This document shows positions 1-64,000 of a stretch of DNA of 64,000 nt, in pieces. The notes below the pieces were generated by a model. The model ran no database searches, was not told where the DNA came from, and was given only the letters and a program-made list of their open reading frames with translations. Every line of letters begins with the position of its first letter. Position 1 is the stretch's first letter. Both the position numbers and the translations under genes were made by a program. This DNA comes from Crossaster papposus (Eukaryota; Echinodermata; Asteroidea; Velatida; Solasteridae): positions 62,001-126,000 of the forward strand of contig JBAIAA010000735.1 of the NCBI GenBank assembly GCA_037893245.1, read 5' to 3'.

Positions 1-117
1 GCGCCACCATGCCTCATGTAAATTTAGAAAAACAACAAACAAAATAAAAGCAGACATTCTAAAAACATTCTAAAATAATTATTAAATTTGAATAACAGTG
101 AAGCAAAAATACCTCTT

Positions 118-190
118 TAGCAGAGCGAGGTTTCGGTCCTCGGGCCTCTGGGTTATGGGCCCATCACGCTTCCCACTGCACCACTCTGCG
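118..190 (-). tRNA. Initiator tRNA-Met-like cassette a (CAT), reference copy
   Basis: On the minus strand this 73-nt copy folds as an initiator tRNA. The anticodon loop is CCCATAA (CAT), the T arm CGAGG-ACCGAAA-CCTCG is fully paired, and the B box is GGACCGAAACC. The 3' acceptor half is CTCTGCT followed by A73. It departs from a canonical initiator by a C1-U72 mismatch, one extra G in the D loop and an A27-G43 mismatch. A T5 run follows about 12 nt downstream, as expected for a Pol III terminator. Other left-array copies start at 920, 1721, 2523, 3325, 4127, 4929, 5730, 6532, 7333, 8135, 8936, 9738, 10540, 11342, 12144, 12946, 13748, 14549, 15351, 16153, 16955 and 17757. Whether it is charged or transcribed cannot be judged here. 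Confidence 0.7.
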
Positions 191-239
191 TAACTATTTG
201 TAATGAAAATGAAATCACTTTCAAGGAAATAATTATCCT

Positions 240-311
240 GAGCAGACCGAGGTTGTGGTCAACCAAACTCTCGGGTACTGACCAAGAAAGTGTCTACTTT
301 GTCACTCCGAG
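240..311 (-). pseudogene. X1: decayed tRNA relic related to initiator tRNA-Met
   Basis: This 72-nt block aligns without gaps to the neighbouring cassettes. The best-preserved X copy (47604-47675) matches the intact initiator copy at 52 of 72 positions by my count. The anticodon stem still pairs (CTTGG with CCGAG), but the loop reads TCAGTAC/TCAGTAA, so the nominal anticodon is AGT rather than CAT. The T stem has at least two mismatches and the acceptor ends are unpaired. A short T run follows in the next spacer. It is one of two X relics per 802-bp unit and recurs at the same offset in every unit. I read it as an ancient duplicate, not as a threonine tRNA gene. Confidence 0.7.
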
Positions 312-342
312 TCGAGTACCTCATGTCATACCAAAAACTTGT

Positions 343-414
343 TAGCAGAGCGAGGTTTCGATCCTCGGACCTCTGGGTTATGGGCCCAGCACGCTTCAAC
401 TGCGCCACTATGCC
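343..414 (-). tRNA. Initiator tRNA-Met-like cassette b (CAT), reference copy
   Basis: The minus strand gives 72 nt in standard initiator geometry: D stem GCGC/GCGT, anticodon arm CTGGG-CCCATAA-CCCAG, and T arm CGAGG-ATCGAAA-CCTCG with A54 and A60, which mark eukaryotic initiators. The B box GGATCGAAACC is intact. Two lesions recur: the acceptor has a U5-C68 mismatch, and the D loop reads AGTTGAA, losing one of the two G residues (A box TGGCGCAGTTG). A T5 run lies about 5 nt past the 3' end. The copies listed in the array entry are nearly identical. This is the most initiator-like of the four repeated classes, but the D-loop defect makes function uncertain. Confidence 0.75.
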
Positions 415-516
415 TCATGTAAATTTAGAAAATGCAAACAAAATGAAAGCAGACATTCTAAAAACATTCTACAATATTTATTAAATGTGAATAGCAGTGA
501 AGCAAAAATACCTAGT

Positions 517-588
517 TAGCAAAGCGAGGTTTTGGTCCTCGGACCTCTGGGCTATGGGCCCATCACGCTCCCGCTGCACTACTCTGCG
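517..588 (-). tRNA. Initiator tRNA-Met-like cassette c (CAT), degenerate
   Basis: This 72-nt minus-strand copy keeps the CAT anticodon and a fully paired T stem (CGAGG/CCTCG). Position 38 is G in this copy (loop CCCATAG), and the T loop has drifted to ACCAAAA. The acceptor has C1-U72 and a G5-U68 wobble (3' half CTTTGCT), and positions 27-43 are A-G. The A box reads TAGTGCAGCGGG. A T5 run follows in the spacer. It sits at the position that a holds in the other monomer, so a and c are the two diverged versions of the first cassette of the ancestral ~401-bp monomer. Confidence 0.55.
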
Positions 589-637
589 TAACTATTTTTA
601 ATGAAAATGAAATCCCTATCAAATACAAAATTATCCT

Positions 638-709
638 GAGCAGACCGAGGTTGTGATCATCCGAACTCTCGGTTACTGACCAAGAAAGGGTCTACTTTGT
701 CACTCTGAG
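638..709 (-). pseudogene. X2: second decayed tRNA relic of the unit
   Basis: It is the counterpart of X1 in the other monomer, with the same 72-nt length, the same CTTGG/CCGAG anticodon stem and the AGT-containing loop. It differs from X1 by a few substitutions (for example GAGAGTTCGG where X1 has GAGAGTTTGG). The T arm is broken. Confidence 0.65.
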
Positions 710-743
710 TCGAGTACTTCAAGTCATACCAAAAACTTATTAG

Positions 744-815
744 CAGCAGAACGAGGTTTTGATCCTCGGCACTCTGGGTTATAGGCCCAGCAAGCTTCCA
801 CTGCGCCACCATGCC
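744..815 (-). pseudogene. Cassette d: initiator-derived tRNA with anticodon TAT
   Basis: The minus strand keeps the A box TGGCGCAGTGG and the anticodon stem CTGGG/CCCAG, but the loop is CCTATAA, so the anticodon is TAT instead of CAT. The acceptor 5' half GGCATGG pairs poorly with TTCTGCT (several wobbles and one mismatch), the 3' D stem is GCTT, and the nucleotide at 73 is G within a duplicated CTGCTGCT. The T stem pairs and the loop is ATCAAAA. The C-to-T anticodon change is present in every d copy I inspected in both arrays. A T5 run follows. It is probably a pseudogene, though a Pol III transcript is possible because both promoter boxes are largely kept. Confidence 0.6.
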
Positions 816-3800
816 TCATGTAAATTTAGAAAAACAACAAACAAAATAAAAGCAGACATTCTAAAAACATTCTAAAATAATTATTAAATTTGAATAACAG
901 TGAAGCAAAAATACCTCTTTAGCAGAGCGAGGTTTCGGTCCTCGGGCCTCTGGGTTATGGGCCCATCACGCTTCCCACTGCACCACTCTGCGTAACTATT
1001 TGTAATGAAAATGAAATCACTTTCAAGGAAATAATTATCCTGAGCAGACCGAGGTTGTGGTCAACCAAACTCTCGGGTACTGACCAAGAAAGTGTCTACT
1101 TTGTCACTCCGAGTCGAGTACCTCATGTCATACCAAAAACTTGTTAGCAGAGCGAGGTTTCGATCCTCGGACCTCTGGGTTATGGGCCCAGCACGCTTCA
1201 ACTGCGCCACTATGCCTCATGTAAATTTAGAAAATGCAAACAAATGAAAGCAGACATTCTAAAAACATTCTACAATATTTATTAAATGTGAATAGCAGTG
1301 AAGCAAAAATACCTAGTTAGCAAAGCGAGGTTTTGGTCCTCGGACCTCTGGGCTATGGGCCCATCACGCTCTCGCTGCACTACTCTGCGTAACTATTTTT
1401 AATGAAAATGAAATCCCTATCAAATACAAAATTATCCTGAGCAGACCGAGGTTGTGATCATCCGAACTCTCGGTTACTGACCAAGAAAGGGTCTACTTTG
1501 TCACTCTGAGTCGAGTACTTCAAGTCATACCAAAAACTTATTAGCAGCAGAACGAGGTTTTGATCCTCGGCACTCTGGGTTATAGGCCCAGCAAGCTTCC
1601 ACTGCGCCACCATGCCTCATGTAAATTTAGAAAAACAACAAACAAAATAAAAGCAGACATTTTAAAAACATTCTAAAATAATTATTAAATTTGAATAACA
1701 GTGAAGCAAAAATACCTCTTTAGCAGAGCGAGGTTTCGGTCCTCGGGCCTCTGGGTTATGGGCCCATCACGCTTCCCACTGCACCACTCTGCGTAACTAT
1801 TTGTAATGAAAATGAAATCACTTTCAAGGAAATAATTATCCTGAGCAGACCGAGGTTGTGGTCAACCAAACTCTCGGGTACTGACCAAGAAAGTGTCTAC
1901 TTTGTCACTCCGAGTCGAGTACCTCATGTCATACCAAAAACTTGTTAGCAGAGCGAGGTTTCGATCCTCGGACCTCTGGGTTATGGGCCCAGCACGCTTC
2001 AACTGCGCCACTATGCCTCATGTAAATTTAGAAAATGCAAACAAAATGAAAGCAGACATTCTAAAAACATTTTACAATATTTATTAAATGTGAATAGCAG
2101 TGAAGCAAAAATACCTAGTTAGCAAAGCGAGGTTTTGGTCCTCGGACCTCTGGGCTATGGGCCCATCACGCTCCCGCTGCACTACTCTGCGTAACTATTT
2201 TTAATGAAAATGAAATCCCTATCAAATACAAAATTATCCTGAGCAGACCGAGGTTGTGATCATCCGAACTCTCGGTTACTGACCAAGAAAGGGTCTACTT
2301 TGTCACTCGGAGTCGAGTACTTCAAGTCATACCAAAAACTTATTAGCAGCAGAACGAGGTTTTGATCCTCGGTACTCTGGGTTATAGGCCCAGCAAACTT
2401 CCACTGCGCCACCATGCCTCATGTAAATTTAGAAAAACAACAAACAAAATAAAAGCAGACATTCTAAAAACATTCTAAAATAATTATTAAATTTGAATAA
2501 CAGTGAAGCAAAAATACCTCTTTAGCAGAGCGAGGTTTCGGTCCTCGGGCCTCTGGGTTATGGGCCCATCACGCTTCCCACTGCACCACTCTGCGTAACT
2601 ATTTGTAATGAAAATGAAATCACTTTCAAGGAAATAATTATCCTGAGCAGACCGAGGTTGTGGTCAACCAAACTCTCGGGTACTGACCAAGAAAGTGTCT
2701 ACTTTGTCACTCCGAGTCGAGTACCTCATGTCATACCAAAAACTTGTTAGCAGAGCGAGGTTTCGATCCTCGGACCTCTGGGTTATGGGCCCAGCACGCT
2801 TCAACTGCGCCACTATGCCTCATGTAAATTTAGAAAATGCAAACAAAATGAAAGCAGACATTCTAAAAACATTCTACAATATTTATTAAATGTGAATAGC
2901 AGTGAAGCAAAAATACCTAGTTAGCAAAGCGAGGTTTTGGTCCTCGGACCTCTGGGCTATGGGCCCATCACGCTCCCGCTGCACTACTCTGCGTAACTAT
3001 TTTTAATGAAAATGAAATCCCTATCAAATACAAAATTATCCTGAGCAGACCGAGGTTGTGATCATCCGAACTCTCGGTTACTGACCAAGAAAGGGTCTAC
3101 TTTGTCACTCGGAGTCGAGTACTTCAAGTCATACCAAAAACTTATTAGCAGCAGAACGAGGTTTTGATCCTCGGTACTCTGGGTTATAGGCCCAGCAAAC
3201 TTCCACTGCGCCACCATGCCTCATGTAAATTTAGAAAAACAACAAACAAAATAAAAGCAGACATTCTAAAAACATTCTAAAATAATTATTAAATTTGAAT
3301 AACAGTGAAGCAAAAATACCTCTTTAGCAGAGCGAGGTTTCGGTCCTCGGGCCTCTGGGTTATGGGCCCATTACGCTTCCCACTGCACCACTCTGCGTAA
3401 CTATTTGTAATGAAAATGAAATCACTTTCAAGGAAATAATTATCCTGAGCAGACCGAGGTTGTGGTCAACCAAACTCTCGGGTACTGACCAAGAAAGTGT
3501 CTACTTTGTCACTCCGAGTCGAGTACCTCATGTCATACCAAAAACTTGTTAGCAGAGCGAGGTTTCGATCCTCGGACCTCTGGGTTATGGGCCCAGCACG
3601 CTTCAACTGCGCCACTATGCCTCATGTAAATTTAGAAAATGCAAACAAAATGAAAGCAGACATTCTAAAAATATTCTACAATATTTATTAAATGTGAATA
3701 GCAGTGAAGCAAAAATACCTAGTTAGCAAAGCGAGGTTTTGGTCCTCGGACCTCTGGGCTATGGGCCCATCACGCTCCCGCTGCACTACTCTGCATAACT

Positions 3801-4126
3801 ATTTTTAATGAAAATGAAATCCCTATCAAATACAAAATTATCCTGAGCAGACCGAGGTTGTGATCATCCGAACTCTCGGTTACTGACCAAGAAAGGGTGT
3901 ACTTTGTCACTCTGAGTCGAGTACTTCAAGTCATACCAAAAACTTATTAGCAGCAGAACGAGGTTTTGATCCTCGGCACTCTGGGTTATAGGCCCAGCAA
4001 GCTTCCACTGCGCCACCATGCCTCATGTAAATTTAGAAAAACAACAAACAAAATAAAAGCAGACATTCTAAAAACATTCTAAAATAATTATTAAATTTGA
4101 ATAACAGTGAAGCAAAAATACCTCTT

Positions 4127-7100
4127 TAGCAGAGCGAGGTTTTGGTCCTCGGGCCTCTGGGTTATGGGCCCATCACGCTTCCCACTGCACCACTCTGCGT
4201 AACTATTTGTAATGAAAATGAAATCACTTTCAAGGAAATAATTATCCTGAGCAGACCGAGGTTGTGGTCAACCAAACTCTCGGGTACTGACCAAGAAAGT
4301 GTCTACTTTGTCACTCCGAGTCGAGTACCTCATGTCATACCAAAAACTTGTTAGCAGAGCGAGGTTTCGATCCTCGGACCTCTGGGTTATGGGCCCAGCA
4401 CGCTTCAACTGCGCCACTATGCCTCATGTAAATTTAGAAAATGCAAACAAAATGAAAGCAGACATTCTAAAAACATTCTACAATATTTATTAAATGTGAA
4501 TAGCAGTGAAGCAAAAATACCTAGTTAGCAAAGCGAGGTTTTGGTCCTCGGACCTCTGGGCTATGGGCCCATCACGCTCCCGCTGCACTACTCTGCGTAA
4601 CTATTTTTAATGAAAATGAAATCCCTATCAAATACAAAATTATCCTGAGCAGACCGAGGTTGTGATCATCCGAACTCTCGGTTACTGACCAAGAAAGGGT
4701 CTACTTTGTCACTCTGAGTCGAGTACTTCAAGTCATACCAAAAACTTATTAGCAGCAGAACGAGGTTTTGATCCTCGGCACTCTGGGTTATAGGCCCAGC
4801 AAGCTTCCACTGCGCCACCATGCCTCATGTAAATTTAGAAAAACAACAAACAAAATAAAAGCAGACATTCTAAAAACATTCTAAAATAATTATTAAATTT
4901 GAATAACAGTGAAGCAAAAATACCTCTTTAGCAGAGCGAGGTTTCGGTCCTCGGGCCTCTGGGTTATGGGCCCATCACGCTTCCCACTGCACCACTCTGC
5001 GTAACTATTTGTAATGAAAATGAAATCACTTTCAAGGAAATAATTATCCTGAGCAGACCGAGGTTGTGGTCAACCAAACTCTCGGGTACTGACCAAGAAA
5101 GTGTCTACTTTGTCACTCCGAGTCGAGTACCTCATGTCATACCAAAAACTTGTTAGCAGAGCGAGGTTTCGATCCTCGGACCTCTGGGTTATGGGCCCAG
5201 CACGCTTCAACTGCGCCACTATGCCTCATGTAAATTTAGAAAATGCAAACAAATGAAAGCAGACATTCTAAAAACATTCTACAATATTTATTAAATGTGA
5301 ATAGCAGTGAAGCAAAAATACCTAGTTAGCAAAGCGAGGTTTTGGTCCTCGGACCTCTGGGCTATGGGCCCATCACGCTCTCGCTGCACTACTCTGCGTA
5401 ACTATTTTTAATGAAAATGAAATCCCTATCAAATACAAAATTATCCTGAGCAGACCGAGGTTGTGATCATCCGAACTCTCGGTTACTGACCAAGAAAGGG
5501 TCTACTTTGTCACTCTGAGTCGAGTACTTCAAGTCATACCAAAAACTTATTAGCAGCAGAACGAGGTTTTGATCCTCGGCACTCTGGGTTATAGGCCCAG
5601 CAAGCTTCCACTGCGCCACCATGCCTCATGTAAATTTAGAAAAACAACAAACAAAATAAAAGCAGACATTCTAAAAACATTCTAAAATAATTATTAAATT
5701 TGAATAACAGTGAAGCAAAAATACCTCTTTAGCAGAGCGAGGTTTTGGTCCTCGGGCCTCTGGGTTATGGGCCCATCACGCTTCCCACTGCACCACTCTG
5801 CGTAACTATTTGTAATGAAAATGAAATCACTTTCAAGGAAATAATTATCCTGAGCAGACCGAGGTTGTGGTCAACCAAACTCTCGGGTACTGACCAAGAA
5901 AGTGTCTACTTTGTCACTCCGAGTCGAGTACCTCATGTCATACCAAAAACTTGTTAGCAGAGCGAGGTTTCGATCCTCGGACCTCTGGGTTATGGGCCCA
6001 GCACGCTTCAACTGCGCCACTATGCCTCATGTAAATTTAGAAAATGCAAACAAAATGAAAGCAGACATTCTAAAAATATTCTACAATATTTATTAAATGT
6101 GAATAGCAGTGAAGCAAAAATACCTAGTTAGCAAAGCGAGGTTTTGGTCCTCGGACCTCTGGGCTATGGGCCCATCACGCTCCCGCTGCACTACTCTGCA
6201 TAACTATTTTTAATGAAAATGAAATCCCTATCAAATACAAAATTATCCTGAGCAGACCGAGGTTGTGATCATCCGAACTCTCGGTTACTGACCAAGAAAG
6301 GGTCTACTTTGTCACTCTGAGTCGAGTACTTCAAGTCATACCAAAAACTTATTAGCAGCAGAACGAGGTTTTGATCCTCGGCACTCTGGGTTATAGGCCC
6401 AGCAAGCTTCCACTGCGCCACCATGCCTCATGTAAATTTAGAAAAACAACAAACAAAATAAAAGCAGACATTCTAAAAACATTCTAAAATAATTATTAAA
6501 TTTGAATAACAGTGAAGCAAAAATACCTCTTTAGCAGAGCGAGGTTTCGGTCCTCGGGCCTCTGGGTTATGGGCCCATCACGCTTCCCACTGCACCACTC
6601 TGCGTAACTATTTGTAATGAAAATGAAATCACTTTCAAGGAAATAATTATCCTGAGCAGACCGAGGTTGTGGTCAACCAAACTCTCGGGTACTGACCAAG
6701 AAAGTGTCTACTTTGTCACTCCGAGTCGAGTACCTCATGTCATACCAAAAACTTGTTAGCAGAGCGAGGTTTCGATCCTCGGACCTCTGGGTTATGGGCC
6801 CAGCACGCTTCAACTGCGCCACTATGCCTCATGTAAATTTAGAAAATGCAAACAAATGAAAGCAGACATTCTAAAAACATTCTACAATATTTATTAAATG
6901 TGAATAGCAGTGAAGCAAAAATACCTAGTTAGCAAAGCGAGGTTTTGGTCCTCGGACCTCTGGGCTATGGGCCCATCACGCTCTCGCTGCACTACTCTGC
7001 GTAACTATTTTTAATGAAAATGAAATCCCTATCAAATACAAAATTATCCTGAGCAGACCGAGGTTGTGATCATCCGAACTCTCGGTTACTGACCAAGAAA

Positions 7101-8935
7101 GGGTCTACTTTGTCACTCTGAGTCGAGTACTTCAAGTCATACCAAAAACTTATTAGCAGCAGAACGAGGTTTTGATCCTCGGCACTCTGGGTTATAGGCC
7201 CAGCAAGCTTCCACTGCGCCACCATGCCTCATGTAAATTTAGAAAAACAACAAACAAAATAAAAGCAGACATTCTAAAAACATTCTAAAATAATTATTAA
7301 ATTTGAATAACAGTGAAGCAAAAATACCTCTTTAGCAGAGCGAGGTTTTGGTCCTCGGGCCTCTGGGTTATGGGCCCATCACGCTTCCCACTGCACCACT
7401 CTGCGTAACTATTTGTAATGAAAATGAAATCACTTTCAAGGAAATAATTATCCTGAGCAGACCGAGGTTGTGGTCAACCAAACTCTCGGGTACTGACCAA
7501 GAAAGTGTCTACTTTGTCACTCCGAGTCGAGTACCTCATGTCATACCAAAAACTTGTTAGCAGAGCGAGGTTTCGATCCTCGGACCTCTGGGTTATGGGC
7601 CCAGCACGCTTCAACTGCGCCACTATGCCTCATGTAAATTTAGAAAATGCAAACAAAATGAAAGCAGACATTCTAAAAACATTCTACAATATTTATTAAA
7701 TGTGAATAGCAGTGAAGCAAAAATACCTAGTTAGCAAAGCGAGGTTTTGGTCCTCGGACCTCTGGGCTATGGGCCCATCACGCTCCCGCTGCACTACTCT
7801 GCGTAACTATTTTTAATGAAAATGAAATCCCTATCAAATACAAAATTATCCTGAGCAGACCGAGGTTGTGATCATCCGAACTCTCGGTTACTGACCAAGA
7901 AAGGGTCTACTTTGTCACTCTGAGTCGAGTACTTCAAGTCATACCAAAAACTTATTAGCAGCAGAACGAGGTTTTGATCCTCGGCACTCTGGGTTATAGG
8001 CCCAGCAAGCTTCCACTGCGCCACCATGCCTCATGTAAATTTAGAAAAACAACAAACAAAATAAAAGCAGACATTCTAAAAACATTCTAAAATAATTATT
8101 AAATTTGAATAACAGTGAAGCAAAAATACCTCTTTAGCAGAGCGAGGTTTCGGTCCTCGGGCCTCTGGGTTATGGGCCCATCACGCTTCCCACTGCACCA
8201 CTCTGCGTAACTATTTGTAATGAAAATGAAATCACTTTCAAGGAAATAATTATCCTGAGCAGACCGAGGTTGTGGTCAACCAAACTCTCGGGTACTGACC
8301 AAGAAAGTGTCTACTTTGTCACTCCGAGTCGAGTACCTCATGTCATACCAAAAACTTGTTAGCAGAGCGAGGTTTCGATCCTCGGACCTCTGGGTTATGG
8401 GCCCAGCACGCTTCAACTGCGCCACTATGCCTCATGTAAATTTAGAAAATGCAAACAAATGAAAGCAGACATTCTAAAAACATTCTACAATATTTATTAA
8501 ATGTGAATAGCAGTGAAGCAAAAATACCTAGTTAGCAAAGCGAGGTTTTGGTCCTCGGACCTCTGGGCTATGGGCCCATCACGCTCTCGCTGCACTACTC
8601 TGCGTAACTATTTTTAATGAAAATGAAATCCCTATCAAATACAAAATTATCCTGAGCAGACCGAGGTTGTGATCATCCGAACTCTCGGTTACTGACCAAG
8701 AAAGGGTCTACTTTGTCACTCTGAGTCGAGTACTTCAAGTCATACCAAAAACTTATTAGCAGCAGAACGAGGTTTTGATCCTCGGCACTCTGGGTTATAG
8801 GCCCAGCAAGCTTCCACTGCGCCACCATGCCTCATGTAAATTTAGAAAAACAACAAACAAAATAAAAGCAGACATTTTAAAAACATTCTAAAATAATTAT
8901 TAAATTTGAATAACAGTGAAGCAAAAATACCTCTT
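4127..8935 (-). repeat. Three tandem copies of a 1603-bp super-repeat inside the left array
   Basis: Three consecutive pairs of units share the same combination of private variants. The first unit of each pair has GAGGTTTTGG in its a cassette (starting at 4127, 5730 and 7333). The second has the 1-nt deletion downstream of b and the CTCTCGCTGC variant in c (b at 5154, 6757 and 8360). The marked unit starts repeat every 1603 bp, so two-unit blocks have themselves been amplified. Confidence 0.8.
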
Positions 8936-11900
8936 TAGCAGAGCGAGGTTTCGGTCCTCGGGCCTCTGGGTTATGGGCCCATCACGCTTCCCACTGCACC
9001 ACTCTGCGTAACTATTTGTAATGAAAATGAAATCACTTTCAAGGAAATAATTATCCTGAGCAGACCGAGGTTGTGGTCAACCAAACTCTCGGGTACTGAC
9101 CAAGAAAGTGTCTACTTTGTCACTCCGAGTCGAGTACCTCATGTCATACCAAAAACTTGTTAGCAGAGCGAGGTTTCGATCCTCGGACCTCTGGGTTATG
9201 GGCCCAGCACGCTTCAACTGCGCCACTATGCCTCATGTAAATTTAGAAAATGCAAACAAAATGAAAGCAGACATTCTAAAAACATTTTACAATATTTATT
9301 AAATGTGAATAGCAGTGAAGCAAAAATACCTAGTTAGCAAAGCGAGGTTTTGGTCCTCGGACCTCTGGGCTATGGGCCCATCACGCTCCCGCTGCACTAC
9401 TCTGCGTAACTATTTTTAATGAAAATGAAATCCCTATCAAATACAAAATTATCCTGAGCAGACCGAGGTTGTGATCATCCGAACTCTCGGTTACTGACCA
9501 AGAAAGGGTCTACTTTGTCACTCGGAGTCGAGTACTTCAAGTCATACCAAAAACTTATTAGCAGCAGAACGAGGTTTTGATCCTCAGTACTCTGGGTTAT
9601 AGGCCCAGCAAACTTCCACTGCGCCACCATGCCTCATGTAAATTTAGAAAAACAACAAACAAAATAAAAGCAGACATTCTAAAAACATTCTAAAATAATT
9701 ATTAAATTTGAATAACAGTGAAGCAAAAATACCTCTTTAGCAGAGCGAGGTTTCGGTCCTCGGGCCTCTGGGTTATGGGCCCATCACGCTTCCCACTGCA
9801 CCACTCTGCGTAACTATTTGTAATGAAAATGAAATCACTTTCAAGGAAATAATTATCCTGAGCAGACCGAGGTTGTGGTCAACCAAACTCTCGGGTACTG
9901 ACCAAGAAAGTGTCTACTTTGTCACTCCGAGTCGAGTACCTCATGTCATACCAAAAACTTGTTAGCAGAGCGAGGTTTCGATCCTCGGACCTCTGGGTTA
10001 TGGGCCCAGCACGCTTCAACTGCGCCACTATGCCTCATGTAAATTTAGAAAATGCAAACAAAATGAAAGCAGACATTCTAAAAACATTCTACAATATTTA
10101 TTAAATGTGAATAGCAGTGAAGCAAAAATACCTAGTTAGCAAAGCGAGGTTTTGGTCCTCGGACCTCTGGGCTATGGGCCCATCACGCTCCCGCTGCACT
10201 ACTCTGCGTAACTATTTTTAATGAAAATGAAATCCCTATCAAATACAAAATTATCCTGAGCAGACCGAGGTTGTGATCATCCGAACTCTCGGTTACTGAC
10301 CAAGAAAGGGTCTACTTTGTCACTCGGAGTCGAGTACTTCAAGTCATACCAAAAACTTATTAGCAGCAGAACGAGGTTTTGATCCTCGGTACTCTGGGTT
10401 ATAGGCCCAGCAAACTTCCACTGCGCCACCATGCCTCATGTAAATTTAGAAAAACAACAAACAAAATAAAAGCAGACATTCTAAAAACATTCTAAAATAA
10501 TTATTAAATTTGAATAACAGTGAAGCAAAAATACCTCTTTAGCAGAGCGAGGTTTCGGTCCTCGGGCCTCTGGGTTATGGGCCCATTACGCTTCCCACTG
10601 CACCACTCTGCGTAACTATTTGTAATGAAAATGAAATCACTTTCAAGGAAATAATTATCCTGAGCAGACCGAGGTTGTGGTCAACCAAACTCTCGGGTAC
10701 TGACCAAGAAAGTGTCTACTTTGTCACTCCGAGTCGAGTACCTCATGTCATACCAAAAACTTGTTAGCAGAGCGAGGTTTCGATCCTCGGACCTCTGGGT
10801 TATGGGCCCAGCACGCTTCAACTGCGCCACTATGCCTCATGTAAATTTAGAAAATGCAAACAAAATGAAAGCAGACATTCTAAAAACATTCTACAATATT
10901 TATTAAATGTGAATAGCAGTGAAGCAAAAATACCTAGTTAGCAAAGCGAGGTTTTGGTCCTCGGACCTCTGGGCTATGGGCCCATCACGCTCCCGCTGCA
11001 CTACTCTGCGTAACTATTTTTAATGAAAATGAAATCCCTATCAAATACAAAATTATCCTGAGCAGACCGAGGTTGTGATCATCCGAACTCTCGGTTACTG
11101 ACCAAGAAAGGGTCTACTTTGTCACTCTGAGTCGAGTACTTCAAGTCATACCAAAAACTTATTAGCAGCAGAACGAGGTTTTGATCCTCGGCACTCTGGG
11201 TTATAGGCCCAGCAAGCTTCCACTGCGCCACCATGCCTCATGTAAATTTAGAAAAACAACAAACAAAATAAAAGCAGACATTCTAAAAACATTCTAAAAT
11301 AATTATTAAATTTGAATAACAGTGAAGCAAAAATACCTCTTTAGCAGAGCGAGGTTTCGGTCCTCGGGCCTCTGGGTTATGGGCCCATCACGCTTCCCAC
11401 TGCACCACTCTGCGTAACTATTTGTAATGAAAATGAAATCACTTTCAAGGAAATAATTATCCTGAGCAGACCGAGGTTGTGGTCAACCAAACTCTCGGGT
11501 ACTGACCAAGAAAGTGTCTACTTTGTCACTCCGAGTCGAGTACCTCATGTCATACCAAAAACTTGTTAGCAGAGCGAGGTTTCGATCCTCGGACCTCTGG
11601 GTTATGGGCCCAGCACGCTTCAACTGCGCCACTATGCCTCATGTAAATTTAGAAAATGCAAACAAAATGAAAGCAGACATTCTAAAAATATTCTACAATA
11701 TTTATTAAATGTGAATAGCAGTGAAGCAAAAATACCTAGTTAGCAAAGCGAGGTTTTGGTCCTTGGACCTCTGGGCTATGGGCCCATCACGCTCCCGCTG
11801 CACTACTCTGCATAACTATTTTTAATGAAAATGAAATCCCTATCAAATACAAAATTATCCTGAGCAGACCGAGGTTGTGATCATCCGAACTCTCGGTTAC

Positions 11901-14900
11901 TGACCAAGAAAGGGTCTACTTTGTCACTCTGAGTCGAGTACTTCAAGTCATACCAAAAACTTATTAGCAGCAGAACGAGGTTTTGATCCTCGGCACTCTG
12001 GGTTATAGGCCCAGCAAGCTTCCACTGCGCCACCATGCCTCATGTAAATTTAGAAAAACAACAAACAAAATAAAAGCAGACATTCTAAAAACATTCTAAA
12101 ATAATTATTAAATTTGAATAACAGTGAAGCAAAAATACCTCTTTAGCAGAGCGAGGTTTTGGTCCTCGGGCCTCTGGGTTATGGGCCCATCACGCTTCCC
12201 ACTGCACCACTCTGCGTAACTATTTGTAATGAAAATGAAATCACTTTCAAGGAAATAATTATCCTGAGCAGACCGAGGTTGTGGTCAACCAAACTCTCGG
12301 GTACTGACCAAGAAAGTGTCTACTTTGTCACTCCGAGTCGAGTACCTCATGTCATACCAAAAACTTGTTAGCAGAGCGAGGTTTCGATCCTCGGACCTCT
12401 GGGTTATGGGCCCAGCACGCTTCAACTGCGCCACTATGCCTCATGTAAATTTAGAAAATGCAAACAAAATGAAAGCAGACATTCTAAAAACATTCTACAA
12501 TATTTATTAAATGTGAATAGCAGTGAAGCAAAAATACCTAGTTAGCAAAGCGAGGTTTTGGTCCTCGGACCTCTGGGCTATGGGCCCATCACGCTCCCGC
12601 TGCACTACTCTGCGTAACTATTTTTAATGAAAATGAAATCCCTATCAAATACAAAATTATCCTGAGCAGACCGAGGTTGTGATCATCCGAACTCTCGGTT
12701 ACTGACCAAGAAAGGGTCTACTTTGTCACTCTGAGTCGAGTACTTCAAGTCATACCAAAAACTTATTAGCAGCAGAACGAGGTTTTGATCCTCGGCACTC
12801 TGGGTTATAGGCCCAGCAAGCTTCCACTGCGCCACCATGCCTCATGTAAATTTAGAAAAACAACAAACAAAATAAAAGCAGACATTCTAAAAACATTCTA
12901 AAATAATTATTAAATTTGAATAACAGTGAAGCAAAAATACCTCTTTAGCAGAGCGAGGTTTCGGTCCTCGGGCCTCTGGGTTATGGGCCCATCACGCTTC
13001 CCACTGCACCACTCTGCGTAACTATTTGTAATGAAAATGAAATCACTTTCAAGGAAATAATTATCCTGAGCAGACCGAGGTTGTGGTCAACCAAACTCTC
13101 GGGTACTGACCAAGAAAGTGTCTACTTTGTCACTCCGAGTCGAGTACCTCATGTCATACCAAAAACTTGTTAGCAGAGCGAGGTTTCGATCCTCGGACCT
13201 CTGGGTTATGGGCCCAGCACGCTTCAACTGCGCCACTATGCCTCATGTAAATTTAGAAAATGCAAACAAAATGAAAGCAGACATTCTAAAAACATTCTAC
13301 AATATTTATTAAATGTGAATAGCAGTGAAGCAAAAATACCTAGTTAGCAAAGCGAGGTTTTGGTCCTCGGACCTCTGGGCTATGGGCCCATCACGCTCCC
13401 GCTGCACTACTCTGCGTAACTATTTTTAATGAAAATGAAATCCCTATCAAATACAAAATTATCCTGAGCAGACCGAGGTTGTGATCATCCGAACTCTCGG
13501 TTACTGACCAAGAAAGGGTCTACTTTGTCACTCTGAGTCGAGTACTTCAAGTCATACCAAAAACTTATTAGCAGCAGAACGAGGTTTTGATCCTCGGCAC
13601 TCTGGGTTATAGGCCCAGCAAGCTTCCACTGCGCCACCATGCCTCATGTAAATTTAGAAAAACAACAAACAAAATAAAAGCAGACATTCTAAAAACATTC
13701 TAAAATAATTATTAAATTTGAATAACAGTGAAGCAAAAATACCTCTTTAGCAGAGCGAGGTTTCGGTCCTCGGGCCTCTGGGTTATGGGCCCATCACGCT
13801 TCCCACTGCACCACTCTGCGTAACTATTTGTAATGAAAATGAAATCACTTTCAAGGAAATAATTATCCTGAGCAGACCGAGGTTGTGGTCAACCAAACTC
13901 TCGGGTACTGACCAAGAAAGTGTCTACTTTGTCACTCCGAGTCGAGTACCTCATGTCATACCAAAAACTTGTTAGCAGAGCGAGGTTTCGATCCTCGGAC
14001 CTCTGGGTTATGGGCCCAGCACGCTTCAACTGCGCCACTATGCCTCATGTAAATTTAGAAAATGCAAACAAATGAAAGCAGACATTCTAAAAACATTCTA
14101 CAATATTTATTAAATGTGAATAGCAGTGAAGCAAAAATACCTAGTTAGCAAAGCGAGGTTTTGGTCCTCGGACCTCTGGGCTATGGGCCCATCACGCTCT
14201 CGCTGCACTACTCTGCGTAACTATTTTTAATGAAAATGAAATCCCTATCAAATACAAAATTATCCTGAGCAGACCGAGGTTGTGATCATCCGAACTCTCG
14301 GTTACTGACCAAGAAAGGGTCTACTTTGTCACTCTGAGTCGAGTACTTCAAGTCATACCAAAAACTTATTAGCAGCAGAACGAGGTTTTGATCCTCGGCA
14401 CTCTGGGTTATAGGCCCAGCAAGCTTCCACTGCGCCACCATGCCTCATGTAAATTTAGAAAAACAACAAACAAAATAAAAGCAGACATTTTAAAAACATT
14501 CTAAAATAATTATTAAATTTGAATAACAGTGAAGCAAAAATACCTCTTTAGCAGAGCGAGGTTTCGGTCCTCGGGCCTCTGGGTTATGGGCCCATTACGC
14601 TTCCCACTGCACCACTCTGCGTAACTATTTGTAATGAAAATGAAATCACTTTCAAGGAAATAATTATCCTGAGCAGACCGAGGTTGTGGTCAACCAAACT
14701 CTCGGGTACTGACCAAGAAAGTGTCTACTTTGTCACTCCGAGTCGAGTACCTCATGTCATACCAAAAACTTGTTAGCAGAGCGAGGTTTCGATCCTCGGA
14801 CCTCTGGGTTATGGGCCCAGCACGCTTCAACTGCGCCACTATGCCTCATGTAAATTTAGAAAATGCAAACAAAATGAAAGCAGACATTCTAAAAACATTC

Positions 14901-17900
14901 TACAATATTTATTAAATGTGAATAGCAGTGAAGCAAAAATACCTAGTTAGCAAAGCGAGGTTTTGGTCCTCGGACCTCTGGGCTATGGGCCCATCACGCT
15001 CCCGCTGCACTACTCTGCGTAACTATTTTTAATGAAAATGAAATCCCTATCAAATACAAAATTATCCTGAGCAGACCGAGGTTGTGATCATCCGAACTCT
15101 CGGTTACTGACCAAGAAAGGGTCTACTTTGTCACTCTGAGTCGAGTACTTCAAGTCATACCAAAAACTTATTAGCAGCAGAACGAGGTTTTGATCCTCGG
15201 CACTCTGGGTTATAGGCCCAGCAAGCTTCCACTGCGCCACCATGCCTCATGTAAATTTAGAAAAACAACAAACAAAATAAAAGCAGACATTCTAAAAACA
15301 TTCTAAAATAATTATTAAATTTGAATAACAGTGAAGCAAAAATACCTCTTTAGCAGAGCGAGGTTTCGGTCCTCGGGCCTCTGGGTTATGGGCCCATCAC
15401 GCTTCCCACTGCACCACTCTGCGTAACTATTTGTAATGAAAATGAAATCACTTTCAAGGAAATAATTATCCTGAGCAGACCGAGGTTGTGGTCAACCAAA
15501 CTCTCGGGTACTGACCAAGAAAGTGTCTACTTTGTCACTCCGAGTCGAGTACCTCATGTCATACCAAAAACTTGTTAGCAGAGCGAGGTTTCGATCCTCG
15601 GACCTCTGGGTTATGGGCCCAGCACGCTTCAACTGCGCCACTATGCCTCATGTAAATTTAGAAAATGCAAACAAAATGAAAGCAGACATTCTAAAAACAT
15701 TCTACAATATTTATTAAATGTGAATAGCAGTGAAGCAAAAATACCTAGTTAGCAAAGCGAGGTTTTGGTCCTCGGACCTCTGGGCTATGGGCCCATCACG
15801 CTCCCGCTGCACTACTCTGCGTAACTATTTTTAATGAAAATGAAATCCCTATCAAATACAAAATTACCCTGAGCAGACCGAGGTTGTGATCATCCGAACT
15901 CTCGGTTACTGACCAAGAAAGGGTCTACTTTGTCACTCTGAGTCGAGTACTTCAAGTCATACCAAAAACTTATTAGCAGCAGAACGAGGTTTTGATCCTC
16001 GGCACTCTGGGTTATAGGCCCAGCAAGCTTCCACTGCGCCACCATGCCTCATGTAAATTTAGAAAAACAACAAACAAAATAAAAGCAGACATTCTAAAAA
16101 CATTCTAAAATAATTATTAAATTTGAATAACAGTGAAGCAAAAATACCTCTTTAGCAGAGCGAGGTTTCGGTCCTCGGGCCTCTGGGTTATGGGCCCATC
16201 ACGCTTCCCACTGCACCACTCTGCGTAACTATTTGTAATGAAAATGAAATCACTTTCAAGGAAATAATTATCCTGAGCAGACCGAGGTTGTGGTCAACCA
16301 AACTCTCGGGTACTGACCAAGAAAGTGTCTACTTTGTCACTTCGAGTCGAGTACCTCATGTCATACCAAAAACTTGTTAGCAGAGCGAGGTTTCGATCCT
16401 CGGACCTTTGGGTTATGGGCCCAGCACGCTTCAACTGCGCCACTATGCCTCATGTAAATTTAGAAAATGCAAACAAAATGAAAGCAGACATTCTAAAAAC
16501 ATTCTACAATATTTATTAAATGTGAATAGCAGTGAAGCAAAAATACCTAGTTAGCAAAGCGAGGTTTTGGTCCTCGGACCTCTGGGCTATGGGCCCATCA
16601 CGCTCCCGCTGCACTACTCTGCGTAACTATTTTTAATGAAAATGAAATCCCTATCAAATACAAAATTATCCTGAGCAGACCGAGGTTGTGATCATCCGAA
16701 CTCTCGGTTACTGACCAAGAAAGGGTCTACTTTGTCACTCTGAGTCGAGTACTTCAAGTCATACCAAAAACTTATTAGCAGCAGAACGAGGTTTTGATCC
16801 TCGGCACTCTGGGTTATAGGCCCAGCAAGCTTCCACTGCGCCACCATGCCTCATGTAAATTTAGAAAAACAACAAACAAAATAAAAGCAGACATTCTAAA
16901 AACATTCTAAAATAATTATTAAATTTGAATAACAGTGAAGCAAAAATACCTCTTTAGCAGAGCGAGGTTTCGGTCCTCGGGCCTCTGGGTTATGGGCCCA
17001 TCACGCTTCCCACTGCACCACTCTGCGTAACTATTTGTAATGAAAATGAAATCACTTTCAAGGAAATAATTATCCTGAGCAGACCGAGGTTGTGGTCAAC
17101 CAAACTCTCGGGTACTGACCAAGAAAGTGTCTACTTTGTCACTCCGAGTCGAGTACCTCATGTCATACCAAAAACTTGTTAGCAGAGCGAGGTTTCGATC
17201 CTCGGACCTCTGGGTTATGGGCCCAGCACGCTTCAACTGCGCCACTATGCCTCATGTAAATTTAGAAAATGCAAACAAAATGAAAGCAGACATTCTAAAA
17301 ACATTCTACAATATTTATTAAATGTGAATAGCAGTGAAGCAAAAATACCTAGTTAGCAAAGCGAGGTTTTGGTCCTCGGACCTCTGGGCTATGGGCCCAT
17401 CACGCTCCCGCTGCACTACTCTGCGTAACTATTTTTAATGAAAATGAAATCCCTATCAAATACAAAATTATCCTGAGCAGACCGAGGTTGTGATCATCCG
17501 AACTCTCGGTTACTGACCAAGAAAGGGTCTACTTTGTCACTCTGAGTCGAGTACTTCAAGTCATACCAAAAACTTATTAGCAGCAGAACGAGGTTTTGAT
17601 CCTCGGCACTCTGGGTTATAGGCCCAGCAAGCTTCCACTGCGCCACCATGCCTCATGTAAATTTAGAAAAACAACAAACAAAATAAAAGCAGACATTCTA
17701 AAAACATTCTAAAATAATTATTAAATTTGAATAACAGTGAAGCAAAAATACCTCTTTAGCAGAGCGAGGTTTCGGTCCTCGGGCCTCTGGGTTATGGGCC
17801 CATCACGCTTCCCACTGCACCACTCTGCGTAACTATTTGTAATGAAAATGAAATCACTTTCAAGGAAATAATTATCCTGAGCAGACCGAGGTTGTGGTCA

Positions 17901-18463
17901 ACCAAACTTTCGGGTACTGACCAAGAAAGTGTCTACTTTGTCACTCCGAGTCGAGTACCTCATGTCATACCAAAAACTTGTTAGCAGAGCGAGGTTTCGA
18001 TCCTCGGACCTCTGGGTTATGGGCCCAGCACGCTTCAACTGCGCCACTATGCCTCATGTAAATTTAGAAAATGCAAACAAAATGAAAGCAGACATTCTAA
18101 AAACATTCTACAATATTTATTAAATGTGAATAGCAGTGAAGCAAAAATACCTTTTTAGCCCTTTGCACGCTACGAATCAGTGTACTGAGTAGTCCCTCCC
18201 TGCTGGATTGTTTGTGTGTACATACTCAAAATAGGCATCTGTTCTGTTCATTAAATTGCTTTTTTTCTCATTGAAGATGTTTTTGTATCACGAAACCCAA
18301 AATTAATTATTTGTAGAATAAAAGATTTCCAATATATTGATTCAATCATGATGTCTAAGCCATTTTTTATTGTGTAAGTTACCAATTTTTTTAATCCATG
18401 GTTGTTTACGATGAAAAGCAGCATCTCCGCCATCTTGCATTATTTGCGGCCGCTTGGCGATCA

Positions 18464-18754
18464 TTACCACCCGCCCGTGATCCGTTGTTGTCCGCCAGTG
18501 CCGGCCAGGGCTGAATCCGGCACCACTAAGACATGCGACATGTACACACAGTGATTGTCATCACAATCGCCGATTTCACTCCCTGCCAAAACCTCTAAAA
18601 AGTCCAATTCTCTGTCCCCAAAAATCTCCCTAAAAGCATCATCGGCATCCATGACATTATTGGGTAAATCAGGTGCAGAACATACAACATACAAAGAAAA
18701 GTTTCGCTGATTACACGTTGAAAATTCAGTCCATAGATTGACAATGTCATACAA
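18464..18754 (-). pseudogene. Short acidic ORF, possible transposase N-terminal remnant
   Basis: The 96-codon ORF has an in-frame ATG 34 codons downstream of its first that would give about 62 residues beginning MDADDAFREIFGD. The middle is rich in D and E (for example DRELDF, EIGDCDD), and the rest has no motif I recognise. Acidic N-termini are usual in piggyBac transposases, and the ORF lies inside an element with piggyBac-like ends, so a remnant of that protein is plausible. No DDD catalytic region or C-terminal cysteine-rich domain is present nearby. It could also be a chance ORF. Confidence 0.3.
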
Positions 18755-18820
18755 TACCCCATCAGGTCAGGGGTAATGAGGACGTATTTTATTTGGACAC
18801 TAAATGCTGCATACTATCTG

Positions 18821-18879
18821 GGCGCAAATATGCGCCTATAGCAGTGTGGGAATACAAGGTGCAGGCGCAAATATGCGCC
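18821..18879. repeat. Duplicated 16-bp hairpin GGCGCAAATATGCGCC
   Basis: The sequence occurs at 18821-18836 and again at 18864-18879. Each copy has 6-bp arms around AATA. The pair lies subterminally in the piggyBac-like element, where such elements often carry internal repeats. Confidence 0.7.
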
Positions 18880-19184
18880 TAGCCTATAGCATGCAAAAGT
18901 TAGTCTTTGGGCAAGACGTTGCTAAATTCGCAGCCACGAGAGGGCGCTTTCGCGACAAACCATCATCACTCGCCATCCTGTCCGTAACAACGTCTTTGGA
19001 ATTACGTCGAGGTAGAGATATGCGCACGCACCTGCTTAGCCTAATGAATGCAGCGTACATTACGTACTTTGCATAACATACATATGCATAGGTCTAACAC
19101 CCTGACTCAACTTCTCATTGCATCTGGATGTACATGTACATTTACGTGTGTGTGCACACATGTATGGGTGTACTGTACACAAAT

Positions 19185-19210
19185 GTACATGTACATGTAC
19201 ATGTACATAC
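19185..19210. repeat. TACATG microsatellite
   Basis: About four uninterrupted copies of a palindrome-rich hexamer, preceded by scattered TGTACA/TACATG units from about 19128. Confidence 0.85.
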
Positions 19211-19454
19211 TGTACACATTTTATCATCAAACGTGTTCAACGTTATTCGTGAAAATGGAAGACTTTTCGGTACATATTAATTATTATTAGGGTCATCTCT
19301 TGCCAACAAGTTTTAAAGGCAGAATCCGTTTGGTATTTTGAAAATGACAACGATCCCATTAAAATATATTTATTTTCATGAATTTCTTTAGTCATAAATT
19401 CAGGACGAATTTCACCTTTGCAATTTATTTTTCAAATTTCTTTTTAGGATCTTT

Positions 19455-20278
19455 ATACACCCTTCACATACACGGATTTTTTTTACGAGTCCTTACGGAT
19501 CGCCAACTCGTAGTCAATCGCAAGCATCCGTAAATAACTCGCTGGTATCGTAAATAATTCGTCACAACTCGCAACAACTCGCAGACACAAACAAATCTTA
19601 CGATTGTCCACGGTTTGAGTTTTCCGTAAATAACTCGTAAAAAGCTTGTATCAATCCGTAAGTATCGTAAACCACTCGCAACAACACGTAACCATCCGTA
19701 AACTGCTCGCAAAAATCCGTAAATGACTCGTAACAATTTTTTTAACAATTTGTTACGGTTAGTTTACGATTTGTTTACGGATTATTACGAGTGCTTACGT
19801 GTTGTTAACGATTTCATTCGGGTCGTGTTACGATGGCTTTACGGATTGTTACGAGTTATTACGAGCACTTTACGTGTAGTTACGAGTACTTTAATAATAA
19901 ATACGTATACTTTACGAATGATTGTACATGTACATTGAGATTCGCAGGATATATATATTTTTTGGCAACAAATCCTGAGGACTCGTAAATACTTGTAACT
20001 AACTCGTAATTCGTAACAACACGTAAACAGGTCGTAAAATGCTCGTAAGTTGCTCGTAGTTATCCGTGACAACTCGTAACAAATCGTGGAATTTTGACGT
20101 AAATACATGGCAATAACTCGTAATAATCCGTAATAAACCGTAAATAGCCCGTAATAACTCGTAAAAACACTTAAATCAGTCGTAAAACTGGCCGAATCGT
20201 AAGGATCTATGAACGATCTGTGAATCTGTGCGATCCGTAAAGACTCGTAAGAAAAATCCGTGTATGTGAAGGGGGTAT
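19455..20278. mobile_element. CGTAA-rich foldback element nested in the 2.45-kb element
   Basis: The ends are 48-bp inverted repeats (19455-19502 and 20231-20278, beginning ATACMCCCTTCACATACACG). Nearly the whole interior is made of short variable units around CTCGTAA/CCGTAA. In the left part and in 19980-20220 the motif reads CGTAA on the plus strand. Between about 19740 and 19930 it reads TTACG, so the internal repeat changes orientation twice. ORFs here with LRVIYG/YGLLRV patterns on both strands are by-products of the repeat. No clear target duplication is visible. Confidence 0.75.
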
Positions 20279-21245
20279 CAGTAACCCAACTTCTCAAAGG
20301 AAACAATTTTGCTTACGTATATTATTATGTGCCTTTTCATATAATTTTAAAATTGCCCCCCCCCCCCCCCCCCCCCGTCCTTTGTGGTCCGGTTGCCATT
20401 GTGCTTGCGGAATATTCTGTTTTTTTCATGATTCTTTGTAGGTTTTTAGGGAATAGGGGGGGGGGCGTTAGGTAAGTACTAGAGTGTATATGGTGGTATA
20501 TGGTGGTCTAAGGGTAGTCCCTTGGTCTCATCATATCGTGCTGGGTATATTACTGGGCTAAGCAAGCTTCAGGGTAATCATCAATTAATTCTTACTAAAA
20601 TATTCCCACAGACTTTTATGCAATTTAAGCTGCAGCCAAGGAATTCGGACATGGCCTATTTTTCAGAGGGGAAAACTATAATTAGTATTACTAGACACAT
20701 TTTATCTTTACACTGCAGTTGCCAATTTAGTCATTCTAATTGAGTTTCAGTTTATATTAATACAAAGCAGCAAACAGCGACATTAAGAATAAGAGTGCTG
20801 TTTGTTAATTCGTTTTGGCCTCAAATGAAATTCAAAATACATGTGAATCATTTTCAAAATTTAATTCTTTGATAACACTTGCAATTGAGGTACATGTAAG
20901 ATTAGGAATGTATTCCTACCTCAATGCACTTATAATAAAGGTTAAATTTATCCAAATCACTAGAAATAAACATGATGTCCATAAATTAAACGCAGATTAA
21001 ACACCATCGCCTAGGTTTCCTGTCCGCTCCTTCTGCCATCTCGGAGCCCACCGTGCACACGGAGAAAACCGTGCCGGCGAGTTTCTGATGACTCGTGTGA
21101 GTATATATATCTCGCGGTACTTGCTACCTGACCTATTGTACACTAGCTGTCGTATGTGCGCGTGCGCGAAGAACAAATTTCCTTCATTAACATACATAAA
21201 TAGCGCATGCGCACTATTTTTTTACCGTTTTCGGTAAAAAAATTT
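20279..21245. other. Non-coding interior of the 2.45-kb element
   Basis: It holds a 21-base C run (20356-20376), a shorter G run near 20457 and AT-rich DNA. I see no gene or further element. Confidence 0.5.
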
Positions 21246-21360
21246 ACGTAATTCCAAAGACGTTGTTACGGACAGGATGGCGAGTGATGATGTTTTGTCG
21301 CGAAAACGCCCTCTCGTGGCTGCGAATTTAGCAACGTCTTGCCCAAAGACTAGCAAAAGG

Positions 21361-21388
21361 TTAGCAGAGCGAGGTTTTAGTCATCGGG
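21361..21388 (-). pseudogene. 3' fragment of an initiator tRNA-Met cassette
   Basis: Twenty-six of 28 bases match the 3' acceptor and T-arm end of cassette a in the left array (minus strand CCTCGCTCTGCTAA). It begins exactly at the TTAG that is duplicated at 18155. It is therefore the other side of the tRNA split by the piggyBac-like insertion, and the left array originally reached this point. Homology stops at about 21388, where a different repeat begins. Confidence 0.8.
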
Positions 21389-21500
21389 TTCCACCCACTG
21401 ACCTCTATACCTGGACGGATCGTTGCCCATATTCTGCCGTGTCGACACTTGAAGTCGGCGAGCACGCGCGGCGGCCATTTTACACTTCCAAGAGCGATAC
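21389..21500. repeat. Copy of the CCACTGACCTCTATA repeat family
   Basis: It starts TTCCACCCACTGACC followed by TCTATACCTGGACGG. Related sequence occurs at 26178-26237 (two copies head to head), around 28930-28962 (inverted) and at 29421-29448. Each copy is followed within about 120 bp by a GGCGGCCAT or ATGGCGG motif. The common 5' boundary suggests the terminus of a dispersed element that I cannot name. Confidence 0.5.
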
Positions 21501-21682
21501 GGTTCACTATGCATTACGTACTGAAGGGCTGTATTGTGTAGACACTATTTTTGATTGACTGGGGCGTGTCGCTTCATTTTTTATTATTATAGGAGACCTT
21601 AGAAGTTAAATCAAGTCTTGTTTTATTATTCTACCGAAGGAAAAATAAAATGCTTTAATAAATGAATACATTTCTGAACTGA

Positions 21683-22110
21683 TTAACCCGAACGCTCCCC
21701 AATCCTCCAAAATCCTCATTGCAGTTTTGGAGGATTTTTGAGGATTGAGGATGTATGGGGTTTTCAAAAAATCTTAATGAGAATTTTGGAGGATTTACTT
21801 TTTTCAATCCCCAGAATCCTCATTGCAGTTTTGGAAGATTAAAAAAAATAAGGATTTTGAAGAATTGAGGCACATGATGTTGTGGAGATTTTTTGAGGAT
21901 TGCTAGCAAGAAGGGCCTAGGGGGTATACAGGGGCGGATACAGGGGGGGGGGGGGGCGTGGGGGGCGCACGCCCCCCCTTTTGCTTGAAAAAAAAAAAAA
22001 AACAAAAAAAAAAAAACAAAAAAAACAAAAAAAAAAATGTTGTTGCTTGGTAAATTTTCACGCCCCCCCGTTTGGAAAATCCTGGATCCGCCGCTGGTAT
22101 AAGGGTTAAT
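21683..22110. mobile_element. Foldback element with ATTAACCC ends and AATCCTCC internal repeats
   Basis: It begins ATTAACCCGAACGC and ends AAGGGTTAAT. The interior has many copies of AATCCTC and GAGGATT in both orientations. A small hAT-like element (21929-22096) interrupts it. A similar element lies at 33349-33734. Confidence 0.5.
21929..22096. mobile_element. 168-bp hAT-like MITE
   Basis: The termini are CAGGGGCGGATACAG and the inverse of CTGGATCCGCCGCTG. This CAG-GGCGGAT type of end is seen in small hAT-derived elements. The flanks share GTATA, shorter than the 8 bp expected. The interior is homopolymer-rich (G, C and A runs), which accounts for the long minus-strand ORFs with F and P runs. 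Confidence 0.6.
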
Positions 22111-22439
22111 GAATAGATCAATAAACAATACATTTGTAAATGATGTGCTTTCTTGCAAGATGTTTTGACAATTCTTTACATTTTGCCATTAAACCATATA
22201 GAATTTAAGATAAAAAAGTCACTTGTGATGTGGCAAAGGTTTTAAATGGTTTACGAATCATTCCTAATCACTGTATTTTTATTTATTTTTTCAAAAAAAT
22301 ATTTTATCATCACTGACACGTATTTGAGCTGTATTAGAATAAAGAAAATAACATGAGGTAAAATGAATTCTCAATCTTATATTGTACCGGTTTATTGTAC
22401 AGGGCAATTCAAAAATTTTTCATTATAAAATTCTATTTT

Positions 22440-22576
22440 TCAGAATAATTACAGGATATTTAGCGCAATCATTTTGCTGGATGCCCAGAATCAACATTTA
22501 CTTTCAGATGAGTATGATATTTCTTAATAATTCGGTAGTAAATATTTTCGATATCTGCAAATGGTGTATACTACCT
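22440..22576. mobile_element. Truncated copy of the TTAA / AGGTAGTATACACC MITE
   Basis: The right end ATGGTGTATACTACCT followed by TTAA (22577-22580) and about 130 bp of interior match the elements at 32749-33104 and 35988-36366. The left half is missing or too diverged. The rest of 22111-22824 is AT-rich without recognisable features. Confidence 0.65.
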
Positions 22577-23478
22577 TTAAGTTCAGATTTGTCAAATAAA
22601 TATTTAATACATAATGTATACAATTTATTTCAAAATTAATCCTCTTCCAACATAACAAGGGATTATTTTACAACTTTCATGAAGATAAAGTGAAATAATA
22701 CGTCAATAATAACAATTCCTTTAGTAATTCTTCAGTTTGAATACAGGCACATGGCTACTCAAAACTGAATGTTTTGAAAAAGCTGTTGTTAAAGCAAAAG
22801 TAGATAGGGCCTAATACAGAGAATACTTGTTTGTAACATATACAATTTAATGTACCTTCTAAAGATGAAGCGGAAAATAAAATATTGTAAGGACAGCATC
22901 CTGAGTAAGACGAACTGTCTGCCCAGTATTGTCAAGGCAGGTCTCTTCAAAATGATTGACGTAGAGTACAGAGCTCTTGTCGGGAGTCCACAAATCTCGC
23001 TTCATGTTGACCATCCATACTGCATTCTGCAAGTACAGACCGGCGGCTGAATGGAAACCTGCAGCAAATGTAAGCATACGAGGTAAATTAAATTATATGT
23101 AGAATAGTCTACACTACAGTCTACACACTACATCAGAAGATTTATTTCCAGGGTGGGGTGACTGTAAAAAAGTGTTTCAGTATTTTTAATTAAATTCAAT
23201 TCCTTATTTTTTTTCAAACAAATTATCATCTGTCAAACAAATTGTCTTCTAATAACAGGTGAAGGAATGTAGGAAATTTAGATACTTCCACCCTTCTAGT
23301 GGGGAATCTAGACCACTAGAGTAGACCGATGGTGAAAGTCTGACCAAAATTCATAGGAACTAAAATAAAATGCAACTAAGTTAAAGTAAACAATGTCAAT
23401 GTCCAAGTTTATTATTATATAAATATAAGAATACTAATTAATTATTGTATGCATAATCTTCAATAGAGTAATAGTATA

Positions 23479-25149
23479 CTCAAGCCTCAAATTTAAACAT
23501 TTTCTTCACTTACCTACCACTTACCCACCTGTGATTTTCCACTTACCCACTTTCAAGAATGACTTACCCAAAACCGGCTTATCAAATAAAGCATGATTAA
23601 TCTTCTGCAAAAGTAATATTTGAGATCTTGCCACAGAATTGCCATGGGAATCACAGATAAGTTTACCCTACTGGTAAAAACCCAAACTTTTAAAGTTTTT
23701 TTATTTTTTATTAAAACACACACAGGAAAATCAGATTTGGCAAGATAATTTTCCAGTTGTAATTAGAAAATGGTTTGATGTACAACCACAATAACATTTG
23801 TTAACTTTTGTCCACACTCCGCAGGATGGCAGATGAACCAAGGAAATTGCATGATCAACACTATATCGTCTGAAATTTGTTGTTGCTTTGCAGGTTTTGA
23901 ACAGTTAGGGTTTTTTTTTAATTAAAAAAAAAATGTACAATCTAAACCGCAATTAAAAAATTGAAAAACTGAAAACACAATTATGTTTAAAACCAATCCT
24001 TTGGTACAAATCTGTCGCTTAGAACTTCATAATTTCAAAAATGCCGATAATAAAAAACAAATGGCTCAAGCATTTTGTTGAAACTGCAAGTACTTTTTGC
24101 CTCATTTTGCTTTCACAGGTTTCACATTTTAAATGAGCGGGGATTTCTTTAGAGTAACCAACAAAACACACATAAACATTAAAAAAAAAAAAAAAAAAAA
24201 AAAAAAATAATAAGAGAAAAATCACCCCCCCCCCATCCCCTCCAAAAAGTGTAAAACAAGTTTTAAGACTTTGCAAATTGAACTCCAAACCCCCCCCCCC
24301 CCCCCCCCCACGAAAAAAACCAAATTTTTCCACTGATTTGCATGTGGAAACTCCAGAATAAACGTTATATTCTACTGATACTGCAGTGTAATTCACCCAT
24401 TCATCATTCATGGGGGACACCACGGGCGCCACCGATCAAAAGACATGAACGTTCATTGATAAAACAAAATCACTTTACCCTGCAAGAAATGGTCTTTTAA
24501 AACAAGATCTCGTCCGATATCATTTACCTACCCTACAAGGACCAATGCCTGCTAAAACAATGGGCTCCTTTTAGTGACAAAGACAAACACTGTGAAACAT
24601 CACTTAACACCCACTAAAGTTAAATTTCAAGTACGTCGATGGTTGACATCGTTGATCGGCACAGCTACAATATTATTGGACATATAGTTCGTGACAAAAT
24701 GCCACTGTAATGATTCTAAAGCAAGGTCGAGTGCAACTAGCAGTACGATCTACACGTACCTGTTCACTCCACGGACTGTTTTATAAATAAACTGGCACCC
24801 CAGCTGTGCAGACATTATGACTAGCACTATTTCAGTCTGGGTATCGGACCATACTTGTACTTATGCGATGCATGTGCTTGCTGTGCGCGCGCTGTACTTC
24901 GACACAAGCAGTGCATTTAAATGGGGACAGGGCGTACACCAAATTATAGCTAAGTTGCCTTAGTAAAAGTAGAAAACATTCACACAATTCGATTCTTCGA
25001 TTATAAATCATTTCTTTATCATATTTCATCATGATAATCATACTTTAAAGTCACTTACCCAGCAACTTACCCATTTTAAAAAATCACTTACCGCCGAAAA
25101 AAATCACTTACCGCCGGTAAGTGGGTAAGCGTTAATTTCGAGGCTTGAG
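23479..25149. mobile_element. 1671-bp TIR element, non-autonomous, in the left arm
   Basis: It begins CTCAAGCCTC and ends GAGGCTTGAG, each flanked by TATA (23475-23478 and 25150-25153). The uninterrupted site is seen in the other arm near 30070, though that arm lacks about 11 bp upstream of the site. Multiple ACTTACCC motifs cluster just inside both ends, as subterminal repeats do. The interior has a 27-base A run, C runs and no transposase. The ORF at 24019-24432 with glycine and phenylalanine runs comes from these homopolymers. Confidence 0.75.
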
Positions 25150-25275
25150 TATACTAGAGTTAGCATGACGTTGAATGAGGTAAATATATGATGAATATAC
25201 ACAATACCCTTTTCAAGTAAGACACTCGTCAAACTTAAAGACGTTTATCGTGACAGTCAAGTTCAAGTTACAATT

Positions 25276-25676
25276 ATTATTAGCTGTTTTATTTCAACAG
25301 GGTATGCCTCATCAGTTATTTGCAACTGCTTTTAGTGAGGGCCCTGCACAATTAAACAAATAAACAGAGTAATACTAAAATGATACATACTGAGATATAA
25401 ACATAAACCAAATTTAGGCAAAAGACAAATAAAAATAGACAAAATATATTATATTTAAAAGATGTTTGAATAAAAAGGTATACAATGATAAAAATAAATC
25501 AAGGTAAACAGCCTAGATGTTTAAAATTAGCAATTAACTCAACGTGTGAAATAAAATATTTAGTATATTACAAGAGAAGTAAAGGATAAAATATAAGTTT
25601 AATTAAAACAAAAACTAAAACTAAAAAGCAATAGTTAATAAATATAAAAACCCAAAAAACTCAGGCATACTTGTAC
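25276..25676. other. AT-rich ~400-bp insertion present only in the left arm
   Basis: Homology to the right arm stops after CAAGTTACAATTA and resumes at ATGATAATTATGAATAGACTAATC. The insert is A-rich with no clear TIR or coding content. Confidence 0.5.
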
Positions 25677-26177
25677 ATGATATGATAATTATGAATAGAC
25701 TAATCGTTAGAAATTGAATCTACTTAGTCTAGTCGAAATCTATAGCATATGGCATTGGATTGCTATAGATTATATCGCCTAGTATCAGCAATGAAATGAT
25801 CAGAATTACATTGAATTGCACATTGCCATTGGCAATGGCATTATGCCATACCGCATACGTACATACATGATGCAATGCATGCATGAACTACACAGAGCGC
25901 TAGACGGTACGCCAACTACTTCCAATCTGCTTTTAAAATACATAGAAAACATAGTTGAACTTACGAATGAAATGTCCGTCCACATCCTTTATAATACCGG
26001 TTTGAGCAGTTGATTGCAGCACATGTGGGCATTTTTAACGATTATAAAGTTCAGAAACAGAACCTGCACACAAGGCTGCAGTCGAATTGTACACAAATCT
26101 GTATTACAACCTTCTCACACGTCGATTTTTCGGAAGTGCAACATGGCGGACCCACGGCGTCACTTCTGTGAGCCAAT

Positions 26178-26237
26178 GATCCGTCCATGTATAGAGGTCA
26201 GTGGTTCCACCACTGATCTCTATAACTGGATAGGTCG
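26178..26237. repeat. 60-bp imperfect palindrome of two CCACTGA-type termini
   Basis: GATCCGTCCATGTATAGAGG and its partner around CTCTATAACTGGATAGGTC face each other across CAGTGGTTCCACCACTG. It is the junction between the left arm and a second inverted copy that continues to about 26290 and matches 28870-28965 in reverse. Confidence 0.7.
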
Positions 26238-26290
26238 AGCGGCTCTGCACGTGAAGCCATCGGCGGCCATATTGGGATATTAAAGACATT

Positions 26291-28129
26291 GCAGGCGTAC
26301 ACACGTTTGTATAGCGCACGACCGAGAAAACGAATGTAATATCACAGGAAACGAAGTTAACGTTACAAAAACGATCCAGTTTGATTAGGAAAATTAAGTT
26401 AAACATAATAACACCCAAGAATTACATGTATACGCCAAGTTTCAATGTTAAATAGGCCTATTTTGGGGGAAAGATATGAGACATTCGTGTGAGACGATGC
26501 AATGCAGTGCAAAGTCTATGGGATATGTCGGACAAGTATTTTCAAGAATTTCCAACTTCTAAATTTTTTTGGGGTTTTTTTGGTTGTTTTTTTTTTTGGG
26601 GGGGGGAGGAAGAATTCCACATAACCTTATGCACAAACCATAGGAAAAGGCAAAACGAGTTTTTGGGGATTAAGGAAATTCTTGAAATGTTTGGTTTAAT
26701 TTTATATCCAGACACTAAAAAGTGCCAGTTTTATGATAAAATAAAAAGATGTTGAAAAAATTGAAAAAATGTCAGTGTGTTTCAGGAAAATTTAATTGGC
26801 ACATCATGGTTTGTTCGTGGGGTTTTAAGGCAGTGTCCAGATTTAGAATCAACCTAATGTTTAGTAAATTTTTTAGAAAGGGTCCCAAAAACTCTTGCTT
26901 GACAAGTGGACAGAAAAAAATAAATATGTGGTTTTGAGCTTAAACCATAGAGCTGTATAATAAAAATACAGCTCTATGGCTTAAACTATGAACTTGAGAA
27001 ACTTGAAATAAATCACAATTAAAAATATCAATCACATGTGTAAATAATGACATAAGTCACACAATGGATTCAATGTTGCTTAATGCTTTTATTTTACATT
27101 GATACATTACATATAACATGTAATAACTACTGCCATAGTAACAATATGCTTATTATGTATTGTTTACTGATGTTAGAAAACCAAATAAAAAACAATTAAC
27201 CCCCGACTGTTTATGAATTTAAAACCAAAACAAAACTTGCGATGTCCAGTTTTAGAATAATAATTGTTGATACTATGCAAAGATACATTTGGCAGCATTC
27301 TTCACAGGCCAAATTTTAATAGGACACCCTTGTACGGCTTTAACTTTGAATTGTGAGTGTTTCTAGATATTTGTGCGATATGAACACAATATTAAAGATT
27401 TGTACACCACAATTTTTGTTTTGTAAGAAAGCAAAATAAAACCATGATTGAAAAGCAAAATTTGACAGCATAAAAATATGACAGAACAGCGTAACATGTA
27501 CACAGGGCGGCCGCTACCCAGTGATTGTGGAGAACACTGACTGGGTAAATCCATGTCATTTTAACATCTGTATAATTTGCTTTGAATATTAACAATACAA
27601 TTTTAACCAGATTTGTCAGTTTTCATAAAACACATGTTCAATATATTTCCATGTTACAAAGATAGGTTTGTGACTGTTGCGACTGTTTTATTATCTGTAC
27701 TTATATTGTTGAAACATGAAATGCCAAGATGCAGAGTTCTGCAATATATTTGCAGCACATCTATAGGGATGTGGAACACCGAGATAGCTTAGCTTGGAAA
27801 ACGTAGTTGGTCAATTAAGCTTCCGTATTTACTGATGGTTAAACAAAATAAGTTATGACATTCGCTGTCATCTGTTGTCCCTCTGTCATAATGGGAGCAG
27901 TTCGTCCTATGACTTGTCCAGCCGTAATAAGCTATACAGACTGACATCTTAGTAGCAAGAAGTGGACTTGGGTAAACCAATTAGCTGTAGTGTACAAAAA
28001 AACAAAAAACAGGTATACATTAAATGCCAAAGAAAGAATGTTGTAACATGACGCTATTTTAAAAACACAAAATTCTCAATTTATTTGGCATACCCATTTC
28101 TTCAGAGAGTGAAATTTCATTTGAGCACT
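26291..28129. other. Loop of the large inverted repeat: no gene recognised
   Basis: This is AT-rich DNA with T and G runs near 26565-26608. Short ORFs exist, such as minus 27789-27980, which has four or five cysteines and a CSHYDRGTTDDSEC stretch. A polypyrimidine/CAG signal precedes it on the minus strand near 27972, but the frame next to that signal opens with a stop. I cannot assign a family. Confidence 0.4.
26945..26979. repeat. Perfect 14-bp hairpin with 7-nt loop
   Basis: CCATAGAGCTGTAT (26945-26958) and ATACAGCTCTATGG (26966-26979) are exact reverse complements separated by AATAAAA. No flanking element is evident. Confidence 0.8.
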
Positions 28130-28721
28130 GTAAGGAATGTCATCAGGACTACTTTTTTAAGAGAGATTTGTGGGCGAAAATGAAATTGTTCTGAAGTATT
28201 GGAAATACGTGTCTACATCCAAGTTTCACCATGATAGCCTTGGCCTACACCATGCATTTAATAATACTATTATTATTATTAATAGGTGGCTCTACACTTC
28301 CAGAATTGTGAGAGAAAAAACTGTGATCATTGCGATATTGGGATAATTCTACAGAACATTAAATTTATGCACGTCAAATAGTTCATGACACAATATGTTG
28401 TGTACGAATGTGTACACAAATTACCACCATGAACTGTTTGACGTGCAAGTAAACGGGACAGTCTTCATGGAATGGGTACAAAATTGGTCTGAAAATACCT
28501 GTATTGTGGAATTCAATCATATTGTAGAGTATCCTAGACCAACTGATTCTATAAATCTACTGTTCTTTCGAAATATCCCAGTTTTTCTTTCAGATAAAAT
28601 GATGGATAGGACCACAATATGAAAAAATCCCGCTGGAATTCATGTGGAAACAAAAATATCGTTTTCGCCCAACAATGTTCTCCTAAATCTCTCTTAAAAC
28701 CGTAGTCCTGACATTTTTTAC
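28130..28721. mobile_element. ~590-bp element with imperfect ~40-bp TIRs
   Basis: GTAAGGAATGTCATCAGGAC at 28130, followed by ACTACTTTTTTAAGAGAGA, is matched in reverse at 28685-28721. A GGGCGAAAA motif follows the TIR on each side. No transposase or clear target duplication was found. Confidence 0.55.
28369..28446. repeat. 19-bp inverted repeat with 40-nt loop
   Basis: GCACGTCAAATAGTTCATG (28369-28387) pairs with CATGAACTGTTTGACGTGC (28428-28446), with 18 of 19 positions complementary. It lies inside the element at 28130-28721. Confidence 0.75.
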
Positions 28722-28869
28722 AAAGATAGATACTGATCGCACAGTCTGCGAGTTTATTTAATAAATTTACTTATTTACAAATGATTTTAATGCATTTTTA
28801 CCCACCATCGCTGCTGCCACTGTCTCACTCTCGACGTGTCTACGCGTCTTTTGCATGCACGAAGGCAAT

Positions 28870-28965
28870 GTTTTGAATATCCCATCATGGCCGCCGGTGA
28901 CTTCACGGCTCGCTATCCCATCAATGTACGCTCGACCTATCCAGTTATAGAGATCAGTGGGTTCC
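28870..28965. repeat. Inverted partner of 26209-26290
   Basis: In reverse complement it starts CCACTGATCTCTATAACTGG, continues with GATAGGTCGAGC, then shares GGCGGCCAT and GGGATATT with the copy at 26209-26290. Between the two shared blocks the copies differ. The intervening 28966-29420 has no recognisable gene. Confidence 0.6.
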
Positions 28966-29420
28966 ACTCACTAAATACGGGGCTCATTGTAACCAACGCA
29001 AAAATAGAAAGAAAGAGCGCCGCCTGGTAACGCTCAGGAGTAGGGTGGCAATATTTTTTGACTGGAAATTGAAGATTAAGACTCCTAGAATAATTTTCGT
29101 TTTCAAATTGAGGGGGGTTGAACGAATGAATTTTTTGTATACTCCCCTTCCCACAAACCACCCCTAAAATGGTGGCCCAGCTCTGGGCCCAGGTCTAAAT
29201 GTAGCCCCCCGCCTCTATGCAAAATATACCCACTTATTGGTCTTTTTTGTGAACGCGATCCCCCGAGTTGGAAGCCACAGGTCACCAATTCTTGATTTCC
29301 ACAGATATTTCTACAATCAGTCCAGTTTATAGCCTCCAGGGACCTCTTAATCAAAATTACCGGAGAGATCACAAAATATTAATGAGCTCGCGCGCAGTGA
29401 TTTTCAGAGATTGAGTGGCA

Positions 29421-31002
29421 TATGCACCACTGACCTCTATATCTGGACGGATCATTGGCTCACAGAAGTGACGCCGTGGGTCCGCCATGTTGCACTTCCG
29501 AAACATCGACGTGCGAGAAGGATGTAATACAGATTTGTGTACAGCCTTGTGTGCAGGTTCTGTTTCTAAACTTTATAATCGTTGAAAATGCCCACATGTG
29601 CTGCAATCAACTGCTCAAACCGGTGTAATAAAGGATGTGTACAGACATTTCATTCGTAAGTTCAACTATGTTTTCTATGTATTTTAAAAGCAGATTGGAA
29701 GTAGTTAGCGTACCGTCTAGCGCTCTGTGTAGTCCCAACTTTTATATTTCATGCATGCATTGCATCATGCATGTACGTATGGTATGGCATAATGCCATTG
29801 CCAATGGCAATGCAATTCAATGTAATTCTGGTCATTTCATTGCTGATACTAGGCGATATAATCTATAGCAATCCAATGCCATGCTATGCTATAGATTTCG
29901 ACTAGACTAAGTATATTCAATTTCTAACGATTAGTCTTATTTATAATTATCATCTTGTTATGTTAATTGTAACTTGAACTTGACAGTCACGATAAACGTC
30001 TTTAAGTTTGACGAGTGTCTTACTTAAAAATCATAGATTTACCTGACATTCAACGTCATGCTAACTCTAGTATATTGAAGATTATGCATACAATAATTAA
30101 TTCTTCCAAATAGGCACTTTGGGAGACAAATTAGCGATAGTTTTGATTCACTTGGGAGACAGTGGCACTTAGGGAGACATTTCAGTGTCTCCCTAAGTGT
30201 CTAGCTACCCCACAAAACGATATTTGGGAGTTATTTTTGCTCGGAGAAGACAGATTTGGGTCTAAATAGCATAAATATGAAATTTCGTGGAAAAAGCTCC
30301 AGGTAAAAACGGGTTAGGTTACAATAAAGATTGTGCACGACTCTATGGGATTGTCTCCCCAAGTGCCCATTTGGAGGTACAATAATTAGTATTCTTATAT
30401 TTATATAATAATAAACTTGGACATTGACATTGTTTACTTTAACTTAGTTGCGTTTTATTTTAGTTCCTATGCATTTTGGTCAGACTTTCACCATCGGTCT
30501 ACTCTAGTGGTCTACAGTCCCCGCTAGAAGGGTGGAAGTATCTAAATTTCCTACATTCCTTCACCTGTTATTAGAAGACAATTTGTTTTACAGATGATAA
30601 TTTTTTTGACAAAAAATAATGAATTTAATTTAATTAAAAATACTGGAACACTTTGTTTACAGTCACCCCACCCTGGAAATAAATCTTCTGATGTAGTGTG
30701 TAGACTGTAGTGTAGATTATTCTACACATAATTTAATTCACCTCGTATGCTTACATTTGCTGCAGGTTTCCATTCAGCCGCCGGTCTGTACTTGCAGAAT
30801 GCAGTATGGATGGTCAACATGAAGCGAGATCTATTTTGTGGACTCCCGACAAGAGCTGTACTCTACGTCAATCATTTTGAAGAGACCTGCTTTGACAATA
30901 CTGGGCAGACAGTTCGTCTTACTCAGGATGCTGTCCTTACAATATTTTATTTTCCGCTTCATCTTTAGAAGGTACATTAAATTGTATATGTTACAAACAA
31001 GT
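29421..31002. repeat. Right arm of the large inverted repeat
   Basis: It is the reverse complement of 22825-26208 without that arm's two insertions. It ends at GTTACAAACAAGT. It carries its own insertion at 30105-30375. Small differences between arms (for example an extra TCTATT near 30832) show that the arms are not recent exact copies. Confidence 0.8.
30105..30375. mobile_element. 271-bp MITE with 24-bp TIRs, only in the right arm
   Basis: The termini are TCCAAATAGGCACTTTGGG and the inverse of CCCCAAGTGCCCATTTGGA, each followed inward by AGACA. ACAATAATTA occurs on both sides, and the left arm shows an unfilled site. The TIR motif recurs inside as a CACTTAGGGAGACA / TGTCTCCCTAAGTG hairpin (about 30165-30203). 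Confidence 0.75.
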
Positions 31003-31239
31003 CGTCACAGTTTTCACGAAGAGACGAATTTCGCCACTCATCATCGAACTAATGTTTCGAGATAATCGTTTTTTTAGTTGCTCACTTTTTAAAACTAACA
31101 TTTCACGATTATAAAAAACAAGCATTGTTCAAAATTTGATACTGTGTTAAAGTTCGGGTTTCAAACTTCGTAAATGTATCGACAATTATACAGTAGGATA
31201 ATTAATAACATCGTAATTAATTAATAATGACATTTGTCT

Positions 31240-31510
31240 GTTCGTGAAAACTCCAAAACGAAAAACTGCCTTTTTGTCCCACAATTGGCAGTTCGTGAAA
31301 ATCTAAAATCCAATTCCTGGCTTTTTGCCCCACGCAGCGCACACAATTGGCAGTTCGTGAAAACCCAAATTCCAATTCTTGCGATTTTTACCTCCTCATA
31401 GCGCATGCGCACATACAATTGGCAGTTCGTGAAAACCTGAATTCCACTTCTAAGGTTTTTTTTCCCACACAGCGCATGCGCACACGCAATTGGCAGTTCA
31501 GGAAAACCCA
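31240..31510. repeat. Diverged tandem repeat of GTTCGTGAAAA...CAATTGGCA units
   Basis: Units start at 31240, 31291, 31353, 31424 and 31494 and grow from 51 to about 71 bp. The last two full units carry GCGCATGCGC, and the shorter ones lack all or part of it. The minus-strand ORF spanning the region simply repeats the unit. The following ~500 bp (31511-32020) is AT-rich without recognisable features. Confidence 0.85.
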
Positions 31511-32020
31511 TTTTTGTTGAATTATTGAATTTGGACTGAATACTATGGGGAATAGTGATTAGGTTCACTTTTTTAGTTCCAGTCATCATGTTTGTCGAAT
31601 GTTTGTGTATATTGTGTTTTTTTGTTGTGATGGTAAATAAATAATAATATCAACTACCCTAATTATCGTATCCGTGAAAAAGAATGACAATTGACGAGAG
31701 CAAACATCATTAATCATTTAAAATAATAAATAAACACTCTCTCGGTAAAATAACGTTACAAAACAGAGCGCAAAAAAGGAGTGTATAAACAAACAAACGG
31801 AAAGAGGGACTTCATTACGGGAAAATTAAAAAAAATATATATATAAAATATGTATAAAATATAAAACAAACATATCCCTTAAAAAATAAGACGTAAATGC
31901 CTATCAGTAAATCATTAAATCTGCTGTTTAAATTAAAACAAAAGAGCGGCATGAAAAGGTAGCGACCGTCACGCCGGTCCTTCAGAGAGCTAGAGCGCGC
32001 ACACCTTTTTAAATAGTGGG

Positions 32021-32174
32021 GTACGAGTTAACCTGGGTACGAGTTAACTTGGGTACGAGTTGACTTGGGTACGAGTTGACTTGGGTACGAGTTGACTTGG
32101 GTACGAGTTAACTTGGGTGTAAATTTTGGGGTACGAGCTAACTCGGGTACGAGTTAACTCGGGTACGAGTTGAC
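32021..32174. repeat. 16-bp minisatellite GTACGAGTTRACTTGG
   Basis: Nine or so copies stand in direct tandem, with one interruption near 32117-32130. The third-from-last copy has GAGCTAAC and the last runs into unique DNA. Confidence 0.9.
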
Positions 32175-32319
32175 CCAATTCGTTGAAACCGATAATCATG
32201 CACAACTCGTTCAGCGTCGCGACCTGAATACTCCGAACAGTAACATTTACACAGCCCAGTGAGTGAACACAGTGTATATCCCCAAAGTTCTAAATATACC
32301 GCTCAGCCTCAAACGCACA

Positions 32320-32372
32320 TTAGCCAATCAGAAGACATATTCTATTGATCATCGTCGATTGGCCAATCACAA
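32320..32372. promoter_or_regulatory. Two CCAAT boxes upstream of the candidate first exon
   Basis: TAGCCAATCAG (CCAAT at 32324-32328) and TGGCCAATCAC (32363-32367) match the extended NF-Y context. They are 39 bp apart and end 46 bp before the ATG at 32414. No TATA box is evident between them and the ATG. Confidence 0.45.
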
Positions 32373-32413
32373 TCGCGGTAGTGGAGTGGTCCGGTATAGC
32401 GCGTCGAAATAAC

Positions 32414-32740
32414 ATGGCGACTTCCTGTGAGAAAGACGTTTCGTCTTCGTGCGACGAAAATACACTTGAAATATCGTGTTTCATGTGCATTTCCCCCTTC
32501 AAAAAGTGCAAAATGACGGCATTCTCTGCTAAAACATGGACACGCTTCCTAGAGTACGTCATTAAATGGAAAGAATTGGATGGTCCTCAAGCACAAATTG
32601 CGAGAGTTTTCGCCGCCGAAAATTCGGCACAAGTGCATTACCACAACACGGTGGATATACCACACGACTTTACAGAATCTCAGCGCATTGAAAGAACAAC
32701 GAAAAGCATGAAAAGAAAGTCAATGCAGCAGCTTTTACAG
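32414..32740 (+). CDS. Candidate first coding exon, uncharacterised protein (partial)
   Basis: The ATG at 32414 has A at -3 and G at +4 (AACATGG). I preferred it to the upstream in-frame ATG at 32345, which would lie between and across the CCAAT boxes. The exon gives exactly 109 codons and ends CAG before GTGAGC, a good splice donor in phase 0. The peptide has a CFMC pair followed by KKCKMT, then a TWTRFLEYV segment, and ends basic (TTKSMKRKS). It is reminiscent of cysteine-containing N-terminal regions in multi-copy invertebrate proteins, but I cannot name the family. The reading frame stops soon after the donor. No matching phase-0 second exon was found in the window. A TTAA-type MITE starts 8 bp into the presumed intron. 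Confidence 0.45.
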
Positions 32741-32748
32741 GTGAGCTT

Positions 32749-33104
32749 GTAGTATACACCATTGGTAATTTGTTGAATTATCAGGAATGGGTGGATTTGG
32801 GGGGTTGTATTTTATAGTAAATATCGTTTAACTGACCTGTCCGAATTTTTACATTCATGGATGCCTATAGAAAAGCATGAAAAACAGCGTTTGTTTTCCA
32901 CCGGCGTCGAGCAGTTATTCTTATGTTATCTTTGTTTTTTCGCGCTCGCCGGACGGCGAGAATGAATTTTGGTTCATACAATTCAATTTTTTGGAACAAT
33001 TACAGGATATCTAGGGCCCTTATTATTTACTTTTAAATAAGTAAGATATTTCTTAATAATTCGGTAGTAAATTTTTTCGATATCTGCAAATGGTGTATAC
33101 TACC
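32749..33104. mobile_element. MITE with TTAA right flank, same family as 35988-36366
   Basis: GTAGTATACACCATT at the left and ATGGTGTATACTACCT at the right form the TIRs. The right side is followed by TTAA (33105-33108). The left flank lacks TTAA and the first bases of the TIR, so that end is damaged. The interior includes a CGCCGTCCGGCGAGCGCG-type GC block seen in the other copy. Confidence 0.8.
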
Positions 33105-33348
33105 TTTAAAACTTCATAATGTAAACTGAAGTTATACTGTTGACTTTTTTGTCGATAATTTCGATATAAACAAAACTCAAACTCTGTCGTTGTTGTTGTC
33201 CATGTCATGTCATGGGCCCAATCATGCCAATGTCTAAACCTTCCTACAATGAATAAACTCATAATAATCATGAGCATAATTTAGGGGCACTTGCAAGGAT
33301 TAATAATGATCTTCCAGGCTGACTAGGGTTGTGTTACCATGTTATAAA

Positions 33349-33734
33349 TTAACCCTAACTCCCTCACGGCTTTTACTAAAAAGTATCCTGAATCCGCCAC
33401 AGTCCACCAATTTTGGTTTGCAAAAACTGCTGGTGTCCTGAGTCCATCAGACTCCACCAGTATGCATTCTGGAGAGATCCTGAGTCCATCATAATCCACC
33501 AGCAAAAGTTTGATGGACTGTGACGGATTCAGGATACCTAGGTGGCATACAAAAAATTGCTGTGCGTTTCTCCATAGAGTCCATCACAGTCCATCACTCC
33601 TGCAGTAACGCTAGGCTTAAAATCCTCAATGTATTACACTCCTCCAGTTGGTTCAATATGGAGGTATCCTGAATCCGCTAAAATCCTCCAGAACAGGAAA
33701 TGAATTTTGATGGACTCAGGGTGGTTAGGGTTAA
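33349..33734. mobile_element. 386-bp foldback element with TTAACCCTAAC ends
   Basis: Terminal TTAACCCTAAC is mirrored by GTTAGGGTTAA. The interior has inverted blocks such as TATCCTGAATCCGCCACAG near 33386 and its reverse near 33513-33536. TCCACCAG and ATCCTCCA variants recur throughout. It is related in style to 21683-22110. Confidence 0.7.
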
Positions 33735-34229
33735 AGAACATGAACGGTGAGTAGGCCTATACCATGTTTTGTTATAATAACGGGAACAAGTTTCATATAT
33801 GAAGCTCACTATAATGATTTACCAGCCCAGAGAAAGCAATTACATTGTAACGGTCGCTACACACATTTAAGGTTCAGATAACTCCACAGGACGATATTTC
33901 CGATTCAGGATTAACAGTTATGTCTGGTTTATTTCCATAATTATACGAATCGCGATAATGAGAAATCACATTGTTGGTCATCCATCTTTGATTATATCCC
34001 AGCATCCTTTGTCCAGTCGTGACGTCGTGAATACTAGTCTTGTGTCAAGTCACTGTTTCATGTCAATACTTTACAGTAATGTCGAGCCCGTTATAACATG
34101 TCCTCGAAGTCAATTTCGGCAGTGAGAAAATACAAGTGTTTTCATAAAAGACACTTACAATTTCTCAGACCAGTGTCATAAAGTTTGTATACAGGGTGTC
34201 AAATGAACTTTGTATATGGAACTCTTTCC

Positions 34230-34745
34230 CAATAACCACTTTATTTTGAAATGTTGCCGACAAACTTGGGAATGCAGCAAAGCTATCAACACGGTTTTGT
34301 TTATACTTGCTGAAAAATTAAATTTGTCAACTAAAATTATTGTTTAGATAGATTTTTTTTTTTTGATTTTTTTTTAAATGGCAGAGTAATCGACATTTTT
34401 TAAGACTGATTTTTCAATGTTGCTGGGAAATAAAAATTGTCTTAAACTTTGATTTTTAAGTGTTGCTGAGGAATTTGAAAAGACGGCAGAGCTATTGACC
34501 TTTATTGACTAATTTTGAATTGTAACCAAGAAATTTGAAAAGACTGCAGAGCTATGGACATTTAAAAACAAATTGTAACCCAAACAATTGAAAAGACGGC
34601 AGAGCTACAGTATGGACATTTATTTTGACTGATTTTGAAATGTAACCAAGAAATTTGAACAGACTGCAGAGCTATGGATTTTTTTTTTAGCTTTGATGTT
34701 TAAATGTTGAATCAGAAAAGACAGCAGAGCTACATGTAATGACAA
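34230..34745. repeat. Diverged tandem repeat with GACNGCAGAGCTA core
   Basis: About seven degenerate units of roughly 60-85 bp share AAATTTGAAAAGAC-GCAGAGCTA and a TGATTTTGAA-TGTAACCAAG block. The flanks 33735-34229 and 34746-35163 hold no recognised gene. Confidence 0.7.
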
Positions 34746-35163
34746 ATTGTTTTTCTTTATCTTTTGAAAAGCTGAGAAATTTCAAAGTAGAGTGTAGATC
34801 CATGAATTGTGAATTTTATTGATTTACCCTTTCTAAGTGGGTCTGAATGTTGTCAAGAATTTTGTACTACTCAACACATGGGCAAATTCTTCCCCACCCC
34901 CCATATCGTGCAGGGTATGATCATTGATCACCTGACAGTCCTGTGGACTTAGCGGACTTTTCTCTTTGGAAAGGATTGACAGTCCCGTATCGATTGTGGA
35001 GTGACAATTCATGTATGTTGTTTTATCACATTTTTTACGGAACTACGACTACCTTTTACAATTCGTCATCCTTTTAATATTAACTGTTAATACTGTTAAC
35101 TTGTAAATTGCGCTCGCCAAGGTTTTTATCCTTTTTGGATTGTTTTTTCTCTTCATACTGTAG

Positions 35164-35398
35164 CTCCATGGGAACAACGAGTGAACTTTCGGGCACACGG
35201 ACGGTGCCAGCCCAAGTCCATTCACGTCGCATAAATGCAATCAGCGTGCACCCGTACCCACGCGCCGAGCACAATTCTACGGTGGCTTGGGGATTACATG
35301 GCAAATCAGCCCCAGATGGACTTTTTATCGGGGAGTCTAACTTATTGCTGTGGGGCGAATTCGAATTTGGAAATCATCAACAGACATGGACAGAGTTG
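35164..35398 (+). CDS. Orphan internal-exon-like block
   Basis: A polypyrimidine stretch ending CATACTGTAG precedes 35164, and TTG before GTAAGT follows 35398, so both splice signals are good. One frame is open throughout (235 nt, needing two bases from an upstream exon and ending on a codon boundary). The peptide includes TVPAQVHSRRINAI and SAPDGLFIGESNLLLWGE, and I recognise no domain. Phase does not fit the exon at 32414-32740 directly. It could be a relic of a gene captured between repeats, or chance. Confidence 0.3.
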
Positions 35399-35987
35399 GT
35401 AAGTAGTTATAACATACAATCTTCCAAAAAGTACTTGACCGCTTAATTCATTGGTGACCCTGATGTGATATTTGGTTTTCGCAATGTCTACCAAGGTCAG
35501 GAGACCCCGGGTGCAGGCACCTCTAAATGCTGTGAAGGAAAAATCACCCACCATATAACACCTTGTCCCCTCCACCTCGAATTGCTGCAGTTATAGTCTC
35601 CTTTGTGGCCTAATGACCCGACCTTAAGGTTTTCTTTACTTTATTTCAGCTCATGGTACATATTCAGAAATACATGTGTACCGGTACATAAATTATTGTA
35701 AATATTTATAAAGGTTTGCACTAGAGGGATCACAACACCTGAGACAAAGTTTCCATAAGTCGTGGCAACTCTTCAGCCAGAGATTCTGCGCAGGAAGTCT
35801 GTGATATACTCATCAATTCACCGCAGACTGAGCGGTACAAGACCCTGAAGGCCAAGCTGGTTCGTCGTACTTCGGCCTCAGAGCAAACAAAACTACACTA
35901 ACTGTTAATCTCCGAGGAGTTCGAGGACTGCAAGCCCTCACAACTGCTGCACAGAATGAGACAGCTTCCGGGAGACGGGAAACTTAA

Positions 35988-36366
35988 AGGTAGTATACAC
36001 CATTTGCAGATATCGAAAAAATTTACTACCGAATTATTAAGAAATATCTTACTTATTTAAAAGTAAATAATGATTGTAGGCATCCAGCAAAATAAGGGCC
36101 CTAGATATCCTGTAATTGTTCCAAAAAATTGAATTGTATAAACCAAAATTCATTCTCGCCGTCCGGCGAGCGCGAAAAAACAAAGATAACATAAGAATAA
36201 CTGCTCGACTCCGGTGGAAAACAAACGCTGTTTTTCATGCTTTTCTCGGCATCCATGAATGTAAACATTCGGACAGGTCAGTTAAACGACATTTACTATA
36301 AAATACAACCCCCCAAATCCACCCATTCCTGATAATTCAACAAATTACCAATGGTGTATACTACCT
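35988..36366. mobile_element. 379-bp piggyBac-type MITE with TTAA target duplication
   Basis: The TIR AGGTAGTATACACCATT is mirrored at the right end. TTAA flanks both sides (35984-35987 and 36367-36370). This is the most complete of the three copies in the window. Confidence 0.85.
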
Positions 36367-36467
36367 TTAAGGAGAGGATCCTAAAACAGTTCCTGCAACG
36401 CCTGCCTCAGAACGTGCAGCTAGCTCATTCTTGCATCTACCAGTGACGCCGTCAACATAGCAGACAA

Positions 36468-36790
36468 CAGTGTTTCCCCTGCCCATACAAAAGCGAGATA
36501 GCCCACCTCACTACTTGTAGTGACCACCTCGCTCATTTGTTGCCAATATTACAACCTCGCTGTAAAGATTTGTAATATAAAAGAAAAGGGAATCTAAAAA
36601 TGTTCATTTTGTGTAATTTTCCTTGACCTGCATGTATCAAGAACTCACAATTTGGATACGTACAAGATGGAATCATCGGGCATTTTTGTGAGCGCAGTAT
36701 TCTTTACAGTTTACAGACTACCTCAGTTTTGTTTCATTCATCAATTTGAATGTTTACCACCTCGCTCAGTTCATTAGCCAGTAAACACTG
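36468..36790. mobile_element. 323-bp hAT-type MITE with perfect 8-bp target duplication
   Basis: GCAGACAA stands at 36460-36467 and again at 36791-36798. The element runs from CAGTGTTTCCCC to TAAACACTG, giving the CAGTG ends typical of many hAT elements. The interior repeats CACCTCGCTC several times. Confidence 0.88.
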
Positions 36791-37059
36791 GCAGACAAGA
36801 TAGTAGAAGTGGCAATTCCTTCAGTATCCACCATTGCCAAAGTGGATGCCGAGCCTCAAGTAGCTGCTGCTGCCCTTCCACTACCTGCTCCTTCGTCCGA
36901 GGTGCAGCAACTGACACTGCAGGTACAGCAACTGTCGAGCAACATGACTGGTCACGACAATATGATCGTGACAGCCCTCATTAACAGCCCTCAAGTCAAG
37001 TCGGGTCATTTTAAAGAAGTCGCTTGAGTCGACTATGGTCAAGAAGGACGAGACGGGTC

Positions 37060-40000
37060 GAGTCACAGTGATGTGTAGTCAAGTCATATATAGTTAGAGT
37101 CATAAATATTTAAATACTACACAATAAATAAACACTAGGTGGAAGTTCACGACACGGTGTACAGTGTATGTTTATTGAATTATGGAGGAAGGCAAACCGA
37201 CGGCCGCTGTATATATGTTTACCTTGTATAGTGTATGTACAAAATTATTTGTTGGCATGTAAACGGGACGTTGTTAACATAGACCGGCACTGTTTGTAAG
37301 CAAGGTTTTGCTCTTATTTTTGGGGGACTCAGTCTTATAAGCCTTCACTCGAGTCGAGTCATTCTGATGAGTAAGTAGAGTAGTACATGTACCGGTATAT
37401 GTTTACCTTGTATGTAATATGTACAAAATTATTCGCTAGCATAAACGTGATGTGAACATATTCTTCGCAAGGTTTTGCTCTTTTTTTTTTGGGGGGGGGG
37501 GGGACTCGAGTCTTATTAGCCTTCACTCAAGTCGAGTCATTCTGATGAGGGAGTAGAGTCGAGTCATTTGCCTGCAGTGACTCGAGTCGAGTCATTTACC
37601 CATCGGGACTCGAGTCGAGTAGAGTCATAGACTCGAGTATTACAACTCTGATTTATTGTTGTTTACATGTTGTTTACATTTCGTAACCATGTGCTTTTCA
37701 GCCGCAAGGCTGCAAGACATTGGATTTTTAACTAAACCATGGATAATAACTTTCTAACATGTGTAAACTGTAAAAACTAGATTTTTTTCATAATTGTATT
37801 AATGTATAAGTTAATATGTGACCATCCACGACAAAAGGGCTGTAAAGTCGCTAGAGCTTATTTAGAGGAAAAGACCATTAAAATATGTGAAAAACAATAA
37901 AAAACAAAGAATTTTAATATTCAGTATTACTTGTAGCTATTTCCATAAAAAACAACTATGTCTTCTAATACATAATTTTAAAGCTTCTTACTTAGATTTT
38001 ATTTCACAAAAATCTCAAAACGTCAACATACATGTACTGTACCTACTTTATAGCCCTTTCGTCGTGGACGGTCACATATTATGTACTGTGTCCACTTTGA
38101 AATGTATTTATTGAAGAGTTGTAACGAGTCACTGATTTGTGACTCGAGTTGTGTATTTAATTTGATTCATAAATATTTGAATACTACACACAAAAACACG
38201 TTACAAAAACCATAAGCTAGAAGTTCACGGCATGGTGTGTGTTTGTTGTATTATGGAGGAAGGGAAACCGACGGCCGCTGTACATGTACCGGTATATGTT
38301 TACCTTGTATGTAAGATGTACAAAATTATTCGCTAGCATAAACGTGATGTGAACATAAACCAGCACTGTTTGTAAGCCATTGCAAATATTTTTCGCAAGG
38401 TTTTGCTCTTTTTTTTTGGGGGGGGGGGGGGACTCGAGTCTTATTAGCCTTCACTCGAGTCGAGTCATTCTGATGAGGGAGTAGAGTCGAGTCATTTGCC
38501 TGCAGTGACTCGAGTCGAGTCATTTACCCATCGGGACTCGAGTCGAGTAGAGTCATAGACTCGAGTATTACAACTCTGATTTATTGTTGTTTACATGTTG
38601 TTTACATTTCGTAACCATGTGCTTTTCAGCCGCAAGGCTGCAAGACATTGGATTTTTAACTAAACCATGGATAATAACTTTCTAACATGTGTAAACTGTA
38701 AAAACTAGATTTTTTTTATAATTGTATTAATGTATAAGTTAATATGTGACCATCCACGACAAAAGGGCTGTAAAGTCGCTAGAGCTTATTTAGAGGAAAA
38801 GACCATTAAAATATGTGAAAAACAATAAAAAACAAAGAATTTTAATATTCAGTATTACTTGTAGCTATTTCCATAAAAACCAACTATGTCTTCTAATACA
38901 TCATTTTAAAGCTTCTTACTTAGATTTTATTTCACAAAAATCTCAAAACGTCAACATACATGTACTGTACCTACTTTATAGCCCTTTCGTCGTGGACGGT
39001 CACATATTATGTACTGTGTCCACTTTGAAATGTATTTATTGAAGAGTTGTAACGAGTCACTGATTTGTGACTCGAGTTGTGTATTTAATTTGATTCATAA
39101 ATATTTGAATACTACACACAAAAACACGTTACAAAAACCATAAGCTAGAAGTTCACGGCATGGTGTGTGTTTGTTGTATTATGGAGGAAGGGAAACCGAC
39201 GGCCGCTGTACATGTACCAGTATATGTTTACCTTGTATGTAAGATGTACAAAATTATTCGCTAGCATAAACGTGATGTGAACATAAACCAGCACTGTTTG
39301 TAAGTCATTGCAAATATTTTTCGCAAGGTTTTGCTCTTTTTTTTTGGGGGGGGGGGGGGGGACTCGAGTCTTATTAGCCTTCACTCGAGTCGAGTCATTC
39401 TGATGAGGGAGTAGAGTCGAGTCATTTGCCTGCAGTGACTCGAGTCGAGTCATTTACCCATCGGGACTCGAGTCGAGTATTACAACTCTGATTTATTGTT
39501 GTTTACATGTTGTTTACATTTCGTAACCATGTGCTTTTCAGCCGCAAGGCTGCAAGACATTGGATTTTTAACTAAACCATGGATAATAACTTTCTAACAT
39601 GTGTAAACTGTAAAAACTAGATTTTTTTTATAATTGTATTAATGTATAAGTTAATATGTGACCATCCACGACAAAAGGGCTGTAAAGTCGCTAGAGCTTA
39701 TTTAGAGGAAAAGACCATTAAAATATGTGAAAAACAATAAAAAACAAAGAATTTTAATATTCAGTATTACTTGTAGCTATTTCCATAAAAAACAACTGCG
39801 TCTTCTAATACATCATTTTAAAGCTTCTTACTTAGATTTTATTTCACAAATCTCAAAACGTCAACATACATGTACTGTACCTACTTTATAGCCCTTTCGT
39901 CGTGGACGGTCACATATTATGTACTGTGTCCACTTTGAAATGTATTTATTGAAGAGTTGTAACGAGTCACTGATTTGTGACTCGAGTTGTGTATTTAATT

Positions 40001-43000
40001 TGATTCATAAATATTTGAATACTACACACAAAAACACGTTACAAAAACCATAAGCTAGAAGTTCACGGCATGGTGTGTGTTTGTTGTATTATGGAGGAAG
40101 GGAAACCGACGGCCGCTGTACATGTACCGGTATATGTTTACCTTGTATGTAAGATGTACAAAATTATTCGCTAGCATAAACGTGATGTGAACATAAACCA
40201 GCACTGTTTGTAAGCCATTGCAAATATTTTTCGCAAGGTTTTGCTCTTTTTTTTTTTGGGGGGGGGGGGACTCGAGTCTTATTAGCCTTCACTCGAGTCG
40301 AGTCATTCTGATGAGGGAGTAGAGTCGAGTCATTTGCCTGCAGTGACTCGAGTCGAGTCATTTACCCATCGGGACTCGAGTCGAGTATTACAACTCTGAT
40401 TTATTGTTGTTTACATGTTGTTTACATTTCGTAACCATGTGCTTTTCAGCCGCAAGGCTGCAAGACATTGGATTTTTAACTAAACCATGGATAATAACTT
40501 TCTAACATGTGTAAACTGTAAAAACTAGATTTTTTTTATAATTGTATTAATGTATAAGTTAATATGTGACCATCCACGACAAAAGGGCTGTAAAGTCGCT
40601 AGAGCTTATTTAGAGGAAAAGACCATTAAAATATGTGAAAAACAATAAAAAACAAAGAATTTTAATATTCAGTATTACTTGTAGCTATTTCCATAAAAAA
40701 CAACTATGTCTTCTAATACATCATTTTAAAGCTTCATACTTAGATTTTATTTCACAAAAATCTCAAAACGTCAACATACATGTACTGTACCTACTTTATA
40801 GCCCTTTCGTCGTGGACGGTCACATATTATGTACTGTGTCCACTTTGAAATGTATTTATTGAAGAGTTGTAACAAGTCACTGATTTGTGACTCGAGTTGT
40901 GTATTTAATTTGATTCATAAATATTTGAATACTACACACAAAAACACGTTACAAAAACCATAAGGTAGAAGTTCACGGCATGGTGTGTGTTTGTTGTATT
41001 ATGAAGGAAGGGAAACCGACGGCCGCTGTACATGTACCGGTATATGTTTACCTTGTATGTAATATGTACAAAATTATTCGCTAGCATAAACGTGATGTGA
41101 ACATAAACCGGCACTGTTTGTGAGCCATTGCAAATATTCTTCGCAAGGTTTTGCTCTTCTTTTTTTTTTTGGGGGGGGGGGGACTCGAGTCTTATTAGCC
41201 TTCACTCGAGTCGAGTCATTCTGATGAGGGAGTAGAGTCGAGTCATTTGCCTGCAGTGACTCGAGTCGAGTCATTTACCCATCGGGACTCGAGTCGAGTA
41301 GAGTCATAGACTCGAGTATTACAACTCTGATTTATTGTTGTTTACATGTTGTTTACATTTCGTAACCATGTGCTTTTCAGCCGCAAGGCTGCAAGACATT
41401 GGATTTTTAACTAAACCATGGATAATAACTTTCTAACATGTGTAAACTGTAAAAACTAGATTTTTTTTATAATTGTATTAATGTATAAGTTAATATGTGA
41501 CCATCCACGACAAAAGGGCTGTAAAGTCGCTAGAGCTTATTTAGAGGAAAAGACCATTAAAATATGTGAAAAACAATAAAAAACAAAGAATTTTAATATT
41601 CAGTATTACTTGTAGCTATTTCCATAAAAACCAACTATGTCTTCTAATACATCATTTTAAAGCTTCTTACTTAGATTTTATTTCACAAAAATCTCAAAAC
41701 GTCAACATACATGTACTGTACCTACTTTATAGCCCTTTCGTCGTGGACGGTCACATATTATGTACTGTGTCCACTTTGAAATGTATTTATTGAAGAGTTG
41801 TAACGAGTCACTGATTTGTGACTCGAGTTGTGTATTTAATTTGATTCATAAATATTTGAATACTACACACAAAAACACGTTACAAAAACCATAAGCTAGA
41901 AGTTCACGGCATGGTGTGTGTTTGTTGTATTATGGAGGAAGGGAAACCGACGGCCGCTGTACATGTACCAGTATATGTTTACCTTGTATGTAAGATGTAC
42001 AAAATTATTCGCTAGCATAAACGTGATGTGAACATAAACCAGCACTGTTTGTAAGCCATTGCAAATATTTTTCGCAAGGTTTTGCTCTTTTTTTTTTTTG
42101 GGGGGGGGGGGGACACGAGTCTTATTAGCCTTCACTCGAGTCGAGTCATTCTGATGAGGGAGTAGAGTCGAGTCATTTGCCTGCAGTGACTCGAGTCGAG
42201 TCATTTACCCATCGGGACTCGAGTCGAGTATTACAACTCTGATTTATTGTTGTTTACATGTTGTTTACATTTCGTAACCATGTGCTTTTCAGCCGCAAGG
42301 CTGCAAGACATTGGATTTTTAACTAAACCATGGATAATAACTTTCTAACATGTGTAAACTGTAAAAACTAGATTTTTTTTATAATTGTATTAATGTATAA
42401 GTTAATATGTGACCATCCACGACAAAAGGGCTGTAAAGTCGCTAGAGCTTATTTAGAGGAAAAGACCATTAAAATATGTGAAAAACAATAAAAAAACAAA
42501 GAATTTTAATATTCAGTATTACTTGTAGCTATTTCCATAAAAAACAACTACATGTATGTCTTCTAATACATCATTTTAAAGCTTCTTACTTAGATTTTAT
42601 TTCACAAAAATCTCAAAACGTCAACATACATGTACTGTACCTACTTTATAGCCCTTTCGTCGTGGACGGTCACATATTATGTACTGTGTCCACTTTGAAA
42701 TGTATTTATTGAAGAGTTGTAACAAGTCACTGATTTGTGACTCGAGTTGTGTATTTAATTTGATTCATAAATATTTGAATACTACACACAAAAACACGTT
42801 ACAAAAACCATAAGGTAGAAGTTCACGGCATGGTGTGTGTTTGTTGTATTATGAAGGAAGGGAAACCGACGGCCGCTGTACATGTACCGGTATATGTTTA
42901 CCTTGTATGTAATATGTACAAAATTATTCGCTAGCATAAACGTGATGTGAACATAAACCGGCACTGTTTGTGAGCCATTGCAAATATTCTTCGCAAGGTT

Positions 43001-43590
43001 TTGCTCTTCTTTTTTTTTTTTGGGGGGGGGGGGACTCGAGTCTTATTAGCCTTCACTCGAGTCGAGTCATTCTGATGAGGGAGTAGAGTCGAGTCATTTG
43101 CCTGCAGTGACTCGAGTCGAGTCATTTACCCATCGGGACTCGAGTCGAGTAGAGTCATAGACTCGAGTATTACAACTCTGATTTATTGTTGTTTACATGT
43201 TTACATTTTGTAACCATGTGCTTTTCAGCCGCAAGGCTGCAAGACATTAGATTTTTAACTAAACCATGGATAATAACTTTCTAACATGTGTAAACTGTAA
43301 AGATTGGATTTGTTTCATAATTGTATTAATGTTTAAGTTAATATGTGACCATCCACGACAAAATGACTCTAAAGTTGCTAGAGCTTATTTAGAGGAAAAG
43401 ACCATTAAAATATGTAAAAAAAAATAAAAAAAAAATTAGAATTTTCATATTCAGTATTATTTGTTGTAGCTATAACCATAAATACATCACTTTAAAGCTT
43501 CTTGTAGATTTCATTTCACAAAATATCTCAACGTCAAGATAGGGTACCTACTTTTCAGCCCTTTCGTCGTGGACGGTCACATATTAACTA
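37060..43590. repeat. Satellite of ~900-930-bp units containing a hairpin MITE
   Basis: The shared landmark GTACATGTACCGGTATATG (A for G in some copies) occurs at 37383, 38279, 39208, 40118, 41028, 41959 and 42878, giving steps of about 896-931 bp. Each full unit has a T-run/G-run of variable length, a block of GACTCGAGTCGAGTC palindromes, a GCCGCAAGGCTGC hairpin, an internal inverted-repeat element (reference copy 37813-38080) and ACGGCCGCTG. The first unit (37060-37380) and the last (from about 43200) are diverged, as at array edges. Length changes come from the presence or absence of GTAGAGTCATAGACTCGA and the homopolymer. Recurring 60-102-codon ORFs on both strands are by-products. Confidence 0.93.
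37813..38080. mobile_element. 268-bp hairpin MITE embedded in each satellite unit (reference copy)
   Basis: AATATGTGACCATCCACGAC, followed by AAAAGGGCTGTAAAGT, is mirrored by the right end (TATAGCCCTTTCGTCGTGG then ACGGTCACATATT), an inverted match of about 35 bp with few differences. The copy in the last unit ends at 43586-43594 as CACATATTAACTAG. The element is carried along as part of the unit, not inserted separately each time. Confidence 0.75.
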
Positions 43591-43837
43591 GTAAAGTCAC
43601 AGCGTTTTACTTTACATGAACAGCATAGCATAGCATAAGCATGACAAGCATCACTGATATGAGCACGTGCAATATAGCTAGCAACACACAGGATTCAAAG
43701 CTATTGCCTGGAACAACGCCAGTCTAGCAGTCTGTGCCTGAACGGATAATCCGGACAATCTCAATTTGCATTACGCAGTATCACCGTATGTGGACGCATG
43801 TGGATACATTGATTTCGCTAGTCAATATATCGGAAAC

Positions 43838-43939
43838 TAGTCTTTGGGCAAGACGTCAGATACGTGATAACGTCCTCTCGCGGCGGCTGGTTATCGGGTA
43901 TATATATATATAAAGTAACAATGTCTTGCCCAAAGACTA
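43838..43939. mobile_element. 102-bp MITE with TAGTCTTTGGGCAAGAC ends
   Basis: The 17-bp TIR is identical to that of the 2452-bp element at 18901-21352. ATCGGAAA lies on both sides (one base further out on the left), an 8-bp target duplication. The interior has a TA microsatellite. Confidence 0.8.
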
Positions 43940-44097
43940 ATCGGAAATATCGGGAGCCAACCGCACAGTACGTGCATTTCTAGAGAGATGCGTTGCGTCG
44001 CGTCAGATCTGCGTGAACAATCTTTATTCCCTCTTGGTCAAACAAAAAGTGTGTTTCTTGTTAACAATAGTCTGAAAATAGTTATGGTATTTTTGTT

Positions 44098-44236
44098 GGT
44101 CGAGTCACAAGTCACGCAGGCAGAGTCCGAGTCCACAAGGTCGAGTCCGAGTCACTTGTCATCGTGACTCGAGTCCTAGTCCGAGTCACGAAAAATGGGA
44201 CTCGAGTCGGACTCGAGTCCGAGTCCCGAGTCATAC
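44098..44236. repeat. GAGTCC/GAGTCG-rich degenerate tandem repeat
   Basis: Short units around CGAGTCCGAGTC recur, with palindromic GACTCGAGTC. The composition matches the GAGTC block of the adjacent satellite, and similar GAGTC-rich DNA lies at the satellite's left edge (about 36995-37085). Confidence 0.75.
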
Positions 44237-45787
44237 AACTCTGCCTAGCACGTACACTCAAGAATGCGAGAGGTACCCGGATCTTCCACCAAAAACTGTA
44301 ACGGCGGCCCAGAAAGGGCCAACCGCCAGTTGGGGGGGAATTAACTAAATTAATGCATACAAATAAAACATAACCAACAAGAAAATAAGAAAAACATACG
44401 AGAATCGTGAAAATGCAATTTAAAGATAAATTTTATTTAGAAAGCGTCTTTTTGCTCTACAAAAGTCAGGAGGACATACAAAATATTACTACAATTATAT
44501 ACCGTTAGTTACTGGCAGAGCAATGCAAAAAATGTAAGTTACACCAGGCTACGATGGGACGTCGTAGCCTATAGGCATGGGGAATATAATGACTACAATT
44601 AACAAGGCAAATGACCATACTCACAAACCGATGCAGAACACTGAACCCTGTACATGTATAGTGAAATTGGTGGCGGTGATGGTGTTAAATTTCCAACGCA
44701 GGTTTTCTTATTAAACTCGATAATTAACTCAGACGGACTGTAAATTTGGGCTACAACACAACCAATATGAAGAGCTAAATAAATCCACCACCATGCCCCA
44801 GTCGCAAGTCCACGCCCTTATGGGATTACAGGGAGGTTTTATAGTAAGGGTGACCCAAATAAAATACTAATGTTATTGTTAACTGATGAAAGGATTTACA
44901 TAACTAATCCAGCTATATGTGCTATTGAAAAAAAATACCAGTACAACAAAGGCCCACCCCTATAAATATCTAACAAAAGAAACACAGCACAATCACATGC
45001 CTAATTCATGCCATCTGTCTACAATATGCAAGCCAGCTTGCTGGCCCATCAGGGCTAAGAAAAACATGGTGCAATATATGACACCTTAAAGGCACTAAAT
45101 TAAAAACACAATTAGGTGTCAAATAATGTTGTTACAATGCCCTCCTCTGTAAATAAGGCGCGTCTCTGCGCCTGAACAAACTAATTATTTATTTAATTTA
45201 TTATTATTATAACAAAAATAAAATTGATTAATAAAAACACAAATATTTACATTCCAGTATTGATTTCATGGCATCCAGTATTTATCAAAAATCGGATTTT
45301 GCAAAATAGTGCTTTCCGCTCAGATGTGACCATTTCTCAAAAAAGATACCGGTCCATGTACAAGAAATTTCAACAATTTTCTTTAAAGCACAAATTTTCA
45401 AAGCACATTGATCGTTGTACTCATTTGCATAATTTTTGTTTTGTCTTAGTGTCCAAATTACTTGGTCTGCAGCCCAAATAAGGTACAATTGTACAATTGC
45501 AAATGAATACTGGCTAATATCTTATTAGTTTACGTTGCAATATCTGTGCGGAGCCCCACCGGCTGCTGGCGTTGTCGTCGGGGACGTGTCTGGCCAGATT
45601 CCACGTCTCCATAACCGCAAAATGCCGGATGTTCGTCCTCATCCAAACTCGATCCCAGAAAGTCCCTGTAGTATGCTGTATTGGTGTCCTCCATCTCCCC
45701 GATGTCTTCTGGTCTTTGGTCATCCATCACTCCACCACCAGCCGCTGAAGAAGCTTCCCTGGTGAGATGGAGATGTGAAACTGAACT
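44237..45787. other. No gene recognised
   Basis: AT-rich DNA. A short open stretch at 44240-44345 ends in GTTGGGGGGGAATTAAC, which resembles a polypurine tract, but no LTR could be defined. Small overlapping ORFs at 45514-45765 on both strands are probably the tail of the retroelement to the right. Confidence 0.4.
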
Positions 45788-47230
45788 TTAAACGCATGGT
45801 TTTAATCTATCGAAGTGGACAATTTTTCTTTGTCCCGTTTCCACATGTTGTATTCGATAAACCGCATCTGATATGCGTTTAACTACATGATACGGACCTT
45901 TCCAGTGAGATTATACTTTTGGACTTAACCCAATCTTTCGAACATAGTTAAACAGCCAAACCTTGTCACCATGGGTTGCCTTTTAACTTGGCATCATATA
46001 ACCGTTTCTGTCTTTTCTGCTCTCCTCTAATCTTTTCTCTAGCCGTTTTGAAAGATTTCTGCATTCTATGATAAAGTTCAGATGCATATTCATCCGAACT
46101 TTGCTTCTCTCGACTCTGGGAATGACTTATGATTAAGTCCAACGGCAATGACAGTTCTCTTCCAAACATCATTCTGTTTGTACTTACTCCTGTAGTTTCT
46201 TGCTCACTCGCTCTGTATGCCATCATGGCATATGGCAAATGTACATCCCAGTCAGACTGGTCTTCCTTGATGTACATACTGAGAATGGTCTGAATGGTAC
46301 GATTAAATCGTTCAACAAGTTTATCAGATTGCGGATGATATGGCGTCGTACGCGTTTTATTTATTCCTAATAACTGACAAACGGATTGAAAAAGCCGACT
46401 CTCAAATTTTGTCCCTTGATCAGATTGTATGCTTAACGGTACCCCAAAGCGGCAAATAAATTGCTCGACCAACACCGTAGCAACTGAATGTGCTTCCTGA
46501 TTACGTAATGGGTATGCTTCAGCCCATTTCGTAAAATAATCCATAACTACTAAAATGTATCTGTTGCCACGTTTTGAGCGTGGCAACGGGCCAAAAATGT
46601 CTATGCCTATTCTCTCCAGTGGAGCACCAACTAATGAAGGTTGAAGTGGGGCTCGTCGTTTGGGGGCTGGTGATTTTCGTCTGGCACAGGCATCACACTG
46701 TTTCACCAACTGTTCTATCTCAGTACGATAGCCAATCCAATAGAACGATCGTTGAATCTTTTTAAACGTTCTCAACCGGCCGAAATGGCCTCCGGTTTTT
46801 TAACTATGAGCTTGTGCAAAAACTGTTGACACCTTAACAACAGGAACCACAATTTGTGAAAGTGATGGACTTCCTTCAAATCTTCTATACAACATGCTAT
46901 TTTGAAGTTGCAGCTGTTCCCATTGATACCAACACCCTTCTGTCTTCCTACCAAAATTGGACACTTCACTGCCTGGTGGCCTGACCTGGGGACTGGGCCT
47001 TACTATCTATCATGGCCTGGGTACTGGCCCCATACTCAGCCAAGTCTCGTTTTCCTGGTGAGCACTATTCCACCAAACCAACGCCGGATCAGAAGTTTGT
47101 AACCCCAGTTTTAGGCACTCGGATCTTCTATGTCCGATTTCCTTACAATTCCAACATACCATAGGACGTCTTTTTCTCGGATAACGGTACTTTCCCCTGT
47201 GTCTGTAACTGCTGGAGTTGTTGTTCTAAT
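45788..47230 (-). pseudogene. Internally deleted Ty3/gypsy retrotransposon: gag zinc knuckle plus integrase
   Basis: Reading from the right on the minus strand, a CCHC zinc knuckle (CWNCKEIGHRRSEC, 47115-47156) is followed in the same frame, after stops near 47000, by the linker before integrase. Then come GGHFGRLRTF and FYWIG with CDAC of the HHCC zinc-binding domain. The main open part is 45966-46775 (269 codons). Its DD35E core is complete: D59 (GIDIFGP), D119 (QSDQGTKFE) and E155 (LVERFNRT). Integrase normally joins cDNA to host DNA. The C-terminal GPY/F-type module (WKGPYHVVKR) lies in another frame after a one-base shift near 45975 and has its own stop. A further TAA interrupts the zinc-binding part near 46800. 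Protease, reverse transcriptase and RNase H are absent, so roughly 3 kb are missing. The element is dead and abuts the right tRNA array. Confidence 0.88.
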
Positions 47231-47237
47231 TGCTTTT

Positions 47238-47275
47238 AAACCGAGAGTTCGGATGACCACAATCTCGGTCTGCTC
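47238..47275 (+). pseudogene. Truncated X relic at the array edge
   Basis: Only the 3' half of an X copy is present, from ACCGAGAGTTCGG to CTGCTC. Its left side is replaced by the gypsy relic, which marks the right array's inner boundary. Confidence 0.7.
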
Positions 47276-47324
47276 AGGATAATTATTTCCTTGATAGTGA
47301 TTTCATTTTTATTAAAAATAGTTA

Positions 47325-47394
47325 CGCAGTGGCGTAGTGGGAGCGTGCTGGGCCCATAACCCAGAGGTCCGAGGATCAAAACCTCGCTCTGCTA
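47325..47394 (+). pseudogene. Edge copy of cassette a/c with a 2-nt acceptor deletion
   Basis: CAT anticodon, intact anticodon stem CTGGG/CCCAG and intact T stem, but the 5' acceptor reads CGCAGTGG where other copies have CGCAGAGTGG. The acceptor therefore loses two bases. The D arm is GCGTAGTGGGAGCG. It is the first full cassette of the array. Confidence 0.65.
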
Positions 47395-47496
47395 AAGTGG
47401 CAACTTTGCTTCACTGTTATTCAAATTCAATAAATATTTTGGGGTGTTTATAGAATGTCTGATTTCATTTTGTTTGCTGTTTCTAAATTTACATGA

Positions 47497-47568
47497 GGCA
47501 GAGTGGCGCAGTGGAAGCGTGCTGGGCCCATAACCCAGAGGTCCGAGGATCGAAACCTTGCTCTGCTA
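47497..47568 (+). tRNA. Best-preserved initiator tRNA-Met gene (CAT) in the window
   Basis: All arms pair. Acceptor GGCAGAG pairs with CTCTGCT (only G1-U72 is a wobble), the D stem is GCGC/GCGT with a full AGTGGAA loop, the anticodon arm is CTGGG-CCCATAA-CCCAG, and the T arm is CGAGG-ATCGAAA-CCTTG with one G-U pair. A box TGGCGCAGTGG and B box GGATCGAAACC are both intact. A73 is present, and TTTTT follows after 5 nt. Eukaryotic initiators normally have A1-U72, so G1-U72 is the one questionable feature. It lies at the inner edge of the right array, outside the homogenised dimeric units whose b copies lost a D-loop G and acceptor pair 5-68. Confidence 0.85.
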
Positions 47569-47573
47569 ACAAG

Positions 47574-47578
47574 TTTTT
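47574..47578 (+). terminator. Pol III T5 terminator of the edge initiator tRNA
   Basis: TTTTT begins 6 nt after the tRNA 3' end. Equivalent T4-T5 runs follow a, b, c and d cassettes throughout both arrays. Confidence 0.7.
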
Positions 47579-47603
47579 GGTAATATTTACTTGAGGTACT
47601 CGA

Positions 47604-47675
47604 CTCAGAGTGACGAAGTGGACACTTTCTTGGTCAGTAACCGAGAGGTCGGATGACCACAACCTCGGTCTGCTC
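47604..47675 (+). pseudogene. Edge X copy, least decayed
   Basis: GAAGTGG and GAGAGGTCGG are kept here where later X copies have AAAGTAGA and GAGAGTTYGG. This copy is therefore closest to the initiator tRNA (52 of 72 identical). The anticodon position reads AGT. Confidence 0.7.
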
Positions 47676-47724
47676 AGGATAATTATTTCCTTGATAGTGA
47701 TTTCATTTTCATTAAAAATAGTTA

Positions 47725-47796
47725 CGCAGAGTGGTGCAGTGGGAGCATGCCGGGCCCATAACCCAGAGGCCCGAGGACCGAAACTTCGCTCTGCTA
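47725..47796 (+). tRNA. Edge cassette a, 72-nt form (CAT)
   Basis: It lacks the extra D-loop G of the array a copies (GGTGCAGTGGGAGCATG). The anticodon stem is CCGGG/CCCAG with one mismatch, and the T stem CGAGG/CTTCG has a weak pair. The T loop ACCGAAA is kept. A T5 run follows. Confidence 0.6.
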
Positions 47797-47898
47797 AAGA
47801 GGTATTTTTGCTTCACTGTTATTCAAATTTAATAAATATTTTAGAATGTTTTTAGAATGTCTGCTTTCATTTTGTTTGCATTTTCTAAATTTACATGA

Positions 47899-47970
47899 GG
47901 CATAGTGGCGCTTTTGAAACGTGCTGGGCCCATAACCCAGAGGTCCGAGGATCGAAACCTCGCTCTGCTA
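47899..47970 (+). pseudogene. Edge cassette b with destroyed D arm
   Basis: The D region reads GGCGCTTTTGAAACGTG, so the A box is lost and the 3' D stem is weakened. The anticodon and T arms are intact. Confidence 0.65.
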
Positions 47971-48001
47971 ACAAGTTTTTGGTATGACATGAGGTACTCG
48001 A

Positions 48002-48073
48002 CTCGGAGTGACAAAGTAGACACTTTCTTGGTCAGTAACCGACAGTTCGGATGATCACAACCTCGGTCTGCTC
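48002..48073 (+). pseudogene. X copy leading into the first dimeric unit
   Basis: 72-nt X relic with ACCGACAGTTCGG, where the usual sequence is ACCGAGAGTTCGG. Confidence 0.6.
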
Positions 48074-48297
48074 AGGATAATTTTGTATTTGATAGGGATT
48101 TCATTTTCATTAAAAAATAGTTACGCAGAGTAGTGCAGCGGGAGCGTGATGGGCCCATAGCCCAGAGGTCCGAGGACCAAAACCTCGCTTTGCTAACTAG
48201 GTATTTTTGCTTCACTGCTATTCACATTTAATAAATATTGTAGAATGTTTTTAGAATGTCTGCTTTCATTTTGTTTGCATTTTCTAAATTTACATGA

Positions 48298-48369
48298 GGC
48301 ATAGTGGCGCAGTTGAAGCGTGCTGGGCCCATAACCCAGAGGTCCGAGGATCGAAACCTCGCTCTGCTA
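48298..48369 (+). tRNA. First regular cassette b of the right array (CAT)
   Basis: Same sequence class as the left-array b: GGCATAG acceptor start, AGTTGAA D loop, CCCATAA anticodon loop, ATCGAAA T loop. T5 follows. It starts the regular 802-bp periodicity. Confidence 0.75.
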
Positions 48370-48698
48370 ACAAGTTTTTGGTATGACATGAGGTACTCGA
48401 CTCGGAGTGACAAAGTAGACACTTTCTTGATCAGTACCCGAGAGTTTGGTTGACCACAACCTCGGTCTGCTCAGGATAATTATTTCCTTGAAAGTGATTT
48501 CATTTTCATTACAAATAGTTACGCAGAGTGGTGCAGTGGGAAGCGTGATGGGCCCATAACCCAGAGGCCCGAGGACCAAAACCTCGCTCTGCTAAAGAGG
48601 TATTTTTGCTTCACTGTTATTCAAATTTAATAATTATTTTAGAATGTTTTTAGAATGTCTGCTTTTATTTTGTTTGTTGTTTTTCTAAATTTACATGA

Positions 48699-48772
48699 GG
48701 CATGGTGGCGCAGTGGAAGCTTGCTGGGCCTATAACCCAGAGTGCCGAGAAAAAAAAAACCTCGTTCTGCTG
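48699..48772 (+). pseudogene. Cassette d with a 10-base A run in the T arm
   Basis: Anticodon TAT as in all d copies. GCCGAGGATCAAAACCTCG of other copies is replaced by GCCGAG, ten A residues in place of the next stretch, then CCTCG, which removes the T-stem 5' half and the B box. Confidence 0.65.
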
Positions 48773-51731
48773 CTAATAAGTTTTTGGTATGACTTGAAGT
48801 ACTCGACTCAGAGTGACAAAGTAGACCCTTTCTTGGTCAGTAACCGAGAGTTCGGATGATCACAACCTCGGTCTGCTCAGGATAATTTTGTATTTGATAG
48901 GGATTTCATTTTCATTAAAAATAGTTACGCAGAGTAGTGCAGCGGGAGCGTGATGGGCCCATAGCCCAGAGGTCCGAGGACCAAAACCTCGCTTTGCTAA
49001 CTAGGTATTTTTGCTTCACTGCTATTCACATTTAATAAATATTGTAGAATGTTTTTAGAATGTCTGCTTTAATTTTGTTTGCATTTTCTAAATTTACATG
49101 AGGCATAGTGGCGCAGTTGAAGCGTGCTGGGCCCATAACCCAGAGGTCCGAGGATCGAAACCTCGCTCTTCTAACAAGTTTTTGGTATGACATGAGGTAC
49201 TCGACTCGGAGTGACAAAGTAGACACTTTCTTGGTCAGTACCCGAGAGTTTGGTTGACCACAACCTCGGTCTGCTCAGGATAATTATTTCCTTGAAAGTG
49301 ATTTCATTTTCATTACAAATAGTTACGCAGAGTGGTGCAGTGGGAAGCGTGATGGGCCCATAACCCAGAGGCCCGAGGACCGAAACCTCGCTCTGCTAAA
49401 GAGGTATTTTTGCTTCACTGTTATTCAAATTTAATAATTATTTTAGAATGTTTTTAGAATGTCTGCTTTTATTTTGTTTGTTGTTTTTCTAAATTTACAT
49501 GAGGCATGGTGGCGCAGTGGAAGCTTGCTGGGCCTATAACCCAGAGTGCCGAGGATCAAAACCTCGTTCTGCTGCTAATAAGTTTTTGGTATGACTTGAA
49601 GTACTCGACTCAGAGTGACAAAGTAGACCCTTTCTTGGTCAGTAACCGAGAGTTCGGATGATCACAACCTCGGTCTGCTCAGGATAATTGTGTATTTGAT
49701 AGGGATTTTATTTTCATTAAAAATAGTTACGCAGAGTAGTGCAGCGGGAGCGTGATGGGCCCATAACCCAGAGGTCCGAGGACCAAAACCTCGCTTTGCT
49801 AACGAGGTATTTTTGCTTCACTGCTATTCACATTTAATAAATATTGTAGAATGTTTTTAGAATGTCTGCTTTCATTTTGTTTGCATTTTCTAAATTTACA
49901 TGAGGTATAGTGGCGCAGTTGAAGCGTGCTGGGCCCATAACCCAGAGGTCCGAGGATTGAAACCTCGCTCTGCTAACAAGTTTTTGGTATGACATGAGGT
50001 ACTCGACTCGGAGTGACAAAGTAGACACTTTCTTGGTCAGTACCCGAGAGTTTGGTTGACCACAACCTCGGTCTGCTCAGGATAATTATTTCCTTGAAAG
50101 TGATTTCATTTTCATTACAAATAGTTACGCAGAGTGGTGCAGTGGGAAGCGTGATGGGCCCATAACCCAGAGGCCCGAGGACCGAAACCTCGCTCTGCTA
50201 AAGAGGTATTTTTGCTTCACTGTTATTCAAATTTAATAATTATTTTAGAATGTTTTTAGAATGTCTGCTTTTATTTTGTTTGTTGTTTTTCTAAATTTAC
50301 ATCAGGCATGGTGGCGCAGTGGAAGCTTGCTAAGCCTATAACCCAGAGTGCCGAGGATCAAAACCTTGTTCTGCTGCTAATAAGTTTTTGGTATGACTTG
50401 AAGTACTCGACTCAGAGTGACAAAGTAGACCCTTTCTTGGTCAGTAACCGAGAGTTCGGATGATCACAACCTCGGTCTGCTCAGGATAATTTTGTATTTG
50501 ATAGAGATTTCATTTTCATTAAAAATAGTTACGCAGAGTAGTGCAGCGGGAGCGTGATGGGCCCATAGCCCAGAGGTCCGAGGACCAAAACCTCGCTTTG
50601 CTAATTAGGTATTTTTGCTTCACTGCTATTCACATTTAATAAATATTGTAGAATGTTTTTAGAATGTCAGCTTTCATTTTGTTTGCATTTTCTAAATTTA
50701 CATGAGGCATAGTGGCGCAGTTGAAGCGTGCTGGGCCCATAACCCAGAGGTCCGAGGATCGAAACCTCGCTCTGCTAACAAGTTTTTGGTATGACATGAG
50801 GTACTCGACTCGGGGTGACAAAGTAGACACTTTCTTGGTCAGTACCCGAGAGTTTGGTTGACCACAACCTCGGTCTGCTCAGGATAATTATTTCCTTGAA
50901 AGTGATTTCATTTTCATTACAAATAGTTACGCAGAGTGGTGCAGTGGGAAGCGTGATGGGCCCATAACCCAAAGGCCCGAGGACCGAAACCTCGCTCTGC
51001 TAAAGAGGTATTTTTGCTTCACTGTTATTCAAATTTAATAATTATTTTAGAATGTTTTTAGAATGTCTGCTTTTATTTTGTTTGTTGTTTTTCTAAATTT
51101 ACATGAGGCATGGTGGCGCAGTGGAAGCTTGCTGGGCCTATAACCCAGAGTGCCGAGGATCAAAACCTTGTTCTGCTGCTAATAAGTTTTTGGTATGACT
51201 TGAAGTACTCGACTCAGAGTGACAAAGTAGACCCTTTCTTGGTCAGTAACCGAGAGTTCGGATGATCACAACCTCGGTCTGCTCAGGATAATTTTGTATT
51301 TGATAGGGATTTCATTTTCATTAAAAATAGTTACGCAGAGTAGTGCAGCGGGAGCGTGATGGGCCCATAGCCCAGAGGTCCGAGGACCAAAACCTCGCTT
51401 TGCTAATTAGGTATTTTTGCTTCACTGCTATTCACATTTAATAAATATTGTAGAATGTTTTTAGAATGTCAGCTTTCATTTTGTTTGCATTTTCTAAATT
51501 TACATGAGGCATAGTGGCGCAGTTGAAGCGTGCTGGGCCCATAACCCAGAGGTCCGAGGATCGAAACCTCGCTCTGCTAACAAGTTTTTGGTATGACATG
51601 AGGTACTCGACTCGGGGTGACAAAGTAGACACTTTCTTGGTCAGTACCCGAGAGTTTGGTTGACCACAACCTCGGTCTGCTCAGGATAATTATTTCCTTG
51701 AAAGTGATTTCATTTTCATTACAAATAGTTA

Positions 51732-51803
51732 CGCAGAGTAGTGCAGCGGGAGCGTGATGGGCCCATAACCAAAAGGCCCGAGGACCGAAACCTCGCTCTG
51801 CTA
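51732..51803 (+). pseudogene. Chimeric cassette: c-type 5' half, a-type 3' half
   Basis: It sits where an a copy is expected but begins CGCAGAGTAGTGCAGCGGG like c and continues with the GGCCCGAGGACCGAAACC of a. It is one base shorter than a, which explains the 801-bp step here. The 3' anticodon stem reads CCAAA, so the arm is broken. The next a copy (52533) shares the CCAAA change. Confidence 0.7.
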
Positions 51804-54800
51804 AAGAGGTATTTTTGCTTCACTGTTATTCAAATTTAATAATTATTTTAGAATGTTTTTAGAATGTCTGCTTTTATTTTGTTTGTTGTTTTTCTAAATT
51901 TACATGAGGCATGGTGGCGCAGTGGAAGCTTGCTGGGCCTATAACCCAGAGTGCCGAAGATTAAAACCTCGTTCTGCTGCTAATAAGTTTTTGGTATGAC
52001 TTGAAGTACTCGACTCAGAGTGACAAAGTAGACCCTTTCTTGGTCAGTAACCGAGAGTTCGGATGATCACAACCTCGGTCTGCTCAGGATAATTGTGTAT
52101 TTGATAGGGATTTTATTTTCATTAAAAATAGTTACGCAGAGTAGTGCAGCGGGAGCGTGATGGGCCCATAACCCAGAGGTCCGAGGACCAAAACCTCGCT
52201 TTGCTAACGAGGTATTTTTGCTTCACTGCTATTCACATTTAATAAATATTGTAGAATGTTTTTAGAATGTCAGCTTTCATTTTGTTTGCATTTTCTAAAT
52301 TTACATGAGGCATAGTGGCGCAGTTGAAGCGTGCTGGGCCCATAACCCAGAGGTCCGAGGATCGAAACCTCGCTCTGCTAACAAGTTTTTGGTATGACAT
52401 GAGGTACTCGACTCGGGGTGACAAAGTAGACACTTTCTTGGTCAGTACCCGAGAGTTTGGTTGACCACAACCTCGGTCTGCTCAGGATAATTATTTCCTT
52501 GAAAGTGATTTCATTTTCATTACAAATAGTTACGCAGAGTGGTGCAGTGGGAAGCGTGATGGGCCCATAACCAAAAGGCCCGAGGACCGAAACCTCGCTC
52601 TGCTAAAGAGGTATTTTTGCTTCACTGTTATTCAAATTTAATAATTATTTTAGAATGTTTTTAGAATGTCTGCTTTTATTTTGTTTGTTGTTTTTCTAAA
52701 TTTACATGAGGCATGGTGGCGCAGTGGAAGCTTGCTGGGCCTATAACCCAGAGTGCCGAAGATTAAAACCTCGTTCTGCTGCTAATAAGTTTTTGGTATG
52801 ACTTGAAGTACTCGACTCAGAGTGACAAAGTAGACCCTTTCTTGGTCAGTAACCGAGAGTTCGGATGATCACAACCTCGGTCTGCTCAGGATAATTGTGT
52901 ATTTGATAGGGATTTTATTTTCATTAAAAATAGTTACGCAGAGTAGTGCAGCGGGAGCGTGATGGGCCCATAACCCAGAGGTCCGAGGACCAAAACCTCG
53001 CTTTGCTAACGAGGTATTTTTGCTTCACTGCTATTCACATTTAATAAATATTGTAGAATGTTTTTAGAATGTCTGCTTTCATTTTGTTTGCATTTTCTAA
53101 ATTTACATGAGGTATAGTGGCGCAGTTGAAGCGTGCTGGGCCCATAACCCAGAGGTCCGAGGATTGAAACCTCGCTCTGCTAACAAGTTTTTGGTATGAC
53201 ATGAGGTACTCGACTCGGAGTGACAAAGTAGACACTTTCTTGGTCAGTACCCGAGAGTTTGGTTGACCACAACCTCGGTCTGCTCAGGATAATTATTTCC
53301 TTGAAAGTGATTTCATTTTCATTACAAATAGTTACGCAGAGTGGTGCAGTGGGAAGCGTGATGGGCCCATAACCCAGAGGCCCGAGGACCGAAACCTTGC
53401 TCTGCTAAAGAGGTATTTTTGCTTCACTGTTATTCAAATTTAATAATTATTTTAGAATGTTTTTAGAATGTCTGCTTTTATTTTGTTTGTTGTTTTTCTA
53501 AATTTACATGAGGCATGGTGGCGCAGTGGAAGCTTGCTGGGCCTATAACCCAGAGTGCCGAAGATTAAAACCTCGTTCTGCTGCTAATAAGTTTTTGGTA
53601 TGACTTGAAGTACTCGACTCAGAGTGACAAAGTAGACCCTTTCTTGGTCAGTAACCGAGAGTTCGGATGATCACAACCTCGGTCTGCTCAGGATAATTGT
53701 GTATTTGATAGGGATTTTATTTTCATTAAAAATAGTTACGCAGAGTAGTGCAGCGGGAGCGTGATGGGCCCATAACCCAGAGGTCCGAGGACCAAAACCT
53801 CGCTTTGCTAACGAGGTATTTTTGCTTCACTGCTATTCACATTTAATAAATATTGTAGAATGTTTTTAGAATGTCTGCTTTCATTTTGTTTGCATTTTCT
53901 AAATTTACATGAGGTATAGTGGCGCAGTTGAAGCGTGCTGGGCCCATAACCCAGAGGTCCGAGGATTGAAACCTCGCTCTGCTAACAAGTTTTTGGTATG
54001 ACATGAGGTACTCGACTCGGAGTGACAAAGTAGACACTTTCTTGGTCAGTACCCGAGAGTTTGGTTGACCACAACCTCGGTCTGCTCAGGATAATTATTT
54101 CCTTGAAAGTGATTTCATTTTCATTACAAATAGTTACGCAGAGTGGTGCAGTGGGAAGCGTGATGGGCCCATAACCCAGAGGCCCGAGGACCGAAACCTT
54201 GCTCTGCTAAAGAGGTATTTTTGCTTCACTGTTATTCAAATTTAATAATTATTTTAGAATGTTTTTAGAATGTCTGCTTTTATTTTGTTTGTTGTTTTTC
54301 TAAATTTACATGAGGCATGGTGGCGCAGTGGAAGCTTGCTGGGCCTATAACCCAGAGTGCCGAAGATCAAAACCTCGTTCTGCTGCTAAAAAGTTTTTGG
54401 TATGACTTGAAGTACTCGACTCAGAGTGACAAAGTAGACCCTTTCTTGGTCAGTAACCGAGAGTTCGGATGATCACAACCTCGGTCTGCTCAGGATAATT
54501 GTGTATTTGATAGGGATTTTATTTTCATTAAAAATAGTTACGCAGAGTAGTGCAGCGGGAGCGTGATGGGCCCATAACCCAGAGGTCCGAGGACCAAAAC
54601 CTCGCTTTGCTAACGAGGTATTTTTGCTTCACTGCTATTCACATTTAATAAATATTGTAGAATGTTTTTAGAATGTCTGCTTTCATTTTGTTTGCATTTT
54701 CTAAATTTACATGAGGTATAGTGGCGCAGTTGAAGCGTGCTGGGCCCATAACCCAGAGGTCCGAGGATCGAAACCTCACTCTGCTAACAAGTTTTTGGTA

Positions 54801-57800
54801 TGACATGAGGTACTCGACTCGGAGTGACAAAGTAGACACTTTCTTGGTCAGTACCCGAGAGTTTGGTTGACCACAACCTCGGTCTGCTCAGGATAATTAT
54901 TTCCTTGAAAGTGATTTCATTTTCATTACAAATAGTTACGCAGAGTGGTGCAGTGGGAAGCGTGATGGGCCCATAACCCAGAGGCCCGAGGACCGAAACC
55001 TCGCTCTGCTAAAGAGGTATTTTTGCTTCACTGTTATTCAAATTTAATAATTATTTTAGAATGTTTTTAGAATGTCTGCTTTTATTTTGTTTGTTGTTTT
55101 TCTAAATTTACATGAGGCATGGTGGCGCAGTGGAAGCTTGCTGGGCCTATAACCCAGAGTGCCGAGGATCAAAACCTCGTTCTGCTGCTAATAAGTTTTT
55201 GGTATGACTTGAAGTACTCGACTCAGAGTGACAAAGTAGACCCTTTCTTGGTCAGTAACCGAGAGTTCGGATGATCACAACCTCGGTCTGCTCAGGATAA
55301 TTGTGTATTTGATAGGGATTTTATTTTCATTAAAAATAGTTACGCAGAGTAGTGCAGCGGGAGCGTGATGGGCCCATAACCCAGAGGTCCGAGGACCAAA
55401 ACCTCGCTTTGCTAACGAGGTATTTTTGCTTCACTGCTATTCACATTTAATAAATATTGTAGAATGTTTTTAGAATGTCTGCTTTCATTTTGTTTGCATT
55501 TTCTAAATTTACATGAGGTATAGTGGCGCAGTTGAAGCGTGCTGGGCCCATAACCCAGAGGTCCGAGGATCGAAACCTCACTCTGCTAACAAGTTTTTGG
55601 TATGACATGAGGTACTCGACTCGGAGTGACAAAGTAGACACTTTCTTGGTCAGTACCCGAGAGTTTGGTTGACCACAACCTCGGTCTGCTCAGGATAATT
55701 ATTTCCTTGAAAGTGATTTCATTTTCATTACAAATAGTTACGCAGAGTGGTGCAGTGGGAAGCGTGATGGGCCCATAACCCAGAGGCCCGAGGACCGAAA
55801 CCTCGCTCTGCTAAAGAGGTATTTTTGCTTCACTGTTATTCAAATTTAATAAATATTTTAGAATGTTTTTAGAATGTCTGCTTTTATTTTGTTTGTTGTT
55901 TTTCTAAATTTACATGAGGCATGGTGGCGCAGTGGAAGCTTGCTGGGCCTATAACCCAGAGTGCCGAAGATCAAAACCTCGTTCTGCTGCTAATAAGTTT
56001 TTGGTATGACTTGAAGTACTCGACTCAGAGTGACAAAGTAGACCCTTTCTTGGTCAGTAACCGAGAGTTCGGATGATCACAACCTCGGTCTGCTCAGGAT
56101 AATTGTGTATTTGATAGGGATTTTATTTTCATTAAAAATAGTTACGCAGAGTAGTGCAGCGGGAGCGTGATGGGCCCATAACCCAGAGGTCCGAGGACCA
56201 AAACCTCGCTTTGCTAACGAGGTATTTTTGCTTCACTGCTATTCACATTTAATAAATATTGTAGAATGTTTTTAGAATGTCTGCTTTCATTTTGTTTGCA
56301 TTTTCTAAATTTACATGAGGTATAGTGGCGCAGTTGAAGCGTGCTGGGCCCATAACCCAGAGGTCCGAGGATCGAAACCTCACTCTGCTAACAAGTTTTT
56401 GGTATGACATGAGGTACTCGACTCGGAGTGACAAAGTAGACACTTTCTTGGTCAGTACCCGAGAGTTTGGTTGACCACAACCTCGGTCTGCTCAGGATAA
56501 TTATTTCCTTGAAAGTGATTTCATTTTCATTACAAATAGTTACGCAGAGTGGTGCAGTGGGAAGCGTGATGGGCCCATAACCCAGAGGCCCGAGGACCGA
56601 AACCTCGCTCTGCTAAAGAGGTATTTTTGCTTCACTGTTATTCAAATTTAATAAATATTTTAGAATGTTTTTAGAATGTCTGCTTTTATTTTGTTTGTTG
56701 TTTTTCTAAATTTACATCAGGCATGGTGGCGCAGTGGAAGCTTGCTAAGCCTATAACCCAGAGTGCCGAGGATCAAAACCTTGTTCTGCTGCTAATAAGT
56801 TTTTGGTATGACTTGAAGTACTCGACTCAGAGTGACAAAGTAGACCCTTTCTTGGTCAGTAACCGAGAGTTCGGATGATCACAACCTCGGTCTGCTCAGG
56901 ATAATTGTGTATTTGATAGGGATTTTATTTTCATTAAAAATAGTTACGCAGAGTAGTGCAGCGGGAGCGTGATGGGCCCATAACCCAGAGGTCCGAGGAC
57001 CAAAACCTCGCTTTGCTAACGAGGTATTTTTGCTTCACTGCTATTCACATTTAATAAATATTGTAGAATGTTTTTAGAATGTCTGCTTTCATTTTGTTTG
57101 CATTTTCTAAATTTACATGAGGTATAGTGGCGCAGTTGAAGCGTGCTGGGCCCATAACCCAGAGGTCCGAGGATTGAAACCTCGCTCTGCTAACAAGTTT
57201 TTGGTATGACATGAGGTACTCGACTCGGAGTGACAAAGTAGACACTTTCTTGGTCAGTACCCGAGAGTTTGGTTGACCACAACCTCGGTCTGCTCAGGAT
57301 AATTATTTCCTTGAAAGTGATTTCATTTTCATTACAAATAGTTACGCAGAGTGGTGCAGTGGGAAGCGTGATGGGCCCATAACCCATAGGCCCGAGGACC
57401 GAAACCTCGCTCTGCTAAAGAGGTATTTTTGCTTCACTGTTATTCAAATTTAATAATTATTTTAGAATGTATTTAGAATGTCTGCTTTTATTTTGTTTGT
57501 TGTTTTTCTAAATTTACATGAGGCATGGTGGCGCAGTGGAAGCTTGCTGGGCCTATAACCCAGAGTGCCGAAGATCAAAACCTCGTTCTGCTGCTAATAA
57601 GTTTTTGGTATGACTTGAAGTACTCGACTCAGAGTGACAAAGTAGACCCTTTCTTGGTCAGTAACCGAGAGTTCGGATGATCACAACCTCGGTCTGCTCA
57701 GGATAATTGTGTATTTGATAGGGATTTTATTTTCATTAAAAATAGTTACGCAGAGTAGTGCAGCGGGAGCGTGATGGGCCCATAACCCAGAGGTCCGAGG

Positions 57801-60800
57801 ACCAAAACCTCGCTTTGCTAACGAGGTATTTTTGCTTCACTGCTATTCACATTTAATAAATATTGTAGAATGTTTTTAGAATGTCTGCTTTCATTTTGTT
57901 TGCATTTTCTAAATTTACATGAGGTATAGTGGCGCAGTTGAAGCGTGCTGGGCCCATAACCCAGAGGTCCGAGGATCGAAACCTCACTCTGCTAACAAGT
58001 TTTTGGTATGACATGAGGTACTCGACTCGGAGTGACAAAGTAGACACTTTCTTGGTCAGTACCCGAGAGTTTGGTTGACCACAACCTCGGTCTGCTCAGG
58101 ATAATTATTTCCTTGAAAGTGATTTCATTTTCATTACAAATAGTTACGCAGAGTGGTGCAGTGGGAAGCGTGATGGGCCCATAACCCAGAGGCCCGAGGA
58201 CCGAAACCTCGCTCTGCTAAAGAGGTATTTTTGCTTCACTGTTATTCAAATTTAATAATTATTTTAGAATGTTTTTAGAATGTCTGCTTTTATTTTGTTT
58301 GTTGTTTTTCTAAATTTACATGAGGCATGGTGGCGCAGTGGAAGCTTGCTGGGCCTATAACCCAGAGTGCCGAGGATCAAAACCTCGTTCTGCTGCTAAT
58401 AAGTTTTTGGTATGACTTGAAGTACTCGACTCAGAGTGACAAAGTAGACCCTTTCTTGGTCAGTAACCGAGAGTTCGGATGATCACAACCTCGGTCTGCT
58501 CAGGATAATTGTGTATTTGATAGGGATTTTATTTTCATTAAAAATAGTTACGCAGAGTAGTGCAGCGGGAGCGTGATGGGCCCATAGCCCAGAGGTCCGA
58601 GGACCAAAACCTCGCTTTGCTAATTAGGTATTTTTGCTTCACTGCTATTCACATTTAATAAATATTGTAGAATGTTTTTAGAATGTCAGCTTTCATTTTG
58701 TTTGCATTTTCTAAATTTACATGAGGCATAGTGGCGCAGTTGAAGCGTGCTGGGCCCATAACCCAGAGGTCCGAGGATCGAAACCTCGCTCTGCTAACAA
58801 GTTTTTGGTATGACATGAGGTACTCGACTCGGGGTGACAAAGTAGACACTTTCTTGGTCAGTACCCGAGAGTTTGGTTGACCACAACCTCGGTCTGCTCA
58901 GGATAATTATTTCCTTGAAAGTGATTTCATTTTCATTACAAATAGTTACGCAGAGTGGTGCAGTGGGAAGCGTGATGGGCCCATAACCCAAAGGCCCGAG
59001 GACCGAAACCTCGCTCTGCTAAAGAGGTATTTTTGCTTCACTGTTATTCAAATTTAATAATTATTTTAGAATGTTTTTAGAATGTCTGCTTTTATTTTGT
59101 TTGTTGTTTTTCTAAATTTACATGAGGCATGGTGGCGCAGTGGAAGCTTGCTGGGCCTATAACCCAGAGTGCCGAGGATCAAAACCTTGTTCTGCTGCTA
59201 ATAAGTTTTTGGTATGACTTGAAGTACTCGACTCAGAGTGACAAAGTAGACCCTTTCTTGGTCAGTAACCGAGAGTTCGGATGATCACAACCTCGGTCTG
59301 CTCAGGATAATTTTGTATTTGATAGGGATTTCATTTTCATTAAAAATAGTTACGCAGAGTAGTGCAGCGGGAGCGTGATGGGCCCATAGCCCAGAGGTCC
59401 GAGGACCAAAACCTCGCTTTGCTAATTAGGTATTTTTGCTTCACTGCTATTCACATTTAATAAATATTGTAGAATGTTTTTAGAATGTCAGCTTTCATTT
59501 TGTTTGCATTTTCTAAATTTACATGAGGCATAGTGGCGCAGTTGAAGCGTGCTGGGCCCATAACCCAGAGGTCCGAGGATCGAAACCTCACTCTGCTAAC
59601 AAGTTTTTGGTATGACATGAGGTACTCGACTCGGAGTGACAAAGTAGACACTTTCTTGGTCAGTACCCGAGAGTTTGGTTGACCACAACCTCGGTCTGCT
59701 CAGGATAATTATTTCCTTGAAAGTGATTTCATTTTCATTACAAATAGTTACGCAGAGTGGTGCAGTGGGAAGCGTGATGGGCCCATAACCCAGAGGCCCG
59801 AGGACCGAAACCTCGCTCTGCTAAAGAGGTATTTTTGCTTCACTGTTATTCAAATTTAATAATTATTTTAGAATGTTTTTAGAATGTCTGCTTTTATTTT
59901 GTTTGTTGTTTTTCTAAATTTACATGAGGCATGGTGGCGCAGTGGAAGCTTGCTGGGCCTATAACCCAGAGTGCCGAGGATCAAAACCTCGTTCTGCTGC
60001 TAATAAGTTTTTGGTATGACTTGAAGTACTCGACTCAGAGTGACAAAGTAGACCCTTTCTTGGTCAGTAACCGAGAGTTCGGATGATCACAACCTCGGTC
60101 TGCTCAGGATAATTGTGTATTTGATAGGGATTTTATTTTCATTAAAAATAGTTACGCAGAGTAGTGCAGCGGGAGCGTGATGGGCCCATAACCCAGAGGT
60201 CCGAGGACCAAAACCTCGCTTTGCTAATGAGGTATTTTTGCTTCACTGCTATTCACATTTAATAAATATTGTAGAATGTTTTTAGAATGTCTGCTTTCAT
60301 TTTGTTTGCATTTTCTAAATTTACATGAGGTATAGTGGCGCAGTTGAAGCGTGCTGGGCCCATAACCCAGAGGTCCGAGGATTGAAACCTCGCTCTGCTA
60401 ACAAGTTTTTGGTATGACATGAGGTACTCGACTCGGAGTGACAAAGTAGACACTTTCTTGGTCAGTACCCGAGAGTTTGGTTGACCACAACCTCGGTCTG
60501 CTCAGGATAATTATTTCCTTGAAAGTGATTTCATTTTCATTACAAATAGTTACGCAGAGTGGTGCAGTGGGAAGCGTGATGGGCCCATAACCCAGAGGCC
60601 CGAGGACCGAAACCTCGCTCTGCTAAAGAGGTATTTTTGCTTCACTGTTATTCAAATTTAATAATTATTTTAGAATGTTTTTAGAATGTCTGCTTTTATT
60701 TTGTTTGTTGTTTTTCTAAATTTACATGAGGCATGGTGGCGCATTGGAAGCTTGCTGGGCCTATAACCCAGAGTGCCGAAGATCAAAACCTCGTTCTGCT

Positions 60801-61935
60801 GCTAATAAGTTTTTGGTATGACTTGAAGTACTCGACTCAGAGTGACAAAGTAGACCCTTTCTTGGTCAGTAACCGAGAGTTCGGATGATCACAACCTCGG
60901 TCTGCTCAGGATAATTGTGTATTTGATAGGGATTTTATTTTCATTAAAAATAGTTACGCAGAGTAGTGCAGCGGGAGCGTGATGGGCCCATAACCCAGAG
61001 GTCCGAGGACCAAAACCTCGCTTTGCTAACGAGGTATTTTTGCTTCACTGCTATTCACATTTAATAAATATTGTAGAATGTTTTTAGAATGTCTGCTTTC
61101 ATTTTGTTTGCATTTTCTAAATTTACATGAGGTATAGTGGCGCAGTTGAAGCGTGCTGGGCCCATAACCCAGAGGTCCGAGGATCGAAACCTCACTCTGC
61201 TAACAAGTTTTTGGTATGACATGAGGTACTCGACTCGGAGTGACAAAGTAGACACTTTCTTGGTCAGTACCCGAGAGTTTGGTTGACCACAACCTCGGTC
61301 TGCTCAGGATAATTATTTCCTTGAAAGTGATTTCATTTTCATTACAAATAGTTACGCAGAGTGGTGCAGTGGGAAGCGTGATGGGCCCATAACCCAGAGG
61401 CCCGAGGACCGAAACCTCGCTCTGCTAAAGAGGTATTTTTGCTTCACTGTTATTCAAATTTAATAATTATTTTAGAATGTTTTTAGAATGTCTGCTTTTA
61501 TTTTGTTTGTTGTTTTTCTAAATTTACATGAGGCATGGTGGCGCAGTGGAAGCTTGCTGGGCCTATAACCCAGAGTGCCGAGGATCAAAACCTCGTTCTG
61601 CTGCTAATAAGTTTTTGGAATGACTTGAAGTACTCGACTCAGAGTGACAAAGTAGACCCTTTCTTGGTCAGTAACCGAGAGTTCGGATGATCACAACCTC
61701 GGTCTGCTCAGGATAATTGTGTATTTGATAGGGATTTTATTTTCATTAAAAATAGTTACGCAGAGTAGTGCAGCGGGAGCGTGATGGGCCCATAACCCAG
61801 AGGTCCGAGGACCAAAACCTCGCTTTGCTAACGAGGTATTTTTGCTTCACTGCTATTCACATTTAATAAATATTGTAGAATGTTTTTAGAATGTCTGCTT
61901 TTATTTTGTTTGTTGTTTTTTCTAAATTTACATCA

Positions 61936-62007
61936 GGCATGGTGGCGCAGTGGAAGCTTGCTAAGCCTATAACCCAGAGTGCCGAGGATCAAAACCTTGT
62001 TCTGCTG
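61936..62007 (+). pseudogene. Cassette d directly after c: site of a missing half-unit
   Basis: The order around 61760-62340 is c, d, X2, c, b. The expected b, X1 and a are absent, so the b-to-b distance is 1206 bp instead of 1604. The spacer before this d begins as the b-side spacer (ATATTGTAGAATG) and ends as the d-side spacer (TTTGTTTGTTG). Anticodon TAT, CTAAGCC variant. Confidence 0.75.
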
Positions 62008-64000
62008 CTAATAAGTTTTTGGTATGACTTGAAGTACTCGACTCAGAGTGACAAAGTAGACCCTTTCTTGGTCAGTAACCGAGAGTTCGGATGATCACAA
62101 CCTCGGTCTGCTCAGGATAATTTTGTATTTGATAGAGATTTCATTTTCATTAAAAATAGTTACGCAGAGTAGTGCAGCGGGAGCGTGATGGGCCCATAGC
62201 CCAGAGGTCCGAGGACCAAAACCTCGCTTTGCTAATTAGGTATTTTTGCTTCACTGCTATTCACATTTAATAAATATTGTAGAATGTTTTTAGAATGTCA
62301 GCTTTCATTTTGTTTGCATTTTCTAAATTTACATGAGGCATAGTGGCGCAGTTGAAGCGTGCTGGGCCCATAACCCAGAGGTCCGAGGATCGAAACCTCG
62401 CTCTGCTAACAAGTTTTTGGTATGACATGAGGTACTCGACTCGGGGTGACAAAGTAGACACTTTCTTGGTCAGTACCCGAGAGTTTGGTTGACCACAACC
62501 TCGGTCTGCTCAGGATAATTATTTCCTTGAAAGTGATTTCATTTTCATTACAAATAGTTACGCAGAGTGGTGCAGTGGGAAGCGTGATGGGCCCATAACC
62601 CAAAGGCCCGAGGACCGAAACCTCGCTCTGCTAAAGAGGTATTTTTGCTTCACTGTTATTCAAATTTAATAATTATTTTAGAATGTTTTTAGAATGTCTG
62701 CTTTTATTTTGTTTGTTGTTTTTCTAAATTTACATGAGGCATGGTGGCGCAGTGGAAGCTTGCTGGGCCTATAACCCAGAGTGCCGAGGATCAAAACCTT
62801 GTTCTGCTGCTAATAAGTTTTTGGTATGACTTGAAGTACTCGACTCAGAGTGACAAAGTAGACCCTTTCTTGGTCAGTAACCGAGAGTTCGGATGATCAC
62901 AACCTCGGTCTGCTCAGGATAATTTTGTATTTGATAGGGATTTCATTTTCATTAAAAATAGTTACGCAGAGTAGTGCAGCGGGAGCGTGATGGGCCCATA
63001 GCCCAGAGGTCCGAGGACCAAAACCTCGCTTTGCTAATTAGGTATTTTTGCTTCACTGCTATTCACATTTAATAAATATTGTAGAATGTTTTTAGAATGT
63101 CAGCTTTCATTTTGTTTGCATTTTCTAAATTTACATGAGGCATAGTGGCGCAGTTGAAGCGTGCTGGGCCCATAACCCAGAGGTCCGAGGATCGAAACCT
63201 CGCTCTGCTAACAAGTTTTTGGTATGACATGAGGTACTCGACTCGGGGTGACAAAGTAGACACTTTCTTGGTCAGTACCCGAGAGTTTGGTTGACCACAA
63301 CCTCGGTCTGCTCAGGATAATTATTTCCTTGAAAGTGATTTCATTTTCATTACAAATAGTTACGCAGAGTGGTGCAGTGGGAAGCGTGATGGGCCCATAA
63401 CCCAAAGGCCCGAGGACCGAAACCTCGCTCTGCTAAAGAGGTATTTTTGCTTCACTGTTATTCAAATTTAATAATTATTTTAGAATGTTTTTAGAATGTC
63501 TGCTTTTATTTTGTTTGTTGTTTTTCTAAATTTACATGAGGCATGGTGGCGCAGTGGAAGCTTGCTGGGCCTATAACCCAGAGTGCCGAGGATCAAAACC
63601 TCGTTCTGCTGCTAATAAGTTTTTGGTATGACTTGAAGTACTCGACTCAGAGTGACAAAGTAGACCCTTTCTTGGTCAGTAACCGAGAGTTCGGATGATC
63701 ACAACCTCGGTCTGCTCAGGATAATTGTGTATTTGATAGGGATTTTATTTTCATTAAAAATAGTTACGCAGAGTAGTGCAGCGGGAGCGTGATGGGCCCA
63801 TAACCCAGAGGTCCGAGGACCAAAACCTCGCTTTGCTAACGAGGTATTTTTGCTTCACTGCTATTCACATTTAATAAATATTGTAGAATGTTTTTAGAAT
63901 GTCTGCTTTCATTTTGTTTGCATTTTCTAAATTTACATGAGGTATAGTGGCGCAGTTGAAGCGTGCTGGGCCCATAACCCAGAGGTCCGAGGATCAAAAC

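Follow-up and report, generated by a model that had tools for sequence, protein, structure and literature searches.

The initiator tRNA gene is usually regarded as low-copy, and the level of initiator tRNA can limit protein synthesis. In Xenopus, initiator tRNA genes are part of the 3.18-kb tDNA repeat, a high-copy tandem repeat with a mixed-isotype unit. Several further systems come close to the locus described here. Amphibian genomes contain Pol III-type tandem repeats, namely newt PolIII/TAN (tRNA-Glu), Xenopus OAX/satellite 1 and Rana/polIII (PMC10702118), which, as that report presents them, share with our locus tandem units carrying a tRNA-derived or tRNA-like segment. The human 1q23.3 repeat is likewise a tandem tRNA-gene array, reported with units about 98% alike and with LTR elements flanking it (PMC4041453), the tandem tRNA arrays of Entamoeba are given as more than 10% of its genome (PMC2652664), and the Arabidopsis SYY locus is a tandem tRNA cluster described as silenced in most tissues (PMC12308677).

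In this study, we have analysed a stretch of 64,000 nucleotides from the sea star Crossaster papposus (the window; C735:62001-126000, in an assembly of 1.02 Gb and 1841 contigs), about 35 kb of which consists of arrays of initiator-type tRNA copies. We are fairly confident that it represents a branch, now decayed and dispersed, of an initiator-tRNA gene array, built as satellite DNA.

Array layout and unit anatomy

The window holds two head-to-head arrays of an 802-bp unit, which are read on opposite strands and point away from each other:

1..18159, minus strand: left array of the 802-bp satellite, with 90 complete cassettes
47239..64000, plus strand: right array, with 83 complete cassettes and a further one truncated at the window end

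In the contig, the left array reaches the terminus at the contig start (80,159 bp in total), and the right array continues past the window (72,533 bp in total) until its far end meets a different tandem array with a 1.72-kb unit. Arrays of this second kind occupy C735:181772-194588, abutting the right array, and 203366-223600 (L021, L022, L023, L024, L025). By eye, they contain stretches resembling a degenerate non-initiator tRNA; no tRNA was called in their scanned parts, either by Rfam (L021, L022, L024, L025) or by ARAGORN.

Each 802-bp unit divides into halves of 401 bp, A-relic-B and C-relic-D, where the letters denote four classes of initiator-type cassettes. The 173 complete cassettes of the window comprise 44 of class A, 41 of class B, 42 of class C, 44 of class D and two of an edge type, and 87 places match the 3' part of the relic. 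The inner edge of the right array contains a relic and a pair of intermediate half-units:

47604..47677, plus strand: relic, a full-length, strongly diverged tRNA-derived cassette, present once per 401-bp half-unit
47488..48288, plus strand: two edge half-units (402 and 399 bp), similar to both half-types

The edge relic aligns without internal gaps over the whole tRNA, scoring 79 where 500 shuffles reach 34 at most; for its 5' half, the score exceeds those of all 1,000 shuffles. As this relic, the one tested, is a full-length older tRNA copy, the unit consists of six tRNA-derived cassettes. The preliminary description had counted four cassettes and two relics per unit; these relics are now seen to be older tRNA copies. 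The two edge half-units are intermediate in their identity to the two half-types (0.923/0.891 and 0.910/0.948), and look like an old array edge.

Units have a mean identity of 0.994 in the left array and of 0.988 in the right one; across the two arrays it is 0.987. The arrays are thus long, head-to-tail and homogenised, with a multimeric unit, as is characteristic of satellite DNA. The tRNA-derived copies observed sit in tandem arrays; a tRNA-derived SINE would be marked by dispersed single copies with a LINE-like tail. Taken together, the unit anatomy, the counts, the unit identities and the two half-types support the earlier proposal of a higher-order satellite of initiator tRNA copies, and the two arrays, the 802-bp unit with its four initiator-type cassettes and the estimate of about 170 cassettes in 35 kb were likewise confirmed.

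Between the arrays lie sequences of other kinds, two of which abut them or belong to an abutting block:

18155..18897, no strand assigned: dispersed element of about 743 bp abutting the left array
45966..46799, minus strand: integrase fragment from a degenerate retroelement of the Ty3/gypsy type, within the block abutting the right array

The integrase was the sole Pfam match among 13 ORFs of the window middle. No homologues were found for the ORF at 32324-32752, and the DNA patterns sought in viral contigs gave 0 matches. Beside the 743-bp element, the segment 18901-21352 has 107-bp inverted ends (98%) and is perhaps a nested DNA transposon. Nested inverted repeats at 22825-31002 (22825-23440 versus 30383-31002, 96%; 25682-26205 versus 29426-29953, 91%) resemble a DNA transposon or foldback element, and a second tandem array at 37164-43586 consists of about 6.7 copies of a unit of about 920 bp, each carrying an internal pair of inverted ends (about 37 bp).

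Structural state and variation of the cassettes

The four classes and the edge type differ in the lesions that they carry, as seen in the following examples:

17982..18053, minus strand: class A, initiator-like, anticodon CAT, with an acceptor mismatch and TG replacing GG in the D loop
17757..17829, minus strand: class B, with a C1:U72 mismatch, an anticodon-stem mismatch and an altered T loop
17581..17652, minus strand: class C, anticodon TAT, with D-stem and acceptor mismatches
49730..49801, plus strand: class D, a variant accepted by Rfam at 36.0 bits
47497..47568, plus strand: edge cassette, the sole fully paired one of 173, at 56.3 bits

The Rfam tRNA model accepts 134 places, namely 133 complete cassettes and the one cut at the window end. 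Sorted by position, acceptance falls from class A (44/44) and the edge type (2/2) through class B (40/41) and class C (33/42) to class D (14/44), the 14 accepted places of the latter including a B-like copy at 51732 that is shorter by one base. ARAGORN identifies 31 tRNAs in the window. The Rfam model accepts members of all four classes, in total 133 of the 173 complete cassettes.

Acceptance by the model goes together with widespread damage. All stems are paired in just one of the 173 cassettes (47497-47568, at the inner edge) and in one of 756 in the whole contig; the other 172 in the window have at least one unpaired stem position, in support of the earlier statement that most copies carry class-specific lesions. 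The intact cloverleaf with CAT that identifies an initiator tRNA gene is therefore not what the window cassettes present, 172 of the 173 failing at pairing. Class A combines an acceptor-stem mismatch and an altered D loop with the anticodon CAT, nearly all B and D copies have C1:U72 and an anticodon-stem mismatch, and class C has D-stem and acceptor mismatches together with the anticodon TAT. The latter is found in 42 window cassettes, so that one satellite class has a TAT anticodon within an initiator-like body. The T-loop part of the B box is kept in 38 of the 44 class A copies; B-box positions are variable, with alterations in the other three classes. Odd changes cluster close to the right inner edge, at about 48700-48780 and at 47899-47970, such as a T arm containing an A run and a D arm containing a T run.

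T-runs follow 172 of the 173 cassettes, as a Pol III terminator would. As TTTT is also present in 169 of 195 all-spacer windows of 30 nt, these runs are uninformative on terminators, and we rejected them as a sign that terminators have been kept.

Sequence variation was examined in 39 aligned units out of 42 cut, those of 399, 402 and 1206 bp being dropped. Variable columns are more frequent in cassettes (28/289) than in the rest of the unit (23/513; p=0.006). The difference shrinks when sites are matched by base: it is 25/175 in cassettes versus 12/165 elsewhere for G or C sites (p=0.054), 17/139 versus 12/149 for G/C sites outside CpG (p=0.25), and 3/114 versus 11/348 for A or T sites (p=1). 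CpG sites are themselves more variable than other sites (8/52 versus 43/750, p=0.013). Fast mutation of the cassettes as a signature of transcription was rejected on these grounds; as to strand bias, 14 G>A against 8 C>T changes show none that is clear. Since the base-matched excess is weak and variation is no lower in the cassettes, these are at least not protected, and the sequences give no measurable sign of present selection for tRNA function.

Comparisons between classes reach further back. The bodies of classes A and B are 0.89 identical and their 5' flanks 0.55, near the 0.50 of shuffled sequences, as expected if the bodies were once under selection; gene conversion exchanging bodies could be an alternative cause. 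For classes C and D, the values are 0.76 for bodies and 0.53 for 5' flanks. Between half-units, bodies (8/72 and 6/72), relics (3/38) and spacers (21/214) differ about equally.

These data bear on two other readings of the window. In the first, the cassettes would be kept as binding sites for TFIIIC and Pol III within a chromatin or boundary element, and not as tRNAs. The human 1q23.3 tandem repeat is reported to bind CTCF and proposed as a boundary element (PMC4041453), and the B-box bases of class A are mostly intact; however, the variable B-box positions, their alteration in the three other classes and the lack of excess conservation in the cassettes make this reading improbable. Slightly less probable still is a dosage or storage device, in which many weakly functional initiator genes would jointly supply tRNA, for instance in the oocyte. 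The proportion of cassettes above the Rfam threshold would agree with it, as would the CAT anticodon and largely kept T-loop part of the B box in class A, but practically every cassette has unpaired stem positions and the cassettes are no more conserved than the spacers.

An intact relative on contig C146 and dispersal of the satellite

A GGG/CCC anticodon stem is a mark of initiator tRNA. On contig C146, the spacers and relics of the window surround cassettes with full pairing, the anticodon CAT and A1:U72, the last also an initiator mark (PMC8450103). In 20 kb sampled there, full pairing is seen in 40 of 97 cassettes. Of these, 39 belong to a canonical class of 46 cassettes and also carry CAT and A1:U72; they combine the cloverleaf, CAT, A1:U72 and GGG/CCC stem of an intact initiator. 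Nine canonical-class cassettes score 53.7-58.7 bits, versus 49.8 for the commonest class A cassette of the window. The edge cassette at 47497-47568 equals an intact C146 gene except for G instead of A at position 1, and this G form occurs exactly at 12 places in the genome.

The exact 72-nt intact gene has 1,281 copies in the assembly and a 35-mer from its 5' half has 2,634, against 0 for the control in both cases. Among the places listed, all copies of the 72-mer and all but two of the 35-mer are on C146; as these are the first places only, remaining intact copies could sit outside this contig. C146 was sampled with 37 probes. Between 5.47 and 6.70 Mb, the array was hit by 18 of 19 probes, the exception being at 6.20, and it was also hit at 4.40 and at 4.45 Mb, in the second case with window-type classes. 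No array was found by one probe before 4.40 Mb, 11 between 4.45 and 5.47 Mb and four after 6.70 Mb, nor in a 5-kb stretch at 5.0 Mb.

In gapped comparisons, the canonical class varies at 5/72 and 3/72 body positions versus 9/60 and 7/60 positions of the 5' flanks. The broken classes show the same tendency (b, bodies 12/72 versus flanks 31/60; k, 4/72 versus 5/60), and hence body conservation on C146 is no proof of tRNA function. We consider C146 to be likely the gene array, and the window its decayed relative. In this regard, the dosage device suggested in the preliminary description is not supported for the window, whose cassettes drift like spacers and which probably has no such role; it is plausible for C146, which, with its intact genes and their copy number, could have one.

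The satellite itself is widely dispersed. A 35-mer marker of class A, matched by 32 of the 44 class A cassettes of the window, has 7,123 exact copies in the assembly (control 0), which, at one marker per 401 to 802 bp, corresponds very roughly to 3-6 Mb of satellite. At the right inner edge, with 36 of 3,207 candidates scored, 20 rows span the junction and a 4-kb block spanning this edge is complete at 17 places (97-100% identical), one of which is the window itself. Seven of eight edge loci compared have this junction in common, which the eighth, L003, has lost. At the inner edge of the left array, 40 of 945 candidates were scored, and the junction between the array and the 743-bp element is spanned by 31 rows, the window among them; the element occurs without the array at six further places, and left-flank matches mostly stop at the inverted-end element at 18901-21352. 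We considered whether the array simply travels inside the gypsy element and rejected this, as a right block of at least 4 kb is shared and so is the left flank; the copied block was therefore larger. Each of six left-edge matches on C146 has a right-edge match of the same orientation further along, at a distance of 16-28 kb for five of them and of 92 kb for the sixth, which indicates that a block made of the middle and its outward arrays was copied. Contigs C13 and C723 yield parallel hits, perhaps as two haplotypes, so that the edge-match places are not independent loci. COX1 on a putatively mitochondrial contig of the assembly has its best matches in sea stars (91% to Meridiastra gunnii), although it was translated with code 5. 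Contig C8 (more than 5 Mb) carries COX1-family genes without in-frame stops and is perhaps from a bacterial symbiont or a contaminant.

Least probable of all is that the assembler multiplied a few real units, for although some regions may be represented by both haplotypes in the assembly, as the parallel hits on C13 and C723 suggest, a simple assembly loop is argued against by the differences between units and by longest exact self-repeats of 2236 bp (left) and 1454 bp (right), and the arrays recur on many contigs.

Proposed origin of the arrays and comparison with known systems

All together, our results allow us to outline how a branch of an initiator-tRNA gene array may have decayed into the satellite of the window. 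Cassettes made of a tRNA body and spacer would have given rise to a three-cassette 401-bp repeat, two diverged copies of which formed the 802-bp unit; this unit would then have spread into long arrays, probably by unequal exchange. The nesting of the repeats is evident from their anatomy, and the process of spreading is our reconstruction. To judge from the divergence of bodies and flanks, selection would have acted on the cassettes at a stage preceding the three-cassette repeat, and is no longer measurable. Together with their flanking block, the arrays were copied to many places in the genome, and the sister array on C146 kept or regained intact initiator genes at very high copy number. Descent is here taken to run from the C146 type to the window type, an inferred direction, unrooted by an outgroup. 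C146 would then supply initiator tRNA and the satellite would be silent. The gene that starts every protein thus seems to have turned into a huge gene array and, at the same time, into satellite DNA. More tentatively, initiator supply might be run like ribosomal DNA, with well over 1,000 near-identical C146 genes homogenised by concerted evolution and used where initiation is massive, for example in the oocyte, and with the dispersed 802-bp satellite as a continual decay product; we regard this as possible rather than probable.

More than a thousand identical, intact-looking copies and thousands of decayed units in one genome assembly would allow initiator dosage by amplification to be tested directly, and would make testable by what means tRNA arrays are homogenised or lost and how satellite DNA arises from a tRNA gene. 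Judged by titles and the beginnings of abstracts, with subscription journals mostly outside its reach, the literature yielded no array recognised as comparable for initiator tRNA. Satellites derived from tRNA and tandem tRNA arrays are known; such a scale for the initiator appears to be new.

Unlike the window, the human 1q23.3 array is described with a 7.3-kb unit of five genes of several isotypes, with tRNA genes conserved in mouse and with 9-43 units per allele (PMC4041453). The arrays of Entamoeba, as reported, comprise 25 distinct units that hold almost all tRNA genes, rather than one initiator (PMC2652664). The Arabidopsis SYY cluster consists of Ser/Tyr genes, with 54 clustered Tyr genes, and is described as a core with flanks richer in variants and pseudogenes (PMC12308677), a pattern that the window reverses, as its intact cassette lies at the array edge. 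Finally, the amphibian repeats have one tRNA-like segment per unit, for which the report discusses a SINE origin (PMC10702118), whereas the sea star has six initiator-derived cassettes per unit and an intact sister array.
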